Shown piece by piece: positions 1 through 64,000 of a DNA stretch of 64,000 bases. Under the pieces are notes generated by a model. The model saw only the letters and a program-made list of their open reading frames with translations, had not been told where the DNA came from and made no database searches. The DNA is from Patiria pectinifera (lineage: Eukaryota; Echinodermata; Asteroidea; Valvatida; Asterinidae). A program made the translations under genes and the position numbers. The stretch's first letter is position 1. Each line of letters opens with the position of its first letter. The DNA lies in NCBI GenBank assembly GCA_029964075.1, contig CM057133.1:12362699-12426698 (forward strand), in the 5' to 3' direction.

Positions 1-852
1 CAAAGTAGGTAAATATGAAATATGTTTAATCAGGACACAGATCTTTCATTTTAATATCTATTTATTATAGTACACATATATTAGCATTATAGGCATAAAA
101 GAAGTAAATTTTATCTCATCCGCCATGCAATGCTTCAAGTCATATATACATATAAGAAGTATATATAAATATCAGGTAATAAAACCAATGACAATTTAGA
201 GGTTTCTTTCCAAAGTAGAATGGATTTTTCATTTTAAAATCAGATGTATAATGGTCTCAAAAATAATAATATTGTTGTACCACCGTTTTGATGTCTTTCA
301 GTGATGAAAAAACAACAATACAATTAGGTATTTATAAAGCGCCTCTCATGGAACACAGTGCTGTACAAGGCAATATGTATAATAAAATACACAATGAAAA
401 TTGAACTCAATAAACAGAACATCGGCAACAAAACGATAACACAAAGCAATCAAGAAATTAGACAAACAGGTGTGTTTTAGAAGACCTTTGAAAATGCCCA
501 AGGTTTTGGCCTCCCTGATGTTGAAGGGCAGACATTTCCAAAGGCCTAGTCCAGTGGCTTGAAACGTTTTATCACCGGTATGAGTTTGGTTTTTGGCACA
601 GTCGCTGGTATAATCATTCCTTTAATTGTATACTTCAATTTTTAAATTAATTTTTTTGGGGGGGAGGGGTTGAGGGATGTTTTTCAACATAGTAAAAGCA
701 CATCCCTGTAATCTCCATTTTCAATTTAATCAGAAAATTGACTTAAACCCGTTTTTCATGCAAGGAACGTCACTTTAAATTCTGGACAGGAATCTGTTTT
801 TCCACCTTAATAATCACTTTGCCCAGATATTGCTAGCTATCTCCTTCTGCAG
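1..852. other. Non-coding start of window with one interspersed repeat
   Basis: No convincing gene is seen. The stretch is AT-rich and contains a run of G at about 659-666. At about 328-600 lies text typical of a dispersed marine-invertebrate repeat: 'tttataaagcgcc', then 'gctgtacaa', then 'acaggtgtgttttagaagacc' style words. It is listed separately. Confidence 0.5.
328..600. repeat. Probable interspersed repeat
   Basis: The order of short words (TTTATAAAGCGCC, then GCTGTACAA, then GGTGTGTTTTAGAAG, then CTAGTCCAGTGGCTTGAA) resembles a dispersed repeat seen in many marine deuterostome genomes. This is recognition from memory. There is no second copy in the window to prove repetitiveness, and the ends are not defined. 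Confidence 0.35.
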
Positions 853-934
853 CAGGTAGCGCCGCTCTTGAGACAGAAAATTGCCGAGAAAGTGGAGGAC
901 AGCAGAATATTGACCAGCGCCAACCAAGCCCAGA
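853..934 (+). CDS. Probable internal coding exon of a host gene
   Basis: A pyrimidine-rich tract and CAG acceptor (ending at 852; a second CAG at 853-855 could be used instead) precede an open 82-nt stretch that stops at a consensus donor, A|GTAAGT, at 934/935. Read from 853 it encodes 27 residues beginning QVAPLLRQKIAEKVEDSRIL, a charged amphipathic helix, and ends in phase 1. The next plus-strand exon candidate, 34097-34193, starts with the two bases needed to complete that codon (A+CC, Thr). I therefore infer one gene with an intron of about 33 kb. The family is not recognised. The weak points are the short length and that no upstream exon is visible in the first 850 bases. Confidence 0.45.
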
Positions 935-1741
935 GTAAGTAAAAACAAAATTATTTGATAACCCCTACGGCAAAAACAAATTATAATAGACCTTATTCAC
1001 CAGGGAGCCATTTTTGATCGTGTTCCCTGAACGTATTTTATAAATTGTAAACTGTTGAATGGGATGGTGCCAGACTATTTATACATTCAATTCCAGTATT
1101 TTTTTAAATGTGGCTTAAACATTGGGGTATGATCACAAATTTTAAATTATTCATCCGAGCAGACTGGTATTAAATTGTAATTAACTTTATGTCATTGCTT
1201 TAATTTTTAGTCGCAAGTTTCAAAAAAATGAACATTTTGCCTCGCTTTCAATTTAATATGGCCGACTCGTCAATGAAAGCCTTTAAGGGGCAGAGCAGGT
1301 TGCATCCATATAAATTGTATTGTGGCTGTGGCTAGCAGTGCACAAGTGTTTAATGTGAAGTGGCTTTACCTGCTGTCACAGGCGCATGTGTGATTCAGGA
1401 CATGAATGTCATTCAGCCAATTGTAGCTATGTGATGTCACACACTAAACCGACGAATAATAGGAGCCGCATGAGTTTGTTTCTGCATTCAATAGGGGACG
1501 TTGAACAATAGGGGACAATAGGGTCCCCAATTCCCGAGAGGTCCCCAATTTGGATTCGTGTACAAAACATATGGGAGGTATTCCTAAAAAGTTAAACGTA
1601 CAAACAACAGAGGAACAATAGGGGGTCCCCGATTGCAGGCAAATACACACTTGGTTGCACGCTTGTGCGTCATGTCAACACTCGCACCCATTCACTGATC
1701 TCCCAATTGCGAACCAACTCTACCTTAACCGAATCTGCAAT

Positions 1742-2716
1742 TTATTGACGCTTGCACAGGTTAAGGATTGCTTTGTAAGCATTACGCAGGACCAATCTGT
1801 GGTCTTTCTGTACGTACGTTAGAAAAAGGGCCCCAAAGAGCATTTGTAGCGTTGCTACGGCGAGGGAAATGTAACTTGCCTGATCAAACTGAATGTTTAC
1901 AAGTTTGAACGTTATTAAGTTAGATATCATCACAGGGGGCAGCCATGCCATGATGATAGTCGTAAAGTAGGCACATAAGTACCAGATGGATTTGGATGTA
2001 CGCACGTGGCGGGGTCGTGCTACCTGATTATTGTCATTTGTAGGGTCGTTGGTGGCAATGTGTCCTAAGTTAATTCTCTCAGCTTCTATTTTACGCTGTT
2101 GGTATCTGGCAATGACCACCAGTTGAGTTACCAGTATTGCCATTGCAAGTAAGCACGGCACTGCCAAAATATCAAACACTATAACTGCCAGTTTCATGTA
2201 GTACTGGTTGTTGAAGACATCTAATGCTGAAATGAGCTTGCCCTCAACGCTGCCAAAGTTACTAAAATACGGCCCGATGCCAGAAATTAAAGAAACTACC
2301 CATGTGAGCAGAATAATGCAGGACCATACTTTAGTAGTCATGAGGCGCATATACTTCATGGGCTTTGCTATTTTGAAATATCTGTCGGCAGCAATGACGG
2401 TGGAATTCAAGAGAAAGCCAAGTAAAAAAGAGCACGATAGTCCTAATTCAAACAACATAAGTGCTGAATTTTGGGGAGTAGTCATATCATTCGTGCTGAA
2501 GGATAATGACAACAAAAAGGTAAGACAAAACTCATTGACAAATAAACTGACGAGAAAGTAATTGGAGGGATTTCTGAGTTGGCGAAAGAAAGCGACAGAG
2601 AAGATGACCCAGAGGTAGACGAGAGAGAGGACTGCGCAAAGTGTCGATGCACTCACTCGAAGCGCTAATGGTAGTGGGAGAGAAGGCTGATCTGCTGACG
2701 AGTCATTCAACCCCAT
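1742..2716 (-). CDS. Intronless olfactory-receptor-like class A GPCR (group 1, L1)
   Basis: 324 aa, starting at a true ATG. NDS at residues 4-6 is an N-terminal glycosylation sequon. Seven hydrophobic segments are visible, with DRY at 111-113 followed by FKIAKPMKY, W139 in TM4, P187 in TM5 and A-W-L-P at 257-260 in TM6. IL3 carries QQRKIEAERINLGHIA, shared with L2 and L3. Residue 2.50 is Glu (E62) instead of Asp. TM7 reads FGALFLTY (294-301) where NPxxY is expected. The TM3 cysteine at 3.25 is missing. L1 is clearly more diverged than L2 and L3 are from each other. A chemosensory role is inferred from the family pattern and clustering. It is transcribed away from the group 2 array. Confidence 0.88.
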   Translation of the reverse strand: MGLNDSSADQPSLPLPLALRVSASTLCAVLSLVYLWVIFSVAFFRQLRNPSNYFLVSLFVNEFCLTFLLSLSFSTNDMTTPQNSALMLFELGLSCSFLLGFLLNSTVIAADRYFKIAKPMKYMRLMTTKVWSCIILLTWVVSLISGIGPYFSNFGSVEGKLISALDVFNNQYYMKLAVIVFDILAVPCLLAMAILVTQLVVIARYQQRKIEAERINLGHIATNDPTNDNNQVARPRHVRTSKSIWYLCAYFTTIIMAWLPPVMISNLITFKLVNIQFDQASYISLAVATLQMLFGALFLTYVQKDHRLVLRNAYKAILNLCKRQ

Positions 2717-4078
2717 AGTTCCTCTTTACTCAGACAATGACATCATAACGGTCCACAGTCGAAGAGATCACACAAATGGGTGTCCAGATTCAGATCAGGT
2801 CCTAGTAAGACTTGGCCCTCACAAGTTCTCACCTGAAAAGAATCCAACAGGTTTTTTTTTCAGTTTTCTATTATGTTTTTCTGTTTTGTGTGTGTGTTAA
2901 ATCACCTGATTGCCGTTTAGACAAAAGTGCATGCGGTAACGCAGATCGCTTGTTTCTAGAACCTGTTTCATCTTTACGCACTATTTTCCACAAACGTATT
3001 CCTCATTTTGACTCTCCTATAATCGAGTTCCTGACAAGTTATCTTGCAGCGACACTTTCTGTTGTAACAAAGGACTTCAGCTGCAATCTGCTGTGGATGA
3101 CAACAAATAATAAGTCGCTGATATTGTATTAACTGATGAAAGAGATTAGCTAAAACGAGGTAGAAACTGACAGTGGAAATCTTCACTTCTTGTTTTTTTT
3201 TCATCTGAAGATCCTAGTATCGATTGCTCATGGATACTCGACAGTATGATGGTCTCTCACTTTTTATACTTCTGGTCGTAGTCACTTCTTATGCAATTCG
3301 CGCTCTCAAAATTCTGTCTTGTTCAGGTCTTGGGCACAGTTACCGGGGATTTCAGAAGCAGTAACCCCTTGCTCAGTAGAATGCGTAGACACTGTCCTTT
3401 ACGCTCGGGTCCGGTTGTCTAGTTATTGATATTGTAGCTCAAACACTGAGTAGAACACTGTTCCCGCGGCTTTTAATCATACTTTATTCTTAGATTTTTT
3501 TTTATTGGCAATAACCATTTAGTAAACATTGCAGGGACAAGATTGATTGCAGTCCATCAATTACGATGCACAAGAGCTGTCAGTGGAGATATTACTTGCA
3601 GCTGACTGATCAGAGACTCATAACGGGATAATTAGGAATACAGGTCATGGGCTGTCATTATTATTACCTCGGTGAAAAAAAGAGATTTACTTAATAACAC
3701 AGCCACTTGACTACACCAAGGATGTGTTCCATGCAATGCAAACGCTTGCCAAGTTTTGCAAATAATTCCCGTTGGATATGCACACAAAGAGTACAAACGT
3801 TTGGAACGTTTGCGCAAGTGGAATGCAGCCCAGATGTCTTTGGCCATTTCGTAACTTGATGTTACAAAGGTTGCTTTTTCAAACAAATCATACTTGCCGA
3901 ACCTACAAATTTGGGCAAAAGACTACTGAGTGACTTCAGAGCTCATCTACAAATTCTGATCTTAACTGCCTACCATGCTACTTTCAGGTTTAGGTTGATA
4001 CAAATTTTGTTTGCTGCCTAATTACAACATCTAGTGTTACTTCTGTAGGTATACAATATACATGTATTAGTTTTCAGT
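2717..4078. other. Spacer between L1 and L2
   Basis: About 1.36 kb with no supported gene. Small open frames at 2812-3132 and 3632-3886 lack family features, splice borders or a repeat elsewhere in the window. L1 5' regulatory DNA should lie in the first few hundred bases after 2716, but I see no recognisable TATA box at a defensible distance. Confidence 0.5.
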
Positions 4079-5059
4079 TCAGCAGGTGAACTTGTTACGG
4101 ATGGCCTTCCATGTATCACAGAGCACCTGCCTGTGTTCGCTCTGCATGTACACCAGAAATAGCGCCCCCAACCCCATCTGCATTACTGCGATACCGTTGA
4201 GAACAAACATCGCGATATACACACCCTGTGTCAGGGCCACAACTTGAAGGGTGACAAAATTAATGAGCATAATGTTTGGGACCCAGGCGATAATGATTGT
4301 GCTAAAGGACATGCTTGAGTAGCGTGCCAATTTGGATGAATGCTTTCTTTTGGGGCGTGCCCCTTGATTAGGGATATCGGGTTGGCGGTCGGTGGCAATA
4401 TTTCCGAGATTGATTCTCTCGGCTTCTATCTTGCGCTGTTGATTTCTGGCAATACAGGCCAGAGCGACAACGGACACTGTGATTGTAAGTAAGCAAGGAA
4501 AAGCAAAGACATCCAAGAGGACTATAACGAGTGACAAGAAAGCTTCATTGAAAAACAGATCAGCTATCGATATGAAATCTGAATCAAACTTGCCCATATT
4601 AGTGACAAATGAACCAATGAAGGTAACAGCCAACAGGCCCCAAACAATCAGGGTAATACCTGTGCACACTTTGTTAGACATGAGGCGTACATACTGCATG
4701 GGTTTGGCAATTTTGAAATACCTGTCTAGGGCAACAACAGCAGAAAATAACAAATAACCGTAGGCAGAAACTGCAAATAAACTAGCTACCAGCAACACCG
4801 ATATTTTTGGGAAAAGGGTATCTGTGTCTTGGTGGATTTGAATCATAAGTAACGGGTTGGTAACAAATTCAGTGACAAATAAACTGACCAGGAAATAATT
4901 GGAATGATTTCTGAGTTTACGACAGAAAACGATAGAGAATATAAGCCATGAGTAGATAAGACAGAAGATTGTTCCAAATACACTAAAGACCACCGTGAGT
5001 ATGGTTGGCAGTGATAAAACGATCGGAGCAGGTGTTATTAAAGAATCGTTTTTCTGCAT
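4079..5059 (-). CDS. Intronless olfactory-receptor-like GPCR (group 1, L2)
   Basis: 326 aa from the ATG whose complement is at 5057-5059. The open frame continues five codons upstream only to a TTG, so the ATG is preferred. NDS at 4-6 is a sequon. Landmarks are E64 at position 2.50, DRY 112-114 followed by FKIAKPMQY, W140, P188, A-W-V-P 258-261, the long basic IL3 with NQQRKIEAERINLGNIA, and TM7 GLGALFLVY in place of NPxxY. The tail is EHRQVLCDTWKAIRNKF. L3 is a close paralogue: most changes fall in the N-terminus, TM1, the loop after TM2, and a few scattered sites. Its 5' flank is duplicated in tandem (5060-5440). Confidence 0.9.
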   Translation of the reverse strand: MQKNDSLITPAPIVLSLPTILTVVFSVFGTIFCLIYSWLIFSIVFCRKLRNHSNYFLVSLFVTEFVTNPLLMIQIHQDTDTLFPKISVLLVASLFAVSAYGYLLFSAVVALDRYFKIAKPMQYVRLMSNKVCTGITLIVWGLLAVTFIGSFVTNMGKFDSDFISIADLFFNEAFLSLVIVLLDVFAFPCLLTITVSVVALACIARNQQRKIEAERINLGNIATDRQPDIPNQGARPKRKHSSKLARYSSMSFSTIIIAWVPNIMLINFVTLQVVALTQGVYIAMFVLNGIAVMQMGLGALFLVYMQSEHRQVLCDTWKAIRNKFTC

Positions 5060-5440
5060 TTTGATGCAGCTCAACCAAAAAGTGTAGAACTCCTAGAATT
5101 TATGTTTTGCAGTCATACAGTTGAGACTTCCTGATTTCAGAGTCTTTCTTCCATATAATTGCAGAAGACATGTAGGCCTACAGCTAGGTTTTCTTGAAGG
5201 TTGGGTCATACATATCCACCAAACCTTGTGTCAAGTCAAAACCAAAAATTTTTTTTCTCCATTTTGATGTAGCTCAACCGAGATGTTTAGAACTCCTAGA
5301 ATTTATGTTTTGCAGTTGTACAGTTGTGATTTTCTGATTTCATAAACTTTCTTCCATATAATTTCAGAAGACTTGTAGAGCGCGTTGTTCTGGAAGGTTG
5401 TGTTGTATCCTCCAAATCTTGTGTCAAATCAAAATCAAAA
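5060..5440. repeat. Tandem duplication of the L2 5' flank
   Basis: Two copies of about 185 bp in direct order: 5060-5245 and 5261-5440. Both begin TTTTGATG(C/T)AGCTCAACC, share 'gaactcctagaatttatg' and end near 'cttgtgtcaa(g/a)tcaaaa'. Just before the second copy, 5245-5260 keeps a remnant of the reverse-strand start region (complement of ATGGAGAAAAA), as at the L3 start. So this is a leftover of a duplicated gene 5' end rather than a simple repeat. Confidence 0.75.
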
Positions 5441-6720
5441 CGTTGCTCTTATCATTTTCTCTTCTCAGCTTTCCAATGAGTGATGTCAAAAAACAAACGT
5501 GCAATTTGTTGGAGAATGGGGCTGAACGGGTTGAAGATTTTTCCTTTCAGAATGGCATTTCCTTCTTCGATACCATGAAATCAAACCGCAGTGTGATATA
5601 TTTCTGACAGAATTTCAGAAATACATTTGTGACATTTCATCCAAGTGAGTCTCTCATCATCTTGGGTATGTTGTCTGGCCACAGCTTTACCATGCATCGC
5701 CAAATGCCATGTGTGTCATATTTTGGGCTGGTGATGTCCTGACTGCAGTTTCCCTCCTTCGAGTTGACAGAATCCAAAAGCTTGCTGCTTACATCACACG
5801 TACTTCTTTTGGTTGGGTACTCGGTCCTTTTTCTCAGCTTATTCTACAGGCATCATCACAGCGTGTGATCATGAGCTCTCTAGATCCGTAGTGTTCTCCG
5901 TACTGTTCATGAAAGTAGCATTGCACATTTTCCACAATCAGGCATTGGTTTTACTGTCTCTTTTCCAAAGGTGTCAGTGCAGTGAGAGGTAAGACTTCCA
6001 GAGTTTTAATCCTGTTTTGTGTTGGAACTCACTCCCTGCGATGTCCTGCATTTTGTCATCATCTGGAGTCATTAAGTCTTTCTATTTTCAAATTAAAAAC
6101 CACAATCTGCAAAAGAAAAGCAGACAGATATTTTCCTTCTCAGTGGGTCTTTCGATATCTTCTGATGTCCGTACACATTCGTCCCTCTCCTTGAGTTCAG
6201 CTGCCTTGTGTTTGGCAATCTTCTTAAAAAGCAGTGTAATTTACGTCACTTAAAGGCTTTTTGAGGAGGATGAATGCCTTGGCGGTTCAGCTTGATTGCA
6301 AAGTCATGTCAAATGCACTGCTGTTAGCCAATGAAAAAACGAGTTGTGTTTACAGGTTGCCTAGTGAACTCTCCAATGTCAAATTAAGGTAGGTCACTGT
6401 CGGATTTATTTGAAAAGATGATTGCATTTGTCTTCAGCATTACCAACGTTAATAATACTGTGGGACGTGCTGTGCAAGAGGCACCATTGATGAGCATGTC
6501 ACTATCATCAAAGCAGTAATTTGGAAAGGTTTAATCAAAGCCTCCATCAACCTAAATGTAATCCTGTTGGTTTTAGTACTATAAACTTTCTCTCTGTTTG
6601 ATGTTACAGTTGAAGTTGTATATATCACTGCCACCATACTTAATGAAGTCTCAATTATCTCCTGCGATCTCGGCATCAGAACTTGTTAATAAATACTATT
6701 AAAGATGTGCCATCCCAGAG
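5441..6720. repeat. Upstream half of a duplicated unit; possible decayed LINE 3' end
   Basis: This segment is paralogous to about 8480-9700 upstream of L3, so it belongs to a unit of about 3.2 kb duplicated together with L2 and L3. On the plus strand, near 6017-6110, the translation W-N-S-L-P-A-M-S followed by an I-K-S-F-Y-F-Q-I-K-like stretch resembles the C-terminal tail of non-LTR reverse transcriptases. It is interrupted by frame changes, so any LINE origin is old and uncertain. The last 200 bases (about 6490-6690) match the spacer module seen beside group 2 genes. Confidence 0.45.
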
Positions 6721-6949
6721 ATTATCATTTTAACCCATCCTCCTTTTCAGTTCAGTTTTTGCAAACAAAGTTCAGGGTTTCTTTTTCTTCTTCTTTTTTT
6801 CTTTGAGAAGGGCTTGCTAGTAGATTTTTTCAAGGCCACTTTTTTAATTACTTGTAAATTCATTGGTATTTGTTCACCATATCTTTTTTACATTGTTTGT
6901 AATGCACGTACTAAAACTAGTTTTTATAGTACTTAACTAGACTGGAGTA

Positions 6950-7121
6950 CAGGCCCGTCGCCAACTCCGGCCATTGGGGGGAGGGGGGGGGGGCACAGTA
7001 CAAATTGGGGGGGGGGGAGGGGGGGCACACCTCAAGAAAAAACACACTTCAAATAATTTTTACGCTTGTGGTTTTTGCCGATGGGGGGCCAGTTGCTCGT
7101 TAGGGGTTGGCGACGGGCCTG
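6950..7121. mobile_element. hAT-type MITE, 172 bp
   Basis: Perfect 16-bp terminal inverted repeats: CAGGCCCGTCGCCAAC at 6950-6965 and its complement at 7106-7121. They are flanked by an exact 8-bp target duplication, CTGGAGTA, at 6942-6949 and 7122-7129. The interior is G-rich with no transposase. An 8-bp target duplication with ends starting CAGG fits the hAT superfamily as a non-autonomous element. It lies about 200 bp beyond the L3 stop codon. Confidence 0.88.
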
Positions 7122-7326
7122 CTGGAGTACTTACATGTATTGAATGTATGATTACAGAAATTTTATTCTTGAAGAAATCTGAGGTATGGTACCTTAAGAG
7201 TAACACAACAGTGAGAAACAATCTAATATCAATAATTGCAAATTAGTGTGGATATTTCAAACTAGTTTGCTGTAAGTGTACATGTGTTCACTATTGTGAA
7301 GGTGTACATTACATACATTTTAAAGG

Positions 7327-8307
7327 TTAGTGTGTGAACTTGTAACGGATGGCCTTCCATGTATCACAGAGCACCTGCCTGTGGTCGCTCTGCATGTATA
7401 CCAGAAACAGCGCCCCCAACCCCATCTGCATCACTGCGATACCGTTGAGAACAAACATCGTGACATACACACCCTGTGTCAGGGCCACAACTTGAAGGGT
7501 GACAAAATTAATGAGCATAATGTTTGGGACCCAGGCGATAATGATTGTGCTAAAGGACATGCTTGAGTAGCGTGCTAATTTGGATGAATGCTTTCTTTTG
7601 GGGCGTGCCCCTTGATTAGGGATATCGGGTTGGCGGTCAGTGGCAATATTTCCGAGATTGACTCTCTCAGCTTCTATCTTGCGCTGTTGATTTCTGGCAA
7701 TACAGGCCAGAGCGACAATGGACACTGTGATTGTAAGTAAGCAAGGAAAAGCAAAGACATCCAAGAGGACTATAGTGAGTGACAAGAAAGCTTCATTGAA
7801 AAACAGATCAGCTATCGATATGAAATCTGAATCAAAATTGCCCATATTAGTGACAAATGAACCAATGAAGGTAACAGCCAACAGACCCCAAACAATCAGG
7901 GTAATACCTGTGCACACTTTGTTAGACATGAGGCGTACATACTGCATGGGTTTGGCAATTTTGAAATACCTGTCAAGGGCAACAATAGCAGAAAATAACA
8001 AATAACCGTAGGCAGAAACTGCATTTAAACTAGCTACCAGCAACACCGATATTTTCGGGGAAAGGTAATTTGTGTCTTGATGGATGATAATCAGAAGTAA
8101 TGGGTTAGAAACAAATTCATTGACAAATAAATTTACCAGGAAATAATTGGAATGATTTCTGAGTTTGCGACAGAAAACAATAGAGAATATAAGCCACAAG
8201 TAGATGAGACAGAAGATCATTCCAAATACAGTCATGGGCACTATGAGTATAGTTGGCAGTGATAAAACAAAAGGAGAGGGGGTTACTAAAGAATTGTTTT
8301 TCTCCAT
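7327..8307 (-). CDS. Intronless olfactory-receptor-like GPCR (group 1, L3)
   Basis: 326 aa from the ATG at the complement of 8305-8307 (upstream in-frame codons reach only a TTG). The start MEKNNSLVTP has an NNS sequon. DRY, FKIAKPMQYVRLMSNKVC, the IL3 QRKIEAER motif and TM7 GLGALFLVYMQ are identical or nearly so to L2. It differs from L2 mainly near TM1 and TM2-ECL1 (residues about 65-85), as expected for recent duplicates diverging in ligand-facing parts. Its 5' flank (8308 onward) matches the second copy of the flank repeat upstream of L2, which fixes the duplication boundary. Confidence 0.9.
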   Translation of the reverse strand: MEKNNSLVTPSPFVLSLPTILIVPMTVFGMIFCLIYLWLIFSIVFCRKLRNHSNYFLVNLFVNEFVSNPLLLIIIHQDTNYLSPKISVLLVASLNAVSAYGYLLFSAIVALDRYFKIAKPMQYVRLMSNKVCTGITLIVWGLLAVTFIGSFVTNMGNFDSDFISIADLFFNEAFLSLTIVLLDVFAFPCLLTITVSIVALACIARNQQRKIEAERVNLGNIATDRQPDIPNQGARPKRKHSSKLARYSSMSFSTIIIAWVPNIMLINFVTLQVVALTQGVYVTMFVLNGIAVMQMGLGALFLVYMQSDHRQVLCDTWKAIRYKFTH

Positions 8308-11300
8308 TTTGATGTAGCTCAACCGAGATGTTTAGAACTCCTAGAATTTATGTTTTGCAGTTGTACAGTTGTGATTTCCTGATTTCATAAACTTTCTTCC
8401 ATATAATTTCAGAAGACTTGTAGAGCGCGTTGTTCTAGAAGGTTGTGTTGTATCCTCCAAATCTTGTGTCAAATCAAAATCAAAATGTTGCTCTTATCAT
8501 CTTCTCTTCTTAGCTTTCCAATGAGTGATGTAAAAAACAAACGTGCAATTTGTGGGAGAATGGGGCTGAACGGGTTGAAGATTTTTCCTTTCAGAATGGC
8601 ATTTCTTTCTTCGATACCATGAAATCAAACCGCAGTGTGATATATTTCTGACAGAATTTCAGAAATACATTTATGACATTTCATCCAAGTGAGTCTCTCA
8701 TCATCTTGGGTATGTTGTCTGGCCACAGCTTTACCATGCATCGCCAAATGCCATGTGTGTCATATTTTGGGCTGGTGATGTCCTGACTGCAGTTTCCCTC
8801 CTTCGAGTGGACAGAATCTAAAAGCTTGCTGCTTATAGCACACACGTACTTCTTATGGTCAGGTACTCAGTCGTTTTTCTCAGCTATATTCCTGCGGGCA
8901 TCACCACAGCATGTGTTCGAAGCTCTCTGATCCCTTCTAAGTCGTACTGCACATTTTCCACAACCTCGCATTGGTTTTACTGTCTTTTTTTCCAAAGGAG
9001 TCAGTGCAGTGAGACGTAAGACGTCCAGTGTTTTAATCCTGTTTTGTGTTGGAACTCACTACCTGCAATGTCCTGCATTTTGTCATCATCTGGAGTCATT
9101 AAGTCTGTCTCGTTTTCAAATGAACCACAATCTGCGAAAGAAATACAAATAGATATCTTCCTTCTCAGTATGTCTTTCTGATATCTTCTGATGTCCATAT
9201 ACATTCATCCCTCTCCTTGAGTTCAGCTGCCTTGTGTTTGGCAATCTTCTTAAGAAACATCTTGTAATTTATGTCACTTAAAAAGTCTTTTTAAGGAGGA
9301 TGGAGCTTTGGCGGTTCTGTGCGATTACAAAGTCGTGTCAAAACACTACCGTTAGCCAATGGAAAATTTACAGTGTTTACAGGTTGCCTAGTGATACTAA
9401 TTCTCCAAGTCAAATTAAGGGAGGTCACTGTCAGATTTCATTAAAAGATGGTTGCATTTGGCCTAGCCAACATTGATAGATTACGAGAATATATCATCAA
9501 AGTGGTATGGTTTAAATTTGAGGGCTCTTTTCTGTATCAAAGCCTCCACCAACCTGACTACCCCTCCCCCACCCAGATCTGAACTATGTGTTCATTTTAG
9601 TATTATAACATATGTTGATGTAACTATTGATCTTGTATAGTAAATAAAGTCCTCAAAATTATCTCCAGCAATCGAGGCATCATAATTGGTGAACGAGAAT
9701 TAACACACACCACCCCAGAGCTTTTGACAGTTATTTTGTAGTGGTCAAACTGGTTTGTCGGGGTACAGTGCGCTAATGTTGGGAAGTGAAAGAAATGTGT
9801 CAAGTGCCCGCATATGCGCATGATCGGGCTCAAATTTTCCTTTTTATTTCTGCAAAATGACAGGTCCTGTGCAGATAGCCCCTTAATGTAAGTACCTACT
9901 AACAATTTCAGCTCAGAAAAATCCGTGGACGGAAAAAGGAAAATAGAAAAGCTTGATCGTTTCTCTGATCTGATACAGTTGGGTGCTACTGATGCCTGGT
10001 AAACTCAGACATGAAAACTTCATTTCGGCCACTGGTTTTGGGCTGTATATTCATCAGATCATTCTTCAAAATTCACTAAGACGTGACCTACCGTACCTAT
10101 AGAAAGTTGATTGATGTTTCTGGGAATTTGAGCTGTATGCCATTCATTTATATAAGAGTGTCAATCTGCTGTAAGTTTGCGAGAGTCACTCGCTCACTGC
10201 ACACACTATTTATGCCGCCATGTTTGTGTGTGTTAATTGCCTGGCTTTGATTTTCAAGATGGCGTATCCTGATAAAGGTCTATAGTAAGGCTGCGAGACG
10301 TAATTATTCCTAGAGGCAGTATTCTGAGCATGTCACCAGGGGAGTTGCTAGAAGGGTGTGACACCCCCACTGCATTATTCATTTATGTTGGCAAAGTCAT
10401 TGTCCTGTACGCAAACTGTGTTTCCATCAGCAAACATGCTGCAACAAAAAGCATCACGAATAATATTAAACATCATTTGATTTTAATGAGCTCCGCCCCC
10501 CCTCAACCTTGCCATACCAAGATTTAAACTAAAGGCTTACAGCGCTGTATAAACTTACCTTCCTGTGATGTCATGACTATCGATCATATCACTGTCACCA
10601 TATTTAAGTCTTCTAAATTATCTCCAGCGAAAATTGAGGCATCAAAATCAGTGAGCAGGTTATTGTGTTGGAAAACACGAGATAGTTGGAGCATATATTA
10701 CCGGTTCGTCAGATGGCTGACGGACTACTGACAATTGTTGTTTTCCAGAGAATCATGACTGTGCTCATATTGCAATGACGTGCCCTATCTCCTGCAAACA
10801 GCCTAAGAGCTTATTCCCTCATTAACTCTCTTGGATTTAATGAAGATAGATGTGACAGCCGACTTCCCCCACCCCCAACACACCGACTTTTGCTGCATCA
10901 ATTTAGGTAGAAGCATTGTGGAGGCTGTGTGTTACACATTCAAAATGAAGGCTGTTTATTGATGCTCCAGTGGTAGCATCATCGTGCGTTTTGTGGAACT
11001 GAGTTTTTTTTTTTATTAGAAAAAGGAACGCTCTCTGCTGCAGAGGAGGCTTTTGATCTGTACCGCCTGCAAACTCTGAATTTTTACTCCTGTCATTGTA
11101 TTTGCTCGATATCTGCACTTGTGGGTACCTCGTTGTGACTTGACCAATGAACAGCAATTTAAAATTGCATTTTGCCCTTCACTGACGTAGCTTTGTAAGC
11201 ACTGTACTCTCTGACAGCTTGTGAGAAAATTGCTTGCTTAGGCTGGACTTGAACCAACGACCTCCTGCTTACTGGTTGAGATGTCTCAGCTCAACTACAG

Positions 11301-12457
11301 AGCTTGTCAGTGGTGGCTGGCTGATTGGCATTCCACGCAGCGGCTGGAAATATACAGCATTGTGCACCCATAGAGGGCACAAGCCTGAATGTTGTCATCA
11401 AAGTGCTGATGAACACTTCGTTTGAATTCATTGTGATTCATGTTCTACAAATCAAACAAGTATTTTGGAGAGGAAAGTCTGAGAAAAACTTCATCAGTCA
11501 TCTTCTAGTTTTTGAGGATGTCATGTACATGTATTTGTAAACTTTCAGCTTACGTGTCTGTCAGCTGAGCCATCAGGTTGCTCGGAAAAAGTTGTCTACA
11601 TATAGTACATACATGTAGTTTAGCAACAAGAACATTTTTAATGTGTTGACACTTGGCATGCTTGGTACAGTTGTTCTGCAGTAGGCTTTTCTTCTAAAAC
11701 AATGACCATTTCCATGAACGATTGAATTTCTTTCTACTGCAGTTTAATTCACTTGATTCTCCTGTGGACAAGCAGACAAGATAGCACACCCAGAACCTCT
11801 ACACTTCCTGACAGGTTTACAGCCCAGTGCTCCAGCGAATCTTCTTCACTTGGATTGTGGCCGAGTTTATGATGAATGAAGAAAGCTAGATCCACTGATG
11901 ATCACAAACTCGGACCAAGGAAATGTGGACCACCTACCATACTGGTTCTCTATACAACCTGCTCTCGTTTGCTGTATCAGTATCTTCTCTGTAACAGCAG
12001 TATCAAGCAGAGGTGTTTTACACTAGCATTCTAAGGACAGAATATGTCATGCAGCTTCCTGCCAGTTTCTCACTATGACCATCCAGCTACCGTTTGCGAT
12101 TGCAAGCACTGTGGTTTCTCCATGCAGAATTTCACAGGACCTAGTGAAGATTGGACAATAGTGTCGAACTGAAAATAACCTCCAAAAAGTTTAAAGTTTT
12201 CATGTTGGAAAATCAACGAGTAAATTGTTTGCGTATTTTGATTTGACAACTTAAAATCCAACTGTATATTGTTGAATTCTCATTTCTATTTTTCCTTTTT
12301 TGGGGAGCTGATTGATGTCATTGATCTGCCATTGTGCAATTTTTATCATTCCATCGTCGAAAAGCCTTTTTGTTTAGGTTTGTGAGACATTTGTGATTAC
12401 ACTTTGCTTTCATCCCCAGTGAACATGCATCTTCTAATTATGAAGAAACAGTGAACC
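8308..12457. other. Divergent intergenic region between group 1 and group 2
   Basis: About 4.1 kb separates the leftward genes from the rightward array. 8308-9700 is the paralogue of the L2 upstream unit. 9490-9700 is a copy of the AATAAA spacer module, and 10585-10690 is a partial one. 9238-10760 is repeated at 42601-44100. From about 10800 the text becomes the group 2 repeat unit: the conserved box 'cttattccctcatta', the SINE remnant at 11241, then the R1 5' flank. The small open frames at 9624-9905, 10330-10527 and 11325-11540 are not supported as genes. Confidence 0.6.
11241..11330 (-). repeat. tRNA-derived SINE remnant (one of twelve, array copies)
   Basis: On the minus strand the text reads as the 3' half of a tRNA: an anticodon-loop-like CTAGTAA (CCAGTAA here), CAGGAGGTC, then a T-arm with GTTGG-TTCAAGT-CCAGC pairing and a good RNA polymerase III B box. 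The order resembles tRNA-Thr(AGT). The 5' half is degenerate, so a working tRNA is unlikely. The same remnant precedes every group 2 gene, so it was inserted before the array expanded. Confidence 0.6.
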
Positions 12458-13453
12458 ATGGAAAATAATGGAACTGATTTCCTTAAAATAGACGTACAAT
12501 TCAGTCAACTGGTTCATGCATTGTTGGTAGCCATTATACCCCTGACTTTTATTAGTCTATTGATCCATTGCTACATCATATTCTCAGTTATTTTCAACAG
12601 AACTCTGCACAGTGCGTCAAATTACTTACTTGCCAATCTGTGTACATCAGTTGTATTTTCAAACTCATTTTTCATAGTTAATGCGTATCTCCTTCTGTTC
12701 CCAGTTACAGTTTATATTGAATTTTCGAGCCCCACAATTTTACAGACACATAACATTTTTTCTATTCCTAGTGTGTTTGTTACATTTTCCTTTATGTCCA
12801 GCTCTGCCGTTGTTGCCAGTGACCGCTTTTTCAAAGTGGCCCATCCATTGAGATATTTGGGCTTCATGACCGATAAGACTTGCGGCTGTCTCATAGGTGC
12901 TTGCTGGGTTCTGTCCGTTATTGTTTCTTCATGTTTTGCTGCTGTGTTTCTCACTAGTGAAGTAAATGTCTCAGCGGCTAATAGTACCACAGACTATATT
13001 GAAGCCATAAGATCGAGCCCTCCTAATCATATTTTTGCCATATTTTTAACCGTCATCATTGTCCTGGGTCTACTGATTATTGATGGGTTTGTGCTGGGTT
13101 TGTTGCGCATTGCCAGAGAACAGCGGAGAAAAATACAAAACGAACTCAACATGCTGCCAAACATTGGTGCAAACAGAGTCCGACAGCTAGGACAGGGCTC
13201 CAACAAAACCATCAGATACATCCTTTACCTGGGGTCTTACACTTTGGCTTGGTTACCCTTTGCCATTATGTTCAACATGGTCATCTTCTCAAATATTGAC
13301 TTGGGAACAAGCATGGGTATTTTAATGGGGTTACTTTTGCTGGCACTTTTCCAGTTGATGTACGGTACGCTTTTCCTGACATTTATGCAGGAAGAGCACA
13401 GGAAAGTTCTGCAAAGCACATGGCAAGCTCTTGTTCAGAAACTGAAGTGTTAG
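12458..13453 (+). CDS. Intronless olfactory-receptor-like GPCR (group 2, R1)
   Basis: 331 aa. NGT at 4-6, and NVS 170 plus NST 175 in ECL2, are sequons. TM segments are at about 20-46, 55-81, 95-121, 143-166, 190-217, 252-277 and 285-309. Key sites: H37 at 1.50, V65 at 2.50, no Cys at 3.25, DRF 122-124 followed by FKVAHPLRY, W150, A-W-L-P 264-267, IL3 EQRRKIQNELNMLPNIGA, and TM7 MYGTLFLTF instead of NPxxY. An upstream ORF of nine codons (12425-12454, starting MHLLIMKKQ) ends 3 nt before ACCATGG. A CCCCAG acceptor-like site at about 12414-12420 could join a 5' exon. The 3' flank matches that of R3, not R2. Confidence 0.93.
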   Translation: MENNGTDFLKIDVQFSQLVHALLVAIIPLTFISLLIHCYIIFSVIFNRTLHSASNYLLANLCTSVVFSNSFFIVNAYLLLFPVTVYIEFSSPTILQTHNIFSIPSVFVTFSFMSSSAVVASDRFFKVAHPLRYLGFMTDKTCGCLIGACWVLSVIVSSCFAAVFLTSEVNVSAANSTTDYIEAIRSSPPNHIFAIFLTVIIVLGLLIIDGFVLGLLRIAREQRRKIQNELNMLPNIGANRVRQLGQGSNKTIRYILYLGSYTLAWLPFAIMFNMVIFSNIDLGTSMGILMGLLLLALFQLMYGTLFLTFMQEEHRKVLQSTWQALVQKLKC

Positions 13454-13784
13454 ATGTAAGATCGTCTTGTGTACAATCCCCAAGTCAGCTCTCGGGACAT
13501 GATTGTCATTCAGTCGGTTAATGTAGGTGACGTTGAGATCCCAGTGAATGTGTAAGCTTTGCACTGTGATTTAATAGTGTTGTCAAATATAAGTGGCACA
13601 CTTTTAAAAGCCCTTTTCATCATTGTTCTCTTATGAATGATGCTGTTTTAGGTTGATAACTTCACAAGGTATTTGGTTCTAGTTCTTTCTTTCCTTTGAG
13701 CAAGATTTTCTCATTAAATTGTTACAGTGTAGGTTGGTTACAGGCTAATTCATTTTTCCAAGAAGTAATATTCTGATCATTTCC

Positions 13785-14035
13785 CTATCATCAATATTGT
13801 GGTAATGGTCTTAATTTGGATTAGCTGTTATCAAAGTCTCTGCCAACCTCATTGAAACACCATCCTTCCTATCTTAGTAAGATCTAAACTACAAGTTAAA
13901 TTGGTACTTTAAATTAACTTCCCTCCTTGTTTGATATCACAATTAATATTTTATACCCGTCACCATAGTTAATAAAGTTTTCGGAATTATCTCCGGCATT
14001 TGAGGCATCAGAACTAGTGAACAGGATATTGAGTG
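13785..14035 (+). repeat. Recurring AATAAA spacer module (type copy)
   Basis: Order of words: TATCATCA, a 'caaagtctc(t/c)gccaacct' box, a C-rich run, 'agatctaaactacaagtta', 'ttgatatcacaattaatatt', 'gtcaccatagttaataaag', then 'gcatttgaggcatcag'. Other copies are near 6490, 9490, 17245, 20600 (split by a MITE), 24165, 27475, 42845, 47235, 50665, 54025, 57230 and 60650, with partial ones near 10590 and 43905. All are in the same orientation, although group 1 genes are on the opposite strand. For group 2 genes the AATAAA is a possible polyadenylation signal about 500-700 bp past the stop. Confidence 0.7.
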
Positions 14036-15800
14036 GGAAATTACAAGGAGACTAGAACCAGTTTGTCAGATGGCAAATGGCCTGGACACGAAATTTGTTT
14101 TTCTAGAGAATACGCCCTCTCTCTTGTTGACAGCAGTAAAGCTTATTCCCTCATTAGCTCTGTGGGACTAATGAAGATGAATTTGACAGTCGACTTCCCC
14201 TCTTTGACTTTGTGAGTTGCTGCATCAATTTAGGTAGAAGCATTGTGTATACAACAAATGATGGCTGTGTTACACATTCAAAATGAAGGCCGTTTATTAT
14301 TAATGTCTAGTTGTGGCAGGATCGCTCAGTTTGCGTGACTGAGATTTCGTAGAAGAGATAATGTTTTCTGCTGTGCAGGAAGCTCCTGATCTGTACTGCT
14401 GGCAAAATCTGAACTTTTCTCCTATCATCGTATTTGCTTGTTATCTGCACTTTTTGGTACCTCGTTGTGACTTTGTCAATGGACAACTTTGCCCTTCACT
14501 GATGTAACTTTGTAAGCACTGTACACTCTGCACAACTTGTGAGGAAATAGCTTGCTTAGGCTGGACTTGAACCAACGACCTCCTGCTTACTAGTTGAGAT
14601 GTCTCAGCTCAACTACAGAGCTTGTCAGTGGTGGCTGGCTGATTCGCATTCCACGCAGCGGCTGGAAATATACAGCACTGTGCACCCATAGAGGGCACAA
14701 GCCTGAATAAAGTGCTGATGAACACTTTATTTCGATACATTGTGATTCATTTACTACAAAGCAAACAAGTTTATTATGGAGGAGAAAGTCTGAGAAAAAC
14801 TTCATCAGTCATCTTCTAGTTTTGAGGAGGTCATGTACGTGTATTTGTAAGCCTTCAGCTAGCGTGTCTGTCAGCTGAGCCATCATGTTGCTCGGAAAAA
14901 GTTGTCTACATACATTGTGCATGCATACAGTTGAGCAACAAGAACATTTTTAATGTGTTGACACTTGGCATGCTTGGTACAGTTGTTCTGCAGTAGACTT
15001 TTCTTCTAGAACAATGAACATTTCCATGAACGATTGAATTTCTTTCTGCTGCAGTTTAATTTGCTTGATTCACCAGTGGACGAGCAGAAAAGTTAGTATA
15101 ACTACACTTCCTGACAGGTTTAGAGTTCTGTGCACCAGCGAATCTTCTTCACTTGGAATGAGGCTGAGTTTATGATGAATGAAGAAAGCTAGATCCACTG
15201 GTCCCAAATTCAGACCAAGGAAATTTGGACCACCCACCATACTGGTTCTGTATACAACCTACTCTCGTTTGCTGTATCAGTATCTTCTCTGTAACGGCAG
15301 TACCTCAAGCAAGTACTGGCTTCAAGACTTCTAATGATAGAATATGATGCAGCTTCCTGCCAGCTTCACACAATGACTAAGCAGCTACAATTGCGATTGC
15401 AAATGTCATTCTTGAGCACTTTCGTTTCTCCATGCAAAATTGCACAGGACCTATTGGACAATTATGACGGACTGAAACATCACAGCTGTTGAAAATAACC
15501 TCCAAAAAGTTAAAGGTTCTCATGGTGGAAATTCAACTAGTAAATTGTTTGCGTAGTTTTGATTTCACAACTTAAAAACCAACTGTACGTTGTTGAATTC
15601 CCATTGATATTTTCCCATTTTTTGTTATTGTTGGTTGATATTTTTTATCTGCCATTGTGCAATTGTATCATTTCATTGTGCAATTGAATCTTTCCATTGT
15701 CAAAAAGCCTTTTTGTTTAGGTTTGTGAGACATTTGTGATTACACTTTGCTTTTATCCCCAGTGAACATGCATCTTCTAATTATGAAGAAACAGTGAACC

Positions 15801-16796
15801 ATGGAAACTAATGGAACTGATTTCCCTGACGTAGACCCACAATTCAGTCAATTGGTTCATGCATTGTTGGTAGCCATTATACCCCTGGCTTTTATTAGTC
15901 TATTGATCCATTGCTATATCATATTCTCAGTTATTTTCAACAGAACTCTGCACAGTGCGTCAAATTACATACTTGCCAATCTGTGTGCATCAGTTGTATT
16001 TTCAAACTCATTTTGCATAGTTTTTATGTGTCTCTTTCTGCTCCCAGTTTCAGTTTATATTGAATTTTCGAGCCCCACAATTTTACAGACACATATAATT
16101 TTTTCTATTCCTATTGTGTTTGTTACACTTTCCTTTATGTCCAGCTCTGCCGTTGTTGCCAGTGACCGCTTTTTCAAAGTGGCCCATCCATTGAGATATT
16201 TGGGCTTCATGACCGATAAGACTTGCGGCTGTCTCATAGGTGCTTGCTGGGTTCTGTCCGTTATTGTTTCTTCATGTTTTGCTGCTGTGTTTCTCACTAG
16301 TGAAGTAAATCTCTCTGCGGCTAATAGTACCACATACTATATTGAAGCCCTAAGATCGAGCCCTCCTAATCATATTTTTGCCATATTTTTCACTGTCATC
16401 ATTGTCCTAGGTCTACTGATTATTGATGGGTTTGTGCTGGGTTTGTTGCGCATTGCCAGAGAACAGCGGCGAAAAATACAAAACGAACTCAACATGCTGC
16501 CAAACATTGGTGCAAACAGAGTCCGACAGCTAGGACAGGGCTCCAACAAAACCATCAGATACATCCTTTACCTGGGTTCTTACACTTTGGCCTGGTTACC
16601 CTTTGCCATTATGTTCAACATGGTCATCTTCTCAAAGATTGGCTTGAGAACAAGCATGAGTATTTTAATGGGGTTACTTTTGCTGGTACTTTTCCAGTTG
16701 ATGTACGGTACGCTTTTCCTGACATTTATGCAGGAAGAGCACAGGAAAGTTCTGCAAAGCACATGGCAAGCTCTTGTTCAGAAACTAAAGTGTTAG
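15801..16796 (+). CDS. Intronless olfactory-receptor-like GPCR (group 2, R2)
   Basis: 331 aa, same topology as R1. The N-terminal block is TDFPDVDPQFSQL. TM2-ECL1 reads CIVFMCLFLLPVSVYIEFSS. From DRFFKVAHP through IL3 it is nearly identical to R1, with the ECL2 sequons present as NLS and NST. The TM6-ECL3-TM7 block (SKIGLRTSMSILMGLLLLV) is identical to that of R4, whose N-terminal half is quite different. This is a clear mosaic. The 3' flank (GATCCTCCCATGTACATG) is also shared with R4. The upstream ORF at 15768-15797 terminates 3 nt before the start. R7 in array 2 is its near twin except for the TM6-ECL3 block and three IL3/TM6 sites. Confidence 0.93.
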   Translation: METNGTDFPDVDPQFSQLVHALLVAIIPLAFISLLIHCYIIFSVIFNRTLHSASNYILANLCASVVFSNSFCIVFMCLFLLPVSVYIEFSSPTILQTHIIFSIPIVFVTLSFMSSSAVVASDRFFKVAHPLRYLGFMTDKTCGCLIGACWVLSVIVSSCFAAVFLTSEVNLSAANSTTYYIEALRSSPPNHIFAIFFTVIIVLGLLIIDGFVLGLLRIAREQRRKIQNELNMLPNIGANRVRQLGQGSNKTIRYILYLGSYTLAWLPFAIMFNMVIFSKIGLRTSMSILMGLLLLVLFQLMYGTLFLTFMQEEHRKVLQSTWQALVQKLKC

Positions 16797-19252
16797 ATGT
16801 TAGATCCTCCCATGTACATGTACATGCAAACCCCAAATCAGCTCGCGGGACAAAATTCTCATTCAGTCGGTTAATTAACCCTCCTATGGTAACATGCATT
16901 GTCAGCCTGCTTATTACTTGGGTCAATATTGGTCAAGACCCCCATTGGTTTGTAAACAGTAGGCCAGGAGGTGAGGAAGAAAATGTTGACCATTGGTGAC
17001 CTCTTAAGCAAAGGGAGCCGGGGTTTGTCAAATATAAGTGTGCCCGTTGGCATACTTTTCAAAGCCCCATTTCGTCATTGTTCTCTTATGAATGATGCTA
17101 TTTTAGGTGGGTAACTTCACAAGGTATTTGGTTCAAGTTCTTTCTTTCCTTTGAGCAAGATTTTCTCATAATAGTTGGTATTATAATGTAGGTTTGTTTG
17201 AGGGTAGTTCATTTCGAAGAAGTAATATTCTGACCTTGTTGCTATCATCAAAGTGGTATGGTCCTAGTTTGGATTAGTTTTCCAAGGCTCCACCAACCTG
17301 AGTTAACCCTCCCCCACCCCAACTTCCTGCTCTGACAAAGATCTAAACTACAAGTTAATATAGTACTTTAAATTAATTTTACCTCCTTGTTTGATATCAC
17401 AATTAATATTGTATACCACTGTCACCATAGTTAATAAAGTTTTCGGAATTATCTCCGGCATTTGAGGCATCAGAACTAGTGAACAGGATATTAAGTGGGA
17501 AATTACAAGGAGACTAGAACCTGTTTGTCAGATGGCAAATGGCCTGGACACAAAATTTAGTTTTCTAGAGAAAACGCCCTCTCTCTTGTTGACAGCAGGA
17601 AAGCTTATTCCCTCATTAGCTCTGTGGGACTAATGAAGATGAATTTGACAGTCGACTTCCCCCACTCTGACTTTGTCAGTTGCTGCATCAATTTAGGTAG
17701 AAGCATTGTGTATACAACAAATGATGGCTGTGCTACACATTCAAAATGAAGGCCATTTATTAATGTCTAGTTGTGGCAGGATTGCTCAGTTTGCAGGACT
17801 GAGATTTCGTAGAAGAGATGTTTTCCGCTGCGCAGGAAGCTTCCGATCTGTACTGCCGGCAAAATCAGAACTTTTCTCTTATCATTGTAATTGCTTGTTA
17901 TCTGCACTTTTTGGTACCTCGTTGTGACTCTGTCAACGAACAACAATTTAATATTGCATTTTGCCCTTCACTGATGTAACTTTGTAAGCACTGTACACTC
18001 TGCACAACTTGTGAGGAAATAGCTTGCTTAGGCTGGACTTGAACCAACGACCTCCTGCTTACTAGTTGAGATGTCTCAACTTAACTACAGAGCTTGCCAG
18101 TGGTGGCTGGCTGATTGGCATTCCACGCAGCGGCTGGAAATATACAGCATTGTGCACCCATAGAGGGCACAAGCATGAATGTTGTCATCAAAGTGCTGTT
18201 GAACACTTCGTTTGAATTCATTGTGATTCATGTTCTACAAATCAAACAAGTATTCTGGAGAGGAAAGTCTGAGAAAAACTTCATCAGTCATCTTCTAGTC
18301 TTTGAGGATGTCATGTACATGTATTTGTAAGCCTTCAGCTAGCGTGTCTGTCATCTGAGCCATCAGGTTGCTCGGAAAAAGTTGTCTACTTATTGTACAT
18401 ACATGTAGTTGAGCAACAAGAATATTTTTAATGTGTTGACAATTGGCATGCTTGGTACAGTTGTTCTACAGTAGACCTTACTTCTAGAACAATGACCATT
18501 TCCATGAGTGGTTGAATTTCTTTCTACTGCAGTTTAATTTGCTTGATTCTCCTGTGGACAAGCAGACAAGTTAACACACCCAGAACCTCTACACTTCCTG
18601 ACAGGTTTACAGCGCTGTGCACCATCGAATCTTCTTCACTTGGATTGAGGCCGAGTTTATGATGAATGAAGAAAGCTAGATCCACTGATCACAAACTCGG
18701 ACCAGGAAGTTTGGACCACCTACCATACTGGTTCTCTATATGACCTACCATTGTTTGCTGTATCAGTATCTTCTCTGTAACGGCAGTACTTCAAACAGAG
18801 GTGTACTTCACAAGACTACTAATGACAGAATATGTCATGCAGTTTACCAGCAATTTCTTTCAATGACGGTGCAGCTACCATTCACATTTCACAAGCATTA
18901 TCATTCACAAGCACTTTGGTTTCTCCATGCAGAATTGCACAGGACCAAGTGAAAATTTGACAACAGCGTTGGACTCAAACATCACAGCTGTTGAAAAGAA
19001 CCTCCACAAAGTTCTCATGGCAAAAAAGCAACAAGATAAATTGTTCGCTACTTTTGATTCGACAACTTCAGACCAACTGTACATTTGTTAATTTCTCATT
19101 TTTGTCGATCTGTCCTTGTGCAATATTCTACCGCCACAAAGGTTTCTTTTAACATTGGTTTATGAGTCATTGATTTGTGACTAGTTTGCTTTCATTTCTC
19201 ACTGAACGTGAGCTACTTAAAAATGAACTGAATATGAAGAAACAAGTGAACC

Positions 19253-20251
19253 ATGGAAACTAATGGAACTGATTCCCCTGACATACCGGTACCTTTGGGT
19301 CCTTTATCTCATGCATTGGAAGTAATTTTTATACCCCTGGCTTTTATTAGTCTGTTGATCCATTTCTATATCATTTTCTCAGTTATTTTCAACAGAACTC
19401 TGCACAGTGCGTCAAATTACTTACTTGCCAATCTGTGTACATCAGTTGTATTTTCAAACTCATTTTGCATAGCTTATATGTGTTTCCTCCTGCTCTCAGT
19501 TTCAGTTGATATTGAATTTTCGAGCCCCACAATTTTACAGACACATAACATTTTTTCTATTCCTATTGTGTTTGTTACGGTTTCCTTTATGTCCAGCTCC
19601 GCCGCTGTTGCCGGTGACCGCTTTGTCAAAGTGGCCCATCCATTGAGATATTTGGGCTTCATGACCGATAAGACTTGCGGCTGTCTCATAGGTGCTTGCT
19701 TGGTTCTGTCCGTTATTGTTTCTTCATGTTTTGCTGCTGTGTTTCTCACTAGTGAAGTAAATGTCTCTGCGGCTAATAGTACCACATACTATATTGTAGC
19801 CCTAAGACCAAGCCCTCCTAATCATATTTTTGCCATATTTTTCACTGTCATCATTGTCCTAGGTCTACTGATTATTGATGGGTTTGTGCTGGGTTTGTTG
19901 CGCATTGCCAGAGAACAGCGGAGAAAAATACAAAACGAACTCAACATGCTGCCAAACATTGGTGCAAACAGAGTCCGACAGCTAGGACAGGGCTCCAACA
20001 AAACCATCAGATACATCCTTTACCTGGGTTCTTACACTTTGGCCTGGTTACCCTTTGCCATTATATTCCCTGTTTCCACCTTTTCATGGAAAATTGACTC
20101 TTCAATAAACACAGATATTTCAGTGGGGTTCCTATTGGTGTCAAATTTCCAGGTGATGTACGGTACGCTTTTCCTGACATTTATGCAGGAAGAGCACAGG
20201 AAAGTTCTGCAAAGCACAAGGCAAGCTCTTGTTCAGAAACTGAAGTGTTAG
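19253..20251 (+). CDS. Intronless olfactory-receptor-like GPCR (group 2, R3)
   Basis: 332 aa. N-terminal block TDSPDIPVPLGPLSHALEV. Loop and TM2 block CIAYMCFLLLSVSVDIEFSS. DRFVKVAHP. The TM4 tryptophan (position 150 in R1) is Leu here (GACLVLSV), a change shared only with R5 and R9. Except for two or three changes, the first 260 residues equal R5. The two differ in TM6-ECL3-TM7 (LAWLPFAIIFPVSTFSWKID versus LVWLPIAIIFPVYIFSWKID, and following). Arg replaces the usual tail Trp (STRQAL). The upstream ORF at 19234-19263 (MKKQVNHGN) overlaps the start codon out of frame by 11 nt. The 3' flank matches R1. Confidence 0.92.
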   Translation: METNGTDSPDIPVPLGPLSHALEVIFIPLAFISLLIHFYIIFSVIFNRTLHSASNYLLANLCTSVVFSNSFCIAYMCFLLLSVSVDIEFSSPTILQTHNIFSIPIVFVTVSFMSSSAAVAGDRFVKVAHPLRYLGFMTDKTCGCLIGACLVLSVIVSSCFAAVFLTSEVNVSAANSTTYYIVALRPSPPNHIFAIFFTVIIVLGLLIIDGFVLGLLRIAREQRRKIQNELNMLPNIGANRVRQLGQGSNKTIRYILYLGSYTLAWLPFAIIFPVSTFSWKIDSSINTDISVGFLLVSNFQVMYGTLFLTFMQEEHRKVLQSTRQALVQKLKC

Positions 20252-20789
20252 ATGTTAGATCGTCTTGTGTACAATCCCCAAGTCAGCTCTCGGGACATGA
20301 TTGTCATTCAGTCGGTTAATGTAGGTGACGTTGAGATCCCAGTGGATGTGTAAGCTTTGCAGTGTGATTTAATGAATATTGTCAAATATAAGTGTGCCTG
20401 TTGGCACACTTTTCGAAGCCCCATTTCATCATTGTTTTCCAATGAATGATGCTATTTTAGGTGGATAACTTCACAAGGTATTTAGTTGCAGTTCTTTCTT
20501 TCCTTTGAGCAAGATTTTCTTATAATAATTGGTATGATGTATGTTTGTTTGAGGGTAATTCATTTTTCAAAGAAGCGATATTCTATTAAACCATGTCGCT
20601 ATCATCAAAGTGGTGTGGTCCTAGTTTGGATTAGTTTTTATCCAAGCCTCCACCAACCTGAATTAACCCCCCCCCCCCACCCCAACTCCCTGTTCTGACA
20701 AAGATCTAAACTACAAGTTAATATAGTACTTTAAATTAACTTTACCTCCTTGTTTGATATCACAATTAATATTGTATACCACTGTCACC

Positions 20790-21093
20790 CAAGGGCGGAT
20801 CCAGGGGGGCCAAAGGGAGCTATGGCCCCCCAAAAAAACGAGACCAATTTTTTTTTTATGTGACATCGCAATAAAGGCAGGCAATGAGTACACCACCATC
20901 TTTTCCTCAAAAAACATTGGTTAAAGTGGTCAGAAATTGCCTCAGATCGCACCACAGAGCATCTAGAATCCAAAAATTTTTCGGGGCCCTTAAGCGGGCC
21001 CCGAACCCCACGCCGTAATTTTTTTGACCCACTTTTTGGGGGTCCAAAAAAAATTTTGGCCCCCCAAAAAATTGTGTTCTGGATCCGCCCTTG
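20790..21093. mobile_element. hAT-type MITE, 304 bp, copy 1
   Basis: Terminal inverted repeats CAAGGGCGGATCCA (20790-20803) and its exact complement (21080-21093). The 8-bp target duplication CTGTCACC is at 20782-20789 and 21094-21101. The site splits the AATAAA spacer module. All other copies of the module are uninterrupted, so the empty site is visible eleven times in this window and proves the insertion. A second copy is at 31239-31514. No transposase; the interior has G and C runs near the ends. Confidence 0.95.
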
Positions 21094-22737
21094 CTGTCAC
21101 CATAGTTAATAAAGTTTTCGGAATTATCTCCCGACAGTTGAGGCATCAGAACTAGTGAACAGGATATTGAGTGGGAAATTACAAGGAGACTAGAACCAGT
21201 TTGTCAGATGGCAAATGGCCTGGACACGAAATTTGTTTTTCTAGAGAATACGCCCTCTCTCTTGTTGTCAGCAGGAAAGCTTATTCCCTCATTAGCTCTG
21301 TGGGACTAATGAAGATGAATTTGACAGTCGACTTCCCCTCTTTGACTTTGTCAGTTGCTGCATCAATTTAGGTAGAAGCATTGTGTATACAACAAATGAT
21401 GGCTGTGCTACACATTCAAAATGAAGGCCATTTATTAATGTCTAGATGCGGCAGGATCGCACAGTTTGCACGACTGAGATTTCGTAGGAGAGATAATATT
21501 TTCTGCTGTGCAGGAAGCTCCTGATCTGTACTGCTGGCAAAATCTGAACTTTTCTCCTATCATTGTATTTGCTTGTTATCTGCACTTTTTGGTACCTCGT
21601 TGTCAATGGACAACTTTGCCCTTCACTGATGTTACTTTGTAAGCACTGTACACTCTGACAACTTGTGAGGAAATAGTTTGCTTAGGCTAGACTTGAACCA
21701 ACGACCTCCTGCTAACTAGTGGAGATGTCTCAGCTCAACTACAGAGCTTGTCAGTGGTGGCTGGCTGATTGGCATTCCACGCAGCGGCTGGAAATATACA
21801 GCATTGTGCACCCATAGAGGGCACAAGCCTGAATGTTGTCATCAAAGTGCTGATAAACACTTTGTTTCAATACATTGTGATTCATTTACTACAAAGCAAA
21901 CAAGTATTCTGGAGAGGAAAGTCTGAGAAAAACTTCATCAGTCATCTTCTAGTCATTGAGGATGTCATGTACATGTATTTGTTAGCCTTCAGCTACCGGT
22001 AGCGTGTCTGTCAGCTGAATCATCAGGTTGCTCGGAAAAAGTTGTCTACATACATTGTACATACATGAAGTTGAGCAACAAGAACATTTTTAATGTGTTG
22101 ACACGTGGCATGCTTGGTACAGTTGTTCTGCAGTAGACCTTACTTGTAGAACAATGACCATTTCCATGAGTGGTTGAATTTCTTTGTGCTGCAGTTTAAT
22201 TCACTTGATTCTCCTGTGAACAAGCAGACAAGTTAGCACACCCAGAACCTCTACACTTCCTGACAGGTTTACAGCGCTGTACACCAGTTGATCTTCTTCA
22301 CTTGGATTGAGGCCGAGTTTATAATGAATGAAGAAAGCTAGATCCACTGGTCGCAAACTCGGACCAAGGAAATTTGGACCACCCACCATACTGGTTCTCC
22401 ATATGACCTACCATCGTTTGCTGTATCAGTATCTTCTATGTAACCGCAGTACTTCAAGCAGGGGTGTACTTTACAAGACTACTAAGGACAGAATATGTCA
22501 TGCAGTTTCCCGGCAGTTTCTCACAATGACCATGCACTTTTGATTTCTCATTTTTTTGCTGGTTGGTTGATTTTCACCGATTTGCCATTGTGCAATATTC
22601 ACAAATTCACAAAGCCTTTTTGTATTTCTTTTTGGATTTGTGAGACATTGATAGGCCTATGTGATATTTTTGCTTTCATTTCTCGCTGAACGTGCGCTAC
22701 TTTACAAAATGAACTGATTATGAAGAAGCAGTGAACC

Positions 22738-23721
22738 ATGGAAACTAATGGAACTGATTTCTTTGACATACCTTTGGGTCCTTTATCTCAAGCATTGCTA
22801 ATAATCTTTATACCTCTGGCTTTTATTAGTCTATTGATCCATTGCTATATCATATTCTCAGTTATTTTCAACAGAACTCTGCACAGTGCGTCAAATTACT
22901 TACTTGCCAATCTTTGTACATCAGTTGTATTTTCAAACTCATTTTGCATAGTTTTAATGTTTCAGTTTTTGTCCCCAGTATATATTGAATTTTCGAGCAC
23001 CACAATTTTACAGACACAATACATTTATTTCATTCCTATCGTGTTTGTTTCGATTTCCTTTATATTAAGCTCTGCCGTTGTTGCCGGTGACCGCTTTGTC
23101 AAAGTGGCCCATCCATTGAGATATTTGGGCTTCATGACTGATAAGACTTGCGGCTGTCTCATAGGTGCTTGCTGGGTTCTGTCCGTTATTGTTTCTTCAT
23201 GTTTTGCTGCTGTGTTTCTCACTAGTGAAGTAAATGTCTCTGCGGCTAATAGTACCACATACTATATTGAAGCCATAAGATCGAGCCCTCCTAATCAAAT
23301 TTTTGCCATATTTTTCACTGTCATCATTGTCCTGGGTCTACTGATTATTGATGGGTTTGTGCTGGGTTTGTTGCGCATTGCCAGAGAACAGCGGCGAAAA
23401 ATACAAAACGAACTCAACATGCTGCCAAACATTGGTGCAAACAGAGTCCGACAGCTAGGACAGGGCTCCAACAAAACCATCAGATACATCCTTTACCTGG
23501 GGTCTTACACTTTGGCCTGGTTACCCTTTGCCATTATGTTCAACATGGTCATCTTCTCAAAGATTGGCTTGAGAACAAGCATGAGTATTTTAATGGGGTT
23601 ACTTTTGCTGGTACTTTTCCAGTTGATGTACGGTACGCTTTTCCTGACATTTATGCAGGAAGAGCACAGGAAAGTTCTGCAAAGCACATGGCAAGCTCTT
23701 GTTCAGAAACTAAAGTGTTAG
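22738..23721 (+). CDS. Intronless olfactory-receptor-like GPCR (group 2, R4)
   Basis: 327 aa, shortened by deletions in the N-terminus (TDFFDIPLGPLSQALLIIF) and in ECL1 (FQFLSPVYIEFSSTTILQ). TM3 reads FVSISFILSSAVVAGDRFVKV. TM4 to IL3 follows the group consensus with W at 4.50. The TM6-ECL3-TM7 block and the 3' flank are those of R2, while the 5' flank and N-terminal half are shared with R10 in array 2. A short upstream ORF, MKKQ (22720-22734), ends 3 nt before ACCATGG. No defects are seen. Confidence 0.92.
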   Translation: METNGTDFFDIPLGPLSQALLIIFIPLAFISLLIHCYIIFSVIFNRTLHSASNYLLANLCTSVVFSNSFCIVLMFQFLSPVYIEFSSTTILQTQYIYFIPIVFVSISFILSSAVVAGDRFVKVAHPLRYLGFMTDKTCGCLIGACWVLSVIVSSCFAAVFLTSEVNVSAANSTTYYIEAIRSSPPNQIFAIFFTVIIVLGLLIIDGFVLGLLRIAREQRRKIQNELNMLPNIGANRVRQLGQGSNKTIRYILYLGSYTLAWLPFAIMFNMVIFSKIGLRTSMSILMGLLLLVLFQLMYGTLFLTFMQEEHRKVLQSTWQALVQKLKC

Positions 23722-26123
23722 ATGTTAGATCCTCCCATGTACATGCAAACCCCAAATCAGCTCGCGGGACAAAATTCTCATTCAGTCGGTTAATTAACCC
23801 TCCTATGGTAACATGCATTGTCAGCCTGCTTATTACTTGGGTCAATATTGGTCAAGACCCCCATTGGTTTGTAAACAGTAGGCCAGGAGGTGAGGAAGAA
23901 AATGTTGACCATTGGTGACCTCTTAAGCAAAGGGAGCCGGGGTTTGTCAAATATAAGTGTGCCTGTTGGCATACTTTTCAAAGCCCCATTTCGTCATTGT
24001 TTTCTTAGGAATGATGCTATTTTAGGTGGGTAACTTCACAAGGTATTTGGTTCAAGTTCTTTCTTTCCTTTGAGCAAGATTTTCTCATAATAATTGGTAT
24101 TATAATGTAGGTTTGTTTGAGGGTAGTTCATTTCGAAGAAGTAATATTCTGACCTTGTTGCTATCATCAAAGTGGTATGGTCCTAGTTTGGATTAGTTTT
24201 CCAAGGCTCCACCAACCTGAGTTAACCCTCCCCCACCCCAACTTCCTGCTCTGACAAAGATCTAAACTACAAGTTAATATAGTACTTTAAATTCATTTTA
24301 CTTCCTTGTTTGATATCACAATTAATATTGTATACCACTGTCACCATAGTTAATAAAGTTTGCGGAATTATCTCCAGCATTTGAGGCATCAGAACTAGTG
24401 AACAGGATATTGAGTGGGAAATTACAAGGAGACTAGAACCAGTTTGTCAGATGGCAAATGGCCTGGACATGAAATTTAGTTTTCTAGAGAATACGCCCTC
24501 TCTCTTGTTGACAGCAGGAAAGCTTATTCCCTCATTAGCTCTGTGGGACTAATGAAGATGAATTTGACAGTCGACTTCCCCCACTCTGACTTTGTCAGTT
24601 GCTGCATCAATTAAGGTAGAAGCATTGTGTATATAACAAATGATGGCTGTGCTACACATTCAAAATGAAGGCCATCTATTAATGTCTAGATGCGGCAGGG
24701 TCGCGCAGTTTGCACGACTGAGATTTCGTAGGAGAGATAATATTTTCTGCTGTGCAGGAAGCTCCTGATCTGTACTGCCGGCAAAATCTGAACTTTTCTC
24801 CTATCATTGTATTGCTTGTTATCTGCACTTTTTGGTACCTCGTTGTGACTTTGTCAATGGACAACTTTGCCCTTCACTGATGTAATTTTGTAAGCACTGT
24901 ACACTGTGCACAACTTGTGAGGAAATAGCTTGCTTAGGCTGGACTTGAACCAACGACCTCCTGCTTACTAGTTGAGATGTCTCAGCTCAACTACAGAGCT
25001 TGTCAGGGGTGGCTGTCTGATTCGCATTCCACACAGCGGCTGGAAATATACAGCATTGTGCACCCATAGAGGACACAAGCCTGAATGTTGTCATCAAAGT
25101 GCTGATGAACACTTCATTTCGATACATTGTGATTAAAGCAAACAAGTATAGTCTGGAGAGGAAAGTCTGAGAAAAACTTAATCAGTCATCTTTTAGTCAT
25201 TGAGGATGTCATGTACATGTATTTGTAAGCCTTCAGCTACTGGTAGCGTGTCTTTTAGCTGAATCATCAGGTTGCTCGGAAAAAGTTGTCTACATACATT
25301 GTACATACATGTAGTTGAGCAAAAAGAACATTTTTAATGTGTTGACACATGGCATGCTTGGTACAGTTGTTCTGCAGTAGACCTTTCTTCTGGAACAATG
25401 GACATTTCCATGAGTGATTGAATTTCTTTCTACAGCAGTTTAATTCACTTGATTCTCCTGTGGACAAGCAGACAAGTTAGCACACCCAGAACCTCTACAC
25501 TTCCTGACAGGTTTACAGCGCTGTTATGTGCACCAGCGAATCTTCTTCACTTGGATTGAGACCAAGTGTATGATGAATGAAGAAAGCTAGATCCACTGAT
25601 CACAAACTCGGACCAGGAAGTTAGGACCACCTACCATACTGGTTCTCTATAAGATGTAGTGTCATTTGCTGTATCAGTATCTTCTCTGTAACGGCAGTAC
25701 TTCAAACAGAGGTGTACTGGTACTTCACAAGACTTTTAATGACAGATGTCATGCAGTTTCCCAGCAGTTTCTCACAATGACGGTGCAGCTACCATTGCGA
25801 TTGCAAATGTCATTCATAAGCACTTTGGTTTCTCCATGCAGAATTGCACAGGACCTCCACAAAGAAAAGAACCTCCACAAAGTTTTCATGGTGAAAAAGC
25901 AACAAGATAAATTGTTCGCTACTTTTGATTCGACAACTTCAGACCAACTGTACATTTGTTAATTTCTCATTTTTGTCGATCTGTCCTTGTGCAATATTCT
26001 ACCGCCACAAAGGTTTCTTTTAACATTGGTTTATGAGTCATTGATTTGTGACTAGTTTGCTTTCATTTCTCACTGAACGTGAGCTACTTAAAAATGAACT
26101 GAATATGAAGAAACAAGTGAACC

Positions 26124-27122
26124 ATGGAAACTAATGGAACTGATTCCCCTGACATACCGGTACCTTTGGGTCCTTTATCTCATGCATTGGAAGTAATTTT
26201 TATACCCCTGGCTTTTATTAGTCTGTTGATCCATTTCTATATCATTTTCTCAGTTATTTTCAACAGAACTCTGCACAGTGCGTCAAATTACTTACTTGCC
26301 AATCTGTGTACATCAGTTGTATTTTCAAACTCATTTTGCATAGCTTATATGTGTTTCCTCCTGCTCTCAGTTTCAGTTGATATTGAATTTTCGAGCCCCA
26401 CAATTTTACAGACACATAACATTTTTTCTATTCCTATTGTGTTTGTTACGGTTTCCTTTATGTCCAGCTCCGCCGCTGTTGCCGGTGACCGCTTTGTCAA
26501 AGTGGCCCATCCATTGAGATATTTGGGCTTCATGACCGATAAGACTTGCGGCTGTCTCATAGGTGCTTGCTTGGTTCTGTCCGTTATTGTTTCTTCATGT
26601 TTTGCTGCTGTGTTTCTCACTAGTGAAGTAAATGTCTCTGCGGCTAATAGTACCACATACTATATTGTAGCCCTAAGACCAAGCCCTCCTAATCATATTT
26701 TTGCCATATTTTTCACTGTCATCATTGTCCTAGGTCTACTGATTATTGATGGGTTTGTGCTGGGTTTGTTGCGCATTGCCAGAGAACAGCGGCGAAAAAT
26801 ACAAAACGAACTCAACATGCTGCCAAACATTGGTGCAAACAGAGTCCGACAGCTAGGACAGGGCTCCAACAAAACTATCAGATACATCCTTTACCTGGGG
26901 TCTTACACTTTGGTCTGGTTACCCATTGCCATTATATTCCCTGTTTACATCTTTTCATGGAAAATTGACTTTGCAATAAACACAGATATTGCAATGGGGT
27001 TCCTATTGGTGTCAGTTTTCCAGGTGATGTACGGTACGCTTTTCCTGACATTTATGCAGGAAGAGCACAGGAAAGTTCTGCAAAGCACATGGCAAGCTCT
27101 TGTTCAGAAACTTAAGTGTTAG
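26124..27122 (+). CDS. Intronless olfactory-receptor-like GPCR (group 2, R5)
   Basis: 332 aa. The N-terminal half is the same as R3, including the DNA from about 150 bp before the start, and Leu replaces the TM4 Trp. It diverges from R3 only after YTLVWLPIAI: TM6-ECL3-TM7 carries FPVYIFSWKIDFAINTDIAMGFLLVSVFQ. The 3' flank (GATCCTCCCATGTGCATG) is shared with R9. The distal 5' flank (about 24600-25960) is shared with R8 of array 2, whose coding part is R4-like. The upstream ORF at 26105-26134 overlaps the start codon. Confidence 0.92.
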   Translation: METNGTDSPDIPVPLGPLSHALEVIFIPLAFISLLIHFYIIFSVIFNRTLHSASNYLLANLCTSVVFSNSFCIAYMCFLLLSVSVDIEFSSPTILQTHNIFSIPIVFVTVSFMSSSAAVAGDRFVKVAHPLRYLGFMTDKTCGCLIGACLVLSVIVSSCFAAVFLTSEVNVSAANSTTYYIVALRPSPPNHIFAIFFTVIIVLGLLIIDGFVLGLLRIAREQRRKIQNELNMLPNIGANRVRQLGQGSNKTIRYILYLGSYTLVWLPIAIIFPVYIFSWKIDFAINTDIAMGFLLVSVFQVMYGTLFLTFMQEEHRKVLQSTWQALVQKLKC

Positions 27123-29284
27123 ATGTTAGATCCTCCCATGTGCATGCAAACCCAGCTCGCGGGACATGATTCTCATTCAGTTGGTTAATGTACCGGTAGG
27201 TGACGTTGAGATCCCAGTGGATGTGTAAGCTTCGAAGTATGATTTGAAGAATATTGTCATTTTTTTATAAGTGGCACACTTTGCAAAGCCCTTTTCATCA
27301 TTTTTTGTTTATGAAGGATGCTAAATTTAGGGGTGGATAACTTCACAAGGTATTTACCGGTAGTTCTAGTTCTTTCTTTCCTTTGAGCAATATTTTTTCA
27401 TTAAATTTGTACAGTGTAGGTTGGTTGCAGGCTAATTCATTTGCTAAGAAGTAGGCCTAGTATTCTGACCTTGTCGGTATCATCAAAGTGGTATTGGTCT
27501 TAGTTTAGATTAGTTTTTATAAAAGTCTCCGCCAACCTAAAACACCCCCCACCCTATCTTGTAGAGATCTAAACTACATGTTAAATTAGTATTTCAAACT
27601 TACCTTCCTGTTTGATATCACAATTAATCTTGTATACCACTGTCACCACGGTTAATAAAGTTTTCTGGATTATCTCCGGCATTTGAGGCATCAGAACTAG
27701 TGAATAGGATATTGAGTGGGAAATTACAAGGAGACTAGAACCAGTTTGTCATATGGCAAATGGCCTAGACACAAAATTTAGTTTCCTAGAGAATACGCCC
27801 TCTCTCTTGTTGTCAGCACGGAAGCTTATTCCCTCATTAGCTCTGTGGGACTAATGAAGATGAATTTGACAGTCGACTTCCCCCACTCTGACTTTGTCAG
27901 TTGCTGCATCAATTTACCGGTAGGTAGAAGCATTGTGTATACAACAAATGATGGCTGTGTTACACATTCAAAATGAAGGCCGTTTATTATTAATGTCTAG
28001 TTGTGGCAGGATCGCTCAGTTTGCGTGACTGAGATTTCGTAGAAGAGATAATGTTTTCTGCTGTGCAGGAAGCTCCTGATCTGTACTGCTGGCAAAATCT
28101 GAACTTTTCTCCTATCATTGTATTTGCTTGTTATCTGCACTTTTTGGTACCTCGTTGTGACTTTGTCAATGGACAACTTTGCCCTTCACTGATGTTACTT
28201 TGTAAGCACTGTACACTCTGACAACTTGTGAGGAAATAGCTTGCTTAGGCTGGACTTGAACCAACAACCTCCTGCTTACTAGTTGAGATTCATTTACTAC
28301 AAAGCAAACAAGTATTCTGGAGAGGAAAGTCTGAGAAAAACTTCATCAGTCATCTTCTAGTCATTGAAGATGTCATGTTCATGTATTTGTAAGCCTTCAG
28401 CTAGCATGTCTGTCAGCTGAGCCATCAGGTTGCTCGGAAAAAGTTGTCTACATATTGTACATACATGTACATGTAGTTGAGCAACAAGAACATTTTTAAT
28501 GTGTTGACACTTGGTATGCTTGGTACAGTTGTTCTGCAGTAGACCTTTCTTCTAGAACAATGAACATTTCCATGAGCGATTGAATTTCTTTCTACTGCAG
28601 TTTAATTCACTCGATTCTCCTGTGAACAAGCAGACAAGTTAACACACCCAGAACCTCTACACTTCCTGACAGGTTTACAGCGCTGTGCACCAGCGAATCT
28701 TCTTTACTTGGATTGAGGCCAAGTGAATGATGAATGAAGAAAGCTAGATCCACTGATCACAAACTCGGACCAGGAAGTTTGGGCCACCTACCATACTGGT
28801 TCTCTATAAAATGTAGTCTCATTTGCTGTATCAGTATCTTCTCTGTAACGGCAGTACTTCAAACAGACGTGTACTTCACAAGACTTTTAATGACAGAATA
28901 TGTCATGCAGTTTACCAGCAGTTTCTTTCAATGACGGTGCAGCTACCATTGCGAATGCAGATGTCATTTTTGAGCACTTTTGTTCCTCCATGCAGAATTG
29001 CATACATGTAGGACCTAGTGAAGATTGGAAAATAATGTCTGCCTGAACCATCACAGCTGTAAAAAAATAACCTCCAAAAACTTAAAGGTTTCATGATAGA
29101 AACTCAACGAGTAAGCTGGTTGATTTTCAGCGATTTGCCATTGTGCAATATTTACAAAGTCACATAGCCTTTTTGTAATTCTTTTTAGATTTTTGAGACA
29201 TTGATTTGTGATATTCTTGTTTTCATTTCTCACTGAACGTGCGCTACTTAAAAAATGAACTGATTATGAAGAAACAAGTGAACC

Positions 29285-30277
29285 ATGGAAACTAATGGAA
29301 CTGATTCCCCTGACATACTGGTACCTTTGGGTCCTTTATCTCATGCATTGCAAGTACTTTTTATACCCCTGGCTTTTATAAGTCTATTGATCCATTTCTA
29401 TATCATATTCTCAGTTATTTTCAACAGAACTCTGCACAGTGCGTCAAATTACTTACTTGCCAATCTGTGTGCATCAGTTGTATTTTCAAACTCATTATGC
29501 ATATTAATAATGTGGCTCTTTCTGTCCCCAGTTTCAGTTGAATTTTCGAGCCCCACAATTTTACAGACACATAACTTTTTTTTAATTCCTGTTGTGTTTG
29601 TTACGGTTTCCTTTAAGTCCAGCTCTGCTGTTGTTGCTGGTGACCGCTATTTCAAAGTGGCCCATCCATTGAGATATTTGGGCTTCATGACCAATAAGAC
29701 TTGCGGCTGTCTCATAGGTGCCTGCTGGGTTCTGTCCGTTATTGTTTCTTCATGTTTTGCTGCTGTGTTTCTCACTAGTGAAGTAAATGTCTCTGCGGCT
29801 AATAGTACCACATACTGTTTTGAAGCCATCAGATCGAGCCCTCCTTATCATATTTTTGCCATATTTTTAACCGTCATCATTATTGTGGGATTACTGATTA
29901 TTGATGGGTTTGTGCTGGGTTTGTTGCGCATTGCCAGAGAACAGCGGCGAAAAATACAAAATGAGCTCAACATGCTGCCAAACATTGGTGCAAACAGAGT
30001 CCGACAGCTAGGACAGGGCTCCAACAAAACCATCAGATACATCCTTTACCTGGGGTCTTACACTTTGGCCTGGCTGCCTTATGCCATTATGTTAAACGTT
30101 GTCATCTTTTCACGGCAAATTGGCTTTGCAACAGGCCTAGATATTTTAATGGGGTTGCTTTTGGTGTCCCTTTTCCAGTTGATGTACGGTACGCTTTTCC
30201 TGACATTTATGCAGGAAGAACACAGGAAAGTTCTACAAAGCACATGGCAAGCACTTGTTCAGAAACTCAGGTGTTAG
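29285..30277 (+). CDS. Intronless olfactory-receptor-like GPCR (group 2, R6)
   Basis: 330 aa, the last unit of array 1 and the most diverged of the group. N-terminal block TDSPDILVPLGPLSHALQVLF; ECL1 shortened (FLSPVSVEFSSPTILQTHNFF); DRY (not DRF) in DRYFKVAHP; TNKTC in IL2 where others have TDKTC; TVIIIVGLL in TM5; tail KLRC. TM6-ECL3-TM7 is LNVVIFSRQIGFATGLDIL. The upstream ORF at 29266-29295 overlaps the start. The 3' flank is unrelated to the other units and returns only behind R12, marking the right edge of both arrays. Confidence 0.92.
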   Translation: METNGTDSPDILVPLGPLSHALQVLFIPLAFISLLIHFYIIFSVIFNRTLHSASNYLLANLCASVVFSNSLCILIMWLFLSPVSVEFSSPTILQTHNFFLIPVVFVTVSFKSSSAVVAGDRYFKVAHPLRYLGFMTNKTCGCLIGACWVLSVIVSSCFAAVFLTSEVNVSAANSTTYCFEAIRSSPPYHIFAIFLTVIIIVGLLIIDGFVLGLLRIAREQRRKIQNELNMLPNIGANRVRQLGQGSNKTIRYILYLGSYTLAWLPYAIMLNVVIFSRQIGFATGLDILMGLLLVSLFQLMYGTLFLTFMQEEHRKVLQSTWQALVQKLRC

Positions 30278-31223
30278 ATGTCATATTTAAAGTTGCTCTT
30301 TAATTATTTCCTTTCTCTCTTTTTTTTCCTGATGAATTTTCAAGTTGTAGGTTTCGTTTGAAAGGTACCTGTTACCATCTCATTTTTTTTCATTATTTTT
30401 GTTTTGTTTGAAGCAACAAAATTGCCTAAATCTTAATTTTGAGTGCATAAGGCCTTTAGAACCTCTCGATATTTTGGCACAGTGCTGTGGATACATGTAT
30501 TTTACATTATGAGACCTACGCAGGGCACTTTTTGGTGTCATAAGTACTCATATGTTTGTGTTTATAATTAATCTGATGCAAAAGTTGGCCTGTGTTTTGA
30601 ATTGCGTGCGCTTGTGTACAATAATTAATAAATTTTAGGGGTGTAACATGTCAGTATTGTTCAGATAATCCCTCATGTTGCAGTTGCTGTTGTACAATTA
30701 CTTGGCACAATGTTTTCGGCATTGAAGGTTGTAGAGTGCATGTGGAGTGATATAAGATCGGATTAGTTCATAATTGCAATTTCACCAAGATTTCACCAAG
30801 AAAACAGTAGGATTGTTAAAAAAACTTAAGGTGTAATGTTCGGTATGCATAGTTGTGTAATGTCTGTAAGTGCCAGAAAAAGAAAACATTTCGGTACATG
30901 CTCAGTATAAGAGTTGGGTCAAGGTTGCACCACACAAATCTCTTTTGTGAGTTGGCAAGGTTCTGAAGAAAAAACACAGGGAAAAACTCAATGTTTCGTA
31001 CAGTAAGCTCTGCCCATCTTCAGGAGACTGAGGGATTCCGCATCGTCCCATCTTCTGCACCGACATGCCTCACTGATCATCTAGCATCCCCTGCCCCCAG
31101 CTTGGGTCCTCAGAGTTGCATCCTTCACACCCGTACCTCCATGCTTCACCGCTTCCAGTTCTCTTGCATAACCACCCTTCACCTCAGTCTCATGAGGGCT
31201 AGGGCCTTAAAGCAGCGGGCAGA
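30278..31223. other. Right flank of array 1, no gene seen
   Basis: 30278-30811 is colinear with 63466-64000 (a few percent differences and small indels) and contains an 'attaataaatttt' sequence that could serve R6 as a polyadenylation signal. 30960-31220 has a small open frame with no recognisable domain. Nothing else is supported. Confidence 0.55.
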
Positions 31224-31864
31224 GCATACTCTCAAAACCAAGGGCGGATCCAAGGGGGGGCCAAAGGGGGCCATGCCCCCCCCCCCCCCAAAACGAAACC
31301 AATTTTTTTTTTTTTAATGTGACATCGCAATAAAGGCAGGCAATGAGTACACCACCATCTTTTCCTCAAAAAACATTGGTTAAAGTGGTCAGAAATTGCC
31401 TCAGATCGCACCACAGGGCATCTAGAATCCAAAAAAAAATTTGACTCATTTTTTTGGGGGACCAAACATTTTTTTGGCCCCCCCAAAAAAAATTGTGTTC
31501 TGGATCCGCCCTTGCTCAAAACGCTGGTTAAAATTTTGCTGGTTAAAAAATTTGGTTACAATTTTCACCAAAGTTGTGTAAAATTGTCCAATTATGCCCG
31601 TTTGCCCAACATTGGGCACATTTTGCCCAACGTTGGTTATTTTTTAGCCGACTGTTGGGCTGTTCACCTGTTAAGCAGCAGTTTGTAAGAAGTAGTCATT
31701 TTACCCAATGCTGGTTAAATTGGGGTAAATTTAACCAGCGTTGGGCAAAATGTTCCCAACGTTGGGCAAACTTTGGGCAAAATTTGACAATTTTACACAA
31801 ATTTGGTAAAAATTGTAACCAACTTTTTTAACCATCAAAATTTTAACCAGCGTTTCAAGAGTGC
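31224..31864. mobile_element. Foldback (long inverted repeat) element, interrupted by a hAT MITE
   Basis: The outer arms are 'gcatactctcaaaac' plus, after the inserted MITE, 'gctggttaaaattttg' on the left, and 'aaaattttaaccagcgtttcaagagtgc' split around 31841-31864 on the right. The complementarity continues inward: CCAAAnTTGTGTAAAATTGTC pairs with the segment at about 31785-31810, and the CCCAACGTTGG words pair with each other. Total foldback is about 350 bp without the insert. No coding sequence. The open frame at 31574-31831 is only the translated repeat. Confidence 0.75.
31239..31514. mobile_element. hAT-type MITE, 276 bp, copy 2 (nested)
   Basis: Same 14-bp inverted termini as the element at 20790. 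The exact target duplication CTCAAAAC is at 31231-31238 and 31515-31522. The duplication lies in the outer arm of the foldback element, which shows it landed inside that older repeat. Interior 'cctcaaaaaacattgg' and 'cacatctagaatcc'-like text is shared with copy 1, with a shorter right half. Confidence 0.95.
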
Positions 31865-34096
31865 AAACTCTCCGAAACGTTGACCCTCAGTTCTTTTCAG
31901 AGCTTCACAAGCTCACATCTGGAATGATCTCAGTACTCGTAGTTGTTAAGCGAATGAATTTTTGGGCCCAGACTTTTGGTCCTTAAAGATGGAGACGTTG
32001 ATGTGCTACTCATCATTCAAATCACATATGTATAATATATTTTTATAAAAATCCTTCAAATGTATGTGCTTTGGCTAGTTTTATCGTATTTGTAAGCCTG
32101 AAACTAGCACGGGAACTGATATCACACGGTGAATTCAAATTCATTGTACGTGGCACCAGACTTATGTGGACAGGTTTGCTCAGTGTTACGGTAGATGGTT
32201 TTATTCACTGCTGTAAATATGCATAGGTACCGGTAAGGTGCTGGTACACATTATCACTGTTTTGGGCCAAACAAAGAGTATGGCTGGATTGCTAAGGAAT
32301 TTCTGTACTGATCAGTCGTAATTTGAGCAAGATGTGCCCAGTAGTTTTTGAGTTAGACAAAAAAGCATTAAGGGGGGAACTTTCTTTTTTGATTGAGTGT
32401 ATATGTGGCACTCACATTGGCCATATTGTGCCAGATGAAATGACCGCCCAAAATGGTGATTCATCACTTTTCCCAGATCCCCATACGTGTCCTGTATGCA
32501 CACATTTTCTAATGGTCCATATTACATAGATTTTCTGGGACCCAACTTTTGAAATATGGCTAGTCAACAATATGTGACACTGAATTTTGGCAGTTTTCCG
32601 GACAAAAGTGCATAGTTAAAAAGGTAATTAGTCATTGTTTTGAAACTACATCGAGATGGTAACTCATTAGATGGAGGCTCTATCATAGAGTAATAAAGTC
32701 ATTTTGTCAAGCTGGGAGAGCTTCGTAAAAAACTCCCCACCAAATTATTAGATTTTTTTAATGTAATGGCTTTAATAATAGGCATTGCAGATCTTCTGGA
32801 AAGGTTAATAGATGATTACATGCACTTAATGAGCCAGCATGACAAAGTGGTCCCCAACAAAATTGGCAATTTAGGGGAGTTTTTAAATGCAGATCAACTT
32901 GAATTTGGGGCTAGATTTGAATGAGTAGTGTTTACCCCTTCATGGGTGCTGTTTTACAAAGAGTCACTGAATGCTTATGTGCACTGGCAGGATCGAAACG
33001 GGTCTTGTGGCAGCGTAGTAGTTATTAATTGCATAGCATTAGTTATTGCGCATTCTTTGAAAAAAAGGTAAATGTTTGTGACATGTCTCTGAAGCGATGG
33101 TCACCGTTGCTCGCTACTGTTCTGACGTGGCATGACGTGACGTGTAATTTTTGTGTGTGCAGATTGAGATTTTCATATTTCAATCAGACTGCAATTTCAC
33201 CGCTGCCTTCAATATTCATTGTTCAACAAAATAATTGATTTGTTATCCTTTTACTAATAATTTCACTGATTGTGTAGAATTTATAAATATTGCTTGATTA
33301 TGCATTGATTATGTATTGATTATGCACTGATTGATTTCAAAGTGAAATGCAACAGTCAAATTTTGTAAAGTTGTGTAATGACACCTGCACTTTGAAACAA
33401 AATTGACAGAAATCTGCTACTATTTTTGGCAAATCTTGAATTTTGTGGTATAGTCAAATAAATAGTGCTGCTTCAAAAATCTTTTGGAATAAATGTTTAG
33501 TCATTTATTGTATGTGACTGATATTGGAGAAGATCTGGGCCCCCATTTGTATCTGGTTTGTTGAAGTTAATCAGCACCAAGAAATCATTTAGTTTTATTT
33601 CAACCATGCCCTTGTGTACCTGAACTTTGTCCTAAAGATAGAGACTAATCCGGTGACAGCCATTTTCTGAGGTGGCACCAGGTCCTGCCTCGTCTATCAG
33701 ATTGCGGGATGGCACAACTTCAAAATTGCTTCTAACTTTGTTTGCCGGAGTACACTGCAGGGAACCAAGGTTTTGTCAAGTGGCATTTTTTTTGGGAAGA
33801 ATTCAATAAATCATGCCTGTTTAGTCCAATTTCAAATTTGTTTTGCATTTTGGCAACTGACCAGCAAAATCATTTGAGATGTGTTCCAGCTATGGCATCT
33901 TTGACTTGGAGTTAAAAGGTACTATTCTTTCGCAAAAATAGATGCATAAATTCTATAGTGTTGCCAACTATTAAAGTTTTTGACTTCTTTTAACTCCAGA
34001 AGCCTTTTGACAAAGCAAACTGGCTTTCTATTTTCAAGAATTATTTTTAAGATTGTTTTTTCCAACACCACCTGTATTTTCCCTTTTTATTTGCAG
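31865..34096. other. Low-copy stretch without a supported gene
   Basis: AT-rich sequence with direct 'gattatg' repeats near 33294-33330 and small open frames (32323-32529, 33029-33238) that show no domain, no splice context and no repeat. If the two-exon reading is right, this is the 3' part of the large host intron. Confidence 0.45.
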
Positions 34097-34193
34097 CCGC
34101 AGTCACAGAAGCACCCAATATCCAGAAAGGAGAGGAGGCCGATGACATTATGACAGCAGCCAAGCTACGGAATCTGGCCAAGAATATCGACAG
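34097..34193 (+). CDS. Penultimate coding exon of an unidentified gene
   Basis: Acceptor TTTTTATTTGCAG ends at 34096; donor AG|GTAGGT follows 34193. After two bases completing a codon it encodes AVTEAPNIQKGEEADD and then a helical segment with KLRNLAKNIDR. It is 97 nt long and ends in phase 2, exactly matching the next exon. Upstream it is in phase with the exon at 853-934. Charged, helix-prone, no membrane segment. Function not recognised. I considered SNARE-like proteins because of the helical pattern but found no diagnostic motif. Confidence 0.75.
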
Positions 34194-34249
34194 GTAGGTA
34201 CATGTCAGCCTGTCCGTATTCAGTCCTAAAGTCAGAGATGGTAGAGAAT

Positions 34250-34500
34250 GGGGAAGTGTGATCGAGGGATTAGGGTTGGTGCCTCATGATCAGAGGGTCA
34301 GGGGTTCGAATCCAGCTACTGGCAATATGTTGTGTCCGTGGGCAAGCCACTTTACTCCACTTGCCTCTCTCCACTTTTCTTTGGTTAAATCTAAAGGATG
34401 CACAGCAAGGTCTGTTGCAGAAAACTGACAGGAAATAATATCCGAAGTCCGCCTGTAATCTAAAGTGTTTGCTTGTCATGGTAATAATGTTGTAAATAAA
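34250..34500 (+). repeat. tRNA-derived SINE
   Basis: A B box GGTTCGAATCC at 34303-34313 is preceded by a tRNA-like head and followed by 'gtgtccgtgggcaagccactttac', a body word found in many deuterostome SINEs. The 3' end runs to about 34500 ('gtaaataaagctaat'). It lies inside the last intron of the 34097/34980 gene. Confidence 0.7.
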
Positions 34501-34979
34501 GCTAATAGCTGCTGTTTGAGATGTTTGGATTGATGTTTATCCACTTAACCTCTTCGCACTGGGATTATTTTGACATTGACTGGACCCAGGCGCGGGATTG
34601 TTTTTCACGAACCTCGATGCCAATTGGGTTCAGGCTGTCATCTGCGGTTAGCCAACCCTAATATTTCCAGCCTCGCTCACTGTGAGCGGGTCACAGACCG
34701 ATATTTCCAGCCTCGCTCGTTGCGTGTTTATCCACCATCCATTCCAAATACCGTTTACACGTCATCCGACGTGAACTGGTTTACTCCAGTGTTCTTGATA
34801 ATGCCCTTAAGCAGTCATGTCTTTGACATTTGCCTTGTCCAAATCAGGATCTGTTGAGCTATGGCTTATACATTGTACACCAGTAAAGGTACATAGCTTC
34901 AGACAAATTGTTTATGGGCTTAATTGTCTTAAGGACTTTATAGCGATTCTCTTCTTTCTTATTTTTTTTTTTCAAACAG

Positions 34980-35124
34980 GAGAGCGCAGAATCGCAGCAT
35001 GAGGCGTATCGAAGGCAACCTGCGTTATGACATGACGGGCATGTCTGACGAGCTGGAGACACAGTCTAGCTTCATGAGGGTCAACTCTGCCGGAGACATG
35101 GACGGGGAATTGCTGGAGGAGTAG
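34980..35124 (+). CDS. Last coding exon of the same unidentified gene
   Basis: A polypyrimidine tract and AAACAG acceptor end at 34979. The first base completes the Arg codon split by the intron. It encodes R-RAQNRSMRRIEGNLRYD-MTGMSDELETQSSF, then an acidic tail MDGELLEE and TAG at 35122-35124. Joined to 34097-34193 this gives a basic helix followed by an acidic C-terminus. The arrangement (correct phase, consensus borders, ordinary codons) is strong evidence for a real gene end. I cannot name it. Confidence 0.8.
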
Positions 35125-35183
35125 ATTTCAAGTTAAAGGCTCACTTTGATCTGAACACTACCTCTTTGCCACACTACCTCTAA

Positions 35184-35550
35184 AGCCCTTTTCACACGAG
35201 AGCCTCTCAATCCGGGTTGAACTCAACCCTGTGCGAACCCAGTGCCGCCCCAGGTTGAGTTTTTGAGTTTTCAACCCTGCATTCAACCCTGCATCGCTTC
35301 ACACTTGTTTCATGCAAATCAAGCTTATCATGCTCAGTTACTAGTGTTTTCAACCCTGGTAAGAATTTCAACCCAGGTTGAAAATCTCAACCCTGGTATG
35401 GAGCAGGGTTCAGTTCAATCCGGGGTGAAATCAATCTCGAGTTTGACGCAGGGCTGACGCAGGGTTGAAATTCTTCAAGTGTGAAACGATGCATGTTTTC
35501 AACCCTGTGTCAACCCTGCGTCAACCCCAAGATCTAGTGTGAAAAGGGCT
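35184..35550. mobile_element. MITE with AGCCCTTTTCACAC termini
   Basis: AGCCCTTTTCACAC at 35184-35197 and its complement GTGTGAAAAGGGCT at 35537-35550. The interior is built from CAACCCTG and CAGGGTTGA words in both orientations, so it folds on itself. No coding capacity. The target duplication is not evident, so the superfamily is left open. It lies in the presumed 3' UTR or downstream DNA of the gene ending at 35124. Confidence 0.8.
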
Positions 35551-36185
35551 CATGCCACACCCATTTCCGACTAGGGTTCCCCAACTGGGCCAAATTCAAT
35601 TACCATGGGCTGTTCGAATCACTTTGTGAATTGGAAACCAACCCAACATCCAAACCCTGCACTGTTTTTTGCAACAAAGTGATTACACACATCGATATTC
35701 ACCTCGCCCAAGAAAAACACCCTGCAGGCGAAATTTCGGCCCCATTGCCACCACTCCCCCATCATCTGTGAAAAAAATAATCATCCCTCCCCATCTCAAC
35801 AGAGCCGCCACCAGTAGCTGTTCCTCTTTACTTCTATTATCTTCCAAAGGAGGCAGATGTGAAGCTTGCTACAGGCTTCAAAGATACCGCAACCTTCAAC
35901 TTTGTCTTTGAATGTTCGACAGAGAAAATGGGAGGGGGAAATGATTGAGGAGCAGCTAGCTGTATAATCAAAATAGTTAGGTGTGTTTACATAGCCCAAT
36001 TTCATTTGAAACGTATCCACCAGCATTTATTTGTTCAAGGTGCATGTTGGGCCAATGAAACCACAGAGAAAGTATGATGAAACGTACCAAATACCATCTC
36101 AGCTCCCTGGGGAGTATACAGCTCGATGCTGCCATCGATGCTGCCATATATCGGTGCAAAGCAGCTAAAATCAATCACAAAAACC
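35551..36185. other. Non-coding stretch, nothing recognised
   Basis: Small open frames on both strands (35669-35911, 35796-36026) without domains, splice borders or paralogues. Confidence 0.4.
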
Positions 36186-36362
36186 ATTTCTACCCACACG
36201 GGTACCCAATTTACTCCTGGGGTGGGGAGAAACAATGAGTGATAAAGTGCCTTGCCCAAGGGCACACACGCCATAATCCCAGGCTGGACTTGAACCCACA
36301 ACCTGCAGAATAACCCGCAGACCATGAATTCAGTGCTCCAGACCACGAGGCCACGACACCCC
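36186..36362 (-). repeat. tRNA-derived SINE, minus strand
   Basis: On the minus strand: A box TGGCCTCGTGG (complement of 36343-36353), B box GGTTCAAGTCC (complement of 36286-36296), then 'gcccttgggcaaggcacttta', the same body word family as the SINE at 34250. The long minus-strand open frame over this region (36035-36580) is a translated SINE and not a gene. Confidence 0.8.
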
Positions 36363-36719
36363 ACTTTATCCACTACATCTAATAACCAAAACACTGCCCC
36401 AGTATCCCACTTAGATATTCGATAATGGAAACAGGTACTGGCCAAGGTTTGTTGTTCTAATGACCTACAAATCACACAAATAAAGCACTGCGTTATAAGG
36501 CATACATGCGGAACTAGGTTAATCAGACTACATGGAAGGTCAAATAAGTATTTGGTGTTTTGCAACCAAAACAATTTCAAAAGCAGTGATGGCGTTAGCC
36601 ATTATCATACAATAGAGCCATTTTTGAGGTGATACACATGAGAAAACCATTTTGTGCATTCGTTGTTACATGATTCGAATAACAAAAAAAACTCCTCAAA
36701 GATGCCCTTTAAAACTATG

Positions 36720-37188
36720 GGTTTTCCGGCTTTTTAAAAATGTTTATCATTCACATTCAGCGTTTCTAATATTCAAATTCGTCCAGCAACATCGATTTAG
36801 TGCACTTCCAATGTGTAATTTCGTCTTTTGTCAGACAGTTTCCAATTCAGTTCAAGCAAATTCAAACAATGAGCGCACGTTTTCGTCCCGGAGTATTCGA
36901 TTTTGTCTCGTCTGTGCCAAACCTTGTCATTCAGAAATCAAATTCGTCTAATTGATTTATATAAGACGAATTTGATCTCTGAATGCCACCATTCGGCAAC
37001 AGCTTAGCTGAATTTGATCTGTAATGACGAATATTCTCGACGCGGTGACTAAAGAGGGTGACCAAACTTTAAAATTGAGTGGCAATTGACTAATAATGTT
37101 GAAAGCGTGTGAAATTTTTTGTGGATGAAATTGAATGATAGATTTTGTGAATTTGAATAAAAAATCTTTTAAAATAGCCGGGAAAACC
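36720..37188. mobile_element. Foldback MITE of about 470 bp with a strong central hairpin
   Basis: The ends read GGTTTTCCGGCTTTTTAAAA (36720 onward) and the near-complement TTTTAAAATAGCCGGGAAAACC (to 37188, shown split as two words of the same arm). The element is symmetric about 36957, where 22-nt arms at 36928-36949 and 36964-36985 pair with one mismatch around a 14-nt loop. No protein-coding content. Confidence 0.65.
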
Positions 37189-40019
37189 TTAATCTATATA
37201 ATACGGTTAAGGATATTTTAGAGATAATTAGTTGAGAAAATGGAGGAGAGAGACAGAATTTATAAAACGGAATCAGGCCAAAATAGGATTGCTTACGAGA
37301 AGAGTGAGACAGGATTGTTTTTTCTTTTACAAGTTCAAAAGTTCATGTGTACATTGCATATTTCATTATATTTTTCCTTGAAGATTGTTATCCGTCCTTT
37401 ACATGTTTACTTTATTGCTTTTCTTTCCAAAGTATGAAACCTATATTTATAATTGTGCAACTTGTTTGTTCCCAAAAGCATAAACCTATATGCCTTAATT
37501 GTGTATAGCAAGTGCTAACGATGTATTGCAGTTTTGTGTGCAGTTTTATATGCAGTTTTATATTTTTGAAGGGAGGTCATGCATTGAATAAAGGTTTGTC
37601 ATTAACCTTTTATGTGGTGTCAGCAAAATTTGGGTAGCAAGCTTGTTATGTTTTTGTGATATCATGCAGCATTGTATTATAGGGCTCTTAGATTGGACAT
37701 CAGAAACAGTTTTTGTCTTTTCGAACCAACATTCATATTTGAACCCACCCACAGATTGCTAGCATGCCCCGCCCCTTCAAGGACACCTCCAATCGCCCTA
37801 ACCGTGCAAACAGCTAGTCTGGCAATGATAACTGACATGTTCTATTATAAATGGCCCATTGTAGCCGCCATCGGCTTCAATTATGAAGAAGCGACCCTAA
37901 TTGTCTGCCGGTGAATGACAGAGCACCGTAATTACAGCCCATATTTCCCCCCGGGCTTTTCAGCGCTCCCGACCCACGGATACTCCACTAAATGCGCTTG
38001 TCCATCACCTTTGGGTCTCACAAAGAAAAACGGCCTCTGGCCTTGTAGTGAGCATCTCTCCTGGGCCAGAAGTACCCCGCGCAGGGGGTGCTCTTTCTCT
38101 TTTCTGTTCGTGTTTTCGCAGTGTTTTGTTCTTTCTGTCCATCGCAGATAAAGCTTCCGGGCATTCCGAGGCAAATGCATGGGTGATTTTAAAAAATATA
38201 TATATTTTGGGGTTGGAGAAGGGAGGTCAAAATACCCTGTTTTGATATCTCGAATCGATCATTAGAGGCAGAAAGCTTGGGATTACGCTTGTCACAGTTT
38301 ATTGTAATTCTCTAATGAATTACGAGCTAATGCTGTGTAATGCACTGTGCTCTGGTAACCAGGAAGGTGTCGGCTTGCTCAAGAAAACAACCGGTAGAAT
38401 TATGGCTGAGGTCGAAAAGTTCTCCAAGGGAAAAGTGGAATCGAACGCGGGAGATTTTTGTAGTTCGGAGTCGGTTGTCACGTAGCTCACATCTCACACG
38501 TTCGCGGGATTTATTGAGATGGGATGTTTGGCCAATGATAAGTCGGGTCTTGCCAGCCATTTTACAGCACATTCAAAGTCATAGTGGCGTCTTTAGAAGA
38601 AAAAAACCCGCAATACACCGTTTGAGCATTAACAAAAATTGTGAGTGGTTGTGCCGTTTAATTTACTAGCTGCATGCATTTGTTAAGGGCAATTGTCATA
38701 TTTTGTTCATTTAAAAACGCAAATCAAGCACCAGTGTAATGTAACTACATGTATAGAGACTGATTATTTCAGCAGCCATCTTGGATGGTTTGTTTTGTTA
38801 ATTCATTAACAATGAATGCCCAAGATGTAAGTGCAAACGATCAATTATCCCCATCGCACCATGCCAAATAGAACCGGCACCCACTGGAGTCTTGTGGTAA
38901 ACGACCAAACGTTTCACCAGTTTTATTTCAAATTCCAGGCAAATTTCCAGTGAATTATGGTTCGACAGCTTGGCTGAGATACTTTCCTTCATGTTTCGGC
39001 TGCATGCCTGCATGCATGTTCAATAGCTGATCAGCTTTGCAATAAAGTTTGCATTGTGGTGGGGTGGACCATGGAGGAATAAAGGCTTTCAGTAGTGTTT
39101 TTCACAACCTTGCTTAATAGACCTAAAGACATAATTACGTTGTTTATTGTTCGCAATGCATATGGGAGCTTGGTGGATCTTGTCCCTAGGAAAGCGCACA
39201 TGAAAGCCTGACGCCATTATGTCCAAGGTCTATTGCACCAGTACATCTTCAGTAAAATAGTACCAATAAATAATTGTGGGATTTAAGCATTTTTTTTACT
39301 TTAAAACCTGGTCATTATAGTGTTGGTATTCTGAACTTTCTCCAACAGAAAGTGGACCTTGGATTGATTATTTACTGAATTGGGAAAAGTATGCGTGGTA
39401 GCATTAAACTGTCGCACAGGCCCCCCGATCCCCAAACCTATTGATTCCATGATGGGCTTAACTTCTTACGCTGGCAATTCGATCGGCCATCTATTAAGGC
39501 TTTTGTCAGGCCGGAGAATGGCCGGACTGACTCCTGCAGATAACGGTAAATGCGATCGATAAATGCGCCCCGTCCCAGATAAACGGTGGTGCCCTTGCGG
39601 GACTGGCCGGTATACGCATAGGAGATTTTGCCTCATATGTCCACGTTGGGGGTAAAACCACGACGTGATCGAACGCTGAAACAATTTGTAGTTCGGTTGA
39701 CCAATCGGGTTGGTACACCTAAAAATAGACTGATTCTGTGGCAACTATAGAAACTCTACACTATATATATAATCACATGCGATCAGTCTGATGACAGACA
39801 ACGGAGCTCTACCCAAAATAGTAGTCTGGGAGGACTTCGCTACGGAAAGAAGACCATCACTTGATGTCATCTTACGGTTGGCTGCTTTCATTGCGGGCTT
39901 TGTGTATTAAGCACGATTTGTTGAGCTTTCGCCAGAGAGGGTTGTTGTTCGTCCCTCCTCTGTGGTCTTTTTATTTGTACGCGAGACACTAACAAGCATC
40001 CATCGAGTAAGTGGCGACA
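37189..40019. other. Intergenic DNA before the Ser/Arg-rich gene
   Basis: No supported gene. Open frames at 38340-38669, 37915-38151 and 39466-39744 overlap on opposite strands and show no family signal. GC content rises from about 39400. A 'ctatatatataatc' run near 39760 is a possible TATA-like element about 260 bp before the start at 40020; the transcription start is unknown. Confidence 0.45.
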
Positions 40020-42100
40020 ATGTTGTCGAGTAGCACTCCAGATCTCCGAGAGGGCTCAACGTCCTCCGTGTCGGTCACATCATTGATGGGTCGTTCTGTC
40101 CTCATCACCCCGGGCACCGACAAGCCATCGCACGCCGGGACTGTTAAGGACGTGGTTCCCCGCCCAGGCAGCGCCCCGGCAACCAAGTTTAGCGATTGCG
40201 ACTCGGCGTTTGAGGAGGGCGCTGATATGGTTGACCCCACCGGTGATTTCGGGGACATATTCAGCGTCCTGTCCATCGATGACGACCCGAAGCATTCAGA
40301 GACCGACCAAATGACGACTCGTGACATGGATGACAAACCAAAGAATTCTGAATCAATGATTGGCGATCAGAACTCGGGTGCAGAAGACCGAAATCAGCCC
40401 CAGATATTTCCCAGCAACCTGGGTGTCTTCAGGTCCATCATACCGGTCATTGCCGAGGTGAGCGGGGAGGAGTCGGACAGTTATCAAAGTAAACCGAAAG
40501 CAAATCCTCCTCATCGTACCGTCGTAGACTCATCTCAGTCTGAATCCCAAGCGCGCAAGTTGTCTCGTGACAAGACGAGTCTGGATTTCAAACCACGACA
40601 AGTAAAATATCTCCAGACACCACAGGTTTGTGTCTCGACGAGCGACGACACCTCTTCGGACTCGAACGATGAGGTTGCCCAACTCACCCTGCCGGCGATG
40701 CGCCGAAACGGCGGCGCCTTCAGGCGCAGGCACTCCCTAGCCGCCAGCACTCCGGACCAGATCACGAGAATGCTGCTCTCACACCGCCGTGGATCCTCCT
40801 CGGGCCTGCCCATCCCCTGCGCTAACTGCTTTCAGAAGATGAACTGCGAATCATCTTCCCGTTGCAGAAAACACGTGGAGAAACAGAAGTCTTTAGAGGG
40901 TGAAAAGTACAGCCGTCCCCAAAATCGTTCATTCTCCACGACAGCAAGACCGAATAACCAACATTTGTTTCCACACCAGGCAGTACAGCCTCACCACGGA
41001 CCTTCGGGCAGAAGAGCCTCTTTCTCCAGGCCCAGATCTCCCATCCGGGTGGTCACACCTCAAGATGCTCCCCCGAGTTCCTCGATGCACCTCCGTCCAG
41101 TGTCTCCGGAGCCCCTCAGCACCACAGCCAGCGACAGCCCGCAGGGTATCACCGCTCCGCGCGCGGTATCTCCTCGTGCCGTGTACCCCTCGTCATCCGG
41201 ACAACTGTCACCGAGATCGCTGTCTCCCAGGCCACTGTCACCCAGACCTCGGTCCCCGGGGTTGATGCGGCAGAGATCACTATCACCAAGAGATGAAATC
41301 GAAATGATCTTGTCCCGTACGCCACCCACGACTCCACCACGATCGCGATCGCCCTCCATATCCCCAAGGCCCTTCTCGTCGTCGTCATCATCGTCCGTGT
41401 CTCTAACCGTATCATCTCAAGAGCGGTCAAGATCTCCTGCTTTGAACATGATGTCCATCGGCCATCAGAGCTCCACCACCGTACCGTCCCATCAGCGCGC
41501 GCGTTCCCGATCTCCAAGACCCAAACAAGACAGACACGACGGGAGATTATCTAGGAGACCTTCTTTATCAACCGGTGATACAGGTGAGCCCGAGAGTGCA
41601 AGAACTGAATCCCAAAACACATCATCATCCCTTCGACCTAACCTCGGTGTTCCAGGTAAGCCGTCTCGAACCCGATCTCGCTCACCGGTGCCACGCTCCT
41701 TGAAACCCGGCCCGAGTCACTCTCGGTCCAGCTCCCCACAACCCAACCGGGCCCGCTCACCCAGACCAATTGATCATGACCGCCGATCATCCCGTCGCGG
41801 GTCCCCACTGGCCGACATCGCCGCCAAGACAGCTGAATTCTCGTCCCTGGGCGGGGGCGGCCTGTCCCGCCGGCCCTCCCACGCCCCTAGCCCTCGAGTT
41901 CCAGACGATTCTGACGATGGTATTACCGACCCTGAGAGGATCGTGATGGACCGGCGCAGGAGACGGGGCTCACGCGCTAAAATCCTCCCCATGAGTGACC
42001 ACCAGAAGCTTGTCTTCTCCGCCAGGCAGTCTCGCAGAAAATCCATCTGTATCTCACATCCTACCCAGGATGGGTCCTCCGCGCCAGGACCAGCAGAGAG
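40020..42100 (+). CDS. Long Ser/Arg/Pro-rich protein, 5' part only (runs into gap)
   Basis: The ATG at 40020 (A at -3) is the first Met after an in-frame TAA at 40008-40010. About 693 codons are open to the N gap. The start MLSSSTPDLREGSTSSVSV is followed by acidic patches (about residues 60-100). One cysteine cluster, C-x2-C-x5-C-x5-C (PCANCFQKMNC then SSSRC, about 270-285), could bind zinc. From about 320 onward lie many S-P, R-S-R-S-P and SPRPLSPRP repeats, ending near the gap with ITDPERIVMDRRRRRGSRAK and RQSRRKSICIS. It looks intrinsically disordered and heavily phosphorylatable, like splicing-speckle or cytoskeletal scaffolds, but no family is identified. GC is much higher than in the flanking DNA. 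Exon end and C-terminus are hidden by the gap. Confidence 0.78.
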
Positions 42101-42600
42101 NNNNNNNNNNNNNNNNNNNNNNNNNNNNNNNNNNNNNNNNNNNNNNNNNNNNNNNNNNNNNNNNNNNNNNNNNNNNNNNNNNNNNNNNNNNNNNNNNNNN
42201 NNNNNNNNNNNNNNNNNNNNNNNNNNNNNNNNNNNNNNNNNNNNNNNNNNNNNNNNNNNNNNNNNNNNNNNNNNNNNNNNNNNNNNNNNNNNNNNNNNNN
42301 NNNNNNNNNNNNNNNNNNNNNNNNNNNNNNNNNNNNNNNNNNNNNNNNNNNNNNNNNNNNNNNNNNNNNNNNNNNNNNNNNNNNNNNNNNNNNNNNNNNN
42401 NNNNNNNNNNNNNNNNNNNNNNNNNNNNNNNNNNNNNNNNNNNNNNNNNNNNNNNNNNNNNNNNNNNNNNNNNNNNNNNNNNNNNNNNNNNNNNNNNNNN
42501 NNNNNNNNNNNNNNNNNNNNNNNNNNNNNNNNNNNNNNNNNNNNNNNNNNNNNNNNNNNNNNNNNNNNNNNNNNNNNNNNNNNNNNNNNNNNNNNNNNNN
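42101..42600. other. Assembly gap of exactly 500 N
   Basis: A round-number gap usually means unknown size. The left side is the open Ser/Arg-rich coding exon. The right side begins in the middle of sequence paralogous to 9238. Nothing bridges the two sides, so adjacency across the gap is unproven. Confidence 0.98.
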
Positions 42601-45600
42601 TTGGCAATCTTCTTAAGAAACATCTTGTAATTTATGTCACTTAAAAAGTCTTTTTAAGGAGGATGGAGCTTATGTTCTGTGCGCATTACAAAGTCGTGTC
42701 AAACACTACCATACAATGGAAAATTTACAGTGTTTACAGGTTGCCTAGTGATACTAATTCTCCAAGTCAAAATTAAGGAGGTCACTGTCAGATTTCACAA
42801 GATGGTTGCATTTGGCCCAGCCAACATTGATAGATTACGAGAATATATCATCAAAGTGGTATGGTTTAAATTTGAGGGCTCTTTTCTGTATCAAAGCCTC
42901 CACCAACCTGACTACTCCCTCCCCACCCAGATCTGAACTATGTGTTCATTTTAGCATTATAACATATGTTGATGTAACTATTGATCTTGTATATAAATAA
43001 AGTCCTCAAAATTATCTCTCCAGCAATCGAGGCATCATAATTGGTGAACGAATTAACACACACCACCCCAGAGCTTTTGACAGTTATTTTGTAGTGGTCA
43101 AACTGGTTTGTCGGGGTACAGTGCGCCAATGTTGGGAAGTGAAAGAAATGTGTCAAGTGCTCGCGATATGCTACATGATCGGGGCTCAAATTTTCCTTTT
43201 TATTTCTGGGCAAATGACAGGTCCTGTGCAGATAGCCCCCAATGTAAGTACCTACTAACAATTTCAGCTCAGAAAATCCGTGGACGGAAAAAGGAAAATA
43301 GAAAAGCTTGATCGCTTCTCTGATCTGATACAGTTGGGTGCTACTGATGCCTGGTAACCCAGACATGAAAACTTCATTTCGGCCACTGGCGTTTTGGGCT
43401 GTATATTCATCAGATCATTCTTCAAAATTCACTAAGACGTGACCTACCGCACCTATAGAAAGTTGATTGATGTTTCTGGGAATTTGAGCTGTATGCCATT
43501 CATTTATATAAGAGTGTTAATCTGTTGTAAGTTTGCGAGAGTCACCGCCTCACTGCACACACTATTTATGCCGCCATGTTTGTGTGTGCTAATTGCCTGG
43601 CTTTTACTTTTCAAGATGGCGATCCTGATAAAGGTCTATAGTAAGGCTGCGAGACGTAATGATTCCAGAGGTATTCTGAGCATGTCACCAGGGGAGTTGC
43701 TAGGAAGGGTGTGACACCCCACTGCATTATTCATTTATGTTGGCAAAGCCATTGTCCTGTACGCAAACTGTGTTTCCATCAGCAAACATGCTGCAAACAA
43801 AAAGACACACATAAACATTTGATTTTAATGAGCTCCGCCTCAACCTTGCCATACCAAGATTTAAACTAAAGGCTTACAGCGCTGTATAAACTTACCTTCC
43901 TGTGATCATGACTATCGATCATAATACTGTCACCATTTAAGTCTTCTAAATTATCTCCAGCGAAAATTGAGGCATCAAAATCAGTGAGCAGGTTATTGTG
44001 TTGGAAAACACGAGATAGTTGAGCATATATTACCGGTTCAGATGGCTGACGGACTACTGACAATTGTTGTTTTCCAGAGAATCATGACTGTGCTCATATT
44101 GCAATGACGTGTCTCTATCTCCTGCAAACAGCCTGAAGAGTTTATTCCCTCATTAGCTCTGTGGGACTAATGAAGATGAATTTGACAGTCGACTTCCCCT
44201 CTTTGACTTTGTGAGTTGCTGCATCAATTTAGGTAGAAGCATTGTGTATACAACAAATGATGGCTGTGTTACACATTCAAAATGAAGGCCGTTTATTATT
44301 AATGTCTAGTTGAGGCAGGATCGCTCAGTTTGCGTGACTGAGATTTCGTAGAAGAGATAATGTTTTCTGCTGTGCAGGAAGCTCCTGATCTGTACTGCTG
44401 GCAAAATCTGAACTTTTCTCCTATCATTGTATTTGCTTGTTATCTGCACTTTTTGGTACCTCGTTGTGACTTTGTCAATGAACAACTTTGCCCTTCACTG
44501 ATATTACTTGTAAGCACTGTACACTCTGACAACTTGTGAGGAAATAGCTTGCTTAGGCTGGACTTGAACCAACAACCTCCTGCTTACTAGTTGAGATGTC
44601 TCAGCTCAACTACAGAGCTTGTCAGTGGTGGCTGGCTGATTCGCATTCCATGCAGCGGCTGGAAATATGCAGCATTGTGCACCCGTAGAGGGCACAAGCC
44701 TGAATAAAGTGCTGATAAACACTTTATTTCGATACATTGTGATTCATTTATTACAAAGCAAACAAGTTTATTATGGAGGAGAAAGTCTGAGAAAAACTTC
44801 ATCAGTCATCTTCTAGTTTTGAGGAGGTCATGTACGTGTATTTGTAAGCCTTCAGCTAGCGTGTCTGTCAGCTGAGCCATCAGGTTGCTCGGAAAAAGTT
44901 GTCTACATACATTGTGCATGCATACAGTTGAGCAACAAGAACATTTTTAATGTGTTGACACTTGGCATGCTTGGTACAGTTGTTCTGCAGTAGACTTTTC
45001 TTCTAGAACAATGAACATTTCCATGAACGATTGAATTTCTTTCTGCTGCAGTTTAATTTGCTTGATTCACCAGTGGACGAGCAGACAAGTTAGTATAACT
45101 ACACTTCCTGACAGGTTTAGAGTTCTGTGCACCAGCGAATTTTCTTCACTTGGAATGAGGCTGAGTTTATGATGAATGAAGAAAGCTAGATCCACTGGTC
45201 CCAAATTCAGACCAAGGAAATTTGGACCACCCACCATACTGGTTCTGTATACTACCTACTCTCATTTGCTGTATCAGTATCTTCTCTGTAACGGCAGTAC
45301 CTCAAGCAAGTACTGGCTTCAAGACTTTTAATGATAGAATATGATGCAGCTTCCTGCCAGCTTCACACAATGACTTAGCAGCTACCGTTGCGATTGCAAA
45401 TGTCATTCTTGAGCACTTTCGTTTCTCCATGCAAAATTGCACAGGACCTATTGGACAATTATGATAGACTGAAACATCACAGCTGTTGAAAATAACCTCC
45501 AAAATGTTAAAGGTTCTCATGGTGGAAATTCAACTAGTAAATTGTTTGCGTAGTTTTGATTTCACAACTTAAAAACCAACTGTACGTTGTTGAATTCCCA

Positions 45601-45797
45601 TTGATATTTTCCCATTTTTTGTTATTGTTGGTTGATATTTTTTATCTGCCATTGTGCAATTGTATCATTTCATTGTGCAATTGAATCTTTCCATTGTCAA
45701 AAAGCCTTTTTGTTTAGGTTTGTGAGACATTTGTGATTACACTTTGCTTTTATCCCCAGTGAACATGCATCTTCTAATTATGAAGAAACAGTGAACC
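42601..45797. other. Left flank of array 2
   Basis: 42601-44100 matches 9238-10760 with many small substitutions and indels. It includes one full AATAAA module (42845-43050) and a partial one (near 43905). Near 44100-44140 the match jumps to the DNA upstream of R2 (about 14140 onward), so the whole R1 unit is missing here. 44140-45797 then follows the R2 5' flank, including the same deletion in the SINE 3' neighbourhood ('gcctgaataaagtgctgat' at 14704 and 44700). No gene. Confidence 0.75.
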
Positions 45798-46793
45798 ATG
45801 GAAACTAATGGAACTGATTTCCCTGACGTAGACCCACAATTCAGTCAATTGGTTCATGCATTGTTGGTAGCCATTATACCCCTGGCTTTTATTAGTCTAT
45901 TGATCCATTGCTATATCATATTCTCAGTTATTTTCAACAGAACTCTGCACAGTGCGTCAAATTACATACTTGCCAATCTGTGTGCATCAGTTGTATTTTC
46001 AAACTCATTTTGCATAGTTTTTATGTGTCTCTTTCTGCTCCCAGTTTCAGTTTATATTGAATTTTCGAGCCCCACAATTTTACAGACACATATAATTTTT
46101 TCTATTCCTATTGTGTTTGTTACACTTTCCTTTATGTCCAGCTCTGCCGTTGTTGCCAGTGACCGCTTTTTCAAAGTGGCCCATCCATTGAGATATTTGG
46201 GCTTCATGACCGATAAGACTTGCGGCTGTCTCATAGGTGCTTGCTGGGTTCTGTCCGTTATTGTTTCTTCATGTTTTGCTGCTGTGTTTCTCACTAGTGA
46301 AGTAAATCTCTCTGCGGCTAATAGTACCACATACTATATTGAAGCCCTAAGATCGAGCCCTCCTAATCATATTTTTGCCATATTTTTCACTGTCATCATT
46401 GTCCTAGGTCTACTGATTATTGATGGGTTTGTGCTGGGTTTGTTGCGCATTGCCAGAGAACAGCGGCGAAAAATACAAAACGAACTCAACATGCTGCCAA
46501 ACATTGGTGCAAACAGAGTCCAACAGCTAGGACAGGGCTCCAACACAACCATCAAATACATCCTTTACCTGGGGTCTTACACTTTGGCCTGGTTACCCTT
46601 TGCCATTATGTTCAACATGGTCATCTTCTCAAATATTGACTTGGGAACAAGCATGGGTATTTTAATGGGGTTACTTTTGCTGGCACTTTTCCAGTTGATG
46701 TACGGTACGCTTTTCCTGACATTTATGCAGGAAGAGCACAGGAAAGTTCTGCAAAGCACATGGCAAGCTCTTGTTCAGAAACTAAAGTGTTAG
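45798..46793 (+). CDS. Intronless olfactory-receptor-like GPCR (group 2, R7)
   Basis: 331 aa. Identical to R2 from the start to about residue 240, then NRVQQLGQGSNTTIKYIL (R2 has R, K and R at the three changed sites). The TM6-ECL3-TM7 block FNMVIFSNIDLGTSMGILM is the one found in R1. The NTT in IL3 makes a sequon on the cytoplasmic side, so it should be silent. The upstream ORF at 45765-45794 is like that of R2. The 3' flank is of the R2/R4 type. Confidence 0.92.
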   Translation: METNGTDFPDVDPQFSQLVHALLVAIIPLAFISLLIHCYIIFSVIFNRTLHSASNYILANLCASVVFSNSFCIVFMCLFLLPVSVYIEFSSPTILQTHIIFSIPIVFVTLSFMSSSAVVASDRFFKVAHPLRYLGFMTDKTCGCLIGACWVLSVIVSSCFAAVFLTSEVNLSAANSTTYYIEALRSSPPNHIFAIFFTVIIVLGLLIIDGFVLGLLRIAREQRRKIQNELNMLPNIGANRVQQLGQGSNTTIKYILYLGSYTLAWLPFAIMFNMVIFSNIDLGTSMGILMGLLLLALFQLMYGTLFLTFMQEEHRKVLQSTWQALVQKLKC

Positions 46794-49234
46794 ATGTTAG
46801 ATCCTCCCATGTACATGTACATGCAAATCCCAAATCAGCTCGCGGGACAAAATTCTCATTCAGTCGGTTAATTAACCCTCCTATGGTAACATGCATTGTC
46901 AGCCTGCTTATTACTTGGGTCAATATTGGTCAAGACCCCCATTGGTTTGTAAACAGTAGGCCAGGAGGTGAGGAAGAAAATGTTGACCATTGGTGACCTC
47001 TTACTAGCAAAGGGAGCCGGGGTTTGTCAAATATAAGTGTTCCTGTTGGCATACTTTTCGAAGCCCCATTTCGTCATTGTTTTCTTAGGAATGATGCTAT
47101 TTTAGGTGGGTAACTTCACAAGGTATTTGGTTCAAGTTCTTTCTTTCCTTTGAGCAAGATTTTCTCATAATAATTGGTATTATAATGTAGGTTTGTTTGA
47201 GGGTAGTTCATTTCGAAGAAGTAATATTCTGACCGTGTTGCTATCATCAAAGTGGTATGGTCCTAGTTTGGATTACTTTTCATCCAAGCCTCCACCAACC
47301 TGAGTTAACCCTTCCCCACCCCAACTCCCTGCTCTGACAAAGATCTAAACTACAAGTTAATATAGAACTTTAAATTAACTTTACCTCCTTGTTTGATATC
47401 ACAATTAATATTGTATACCACTGTCACCATAGTTAATAAAGTTTTTTCGGAATTATCTCCGGCATTTGAGGCACCAGAACTAGTGAACAGGATATTGAGT
47501 GGGAAATTACAAGGAGACTAGAACCAGTTTGTCAGATGGCAAATGGCCTGGACATGAAATTTAGTTTTCTAGAGAATACGCCCTCTCTCTTGTTGACAGC
47601 AGGAAAGCTTATTCCCTCATTAGCTCTGTGGGACTAATGAAGATGAATTTGACAGTCGACTTCCCCCACTCTGACTTTGTCAGTTGCTGCATCAATTAAG
47701 GTAGAAGCATTGTGTATATAACAAATGATGGCTGTGCTACACATTCAAAATGAAGGCCATCTATTAATGTCTAGATGCGGCAGGGTCGCGCAGTTTGCAC
47801 GACTGAGATTTCGTAGGAGAGATAATATTTTCTGCTGTGCAGGAAGCTCCTGATCTGTACTGCCGGCAAAATCTGAACTTTTCTCCTATCATTGTATTGC
47901 TTGTTATCTGCACTTTTTGGTACCTCGTTGTGACTTTGTCAATGGACAACTTTGCCCTTCACTGATGTAATTTTGTAAGCACTGTACACTGTGCACAACT
48001 TGTGAGGAAATAGCTTGCTTAGGCTGGACTTGAACCAACGACCTCCTGCTTACTAGTTGAGATGTCTCAGCTCAACTACAGAGCTTGTCAGGGGTGGCTG
48101 TCTGATTCGCATTCCACACAGCGGCTGGAAATATACAGCATTGTGCACCCATAGAGGACACAAGCCTGAATGTTGTCATCAAAGTGCTGATGAACACTTC
48201 ATTTCGATACATTGTGATTAAAGCAAACAAGTATAGTCTGGAGAGGAAAGTCTGAGAAAAACTTAATCAGTCATCTTTTAGTCATTGAGGATGTCATGTA
48301 CATGTATTTGTAAGCCTTCAGCTACTGGTAGCGTGTCTTTTAGCTGAATCATCAGGTTGCTCGGAAAAAGTTGTCTACATACATTGTACATACATGTAGT
48401 TGAGCAAAAAGAACATTTTTAATGTGTTGACACATGGCATGCTTGGTACAGTTGTTCTGCAGTAGACCTTTCTTCTGGAACAATGGACATTTCCATGAGT
48501 GATTGAATTTCTTTCTACAGCAGTTTAATTCACTTGATTCTCCTGTGGACAAGCAGACAAGTTAGCACACCCAGAACCTCTACACTTCCTGACAGGTTTA
48601 CAGCGCTGTTATGTGCACCAGCGAATCTTCTTCACTTGGATTGAGACCAAGTGTATGATGAATGAAGAAAGCTAGATCCACTGATCACAAACTCGGACCA
48701 GGAAGTTAGGACCACCTACCATACTGGTTCTCTATAAGATGTAGTGTCATTTGCTGTATCAGTATCTTCTCTGTAACGGCAGTACTTCAAACAGAGGTGT
48801 ACTGGTACTTCACAAGACTTTTAATGACAGATGTCATGCAGTTTCCCAGCAGTTTCTCACAATGACGGTGCAGCTACCATTGCGATTGCAAATGTCATTC
48901 ATAAGCACTTTGGTTTCTCCATGCAGAATTGCACAGGACCTCCACAAAGAAAAGAACCTCCACAAAGTTTTCATGGTGAAAAAGCAACAAGATAAGTTGT
49001 TCGCTACTTTTGATTCGACAACTTCAGACCAACTGTACATTTGTTAATTTCTCATTTTTGTCGATCTGCCCTTGTGCAATATTCTACTGCCACAAAGCCC
49101 TTTTTTAATATAGGTTTATGAGTCATTGATTTGTGACTAGTTTGCTTTCATTTCTCACTGAACGTGCGCTACTTTACAAAATGAACTGAATTATAAAATT
49201 CCATCTTATAATGATTATGAAGAAACAGTGAACC

Positions 49235-50227
49235 ATGGAAACTAATGGAACTGATTCCCCTGACATACTGGTACCTTTGGGTCGTTTATCTCAAGCATTG
49301 CTGATAATCTTTATACCTCTGGCTTTTATTAGTCTATTGATCCATTGCTATATCATTTTCTCAGTTATTTTCAACAGAACTCTGCACAGTGCGTCAAATT
49401 ACTTACTTGCCAATCTTTGTACATCAGTTGTATTTTCAAACTTATTTTGCATAGTTTTAATGTTTCACTTTCTGTCGCCAGTATATAGTGGATTTTCGAG
49501 CACCACAATTTTACAGACACATTACATTTATTTCATTCCTATCGTGTTTGTTTCGATTTCCTTTATATTAAGCTCTGCCGTTGTTGCCGGTGACCGCTTT
49601 GTCAAAGTGGCCCATCCATTGAGATATTTGGGCTTCATGACTGATAAGACTTGCGGCTGTCTCATAGGTGCTTGCTGGGTTCTGTCCGTTATTGTTTCTT
49701 CATGTTTTGCTGCTGTGTTTCTCACTAGTGAAGTAAATGTCTCTGCGGCTAATAGTACCACATACTATATTGAAGCCATAATATCGAGCCCTCCTAATCA
49801 TATTTTTGCCATATTTTTCACTGTCATCATTGTCCTGGGTCTACTGATTATTGATGGGTTTGTGCTGGGTTTGTTGCGCATTGCCAGAGAACAGCGGCGA
49901 AAAATACAAAACGAGCTCAACATGCTGCCAAACATTGGCGCTAACAGAGTCCAACAGCTAGGACAGGGCTCCAACAAAACCATCAGATACATCCTTTACC
50001 TGGGTTCTTACACTTTGGCCTGGTTACCCTTTGCCATTATGTTCAACATGGTCATCTTCTCAAAGATTGATGACTTGAGAACAAGCATGGGTATTTTAAT
50101 GGGGTTACTTTTGCTGGCACTTTTCCAGTTGATGTACGGTACGCTTTTCCTGACATTTATGCAGGAAGAGCACAGGAAAGTTCTGCAAAGCACATGGCAA
50201 GCTCTTGTTCAGAAACTAAAGTGTTAG
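49235..50227 (+). CDS. Intronless olfactory-receptor-like GPCR (group 2, R8)
   Basis: 330 aa. The N-terminus TDSPDILVPLGRLSQALLIIF combines an R6-like start with an R4-like TM1. TM2-ECL1 (FCIVLMFHFLSPVYSGFSST) and TM3 are R4-like with private changes (FSNLFCI, HFLSPVYSG). EAIISSPPN in ECL2 and SKIDDLRTSMGILM in ECL3 are shared with R10. The DNA from about 47700 to 49050 is nearly identical to that upstream of R5, so the 5' flank and the coding part have different histories. Upstream ORF MKKQ at 49217-49231, extendable to 49211 (MIMKKQ), ends 3 nt before the start. Confidence 0.92.
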   Translation: METNGTDSPDILVPLGRLSQALLIIFIPLAFISLLIHCYIIFSVIFNRTLHSASNYLLANLCTSVVFSNLFCIVLMFHFLSPVYSGFSSTTILQTHYIYFIPIVFVSISFILSSAVVAGDRFVKVAHPLRYLGFMTDKTCGCLIGACWVLSVIVSSCFAAVFLTSEVNVSAANSTTYYIEAIISSPPNHIFAIFFTVIIVLGLLIIDGFVLGLLRIAREQRRKIQNELNMLPNIGANRVQQLGQGSNKTIRYILYLGSYTLAWLPFAIMFNMVIFSKIDDLRTSMGILMGLLLLALFQLMYGTLFLTFMQEEHRKVLQSTWQALVQKLKC

Positions 50228-52676
50228 ATGTTAGATCCTCCCATGTACATGCAAACCCCAAATCAGCTCGCGGGACAAAATTTTCATTCAGTCGGTTAAT
50301 TAACCCTCCTATGGTAACATGCATTGTCAGCCTGCTTATTACTTGGGTCAATATTGGTCAAGACCCCCATTGGTTTGTAAACAGTAGGCCAGGAGGTGAG
50401 GAAGAAAATGTTGACCATTGGTGACCTCTTAAGCAAAGGGAGCCGGGGTTTGTCAAATATAAGTGTGCCTGTTGGCATACTTTTCAAAGCCCCATTTCGT
50501 CATTGTTTTCTTAGGAATGATGCTATTTTAGGTGGGTAACTTCACAAGGTATTTGGTTCAAGTTCTTTCTTTCCTTTGAGCAAGATTTTCTCATAATAGT
50601 TGGTATTATAATGTAGGTTTGTTTGAGGGTAGTTCATTTCGAAGAAGTAATATTCTGACCGTGTTGCTATCATCAAAGTGGTATGGTCCTAGTTTGGATT
50701 ACTTTTCATCCAAGCCTCCACCAACCTGAGTTAACCCTCCCCCACCCCAACTTCCTGCTCTGACAAAGATCTAAACTACAAGTTAATATAGTACTTTAAA
50801 TTCATTTTACTTCCTTGTTTGATATCACAATTAATATTGTATACCACTGTCACCATAGTTAATAAAGTTTGCGGAATTATCTCCAGCATTTGAGGCATCA
50901 GAACTAGTGAACAGGATATTGAGTGGGAAATTACAAGGAGACTAGAACCAGTTTGTCAGATGGCAAATGGCCTGGACACAAAATTAAGTTTTCAAGAGAA
51001 TACGCCCTCTCTCTTGTTGACAGCAGGAAAGCTTATTCCCTCATTAGCTCTGTGGGACTAATGAAGATGAATTTGACAGTCGACTTCCCCCACTCTGACT
51101 TTGTCAGTTGCTGCATCAATTAACCAGTAGGTAGAAGCATTGTGTATACAACAAATGGTGGGTGTGTTACACATTCAAAATGAAGGCCATTTATCAATGT
51201 CTAGATGCGGCAGGATCGCGCAGTTTGCACGACTGAGATTTCGTAGGAGAGATAATATTTTCTGCTGTGCAGGAAGCTCCTGATCTGTACTGCTGGCAAA
51301 ATCTGAACTTTTCTCCTATCATTGTATTTGCTTGTTATCTGCACTTTTTGGTACCTCGTTGTCAATGGACAACTTTGCCCTTCACTGATGTTACTTTGTA
51401 AGCACTGTAAACTCTGACAACTTGTGAGGAAATAGTTTGCTTAGGCTAGACTTGAACCAACGACCTCCTGCTTACTAGTTGAGATGTCTCAGCTCAACTA
51501 CAGAGCTTGTCAGTGGTGGCTGGCTGATTGGCATTCCACGCAGCGGCTGGAAATATACAGCATTGTGCACCCATAGAGGGCACAAGCCTGAATGTTGTCA
51601 TCAAAGTGCTGATGAAAACTTCGTTTGAATTCATTGTGATTAAAGCAAACAAGTATAGTCTGGAGAGGAAAGTCTGAGAAAAACTTCATCAGTCATCTTT
51701 TAGTCATTGAGGATGTCATGTACATGTATTTGTAAGCCTTCAGCTACCGGTAGCGTGTCTGTCAGCTGAATCATCAGGTTGCTCGGAAAAAGTTGTCTCT
51801 ATACATGTACATTGTACATACATGTAGTTGAGCAACAAAAACATTTTTAATGTGTTGACACTTGGCATGCTTGGTATACTTGTTCTGCAGTAGGCTTTTC
51901 TTCTAGAACAATGACCATTTCCATGAGCGATTGAATTTCTTTCTACTGCAGTTTAATTTTCTTGATTCTCCTGTGGACAAGCAGACAAGTTAGCACACCC
52001 AGAACCTCTACACTTCCTGACAGGTTTACAGCGCTGTTATGTGCACCAGCGAATCTTCTTCACTTGGATTGAGGCCGAGTGTATGGTGAATGAATAAAGC
52101 TAGATCCACTGATCACAAACTCGGACCAAGAAGTTTGGACCACCTACCATACTGGTTCTCTATATGACCCACCATCGTTTGCTGTATCAGTATCTTCTCT
52201 GTAACGGCAGTACTTCAAACAGAGGTGTACTTCACAAGACTACTAATGACAGAATATGTCATGCAGTTTACCAGCAATTTCTTTCAATGACGGTGCAGCT
52301 ACCATTCACATTTCACAAGCATTATCATTCACAAGCACTTTGGTTTCTCCATGCAGAATTGCACAGGACCAAGTGAAAATTTGACAACAGCGTTGGACTC
52401 AAACATCACAGCTGTTGAAAAGAACCTCCACAAAGTTCTCATGGCAAAAAAGCAACAAGATAAATTGTTCGCTACTTTTGATTCGACAACTTCAGACCAA
52501 CTGTACATTTGTTAATTTCTCATTTTTGTCGATCTGTCCTTGTGCAATATTCTACCGCCACAAAGGTTTCTTTTAACATTGGTTTATGAGTCATTGATTT
52601 GTGACTAGTTTGCTTTCATTTCTCACTGAACGTGAGCTACTTAAAAATGAACTGAATATGAAGAAACAAGTGAACC

Positions 52677-53674
52677 ATGGAAACTAATGGAACTGATTCC
52701 CCTGACATACCGGTACCTTTGGGTCCTTTATCTCATGCATTGGAAGTAATTTTTATACCCTGGCTTTTATTAGTCTGTTGATCCATTTCTATATCATTTT
52801 CTCAGTTATTTTCAACAGAACTCTGCACAGTGCGTCAAATTACTTACTTGCCAATCTGTGTACATCAGTTGTATTTTCAAACTCATTTTGCATAGCTTAT
52901 ATGTGTTTCCTCCTGCTCTCAGTTTCAGTTGATATTGAATTTTCGAGCCCCACAATTTTACAGACACATAACATTTTTTCTATTCCTATTGTGTTTGTTA
53001 CGGTTTCCTTTATGTCCAGCTCCGCCGCTGTTGCCGGTGACCGCTTTGTCAAAGTGGCCCATCCATTGAGATATTTGGGCTTCATGACCGATAAGACTTG
53101 CGGCTGTCTCATAGGTGCTTGCTTGGTTCTGTCCGTTATTGTTTCTTCATGTTTTGCTGCTGTGTTTCTCACTAGTGAAGTAAATGTCTCTGCGGCTAAT
53201 AGTACCACATACTATATTGTAGCCCTAAGACCAAGCCCTCCTAATCATATTTTTGCCATATTTTTCACTGTCATCATTGTCCTAGGTCTACTGATTATTG
53301 ATGGGTTTGTGCTGGGTTTGTTGCGCATTGCCAGAGAACAGCTGCGAAAAATACAAAACGAACTCAACATGCTGCCAAACATTGGTGCAAACAGAGTCCG
53401 ACAGCTAGGACAGGGCTCCAACAAAACTATCAGATACATCCTTTACCTGGGGTCTTACACTTTGGTCTGGTTACCCATTGCCATTATATTCCCTGTTTTC
53501 ATCTTTTCATGGAAAATTGACTTTGCAATAAACACAGATATTGCAATGGGGTTCCTATTGGTGTCAGTTTTCCAGGTGATGTACGGTACGCTTTTCCTGA
53601 CATTTATGCAGGAAGAGCACAGGAAAGTTCTGCAAAGCACATGGCAAGCTCTTGTTCAGAAACTTAAGTGTTAG
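52677..53674 (+). pseudogene. Frameshifted olfactory-receptor-like GPCR (group 2, R9)
   Basis: The normal start ACCATGG is at 52677, but one C is missing from the run in 'tataccctgg' near 52757 (intact units have four C). Reading from the start, the frame leaves the family sequence at about residue 28 and stops at TGA about ten codons later. The remaining frame is open from TM1 to the stop at 53674 and otherwise matches R3 up to TM6 and R5 after it (FPVFIFSWKIDFAINTDIAMG), with one further change, REQLRKI in IL3. It could be a pseudogene, a segregating null allele, or a homopolymer sequencing error. Upstream ORF at 52658-52687. Confidence 0.85.
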
Positions 53675-55814
53675 ATGTTAGATCCTCCCATGTGCATGCA
53701 AACCCAGCTCGCGGGACATGATTCTCATTCAGTTGGTAAATGTACCGGTAGGTGACGTTGAGATCCCAGTGGATGTGTAAGCTTCGAAGTATGATTTGAA
53801 GAATATTGTCATTTTTTTTATAAGTGGCACACTTTGCAAAGCCCTTTTCATCATTGTTTGCTTATGAAGGATTTTAAATTAAGGGGTGGATAACTTCACA
53901 ATGTATTTACCGGTAGTTCTAGTTCTTTCTTTCCTTTGAGCAATATTTTTTTCATTAAATTTGTACAGTGTAGGTTGGTTGCAGGCTAATTCATTTGCTA
54001 AGAAGTAGGCCTAGTATTCTGACCTTGTCGGTATCATCAAAGTGGTATTGGTCTTAGTTTAGATTAGTTTTAATAAAATCCTCCACCAACCTGAATCACC
54101 CCCACCCTATCTTACAGAGATCTAAACTACATGTTAAATTAGTATTTCAAACTTACCTCTCTGTTTGATATCACAATTAATCTTGTATACCACTGTCACC
54201 ACGGTTAATAAAGTTTTCTGGATTATCTCCGGCATTTGAGGCATCAGAACTAGTGAACAGAGACTAGAACCAGTTTGTCAGATGGCAAATGGCCTGGACA
54301 CAAAATTTAGTTTTCTAGAGAATACGCCCTTTCTCTTGTTGACAGCAGGAAAGCTTATTCCCTCATTAGCTTTGTGGGACTAATGAAGATGAATTTGACA
54401 GTCGACTTCCCCCACTCTGACTTTGTCAGTTGCTGCATCAATTAAGGTAGAAGCATTGTGTATATAACAAATGATGGCTGTGCTACACATTCAAAATGAA
54501 GGCCATCTATTAATGTCTAGATGCGGCAGGGCCGCGCAGTTTGCACGACTGAGATTTCGTAGGAGAGATAATATTTTCTGCTGTGCAGGAAGCTCCTGAT
54601 CTGTACTGCTGGCAAAATCTGAACTTTTCTCCTATCATTGTATTTGCTTGTTATCTGCACTTTTTGGTACCTCGTTGTGACTTTGTCAATGGACAACTTT
54701 GCCCTTCACTGATGTAACTTTGTAAGCATTGTACACTGTGCACAACTTGTGAGGAAATAGCTTGCTTAGGCTGGACTTGAACCAACAACCTCCTGCTTAC
54801 CAGTTGAGATGTCTCAGCTCAACTACAGAGCTTGTTAGGGGTGGCTGGCTGATTCGCATTCCATGCAGCGGCTGGAAATATACAGCACTGTGCACCCATA
54901 GAGGGCACAAGCCTGAATGTTGTCATCAAAGTGCTGATGAACACTTCGTTTGAATTCATTGTGATTCATGTTTACAAATCAAACAAGTATTCTGGAGAGG
55001 AAAGTCTGAGAAAAACTTCATCAGTCATCTTCTAGTCATTGAGGATGTCATGTACATGTATTTGTAAGCCTTCAGCTAGCGTGTCTGTCAGCTGAATCAT
55101 CAGGTTGCTCGGAAAAAGTTGTCTACATACATTGTACATACATGTAGTTGAGCAACAAGAACATTTTTAATGTGTTGACATTTGGCATGCTTGGTACAGT
55201 TGTTCTGCAGTAGACCTTTCTTCTGGAACAATGACCATTTCCATGAGCGATTGAATTTCTTTGTGCTGCAGTTTAATTCACTTGATTCTCCTGTGAACAA
55301 GCAGACAAGTTAGCACACCCAGAACCTCTACACTTCCTGACAGGTTTACAGCGCTGTACACCAGTTGATCTTCTTCACTTGGATTGAGGCCGAGTTTATG
55401 ATGAATGAAGAAAGCTAGATCCACTGGTCGCAAACTCGGACCAAGGAAATTTGGACCACCCACCATACTGGTTCTCCATATGACCTACCATCGTTTGCTG
55501 TATCAGTATCTTCTATGTAACCGCAGTACTTCAAGCAGGGGTGTACTTTACAAGACTACTAAGGACAGAATATGTCATGCAGTTTCCCGGCAGTTTCTCA
55601 CAATGACCATGCACTTTTGATTTCTCATTTTTTTGCTGGTTGGTTGATTTTCACCGATTTGCCATTGTGCAATATTCACAAATTCACAAAGCCTTTTTGT
55701 ATTTCTTTTTGGATTTGTGAGACATTGATAGGCCTATGTGATATTTTTGCTTTCATTTCTCACTGAACGTGCGCTACTTTACAAAATGAACTGATTATGA
55801 AGAAGCAGTGAACC

Positions 55815-56801
55815 ATGGAAACTAATGGAACTGATTTCTTTGACATACCTTTGGGTCCTTTATCTCAAGCATTGCTAATAATCTTTATACCTCTGGCTTT
55901 TATTAGTCTATTGATCCATTGCTATATCATATTCTCAGTTATTTTCAACAGAACTCTGCACAGTGCGTCAAATTACTTACTTGCCAATCTTTGTACATCA
56001 GTTGTATTTTCAAACTCATTTTGCATAGTTTTAATGTTTCAGTTTTTGTCCCCAGTATATATTGAATTTTCGAGCACCACAATTTTACAGACACAATACA
56101 TTTATTTCATTCCTATCGTGTTTGTTTCGATTTCCTTTATATTAAGCTCTGCCGTTGTTGCCGGTGACCGCTTTGTCAAAGTGGCCCATCCATTGAGATA
56201 TTTGGGCTTCATGACCGATAAGACTTGCGGCTGTCTCATAGGTGCTTGCTGGGTTCTGTCCGTTATTGTTTCTTCATGTTTTGCTGCTGTGTTTCTCACT
56301 AGTGAAGTAAATATCTCTGCGGCTAATAGTACCACATACTATATTGAAGCCATAATATCGAGCCCTCCTAATCATATTTTTGCCATATTTTTCACTGTCA
56401 TCATTGTCCTGGGTCTACTGATTATTGATGGGTTTGTGCTGGGTTTGTTGCGCATTGCCAGAGAACAGCGGCGAAAAATACAAAACGAGCTCAACATGCT
56501 GCCAAACATTGGCGCTAACAGAGTCCAACAGCTAGGACAGGGCTCCAACAAAACCATCAGATACATCCTTTACCTGGGTTCTTACACTTTGGCCTGGTTA
56601 CCCTTTGCCATTATGTTCAACATGGTCATCTTCTCAAAGATTGATGACTTGAGAACAAGCATGGGTATTTTAATGGGGTTACTTTTGCTGGCACTTTTCC
56701 AGTTGATGTACGGTACGCTTTTCCTGACATTTATGCAAGAAGAGCACAGGAAAGTTCTGCAAAGCACATGGCAAGCTCTTGTTCAGAAACTAAAGTGTTA
56801 G
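55815..56801 (+). CDS. Intronless olfactory-receptor-like GPCR (group 2, R10)
   Basis: 328 aa. The 5' flank and residues 1 to about 165 equal R4. It then has NIS in place of NVS for the first ECL2 sequon, EAIISSPPN, NRVQQLGQG, and the KIDDLRTSMGILM ECL3 block of R8, one residue longer than the R4 block. Thus it joins an R4-type 5' half to an R8-type 3' half. Short upstream ORF MKKQ at 55797-55811. The 3' flank has a small deletion ('cctatgcattgtcag') relative to R2/R4-type flanks. Confidence 0.92.
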   Translation: METNGTDFFDIPLGPLSQALLIIFIPLAFISLLIHCYIIFSVIFNRTLHSASNYLLANLCTSVVFSNSFCIVLMFQFLSPVYIEFSSTTILQTQYIYFIPIVFVSISFILSSAVVAGDRFVKVAHPLRYLGFMTDKTCGCLIGACWVLSVIVSSCFAAVFLTSEVNISAANSTTYYIEAIISSPPNHIFAIFFTVIIVLGLLIIDGFVLGLLRIAREQRRKIQNELNMLPNIGANRVQQLGQGSNKTIRYILYLGSYTLAWLPFAIMFNMVIFSKIDDLRTSMGILMGLLLLALFQLMYGTLFLTFMQEEHRKVLQSTWQALVQKLKC

Positions 56802-59220
56802 ATGTTAGATCCTCCCATGTACATGCAAACCCCAAATCAGCTCGCGGGACAAAATTCTCATTCAGTGGGTTAATTAACCCTCCTATGCATTGTCAGCCTG
56901 CTTATTACTTGGGTCAATATTGGTCAAGACCCCCATTGGTTTGTAAACAGTAGGCCAGGAGGTGAGGACGAAAATGTTGACCATTGGTGACCTCTTAAGC
57001 AAAGGGAGCCGGGGTTTGTCAAATATAAGTGTGCCCGTTGGCATACTTTTCAAAGCCCCATTTCGTCATTGTTCTCTTATGAATGATGCTATTTTAGGTG
57101 GGTAACTTCACAAGGTATTTGGTTCAAGTTCTTTCTTTCCTTTGAGCAAGATTTTCTCATAATAGTTGGTATTATAATGTAGGTTTGTTTGAGGGTAGTT
57201 CATTTCGAAGAAGTAATATTCTGACCGTGTTGCTATCATCAAAGTGGTAGGCCTATGGTCCTAGTTTGGATTAGTTTTCCAAGGCTCCACCAACCTGAGT
57301 TAACCCTCCCCCACCCCAACTTCCTGCTCTGACAAAGATCTAAACTACAAGTTAATATAGTACTTTAAATTAATTTTACCTCCTTGTTTGATATCACAAT
57401 TAATATTGTATACCACTGTCACCATAGTTAATAAAGTTTTCGGAATTATCTCCGGCATTTGAGGCATCAGAACTAGTGAACAGGATATTGAGTGGGAAAT
57501 TACAAGGAGACTAGAACCAGTTTGTCAGATGGCAAATGGCCTGGACACAAAATTTAGTTTTCTAGAGAATACGCCCTCTCTCTTGTTGACAGCAGGAAAG
57601 CTTATTCCCTCATTAGCTCTGTGGGACTAATGAAGATGAATTTGACAGTCGACTTCCTCTACTCTGACTTTGTCAGTTGCTGCATCAATTTAGGTAGAAG
57701 CACTGTGTATACAACAAATGATGGCTGTGCTACACATTCAAAATGAAGGCCGTTTATTAATGTCTAGTTGTGGCAGGATTGCTCAGTTTGCGGGACTGAG
57801 ATTTCATAGAAGAGAGAATGTTTTCCGCTGCACAGGAAAAATCAGAACTTTTCTCATATCATAGTAATTGCTTGTTATCTGCGCTTTTTGGTACCTCGTT
57901 GTGACTCTGTCAACGAACAACAATTTAATATTGCATTTTGCCCTTCACTGATGTAACTTTGTAAGCACTGTACACTCTGACAACTTGTGAGGAAATAGCT
58001 TGCTTAGGCTGGACTTGAACCAACGACCTCCTGCTTACTAGTTGAGATGTCTCAGCTCAACTACAGAGCTTGTCAGGGGTGGCTGGCTGATTCTCATTCC
58101 AGGCAGCGGCTGGAAATATACAGCACTGTGCACCCGTAGAGGGCACAAGCCTGAATGTTGTCATCAAAGTGCTGATGAACACTTCGATTCAATACAATGT
58201 GATTCATTTACTCACAAAGCAAACAAGTGTATTCTGGAGAGGACAGTCTGAGAAAAACTTCATCAGTCATCTTCTAGTCATTGAGGATGTCATGTACATG
58301 TATTTTTAAGCCTTCAGCTTGCGTGTCTGTCATCTGAGCCATCAGCTTGCTCGGAAAAAGTTGTCTACATATTGTACATACATGTAGTTGAGCAACAAGA
58401 ATATTTTTAATGTGTTGACACTTGGCATGCTTGGTACAGTTGTTCTACAGTAGACCTTACTTCTAGAACAATGACCATTTCAATGAGCGATTAAATTTCT
58501 TTCTACTGCAGTTTAATTCACTTGATTCTCCTGTGGACAAGCAGACAAGTTAGCACACCCAGAACCTCTACACTTCCTGACAGGTTTACAGCGCTGTTAT
58601 GTGCACCAGCGAATCTTCTTCGCTTTGATTGTGGCCGAGTTTATGATGAATGAAGAAAGCTAGATCCACTGATCACAAACTCGGACCAAGGAAATTTGGA
58701 CCACCCACCATACTGGTTCTCTATATGACCTACTCTCATTTGCTGTATCAGTATCTTCTCTGTAACAGCAGTATCAAGCAGAGGTGTTTTACACTAGCAT
58801 TCTTAGGACAGAATATGTCATGCAGCTTCCTGCCAGTTTCTCACTATGACCATCCAGCTACCATTTGCGATTGCAAGCACTGTGGTTTCTCCATGCAGAA
58901 TTTCACAGGACCTGTGAAGATTGGACAATAGTGTCGAACTGAAAATAACCTCCGAAAAGTTTTAAAATTTCATGTTGGAAAATCAACGAGTTAATTGTTT
59001 GCGTATTTTGATTTGACAACTTAAAATCCAACTGTATATTGTTGAATTCTCATTTCTATTTTTCCTTCTTTTTGGGGGGGCTGGTTGGTGTAATTGATCT
59101 GCCATTGTGCAATTTTTATCATTCCATCGTTGAAAAGCCTTTTTGTTTACATTTGTGATTATACTTTGATTTCATCCCCCAGTGAACATGCATCTTCTAA
59201 TTATGACGAAACAGTGAACC

Positions 59221-60204
59221 ATGGAAACTAATGGAACTGATTTCCTTGACATAGACCTACAATCCAGTCAATTGGTTCGTGCATTGTTGGTAGCCATTAT
59301 ACCCCTGGCTTTTATTAGTCTATTGATCCATTGCTATATCATTTTCTCAGTTATTTTCAACAGAACTCTGCACAGTGCGTCAAATTACTTACTTGCCAAT
59401 CTTTGTACATCAGTTGTATTTTCAAACTCATTTTGCATAGTTTTTATGTGTCTCTTTCTGCTCCCAGTTTCAGTTTATATTGAATTTTCGAGCCCCACAA
59501 TTTTACAGACACATATAATTTTTTCTATTCCTATTGTGTTTGTTACACTTTCCTTTATGTCCAGCTCTGCCGTTGTTGCCAGTGACCGCTTTTTCAAAGT
59601 GGCCCATCCATTGAGATATTTGGGCTTCATGACCGATAAGACTTGCGGCTGTCTCATAGGTGCTTGCTGGGTTCTGTCCGTTATTGTTTCTTCATGTTTT
59701 GCTGCTGTGTTTCTCACTAGTGAAGTAAATCTCTCTGCGGCTAATAGTACCACATACTATATTGAAGCCCTAAGATCGAGCCCTCCTAATCATATTTTTG
59801 CCATATTTTTCACTGTCATCATTGTCCTAGGTCTACTGATTATTGATGGGTTTGTGCTGGGTTTGTTGCGCATTGCCAGAGAACAGCGGCGAAAAATACA
59901 AAACGAACTCAACATGCTGCCAAACATTGGCGCTAACAGAGTCCAACAGCTAGGACAGGGCTCCAACAAAACCATCAGATACATCCTTTACCTGGGGTCT
60001 TACACTTTGGCTTGGTTACCCTTTGCCATTATGTTCAACATGGATATTGACTTGGGAACAAGCATGGGTATTTTAATGGGGTTACTTTTGCTGGCACTTT
60101 TCCAGTTGATGTACGGTACGCTTTTCCTGACATTTATGCAGGAAGAACACAGGAAAGTTCTGCAAAGCACATGGCAAGCTCTTGTTCAGAAACTAAAGTG
60201 TTAG
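59221..60204 (+). CDS. Intronless olfactory-receptor-like GPCR (group 2, R11)
   Basis: 327 aa. The 5' flank is of the R1 type (shared 'caagcagaggtgttttacactagc' region, given here only in part) and the N-terminus is TDFLDIDLQSSQLVRALLV. TM2 to IL3 is of the R2 type. A 12-nt in-frame deletion removes four residues between TM6 and ECL3 (FNMDIDLGTS versus FNMVIFSNIDLGTS), which should shorten the outer end of TM6. Function may be altered. The upstream ORF at 59188-59217 has Thr in place of the first Lys (MTKQ). The 3' flank is of the R2 type. Confidence 0.9.
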   Translation: METNGTDFLDIDLQSSQLVRALLVAIIPLAFISLLIHCYIIFSVIFNRTLHSASNYLLANLCTSVVFSNSFCIVFMCLFLLPVSVYIEFSSPTILQTHIIFSIPIVFVTLSFMSSSAVVASDRFFKVAHPLRYLGFMTDKTCGCLIGACWVLSVIVSSCFAAVFLTSEVNLSAANSTTYYIEALRSSPPNHIFAIFFTVIIVLGLLIIDGFVLGLLRIAREQRRKIQNELNMLPNIGANRVQQLGQGSNKTIRYILYLGSYTLAWLPFAIMFNMDIDLGTSMGILMGLLLLALFQLMYGTLFLTFMQEEHRKVLQSTWQALVQKLKC

Positions 60205-62472
60205 ATGTTAGATCCTCCCATGTACATGTACATGCAAACCCCAAATCAGCTCGCGGGACAAAATTCTCATTCAGTCGGTTAATTAACCCTCCTATGGTAA
60301 CATGCATTGTCAGCCTGCTTATTACTTGGGTCAATATTGGTCAAGACCCCCATTGGTTTGTACACAGTAGGCCAGGAGGTGAGGAAGAAAATGTTGACCA
60401 TTGGTGACCTCTTAAGCAAAGGGAGCCGGGGTTTGTCAAATATAAGTGTGCCCGTTGGCATACTTTTCAAAGCCCCATTTCGTCATTGTTCTCTTATGAA
60501 TGATGCTATTTTAGGTGGGTAACTTCACAAGGTATTTGGTTCAAGTTCTTTCTTTCCTTTGAGCAAGATTTTCTCATAATAGTTGGTATTATAATGTAGG
60601 TTTGTTTGAGGGTAGTTCATTTCGAAGAAGTAATATTCTGACCGTGTTGCTATCATCAAAGTGGTATGGTCCTAGTTTGGATTACTTTTCATCCAAGCCT
60701 CCACCAACCTGAGTTAACCCTTCCCCACCCCAACTCCCTGCTCTGACAAAGATCTAAACTACAAGTTAATATAGAACTTTAAATTAACTTTACCTCCTTG
60801 TTTGATATCACAATTAATATTGTATACCACTGTCACCATAGTTAATAAAGTTTTTTCGGAATTATCTCCGGCATTTGAGGCACCAGAACTAGTGAACAGG
60901 ATATTGAGTGGGAAATTACAAGGAGACTAGAACCAGTTTGTCAGATGGCAAATGGCCTGGACATGAAATTTAGTTTTCTAGAGAATACGCCCTCTCTCTT
61001 GTTGACAGCAGGAAAGCTTATTCCCTCATTAGCTCTGTGGGACTAATGAAGATGAATTTGACAGTCGACTTCCCCCACTCTGACTTTGTCAGTTGCTGCA
61101 TCAATTAAGGTAGAAGCATTGTGTATATAACAAATGATGGCTGTGCTACACATTCAAAATGAAGGCCATCTATTAATGTCTAGATGCGGCAGGGTCGCGC
61201 AGTTTGCACGACTGAGATTTCGTAGGAGAGATAATATTTTCTGCTGTGCAGGAAGCTCCTGATCTGTACTGCTGGCAAAATCTGAACTTTTCTCCTATCA
61301 TTGTATTTGCTTGTTATCTGCACTTTTTGGTACCTCGTTGTGACTTTGTCAATGGACAACTTTGCCCTTCACTGATGTTACTTTGTAAGCACTGTACACT
61401 CTGACAACTTGTGAGGAAATAGCTTGCTTAGGCTGGACTTGAACCAACAACCTCCTGCTTACTAGTTGAGATTCATTTACTACAAAGCAAACAAGTATTC
61501 TGGAGAGGAAAGTCTGAGAAAAACTTCATCAGTCATCTTCTAGTCATTGAAGATGTCATGTTCATGTATTTGTAAGCCTTCAGCTAGCATGTCTGTCAGC
61601 TGAGCCATCAGGTTGCTCGGAAAAAGTTGTCTACATATTGTACATACATGTACATGTAGTTGAGCAACAAGAACATTTTTAATGTGTTGACACTTGGTAT
61701 GCTTGGTACAGTTGTTCTGCAGTAGACCTTTCTTCTAGAACAATGAACATTTCCATGAGCGATTGAATTTCTTTCTACTGCAGTTTAATTCACTCGATTC
61801 TCCTGTGAACAAGCAGACAAGTTAACACACCCAGAACCTCTACACTTCCTGACAGGTTTACAGCGCTGTTATGTGCACCAGCGAATCTTCTTCACTTGGA
61901 TTGAGGCCAAGTGTATGATGGATGAAGAAAGCTAGATCCACTGATCACAAACTCGGACCAGGAAGTTTGGGCCACCTACCATACTGGTTCTCTATAAAAT
62001 GTAGTCTCATTTGCTGTATCAGTATCTTCTCTGTAACGGTAGTACTTCAAACAGAGGTGTACTTCACAAGACTTTTAATGACAGAATATGTCATGCAGTT
62101 TACCAGCAGTTTCTTTCAATGACGGTGCAGCTACCATTGCGAATGCAAATGTCATTTTTGAGCACTTTTGTTCCTCCATGCAGAATTGCATACATGTAGG
62201 ACCTAGTGAAGATTGGAAAATAATGTCTGCCTGAACCATCACAGCTGTAAAAAAATAACCTCCAAAAACTTAAAGGTTTCATGATAGAAACTCAACGAGT
62301 AAGCTGGTTGATTTTCAGCGATTTGCCATTGTGCAATATTTACAAAGTCACATAGCCTTTTTGTAATTCTTTTTAGATTTTTGAGACATTGATTTGTGAT
62401 ATTCTTGTTTTCATTTCTCACTGAACGTGCGCTACTTAAAAAATGAACTGATTATGAAGAAACAAGTGAACC

Positions 62473-63465
62473 ATGGAAACTAATGGAACTGATTCCCCTG
62501 ACATACTGGTACCTTTGGGTCCTTTATCTCATGCATTGCAAGTACTTTTTATACCCCTGGCTTTTATAAGTCTATTGATCCATTTCTATATCATATTCTC
62601 AGTTATTTTCAACAGAACTCTGCACAGTGCGTCAAATTACTTACTTGCCAATCTGTGTGCATCAGTTGTATTTTCAAACTCATTATGCATATTAATAATG
62701 TGGCTCTTTCTGTCCCCAGTTTCAGTTGAATTTTCGAGCCCCACAATTTTACAGACACATAACTTTTTTTTAATTCCTGTTGTGTTTGTTACGGTTTCCT
62801 TTAAGTCCAGCTCTGCTGTTGTTGCTGGTGACCGCTATTTCAAAGTGGCCCATCCATTGAGATATTTGGGCTTCATGACCAATAAGACTTGCGGCTGTCT
62901 CATAGGTGCCTGCTGGGTTCTGTCCGTTATTGTTTCTTCATGTTTTGCTGCTGTGTTTCTCACTAGTGAAGTAAATGTCTCTGCGGCTAATAGTACCACA
63001 TACTGTTTTGAAGCCATCAGATCGAGCCCTCCTTATCATATTTTTGCCATATTTTTAACCGTCATCATTATTGTGGGATTACTGATTATTGATGGGTTTG
63101 TGCTGGGTTTGTTGCGCATTGCCAGAGAACAGCGGCGAAAAATACAAAATGAGCTCAACATGCTGCCAAACATTGGTGCAAACAGAGTCCGACAGCTAGG
63201 ACAGGGCTCCAACAAAACCATCAGATACATCCTTTACCTGGGGTCTTACACTTTGGTCTGGTTGCCTTATGCCATTGCGTTCAACGTTGTCATCTTTTCA
63301 CGGCAAAGTCACTTTGCAACAGGCCTAGATATTTTTATGGGGTTGCTTTTGGTGACCCTTTTCCAGTTGATGTACGGTACGCTTTTCCTGACATTTATGC
63401 AGGAAGAACACAGGAAAGTTCTACAAAGCACATGGCAAGCACTTGTTCAGAAACTCAGGTGTTAG
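62473..63465 (+). CDS. Intronless olfactory-receptor-like GPCR (group 2, R12)
   Basis: 330 aa, the array 2 counterpart of R6. The two proteins are identical up to YTL in TM6, then differ at about eight positions within 35 residues: LVWLPYAIAFNVVIFSRQSHFATGLDIFMGLLLVTL against the R6 sequence, read here as separate blocks VWLPYAIAF, RQSHFATG and DIFMGLLLVTL. The remaining tail is the same. The upstream ORF at 62454-62483 overlaps the start. The clustering of changes in TM6-ECL3-TM7 parallels R3 versus R5. Confidence 0.92.
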   Translation: METNGTDSPDILVPLGPLSHALQVLFIPLAFISLLIHFYIIFSVIFNRTLHSASNYLLANLCASVVFSNSLCILIMWLFLSPVSVEFSSPTILQTHNFFLIPVVFVTVSFKSSSAVVAGDRYFKVAHPLRYLGFMTNKTCGCLIGACWVLSVIVSSCFAAVFLTSEVNVSAANSTTYCFEAIRSSPPYHIFAIFLTVIIIVGLLIIDGFVLGLLRIAREQRRKIQNELNMLPNIGANRVRQLGQGSNKTIRYILYLGSYTLVWLPYAIAFNVVIFSRQSHFATGLDIFMGLLLVTLFQLMYGTLFLTFMQEEHRKVLQSTWQALVQKLRC

Positions 63466-64000
63466 ATGTCATACTTAAAGTTGCTCTTTAAATATTTTCT
63501 TTCTCTCTTTTTTTTCCTGATGAATTTTCAAGTTGTATGTTTCGTTTGAAAGGTACCTGTTACAATCTCATTTTTGTTCATTATTTTTGTTTTGTTTGAA
63601 GCAACAAAATTACCTAAATCTTAATTTTGAGTGCATAAGGCCTTTAGAACCTCTCGATATTTTTGGCTCAGTGCTGTGGATACATGTATTTTATTATGAG
63701 ACCTACTCAGGGCACTTTTTGGTGTCATAAGTACTCATATGTTTGTGTTTATAATTAATCTGATGCAAAAGTTGTCCTGTGTTTTGAATTGCGTGCGCTT
63801 GTGTACAATAATTAATAAATTTTAGGGGTGTAACATGTCAGTATTGTTCAGATAATCCCTCATGTTGCAGTTGCTGTTGTACAATTACTTGGCACAATGT
63901 TTTCGGCATTGAAGGTTGTAGAGTGCATGTGGAGTGATATAAGATCGGATTAGTTCATAATTCCAATTTCACCAAGATTTCACCAAGAAAACAGTAGGAT
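63466..64000. other. Right flank of array 2, cut by the window end
   Basis: Colinear with 30278-30811 to the last base. No gene. If the array is a second haplotype, the sequence beyond 64000 should continue with the counterpart of 30812 onward. Confidence 0.7.

Follow-up and report, generated by a model that had tools for sequence, protein, structure and literature searches.

The window, by which we mean the whole 64-kb stretch of DNA analyzed, contains 12 receptor units (R1 to R12), similar tandem genes with a common conserved core. They lie where an earlier note on this DNA had placed them, with R9 starting at position 52677 (Table 1). The array unit measures ca. 3.4 kb, and six units are found on a single contig that spans the array (contig Y). 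All five proteins scanned, from among the 14 intact receptor open reading frames of the window, matched Pfam 7tm_1 (44.8 to 70.9 bits; cutoff, 30.5). The motifs typical of class A GPCRs are a DRY-type end of TM3, WxP in TM6, and NPxxY in TM7, the last being common rather than universal. Here, D120, R121, W263, and P265 (R6 numbering) were invariant in 14 aligned proteins, so that the DRY-type end of TM3 and the TM6 WxP are present. NPxxY was absent from TM7 in the translated receptors, which have MYGTLFLTFM at the expected place; given this absence, and even though the motif is not universal, the class A assignment rests on Pfam. The array receptors may be chemosensory.

Table 1. Features of the receptor array, in positions of the window
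Feature	Position	Strand	Basis or remark
R1, class A GPCR, 331 aa, single open frame, contig Y	12458..13453	+	Pfam 7tm_1
R2, array receptor, 331 aa, contig Y	15801..16796	+	
R3, class A GPCR, 332 aa, contig Y	19253..20251	+	Pfam 7tm_1
R4, 327 aa, contig Y	22738..23721	+	
R5, 332 aa, contig Y	26124..27122	+	
R6, class A GPCR, 330 aa, final array gene on contig Y	29285..30277	+	Pfam 7tm_1
R7, contig Z, R2-like with R1/R11-like ECL3 block	45798..46793	+	identity matrices, painting
R8, contig Z	49235..50227	+	identity matrices
R9, contig Z, near-copy of R5 with 5' flank of R3; frame broken	52677..53674	+	
R10, contig Z, 5' R4-like, 3' R8-like	55815..56801	+	painting
R11, contig Z, mosaic	59221..60204	+	identity matrices, painting
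R12, contig Z, R6-like	62473..63465	+	
Variable block 1 in R1, N-terminus to outer TM1	12479..12568	+	
Variable block 2 in R1, TM2-ECL1-TM3	12665..12814	+	
Core in R1, DRF to start of TM6	12815..13228	+	silent divergence low except in ECL2
ECL2 patch in R1, codons 181-207	12998..13078	+	fourth variable block, within the core of the earlier note
Variable block 3 in R1, outer TM6-ECL3-outer TM7	13234..13355	+	X1 has R3- or X4-like sequence instead
Homogeneous mid-intergenic stretch, example (unit position 1.5-2.6 kb)	13957..15057	+	
Right part of contig Y, overlaps contig Z, stops at gap	9238..42100	.	
Assembly gap of 500 N joining contigs Y and Z	42101..42600	.	
Contig Z within the window, counterpart of 9238 onward	42601..64000	.	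match runs to 75489, past the window

R12 differed from R6 at 10 coding positions, all of them within codons 262 to 295. Relative to R5, the coding part of R9 carries two substitutions and one deletion; the latter, a loss of 1 nt from a run of C, breaks the frame and is either real or an assembly error. On a third contig, X, outside the window, frame disruptions were found in all four of the units X2 to X5; we do not claim these as pseudogenes, since errors in an array contig could account for the disruptions. C190 was excluded from every unit count owing to its 12 to 13 single-base indels per kb. Further GPCR clusters occur elsewhere in the assembly (C5, C9, C19, and C21). The DNA is probably from a sea star, since two NGFFYGK words, as in the starfish NG peptide (PMC6156427), were found at a spacing of 24 nt, whereas the reversed pattern used as a control gave a single isolated match.

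Contigs Y and Z overlap by 32.9 kb (9238 to 42100 against 42601 to 75489), with the match ending at both gap edges and flank identities of 95 to 100% on the right and 97% on the left. Contig X is inverted and repeats the left half, its match with Y beginning at the first base of Y, and the scaffold order is X-Y-Z. A left-flank probe recovered two full-length copies from the genome, on Y and X. Among the 1,498 ungapped columns of positions 9238 to 10760, Z alone differed in 61, X alone in 26, Y alone in 0, and all three in 1. The left end of Z had 8 single-base indels per kb.

The coding alignment (1,002 columns, 216 variable and 171 informative) concentrates most of its variation in the N-terminus, TM2-TM3, and TM6-ECL3-TM7; the sequence separating these regions changes little. 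This bears out the earlier description of three variable blocks around a nearly invariant core from DRF/DRY to IL3, except that a variable ECL2 patch inside the core (R6 residues 179 to 205; pS, 0.17; pN, 0.08) had been overlooked. When synonymous divergence was compared among the four classes on contig Y, dS values were 0.17 to 0.25 in the blocks, 0.076 (0.07 to 0.08) in the core, 0.045 in the link between TM1 and TM2, and 0.12 in the tail, that is, silent sites of the core diverged two to three times less than those of the three variable blocks. When the block mask was shifted circularly, an equally high pS ratio was obtained in 6 of 331 cases and an equally high pN ratio in 3 of 331. The low silent divergence indicates that the core has been homogenized by recombination, beyond the effect of constraint alone. 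GC4, in which a GC mark of conversion was sought, was 0.48 in coreA, 0.59 in coreC, 0.26 in the link, and 0.24 to 0.46 in the blocks. An AlphaFold2 model of the 14 window receptors was of low confidence (mean pLDDT, 45.3; pTM, 0.31) and was used solely for helix borders; under the resulting rough topology, 78 of 158 residues were variable in the outer half versus 19 of 172 in the inner half. This outward bias agrees with the "ligand-facing" character previously given to the blocks, the ligand itself being presumed.

The sharing of blocks was checked on identity matrices, taking the first 700 nt as the 3' flank; four of the five specific cases given in the earlier note were borne out. As had been described, R2 and R4 shared their 3' part (ECL3, 98%; 3' flank, 99%) and not their N-termini (blocks 1 and 2, only 83 and 85%), while R1 and R7 had ECL3 in common (99%) and not the 3' flank (82%). 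The 3' flank attributed to both R1 and R3 turned out to be wrong over this length (76%); the close matches of the R1 flank were X1 (99%) and X4 (96%). R9 followed R3 at the 5' end (5' flank, 100% versus 94% to R5) and R5 at the 3' end (block 3, 99% versus 91% to R3; 3' flank, 96% versus 74%). Nevertheless, it is not a simple R3/R5 coding chimera, because its coding sequence is nearly identical to that of R5 and the R3 type is marked by the 5' flank only; R3 and R5 were identical across the first 669 nt of the coding sequence. For R11, an R1-like 5' end and an R2-like 3' end were found in the flanks (5', 95% versus 84%; 3', 99% versus 82%), but the gene interior alternates, with block 2 identical to R2 (100%) and block 3 identical to R1 (100%).

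Breakpoint testing gave significant evidence of recombination. PHI reached the floor of 1,000 permutations (P = 0.001) for R1 to R6 alone, R1 to R12, and all 17 units, and the longest shared runs in a GENECONV-like analysis were significant for 19 of the 66 pairs among 12 units and for 19 of the 136 pairs among 17 units. In AU tests on the 5' blocks, the core, and the ECL3 block, each segment rejected the trees of both others (P values from 9.1e-05 down to 1.9e-101), and with them a single tree for all segments. In a comparison of R1 with the nearly identical X1, outside the window, 31 of 55 differences were packed into 120 nt of block 3 (0 of 5,000 shuffles), while outside this block the two differed by 1.1% and had both flanks in common. 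Block 3 of X1 reads mostly as R3 or X4, a clean conversion tract that replaced ECL3. X4, in turn, is R6-like to ca. nt 535 and thereafter mostly X1/R1-like into the 3' flank. The shuffling of blocks by recombination is real in this array and includes both conversion and chimeras of the crossover type.

Could these patterns arise with no special recombination, from a core under purifying selection, blocks that are diversifying or relaxed, and sharing that reflects ordinary duplication history? Other clusters lend this some substance, as in a diverged group of three genes (C5:12.01-12.03 Mb) pN was lowest in the core, and in a trio at 12.59-12.61 Mb core pN was below that of the blocks for TM2-TM3 and TM6-TM7. 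However, the first of these clusters had pS values of 0.33 to 0.59 without a contrast between blocks and core, and from this pattern the amino acid constraint on the core looks family-wide, while silent homogenization looks peculiar to the R array. The low silent divergence in the core, the homogeneous noncoding stretch described below, the PHI and GENECONV-like results, the rejection of single trees, and the match of R1 and X1 in both flanks but not in block 3 contradict selection alone, which we consider highly improbable. The proposal made in the earlier note is that the core works as a dedicated crossover or conversion tract, a hotspot serving the shuffling of ligand-facing blocks. Best-partner painting of 17 units was done in six runs; with the first parameter set, it placed a change of partner inside the core in 13 units (15 switches), and junctions of R4/R10, X4, and R8/R10 fall at nt 412 to 552; low silent divergence in the core also fits. 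The density of switches in the core (2.4 to 2.9 per kb per unit) exceeded that in block 2 (0.8 to 1.2) and the TM1-2 link (1.6 to 2.2) and resembled that in block 1 (2.5 to 3.2), but was below the values for mid-intergenic DNA (4.5 to 5.0) and the 3' flank (6.0 to 7.5). Simulated recovery of crossovers was 1.05 in the core (no loss), 1.38 in mid-intergenic DNA, and 1.15 in the 3' flank (both overcalled), and with overcalling taken into account the core still had no excess of switches. In addition, several tracts start or stop at nt 884 to 934, behind block 3 and outside the core, and the intergenic stretch 1.5 to 2.6 kb after the ATG was almost as homogeneous (92 to 98% per 100-nt bin) as the core bins (95 to 99%). 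In the example of Table 1, the sole ORF of ≥60 aa with an ATG start in this stretch was one of 71 aa on the opposite strand, and no match to tRNA or Rfam families was found anywhere in the window. Shuffled blocks and a homogenized core are thus retained from that proposal, whereas a special role for the core as the shuffling tract is unlikely.

The linear order of R1 to R12 is very probably a product of the assembly, with R1 to R6 and R7 to R12 on different haplotypes; judging from the contig overlaps, alternative haplotypes appear to have been joined in series during assembly. Since the two sets of genes lie on two overlapping contigs, comparing them most likely amounts to a comparison between haplotypes. 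In assemblies of heterozygous genomes, false haplotypic duplication places overlapping alternative contigs in succession across a fixed-size gap. The Y/Z repeat is similar in ending at contig edges beside such a gap and differs in that the overlap lies within a polymorphic tandem array, so that the Y and Z copies are also truly rearranged. Were the 12 units truly successive, as the assembly order places them, a recent 33-kb tandem duplication and a further inverted copy upstream would be involved; if the DNA came from a single diploid animal, the three versions at 9238 to 10760 do require a haplotype with more than one copy, but we would give this duplication little credence. Tentatively, and with better prospects, haplotype A could be Y (six genes) and haplotype B the inverted-back X plus Z, with at least 11 genes and the left-edge segment repeated internally, Y having been inserted between the halves of B. 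This would account for two left flanks (X and Y), two good right flanks (Y and Z), and the three versions within one diploid animal, and it agrees with the scaffold order. Against it, the scaffold has X in inverted orientation, no observation links X to Z, and the same pattern could be explained if the assembly contained three or more haplotypes or if the left end of Z were erroneous. By analogy with MHC or self-recognition genes, one might even envisage a hypervariable locus under balancing selection, with alleles of one gene differing by whole ECL3 cassettes donated by neighbors, haplotypes of six versus at least 11 genes, and individual-specific chemosensing, although this seems doubtful to us. 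Tandem receptor gene counts and orders in the assembly may mix parental haplotypes, and therefore gene-family sizes and "duplications" read off it can be wrong.

Altogether, we consider it very likely that this is a tandem class A GPCR array shaped by ectopic conversion and unequal crossing over of the ordinary kind, with outward-facing blocks that are kept diverse; the order of R1 to R12 is very probably an assembly product. Both kinds of exchange would be frequent throughout the whole array unit and would homogenize the inner core of the receptor and the mid-intergenic DNA, while the blocks that face outward (N-terminus, TM2-ECL1-TM3, part of ECL2, and TM6-ECL3-TM7) would remain or become different and be transmitted as short cassettes or crossover halves. 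The diversity of the blocks may be maintained by selection for ligand recognition and not by heteroduplex rejection alone. The array would be a clear nonvertebrate case of receptor diversity generated by cassette exchange around a signaling core that is kept uniform, with exchanges that can be mapped on alternative contigs.

Among echinoderms, the ApORs (putative olfactory receptors) of the crown-of-thorns starfish and the surreal-GPCRs of sea urchins are likewise described as tandem rhodopsin-like GPCRs whose extracellular regions change more (PMC5442662). In that article, "gene conversion" was counted 0 times as a term, and among the matches listed, no title dealt with gene conversion in chemosensory GPCRs of echinoderms. 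Clustered protocadherins of fugu undergo regional gene conversion, and their homogenized part caused misassembly (PMC1852091). As in the R array, tandem paralogues are homogenized at silent sites in one part and divergent in another, but protocadherins are adhesion proteins with separate constant exons and a homogenized 3' end of the variable exon, whereas the receptors here are single-frame GPCRs with blocks flanking the core on both sides; the rise in GC3 reported for the protocadherins is not clear in the R array. In mammalian olfactory receptor clusters, according to a review (PMC1995454) that cites Sharon et al. 1999, conversion and recombination make mosaic receptors and can homogenize. 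The R array resembles these clusters as tandem GPCR genes with mosaics made by conversion and differs in belonging to another animal lineage, in a silent-site profile that splits the core from the outward blocks within one array, and in alternative contigs that reveal the exchanges.

We aligned 17 units of the class A GPCR array: the 12 of the window (R1 to R12, on two contigs that are probably alternative haplotypes laid end to end) and five (X1 to X5) from an inverted contig outside it that repeats the left half. An earlier note had read these receptors as block mosaics, and the trees bear this out. Those of blocks 1 and 2 (N-terminus to outer TM1 and TM2-ECL1-TM3), the core (DRF to the start of TM6) and block 3 (outer TM6-ECL3-outer TM7) were in conflict, with AU p values of 9.1e-05 to 1.9e-101 for the trees of the other two segments; under the SH test, the core did tolerate the block 3 tree (p 0.069). 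The 5' blocks were compatible with the whole-gene tree (AU p 0.26), which both the core (p 0.018) and block 3 rejected. PHI reached its permutation floor for R1 to R6 alone (74 informative sites), for R1 to R12 (145) and for all 17 units (156).

The clearest exchange event of the array is that between R1 and its partner X1, which were identical in the 5' flank (100%) or nearly so in blocks 1 and 2 (99 to 100%) and the 3' flank (99%), with only 75% identity in block 3. There, 31 of their 55 differences were packed into 120 nt, a clustering reached by 0 of 5,000 shuffles, and within that stretch X1 carried mostly R3 or X4 sequence. X4 is a crossover-type chimera, R6-like to nt 535 and from there mostly X1/R1-like into the 3' flank. 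The partnership of R10 with R4 ended at nt 412-552 and that of R7 with R2 at nt 723-726. The 120-nt difference peak fell again in block 3 for R6-R12 (763-882; 1 of 5,000 shuffles), outside it for R2-R7 (nt 1947-2066; 15 of 5,000), at 1318-1438 for R5-R9 (6 of 5,000) and at 2914-3038 for R4-R10 (0 of 5,000).

The same note had made the invariant core the crossover or conversion tract, which these data do not sustain. When each unit was rebuilt (painted) from the others in six runs, partner switches per kb per unit numbered 2.4 to 2.9 in the core, below the mid-intergenic stretch (4.5 to 5.0) and the 3' flank (6.0 to 7.5). Values were 4.4 to 5.6 close to the next ATG, 2.5 to 3.2 in block 1, 1.6 to 2.2 in the TM1-TM2 link, 0.8 to 1.2 in block 2, 4.0 to 4.4 in the tail, and in block 3 5.6 to 6.1 with the X units and 2.1 to 2.4 without them. 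With 240 simulated crossovers, recovery for the core was 1.05, as against 1.15 for the 3' flank and 1.38 for the mid-intergenic stretch. This last (unit position 1.5 to 2.6 kb) was itself homogeneous, with 92 to 98% identity per 100-nt bin among R1 to R5 (two bins had a gap share of up to 0.41), above the 76 to 88% found near the next ATG; it held a single ATG ORF of at least 60 amino acids (71 amino acids), and a scan of the window for Rfam families and tRNA gave zero matches. Exchange therefore spans the whole unit, with no privileged role for the core evident, although a modest excess there may exist, because short conversions confined to that part would be invisible.

When R1, R3, R4 and R6 were compared at silent sites, dS was 0.076 in the core and 0.17 to 0.25 in the three blocks (link, 0.045; tail, 0.12). 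In blocks 2 and 3 dN about equaled dS, and in block 1 it was three quarters of dS. With the block mask slid round the gene, 6 of 331 shifts reached the observed pS ratio and 3 of 331 the pN ratio. In three comparison genes at C5:12.01-12.03 Mb, on the same chromosome, pS was high throughout (0.33 to 0.59) and pN was lowest in the core parts (0.16 to 0.17, against 0.34 to 0.38 in the blocks); in a trio at 12.59-12.61 Mb, most segments had a pS of about 0.10, with a lower value in the N-terminus (0.05) and zero in link and tail. Constraint at the protein level thus looks general for the core across the family, while low core dS beside high block dS is apparently a mark of this array. The "almost unchanged" core stood as to its low silent divergence but is not uniform, since part of ECL2 (R6 residues 179-205) was variable, with a pS of 0.17.

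ECL3 is the fastest-changing coding part in close pairs. The 10 nucleotide differences of R6/R12 were confined to codons 262-295 and altered the amino acid in 7 of 8 codons; R2/R7 had 9, none before codon 242 (8 of 9 codons altered), and R3/R5 had 15, none before codon 224 (10 of 14). By hand count, codons 259-298 of these non-independent pairs held 24 nonsynonymous and 3 synonymous differences, an excess that was not significant (P=0.10). In 11 intact proteins, 78 of 158 residues varied in the outer half and 19 of 172 in the inner half, on a topology taken from a low-confidence structure model. Ligand recognition may be the driver of block diversity. In the mechanism we propose, the 3.4-kb units would pair unequally, giving crossovers and conversions; similar stretches would go on exchanging and so remain similar, and diverged blocks with indels would exchange less, or have their diversity held by selection, and travel as cassettes.

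Features located in the window
Feature	Number	Position	Strand
Group 1 receptor ORFs	3	1742-8307	minus
G2/G3 (group 1)	2	4079-8307	minus
Second interspersed repeat, left-edge segment	1	about 9820-10290	
Receptor units R1-R12	12	12458-63465	plus
Interspersed repeat, ~280 bp	1	31239-31514	
Imperfect inverted repeat, 76%, adjoining the former	1	31519-31855	
SP/SPR repeat-rich ORF	1	40020-42100	
R9	1	52677-53674	plus

Pfam 7tm_1 was matched above cut-off by all 5 proteins scanned, three of them from the array; despite this, R1 to R12 have MYGTLFLTFM in TM7, at the position where NPxxY would be expected. R9 has CCC for the CCCC of R5, and the missing base disrupts the reading frame around codon 28; R9 could be a null allele, or the assembly could be in error here. 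The G2 and G3 proteins were 91% identical, differing mainly N-terminally, with a half-gene pattern of their own (N-terminal pS 0.29 and pN 0.17; TM6-TM7 pS 0.03 and pN 0.02). The window spans C5:12362699-12426698 of an animal genome (613.5 Mb, 1,020 contigs), across which R6 gave at least 122 matches, with further clusters on C5, C9, C19 and C21. Two receptor match pairs, C14:36600447/36740962 and C6:21945920/22041824, each on one chromosome in opposite orientation with (nearly) equal scores, may reflect haplotype duplication of this type at other places in the assembly. Two DNA words encoding NGFFYGK, spaced by 24 nt, share a strand of the window's chromosome (the reversed control pattern gave one lone match) and suggest that the DNA is from a sea star; the NG peptide is NGFFYamide in the sea star, NGFFFamide in a sea urchin and NGIWYamide in a sea cucumber (PMC6156427).

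The SP/SPR ORF is interrupted by the 500-N gap between the contigs; its counterpart on the second contig stays open up to 75647 (744 codons), which fits the first contig ending inside this gene. The ~280-bp repeat had at least 38 further short matches genome-wide (84 to 93%), and for the second repeat three full-length copies and 52 shorter matches (70 to 88%) were listed.

The array is a further case of kinds already described. Regional conversion with silent homogenization, which is reported for fugu protocadherins together with disturbance of the assembly (PMC1852091), is common to both systems; olfactory receptors that are mosaics through conversion feature in a review of vertebrate receptors (PMC1995454), and tandem rhodopsin-like GPCR arrays with a putative olfactory role are known from the crown-of-thorns starfish (PMC5442662).
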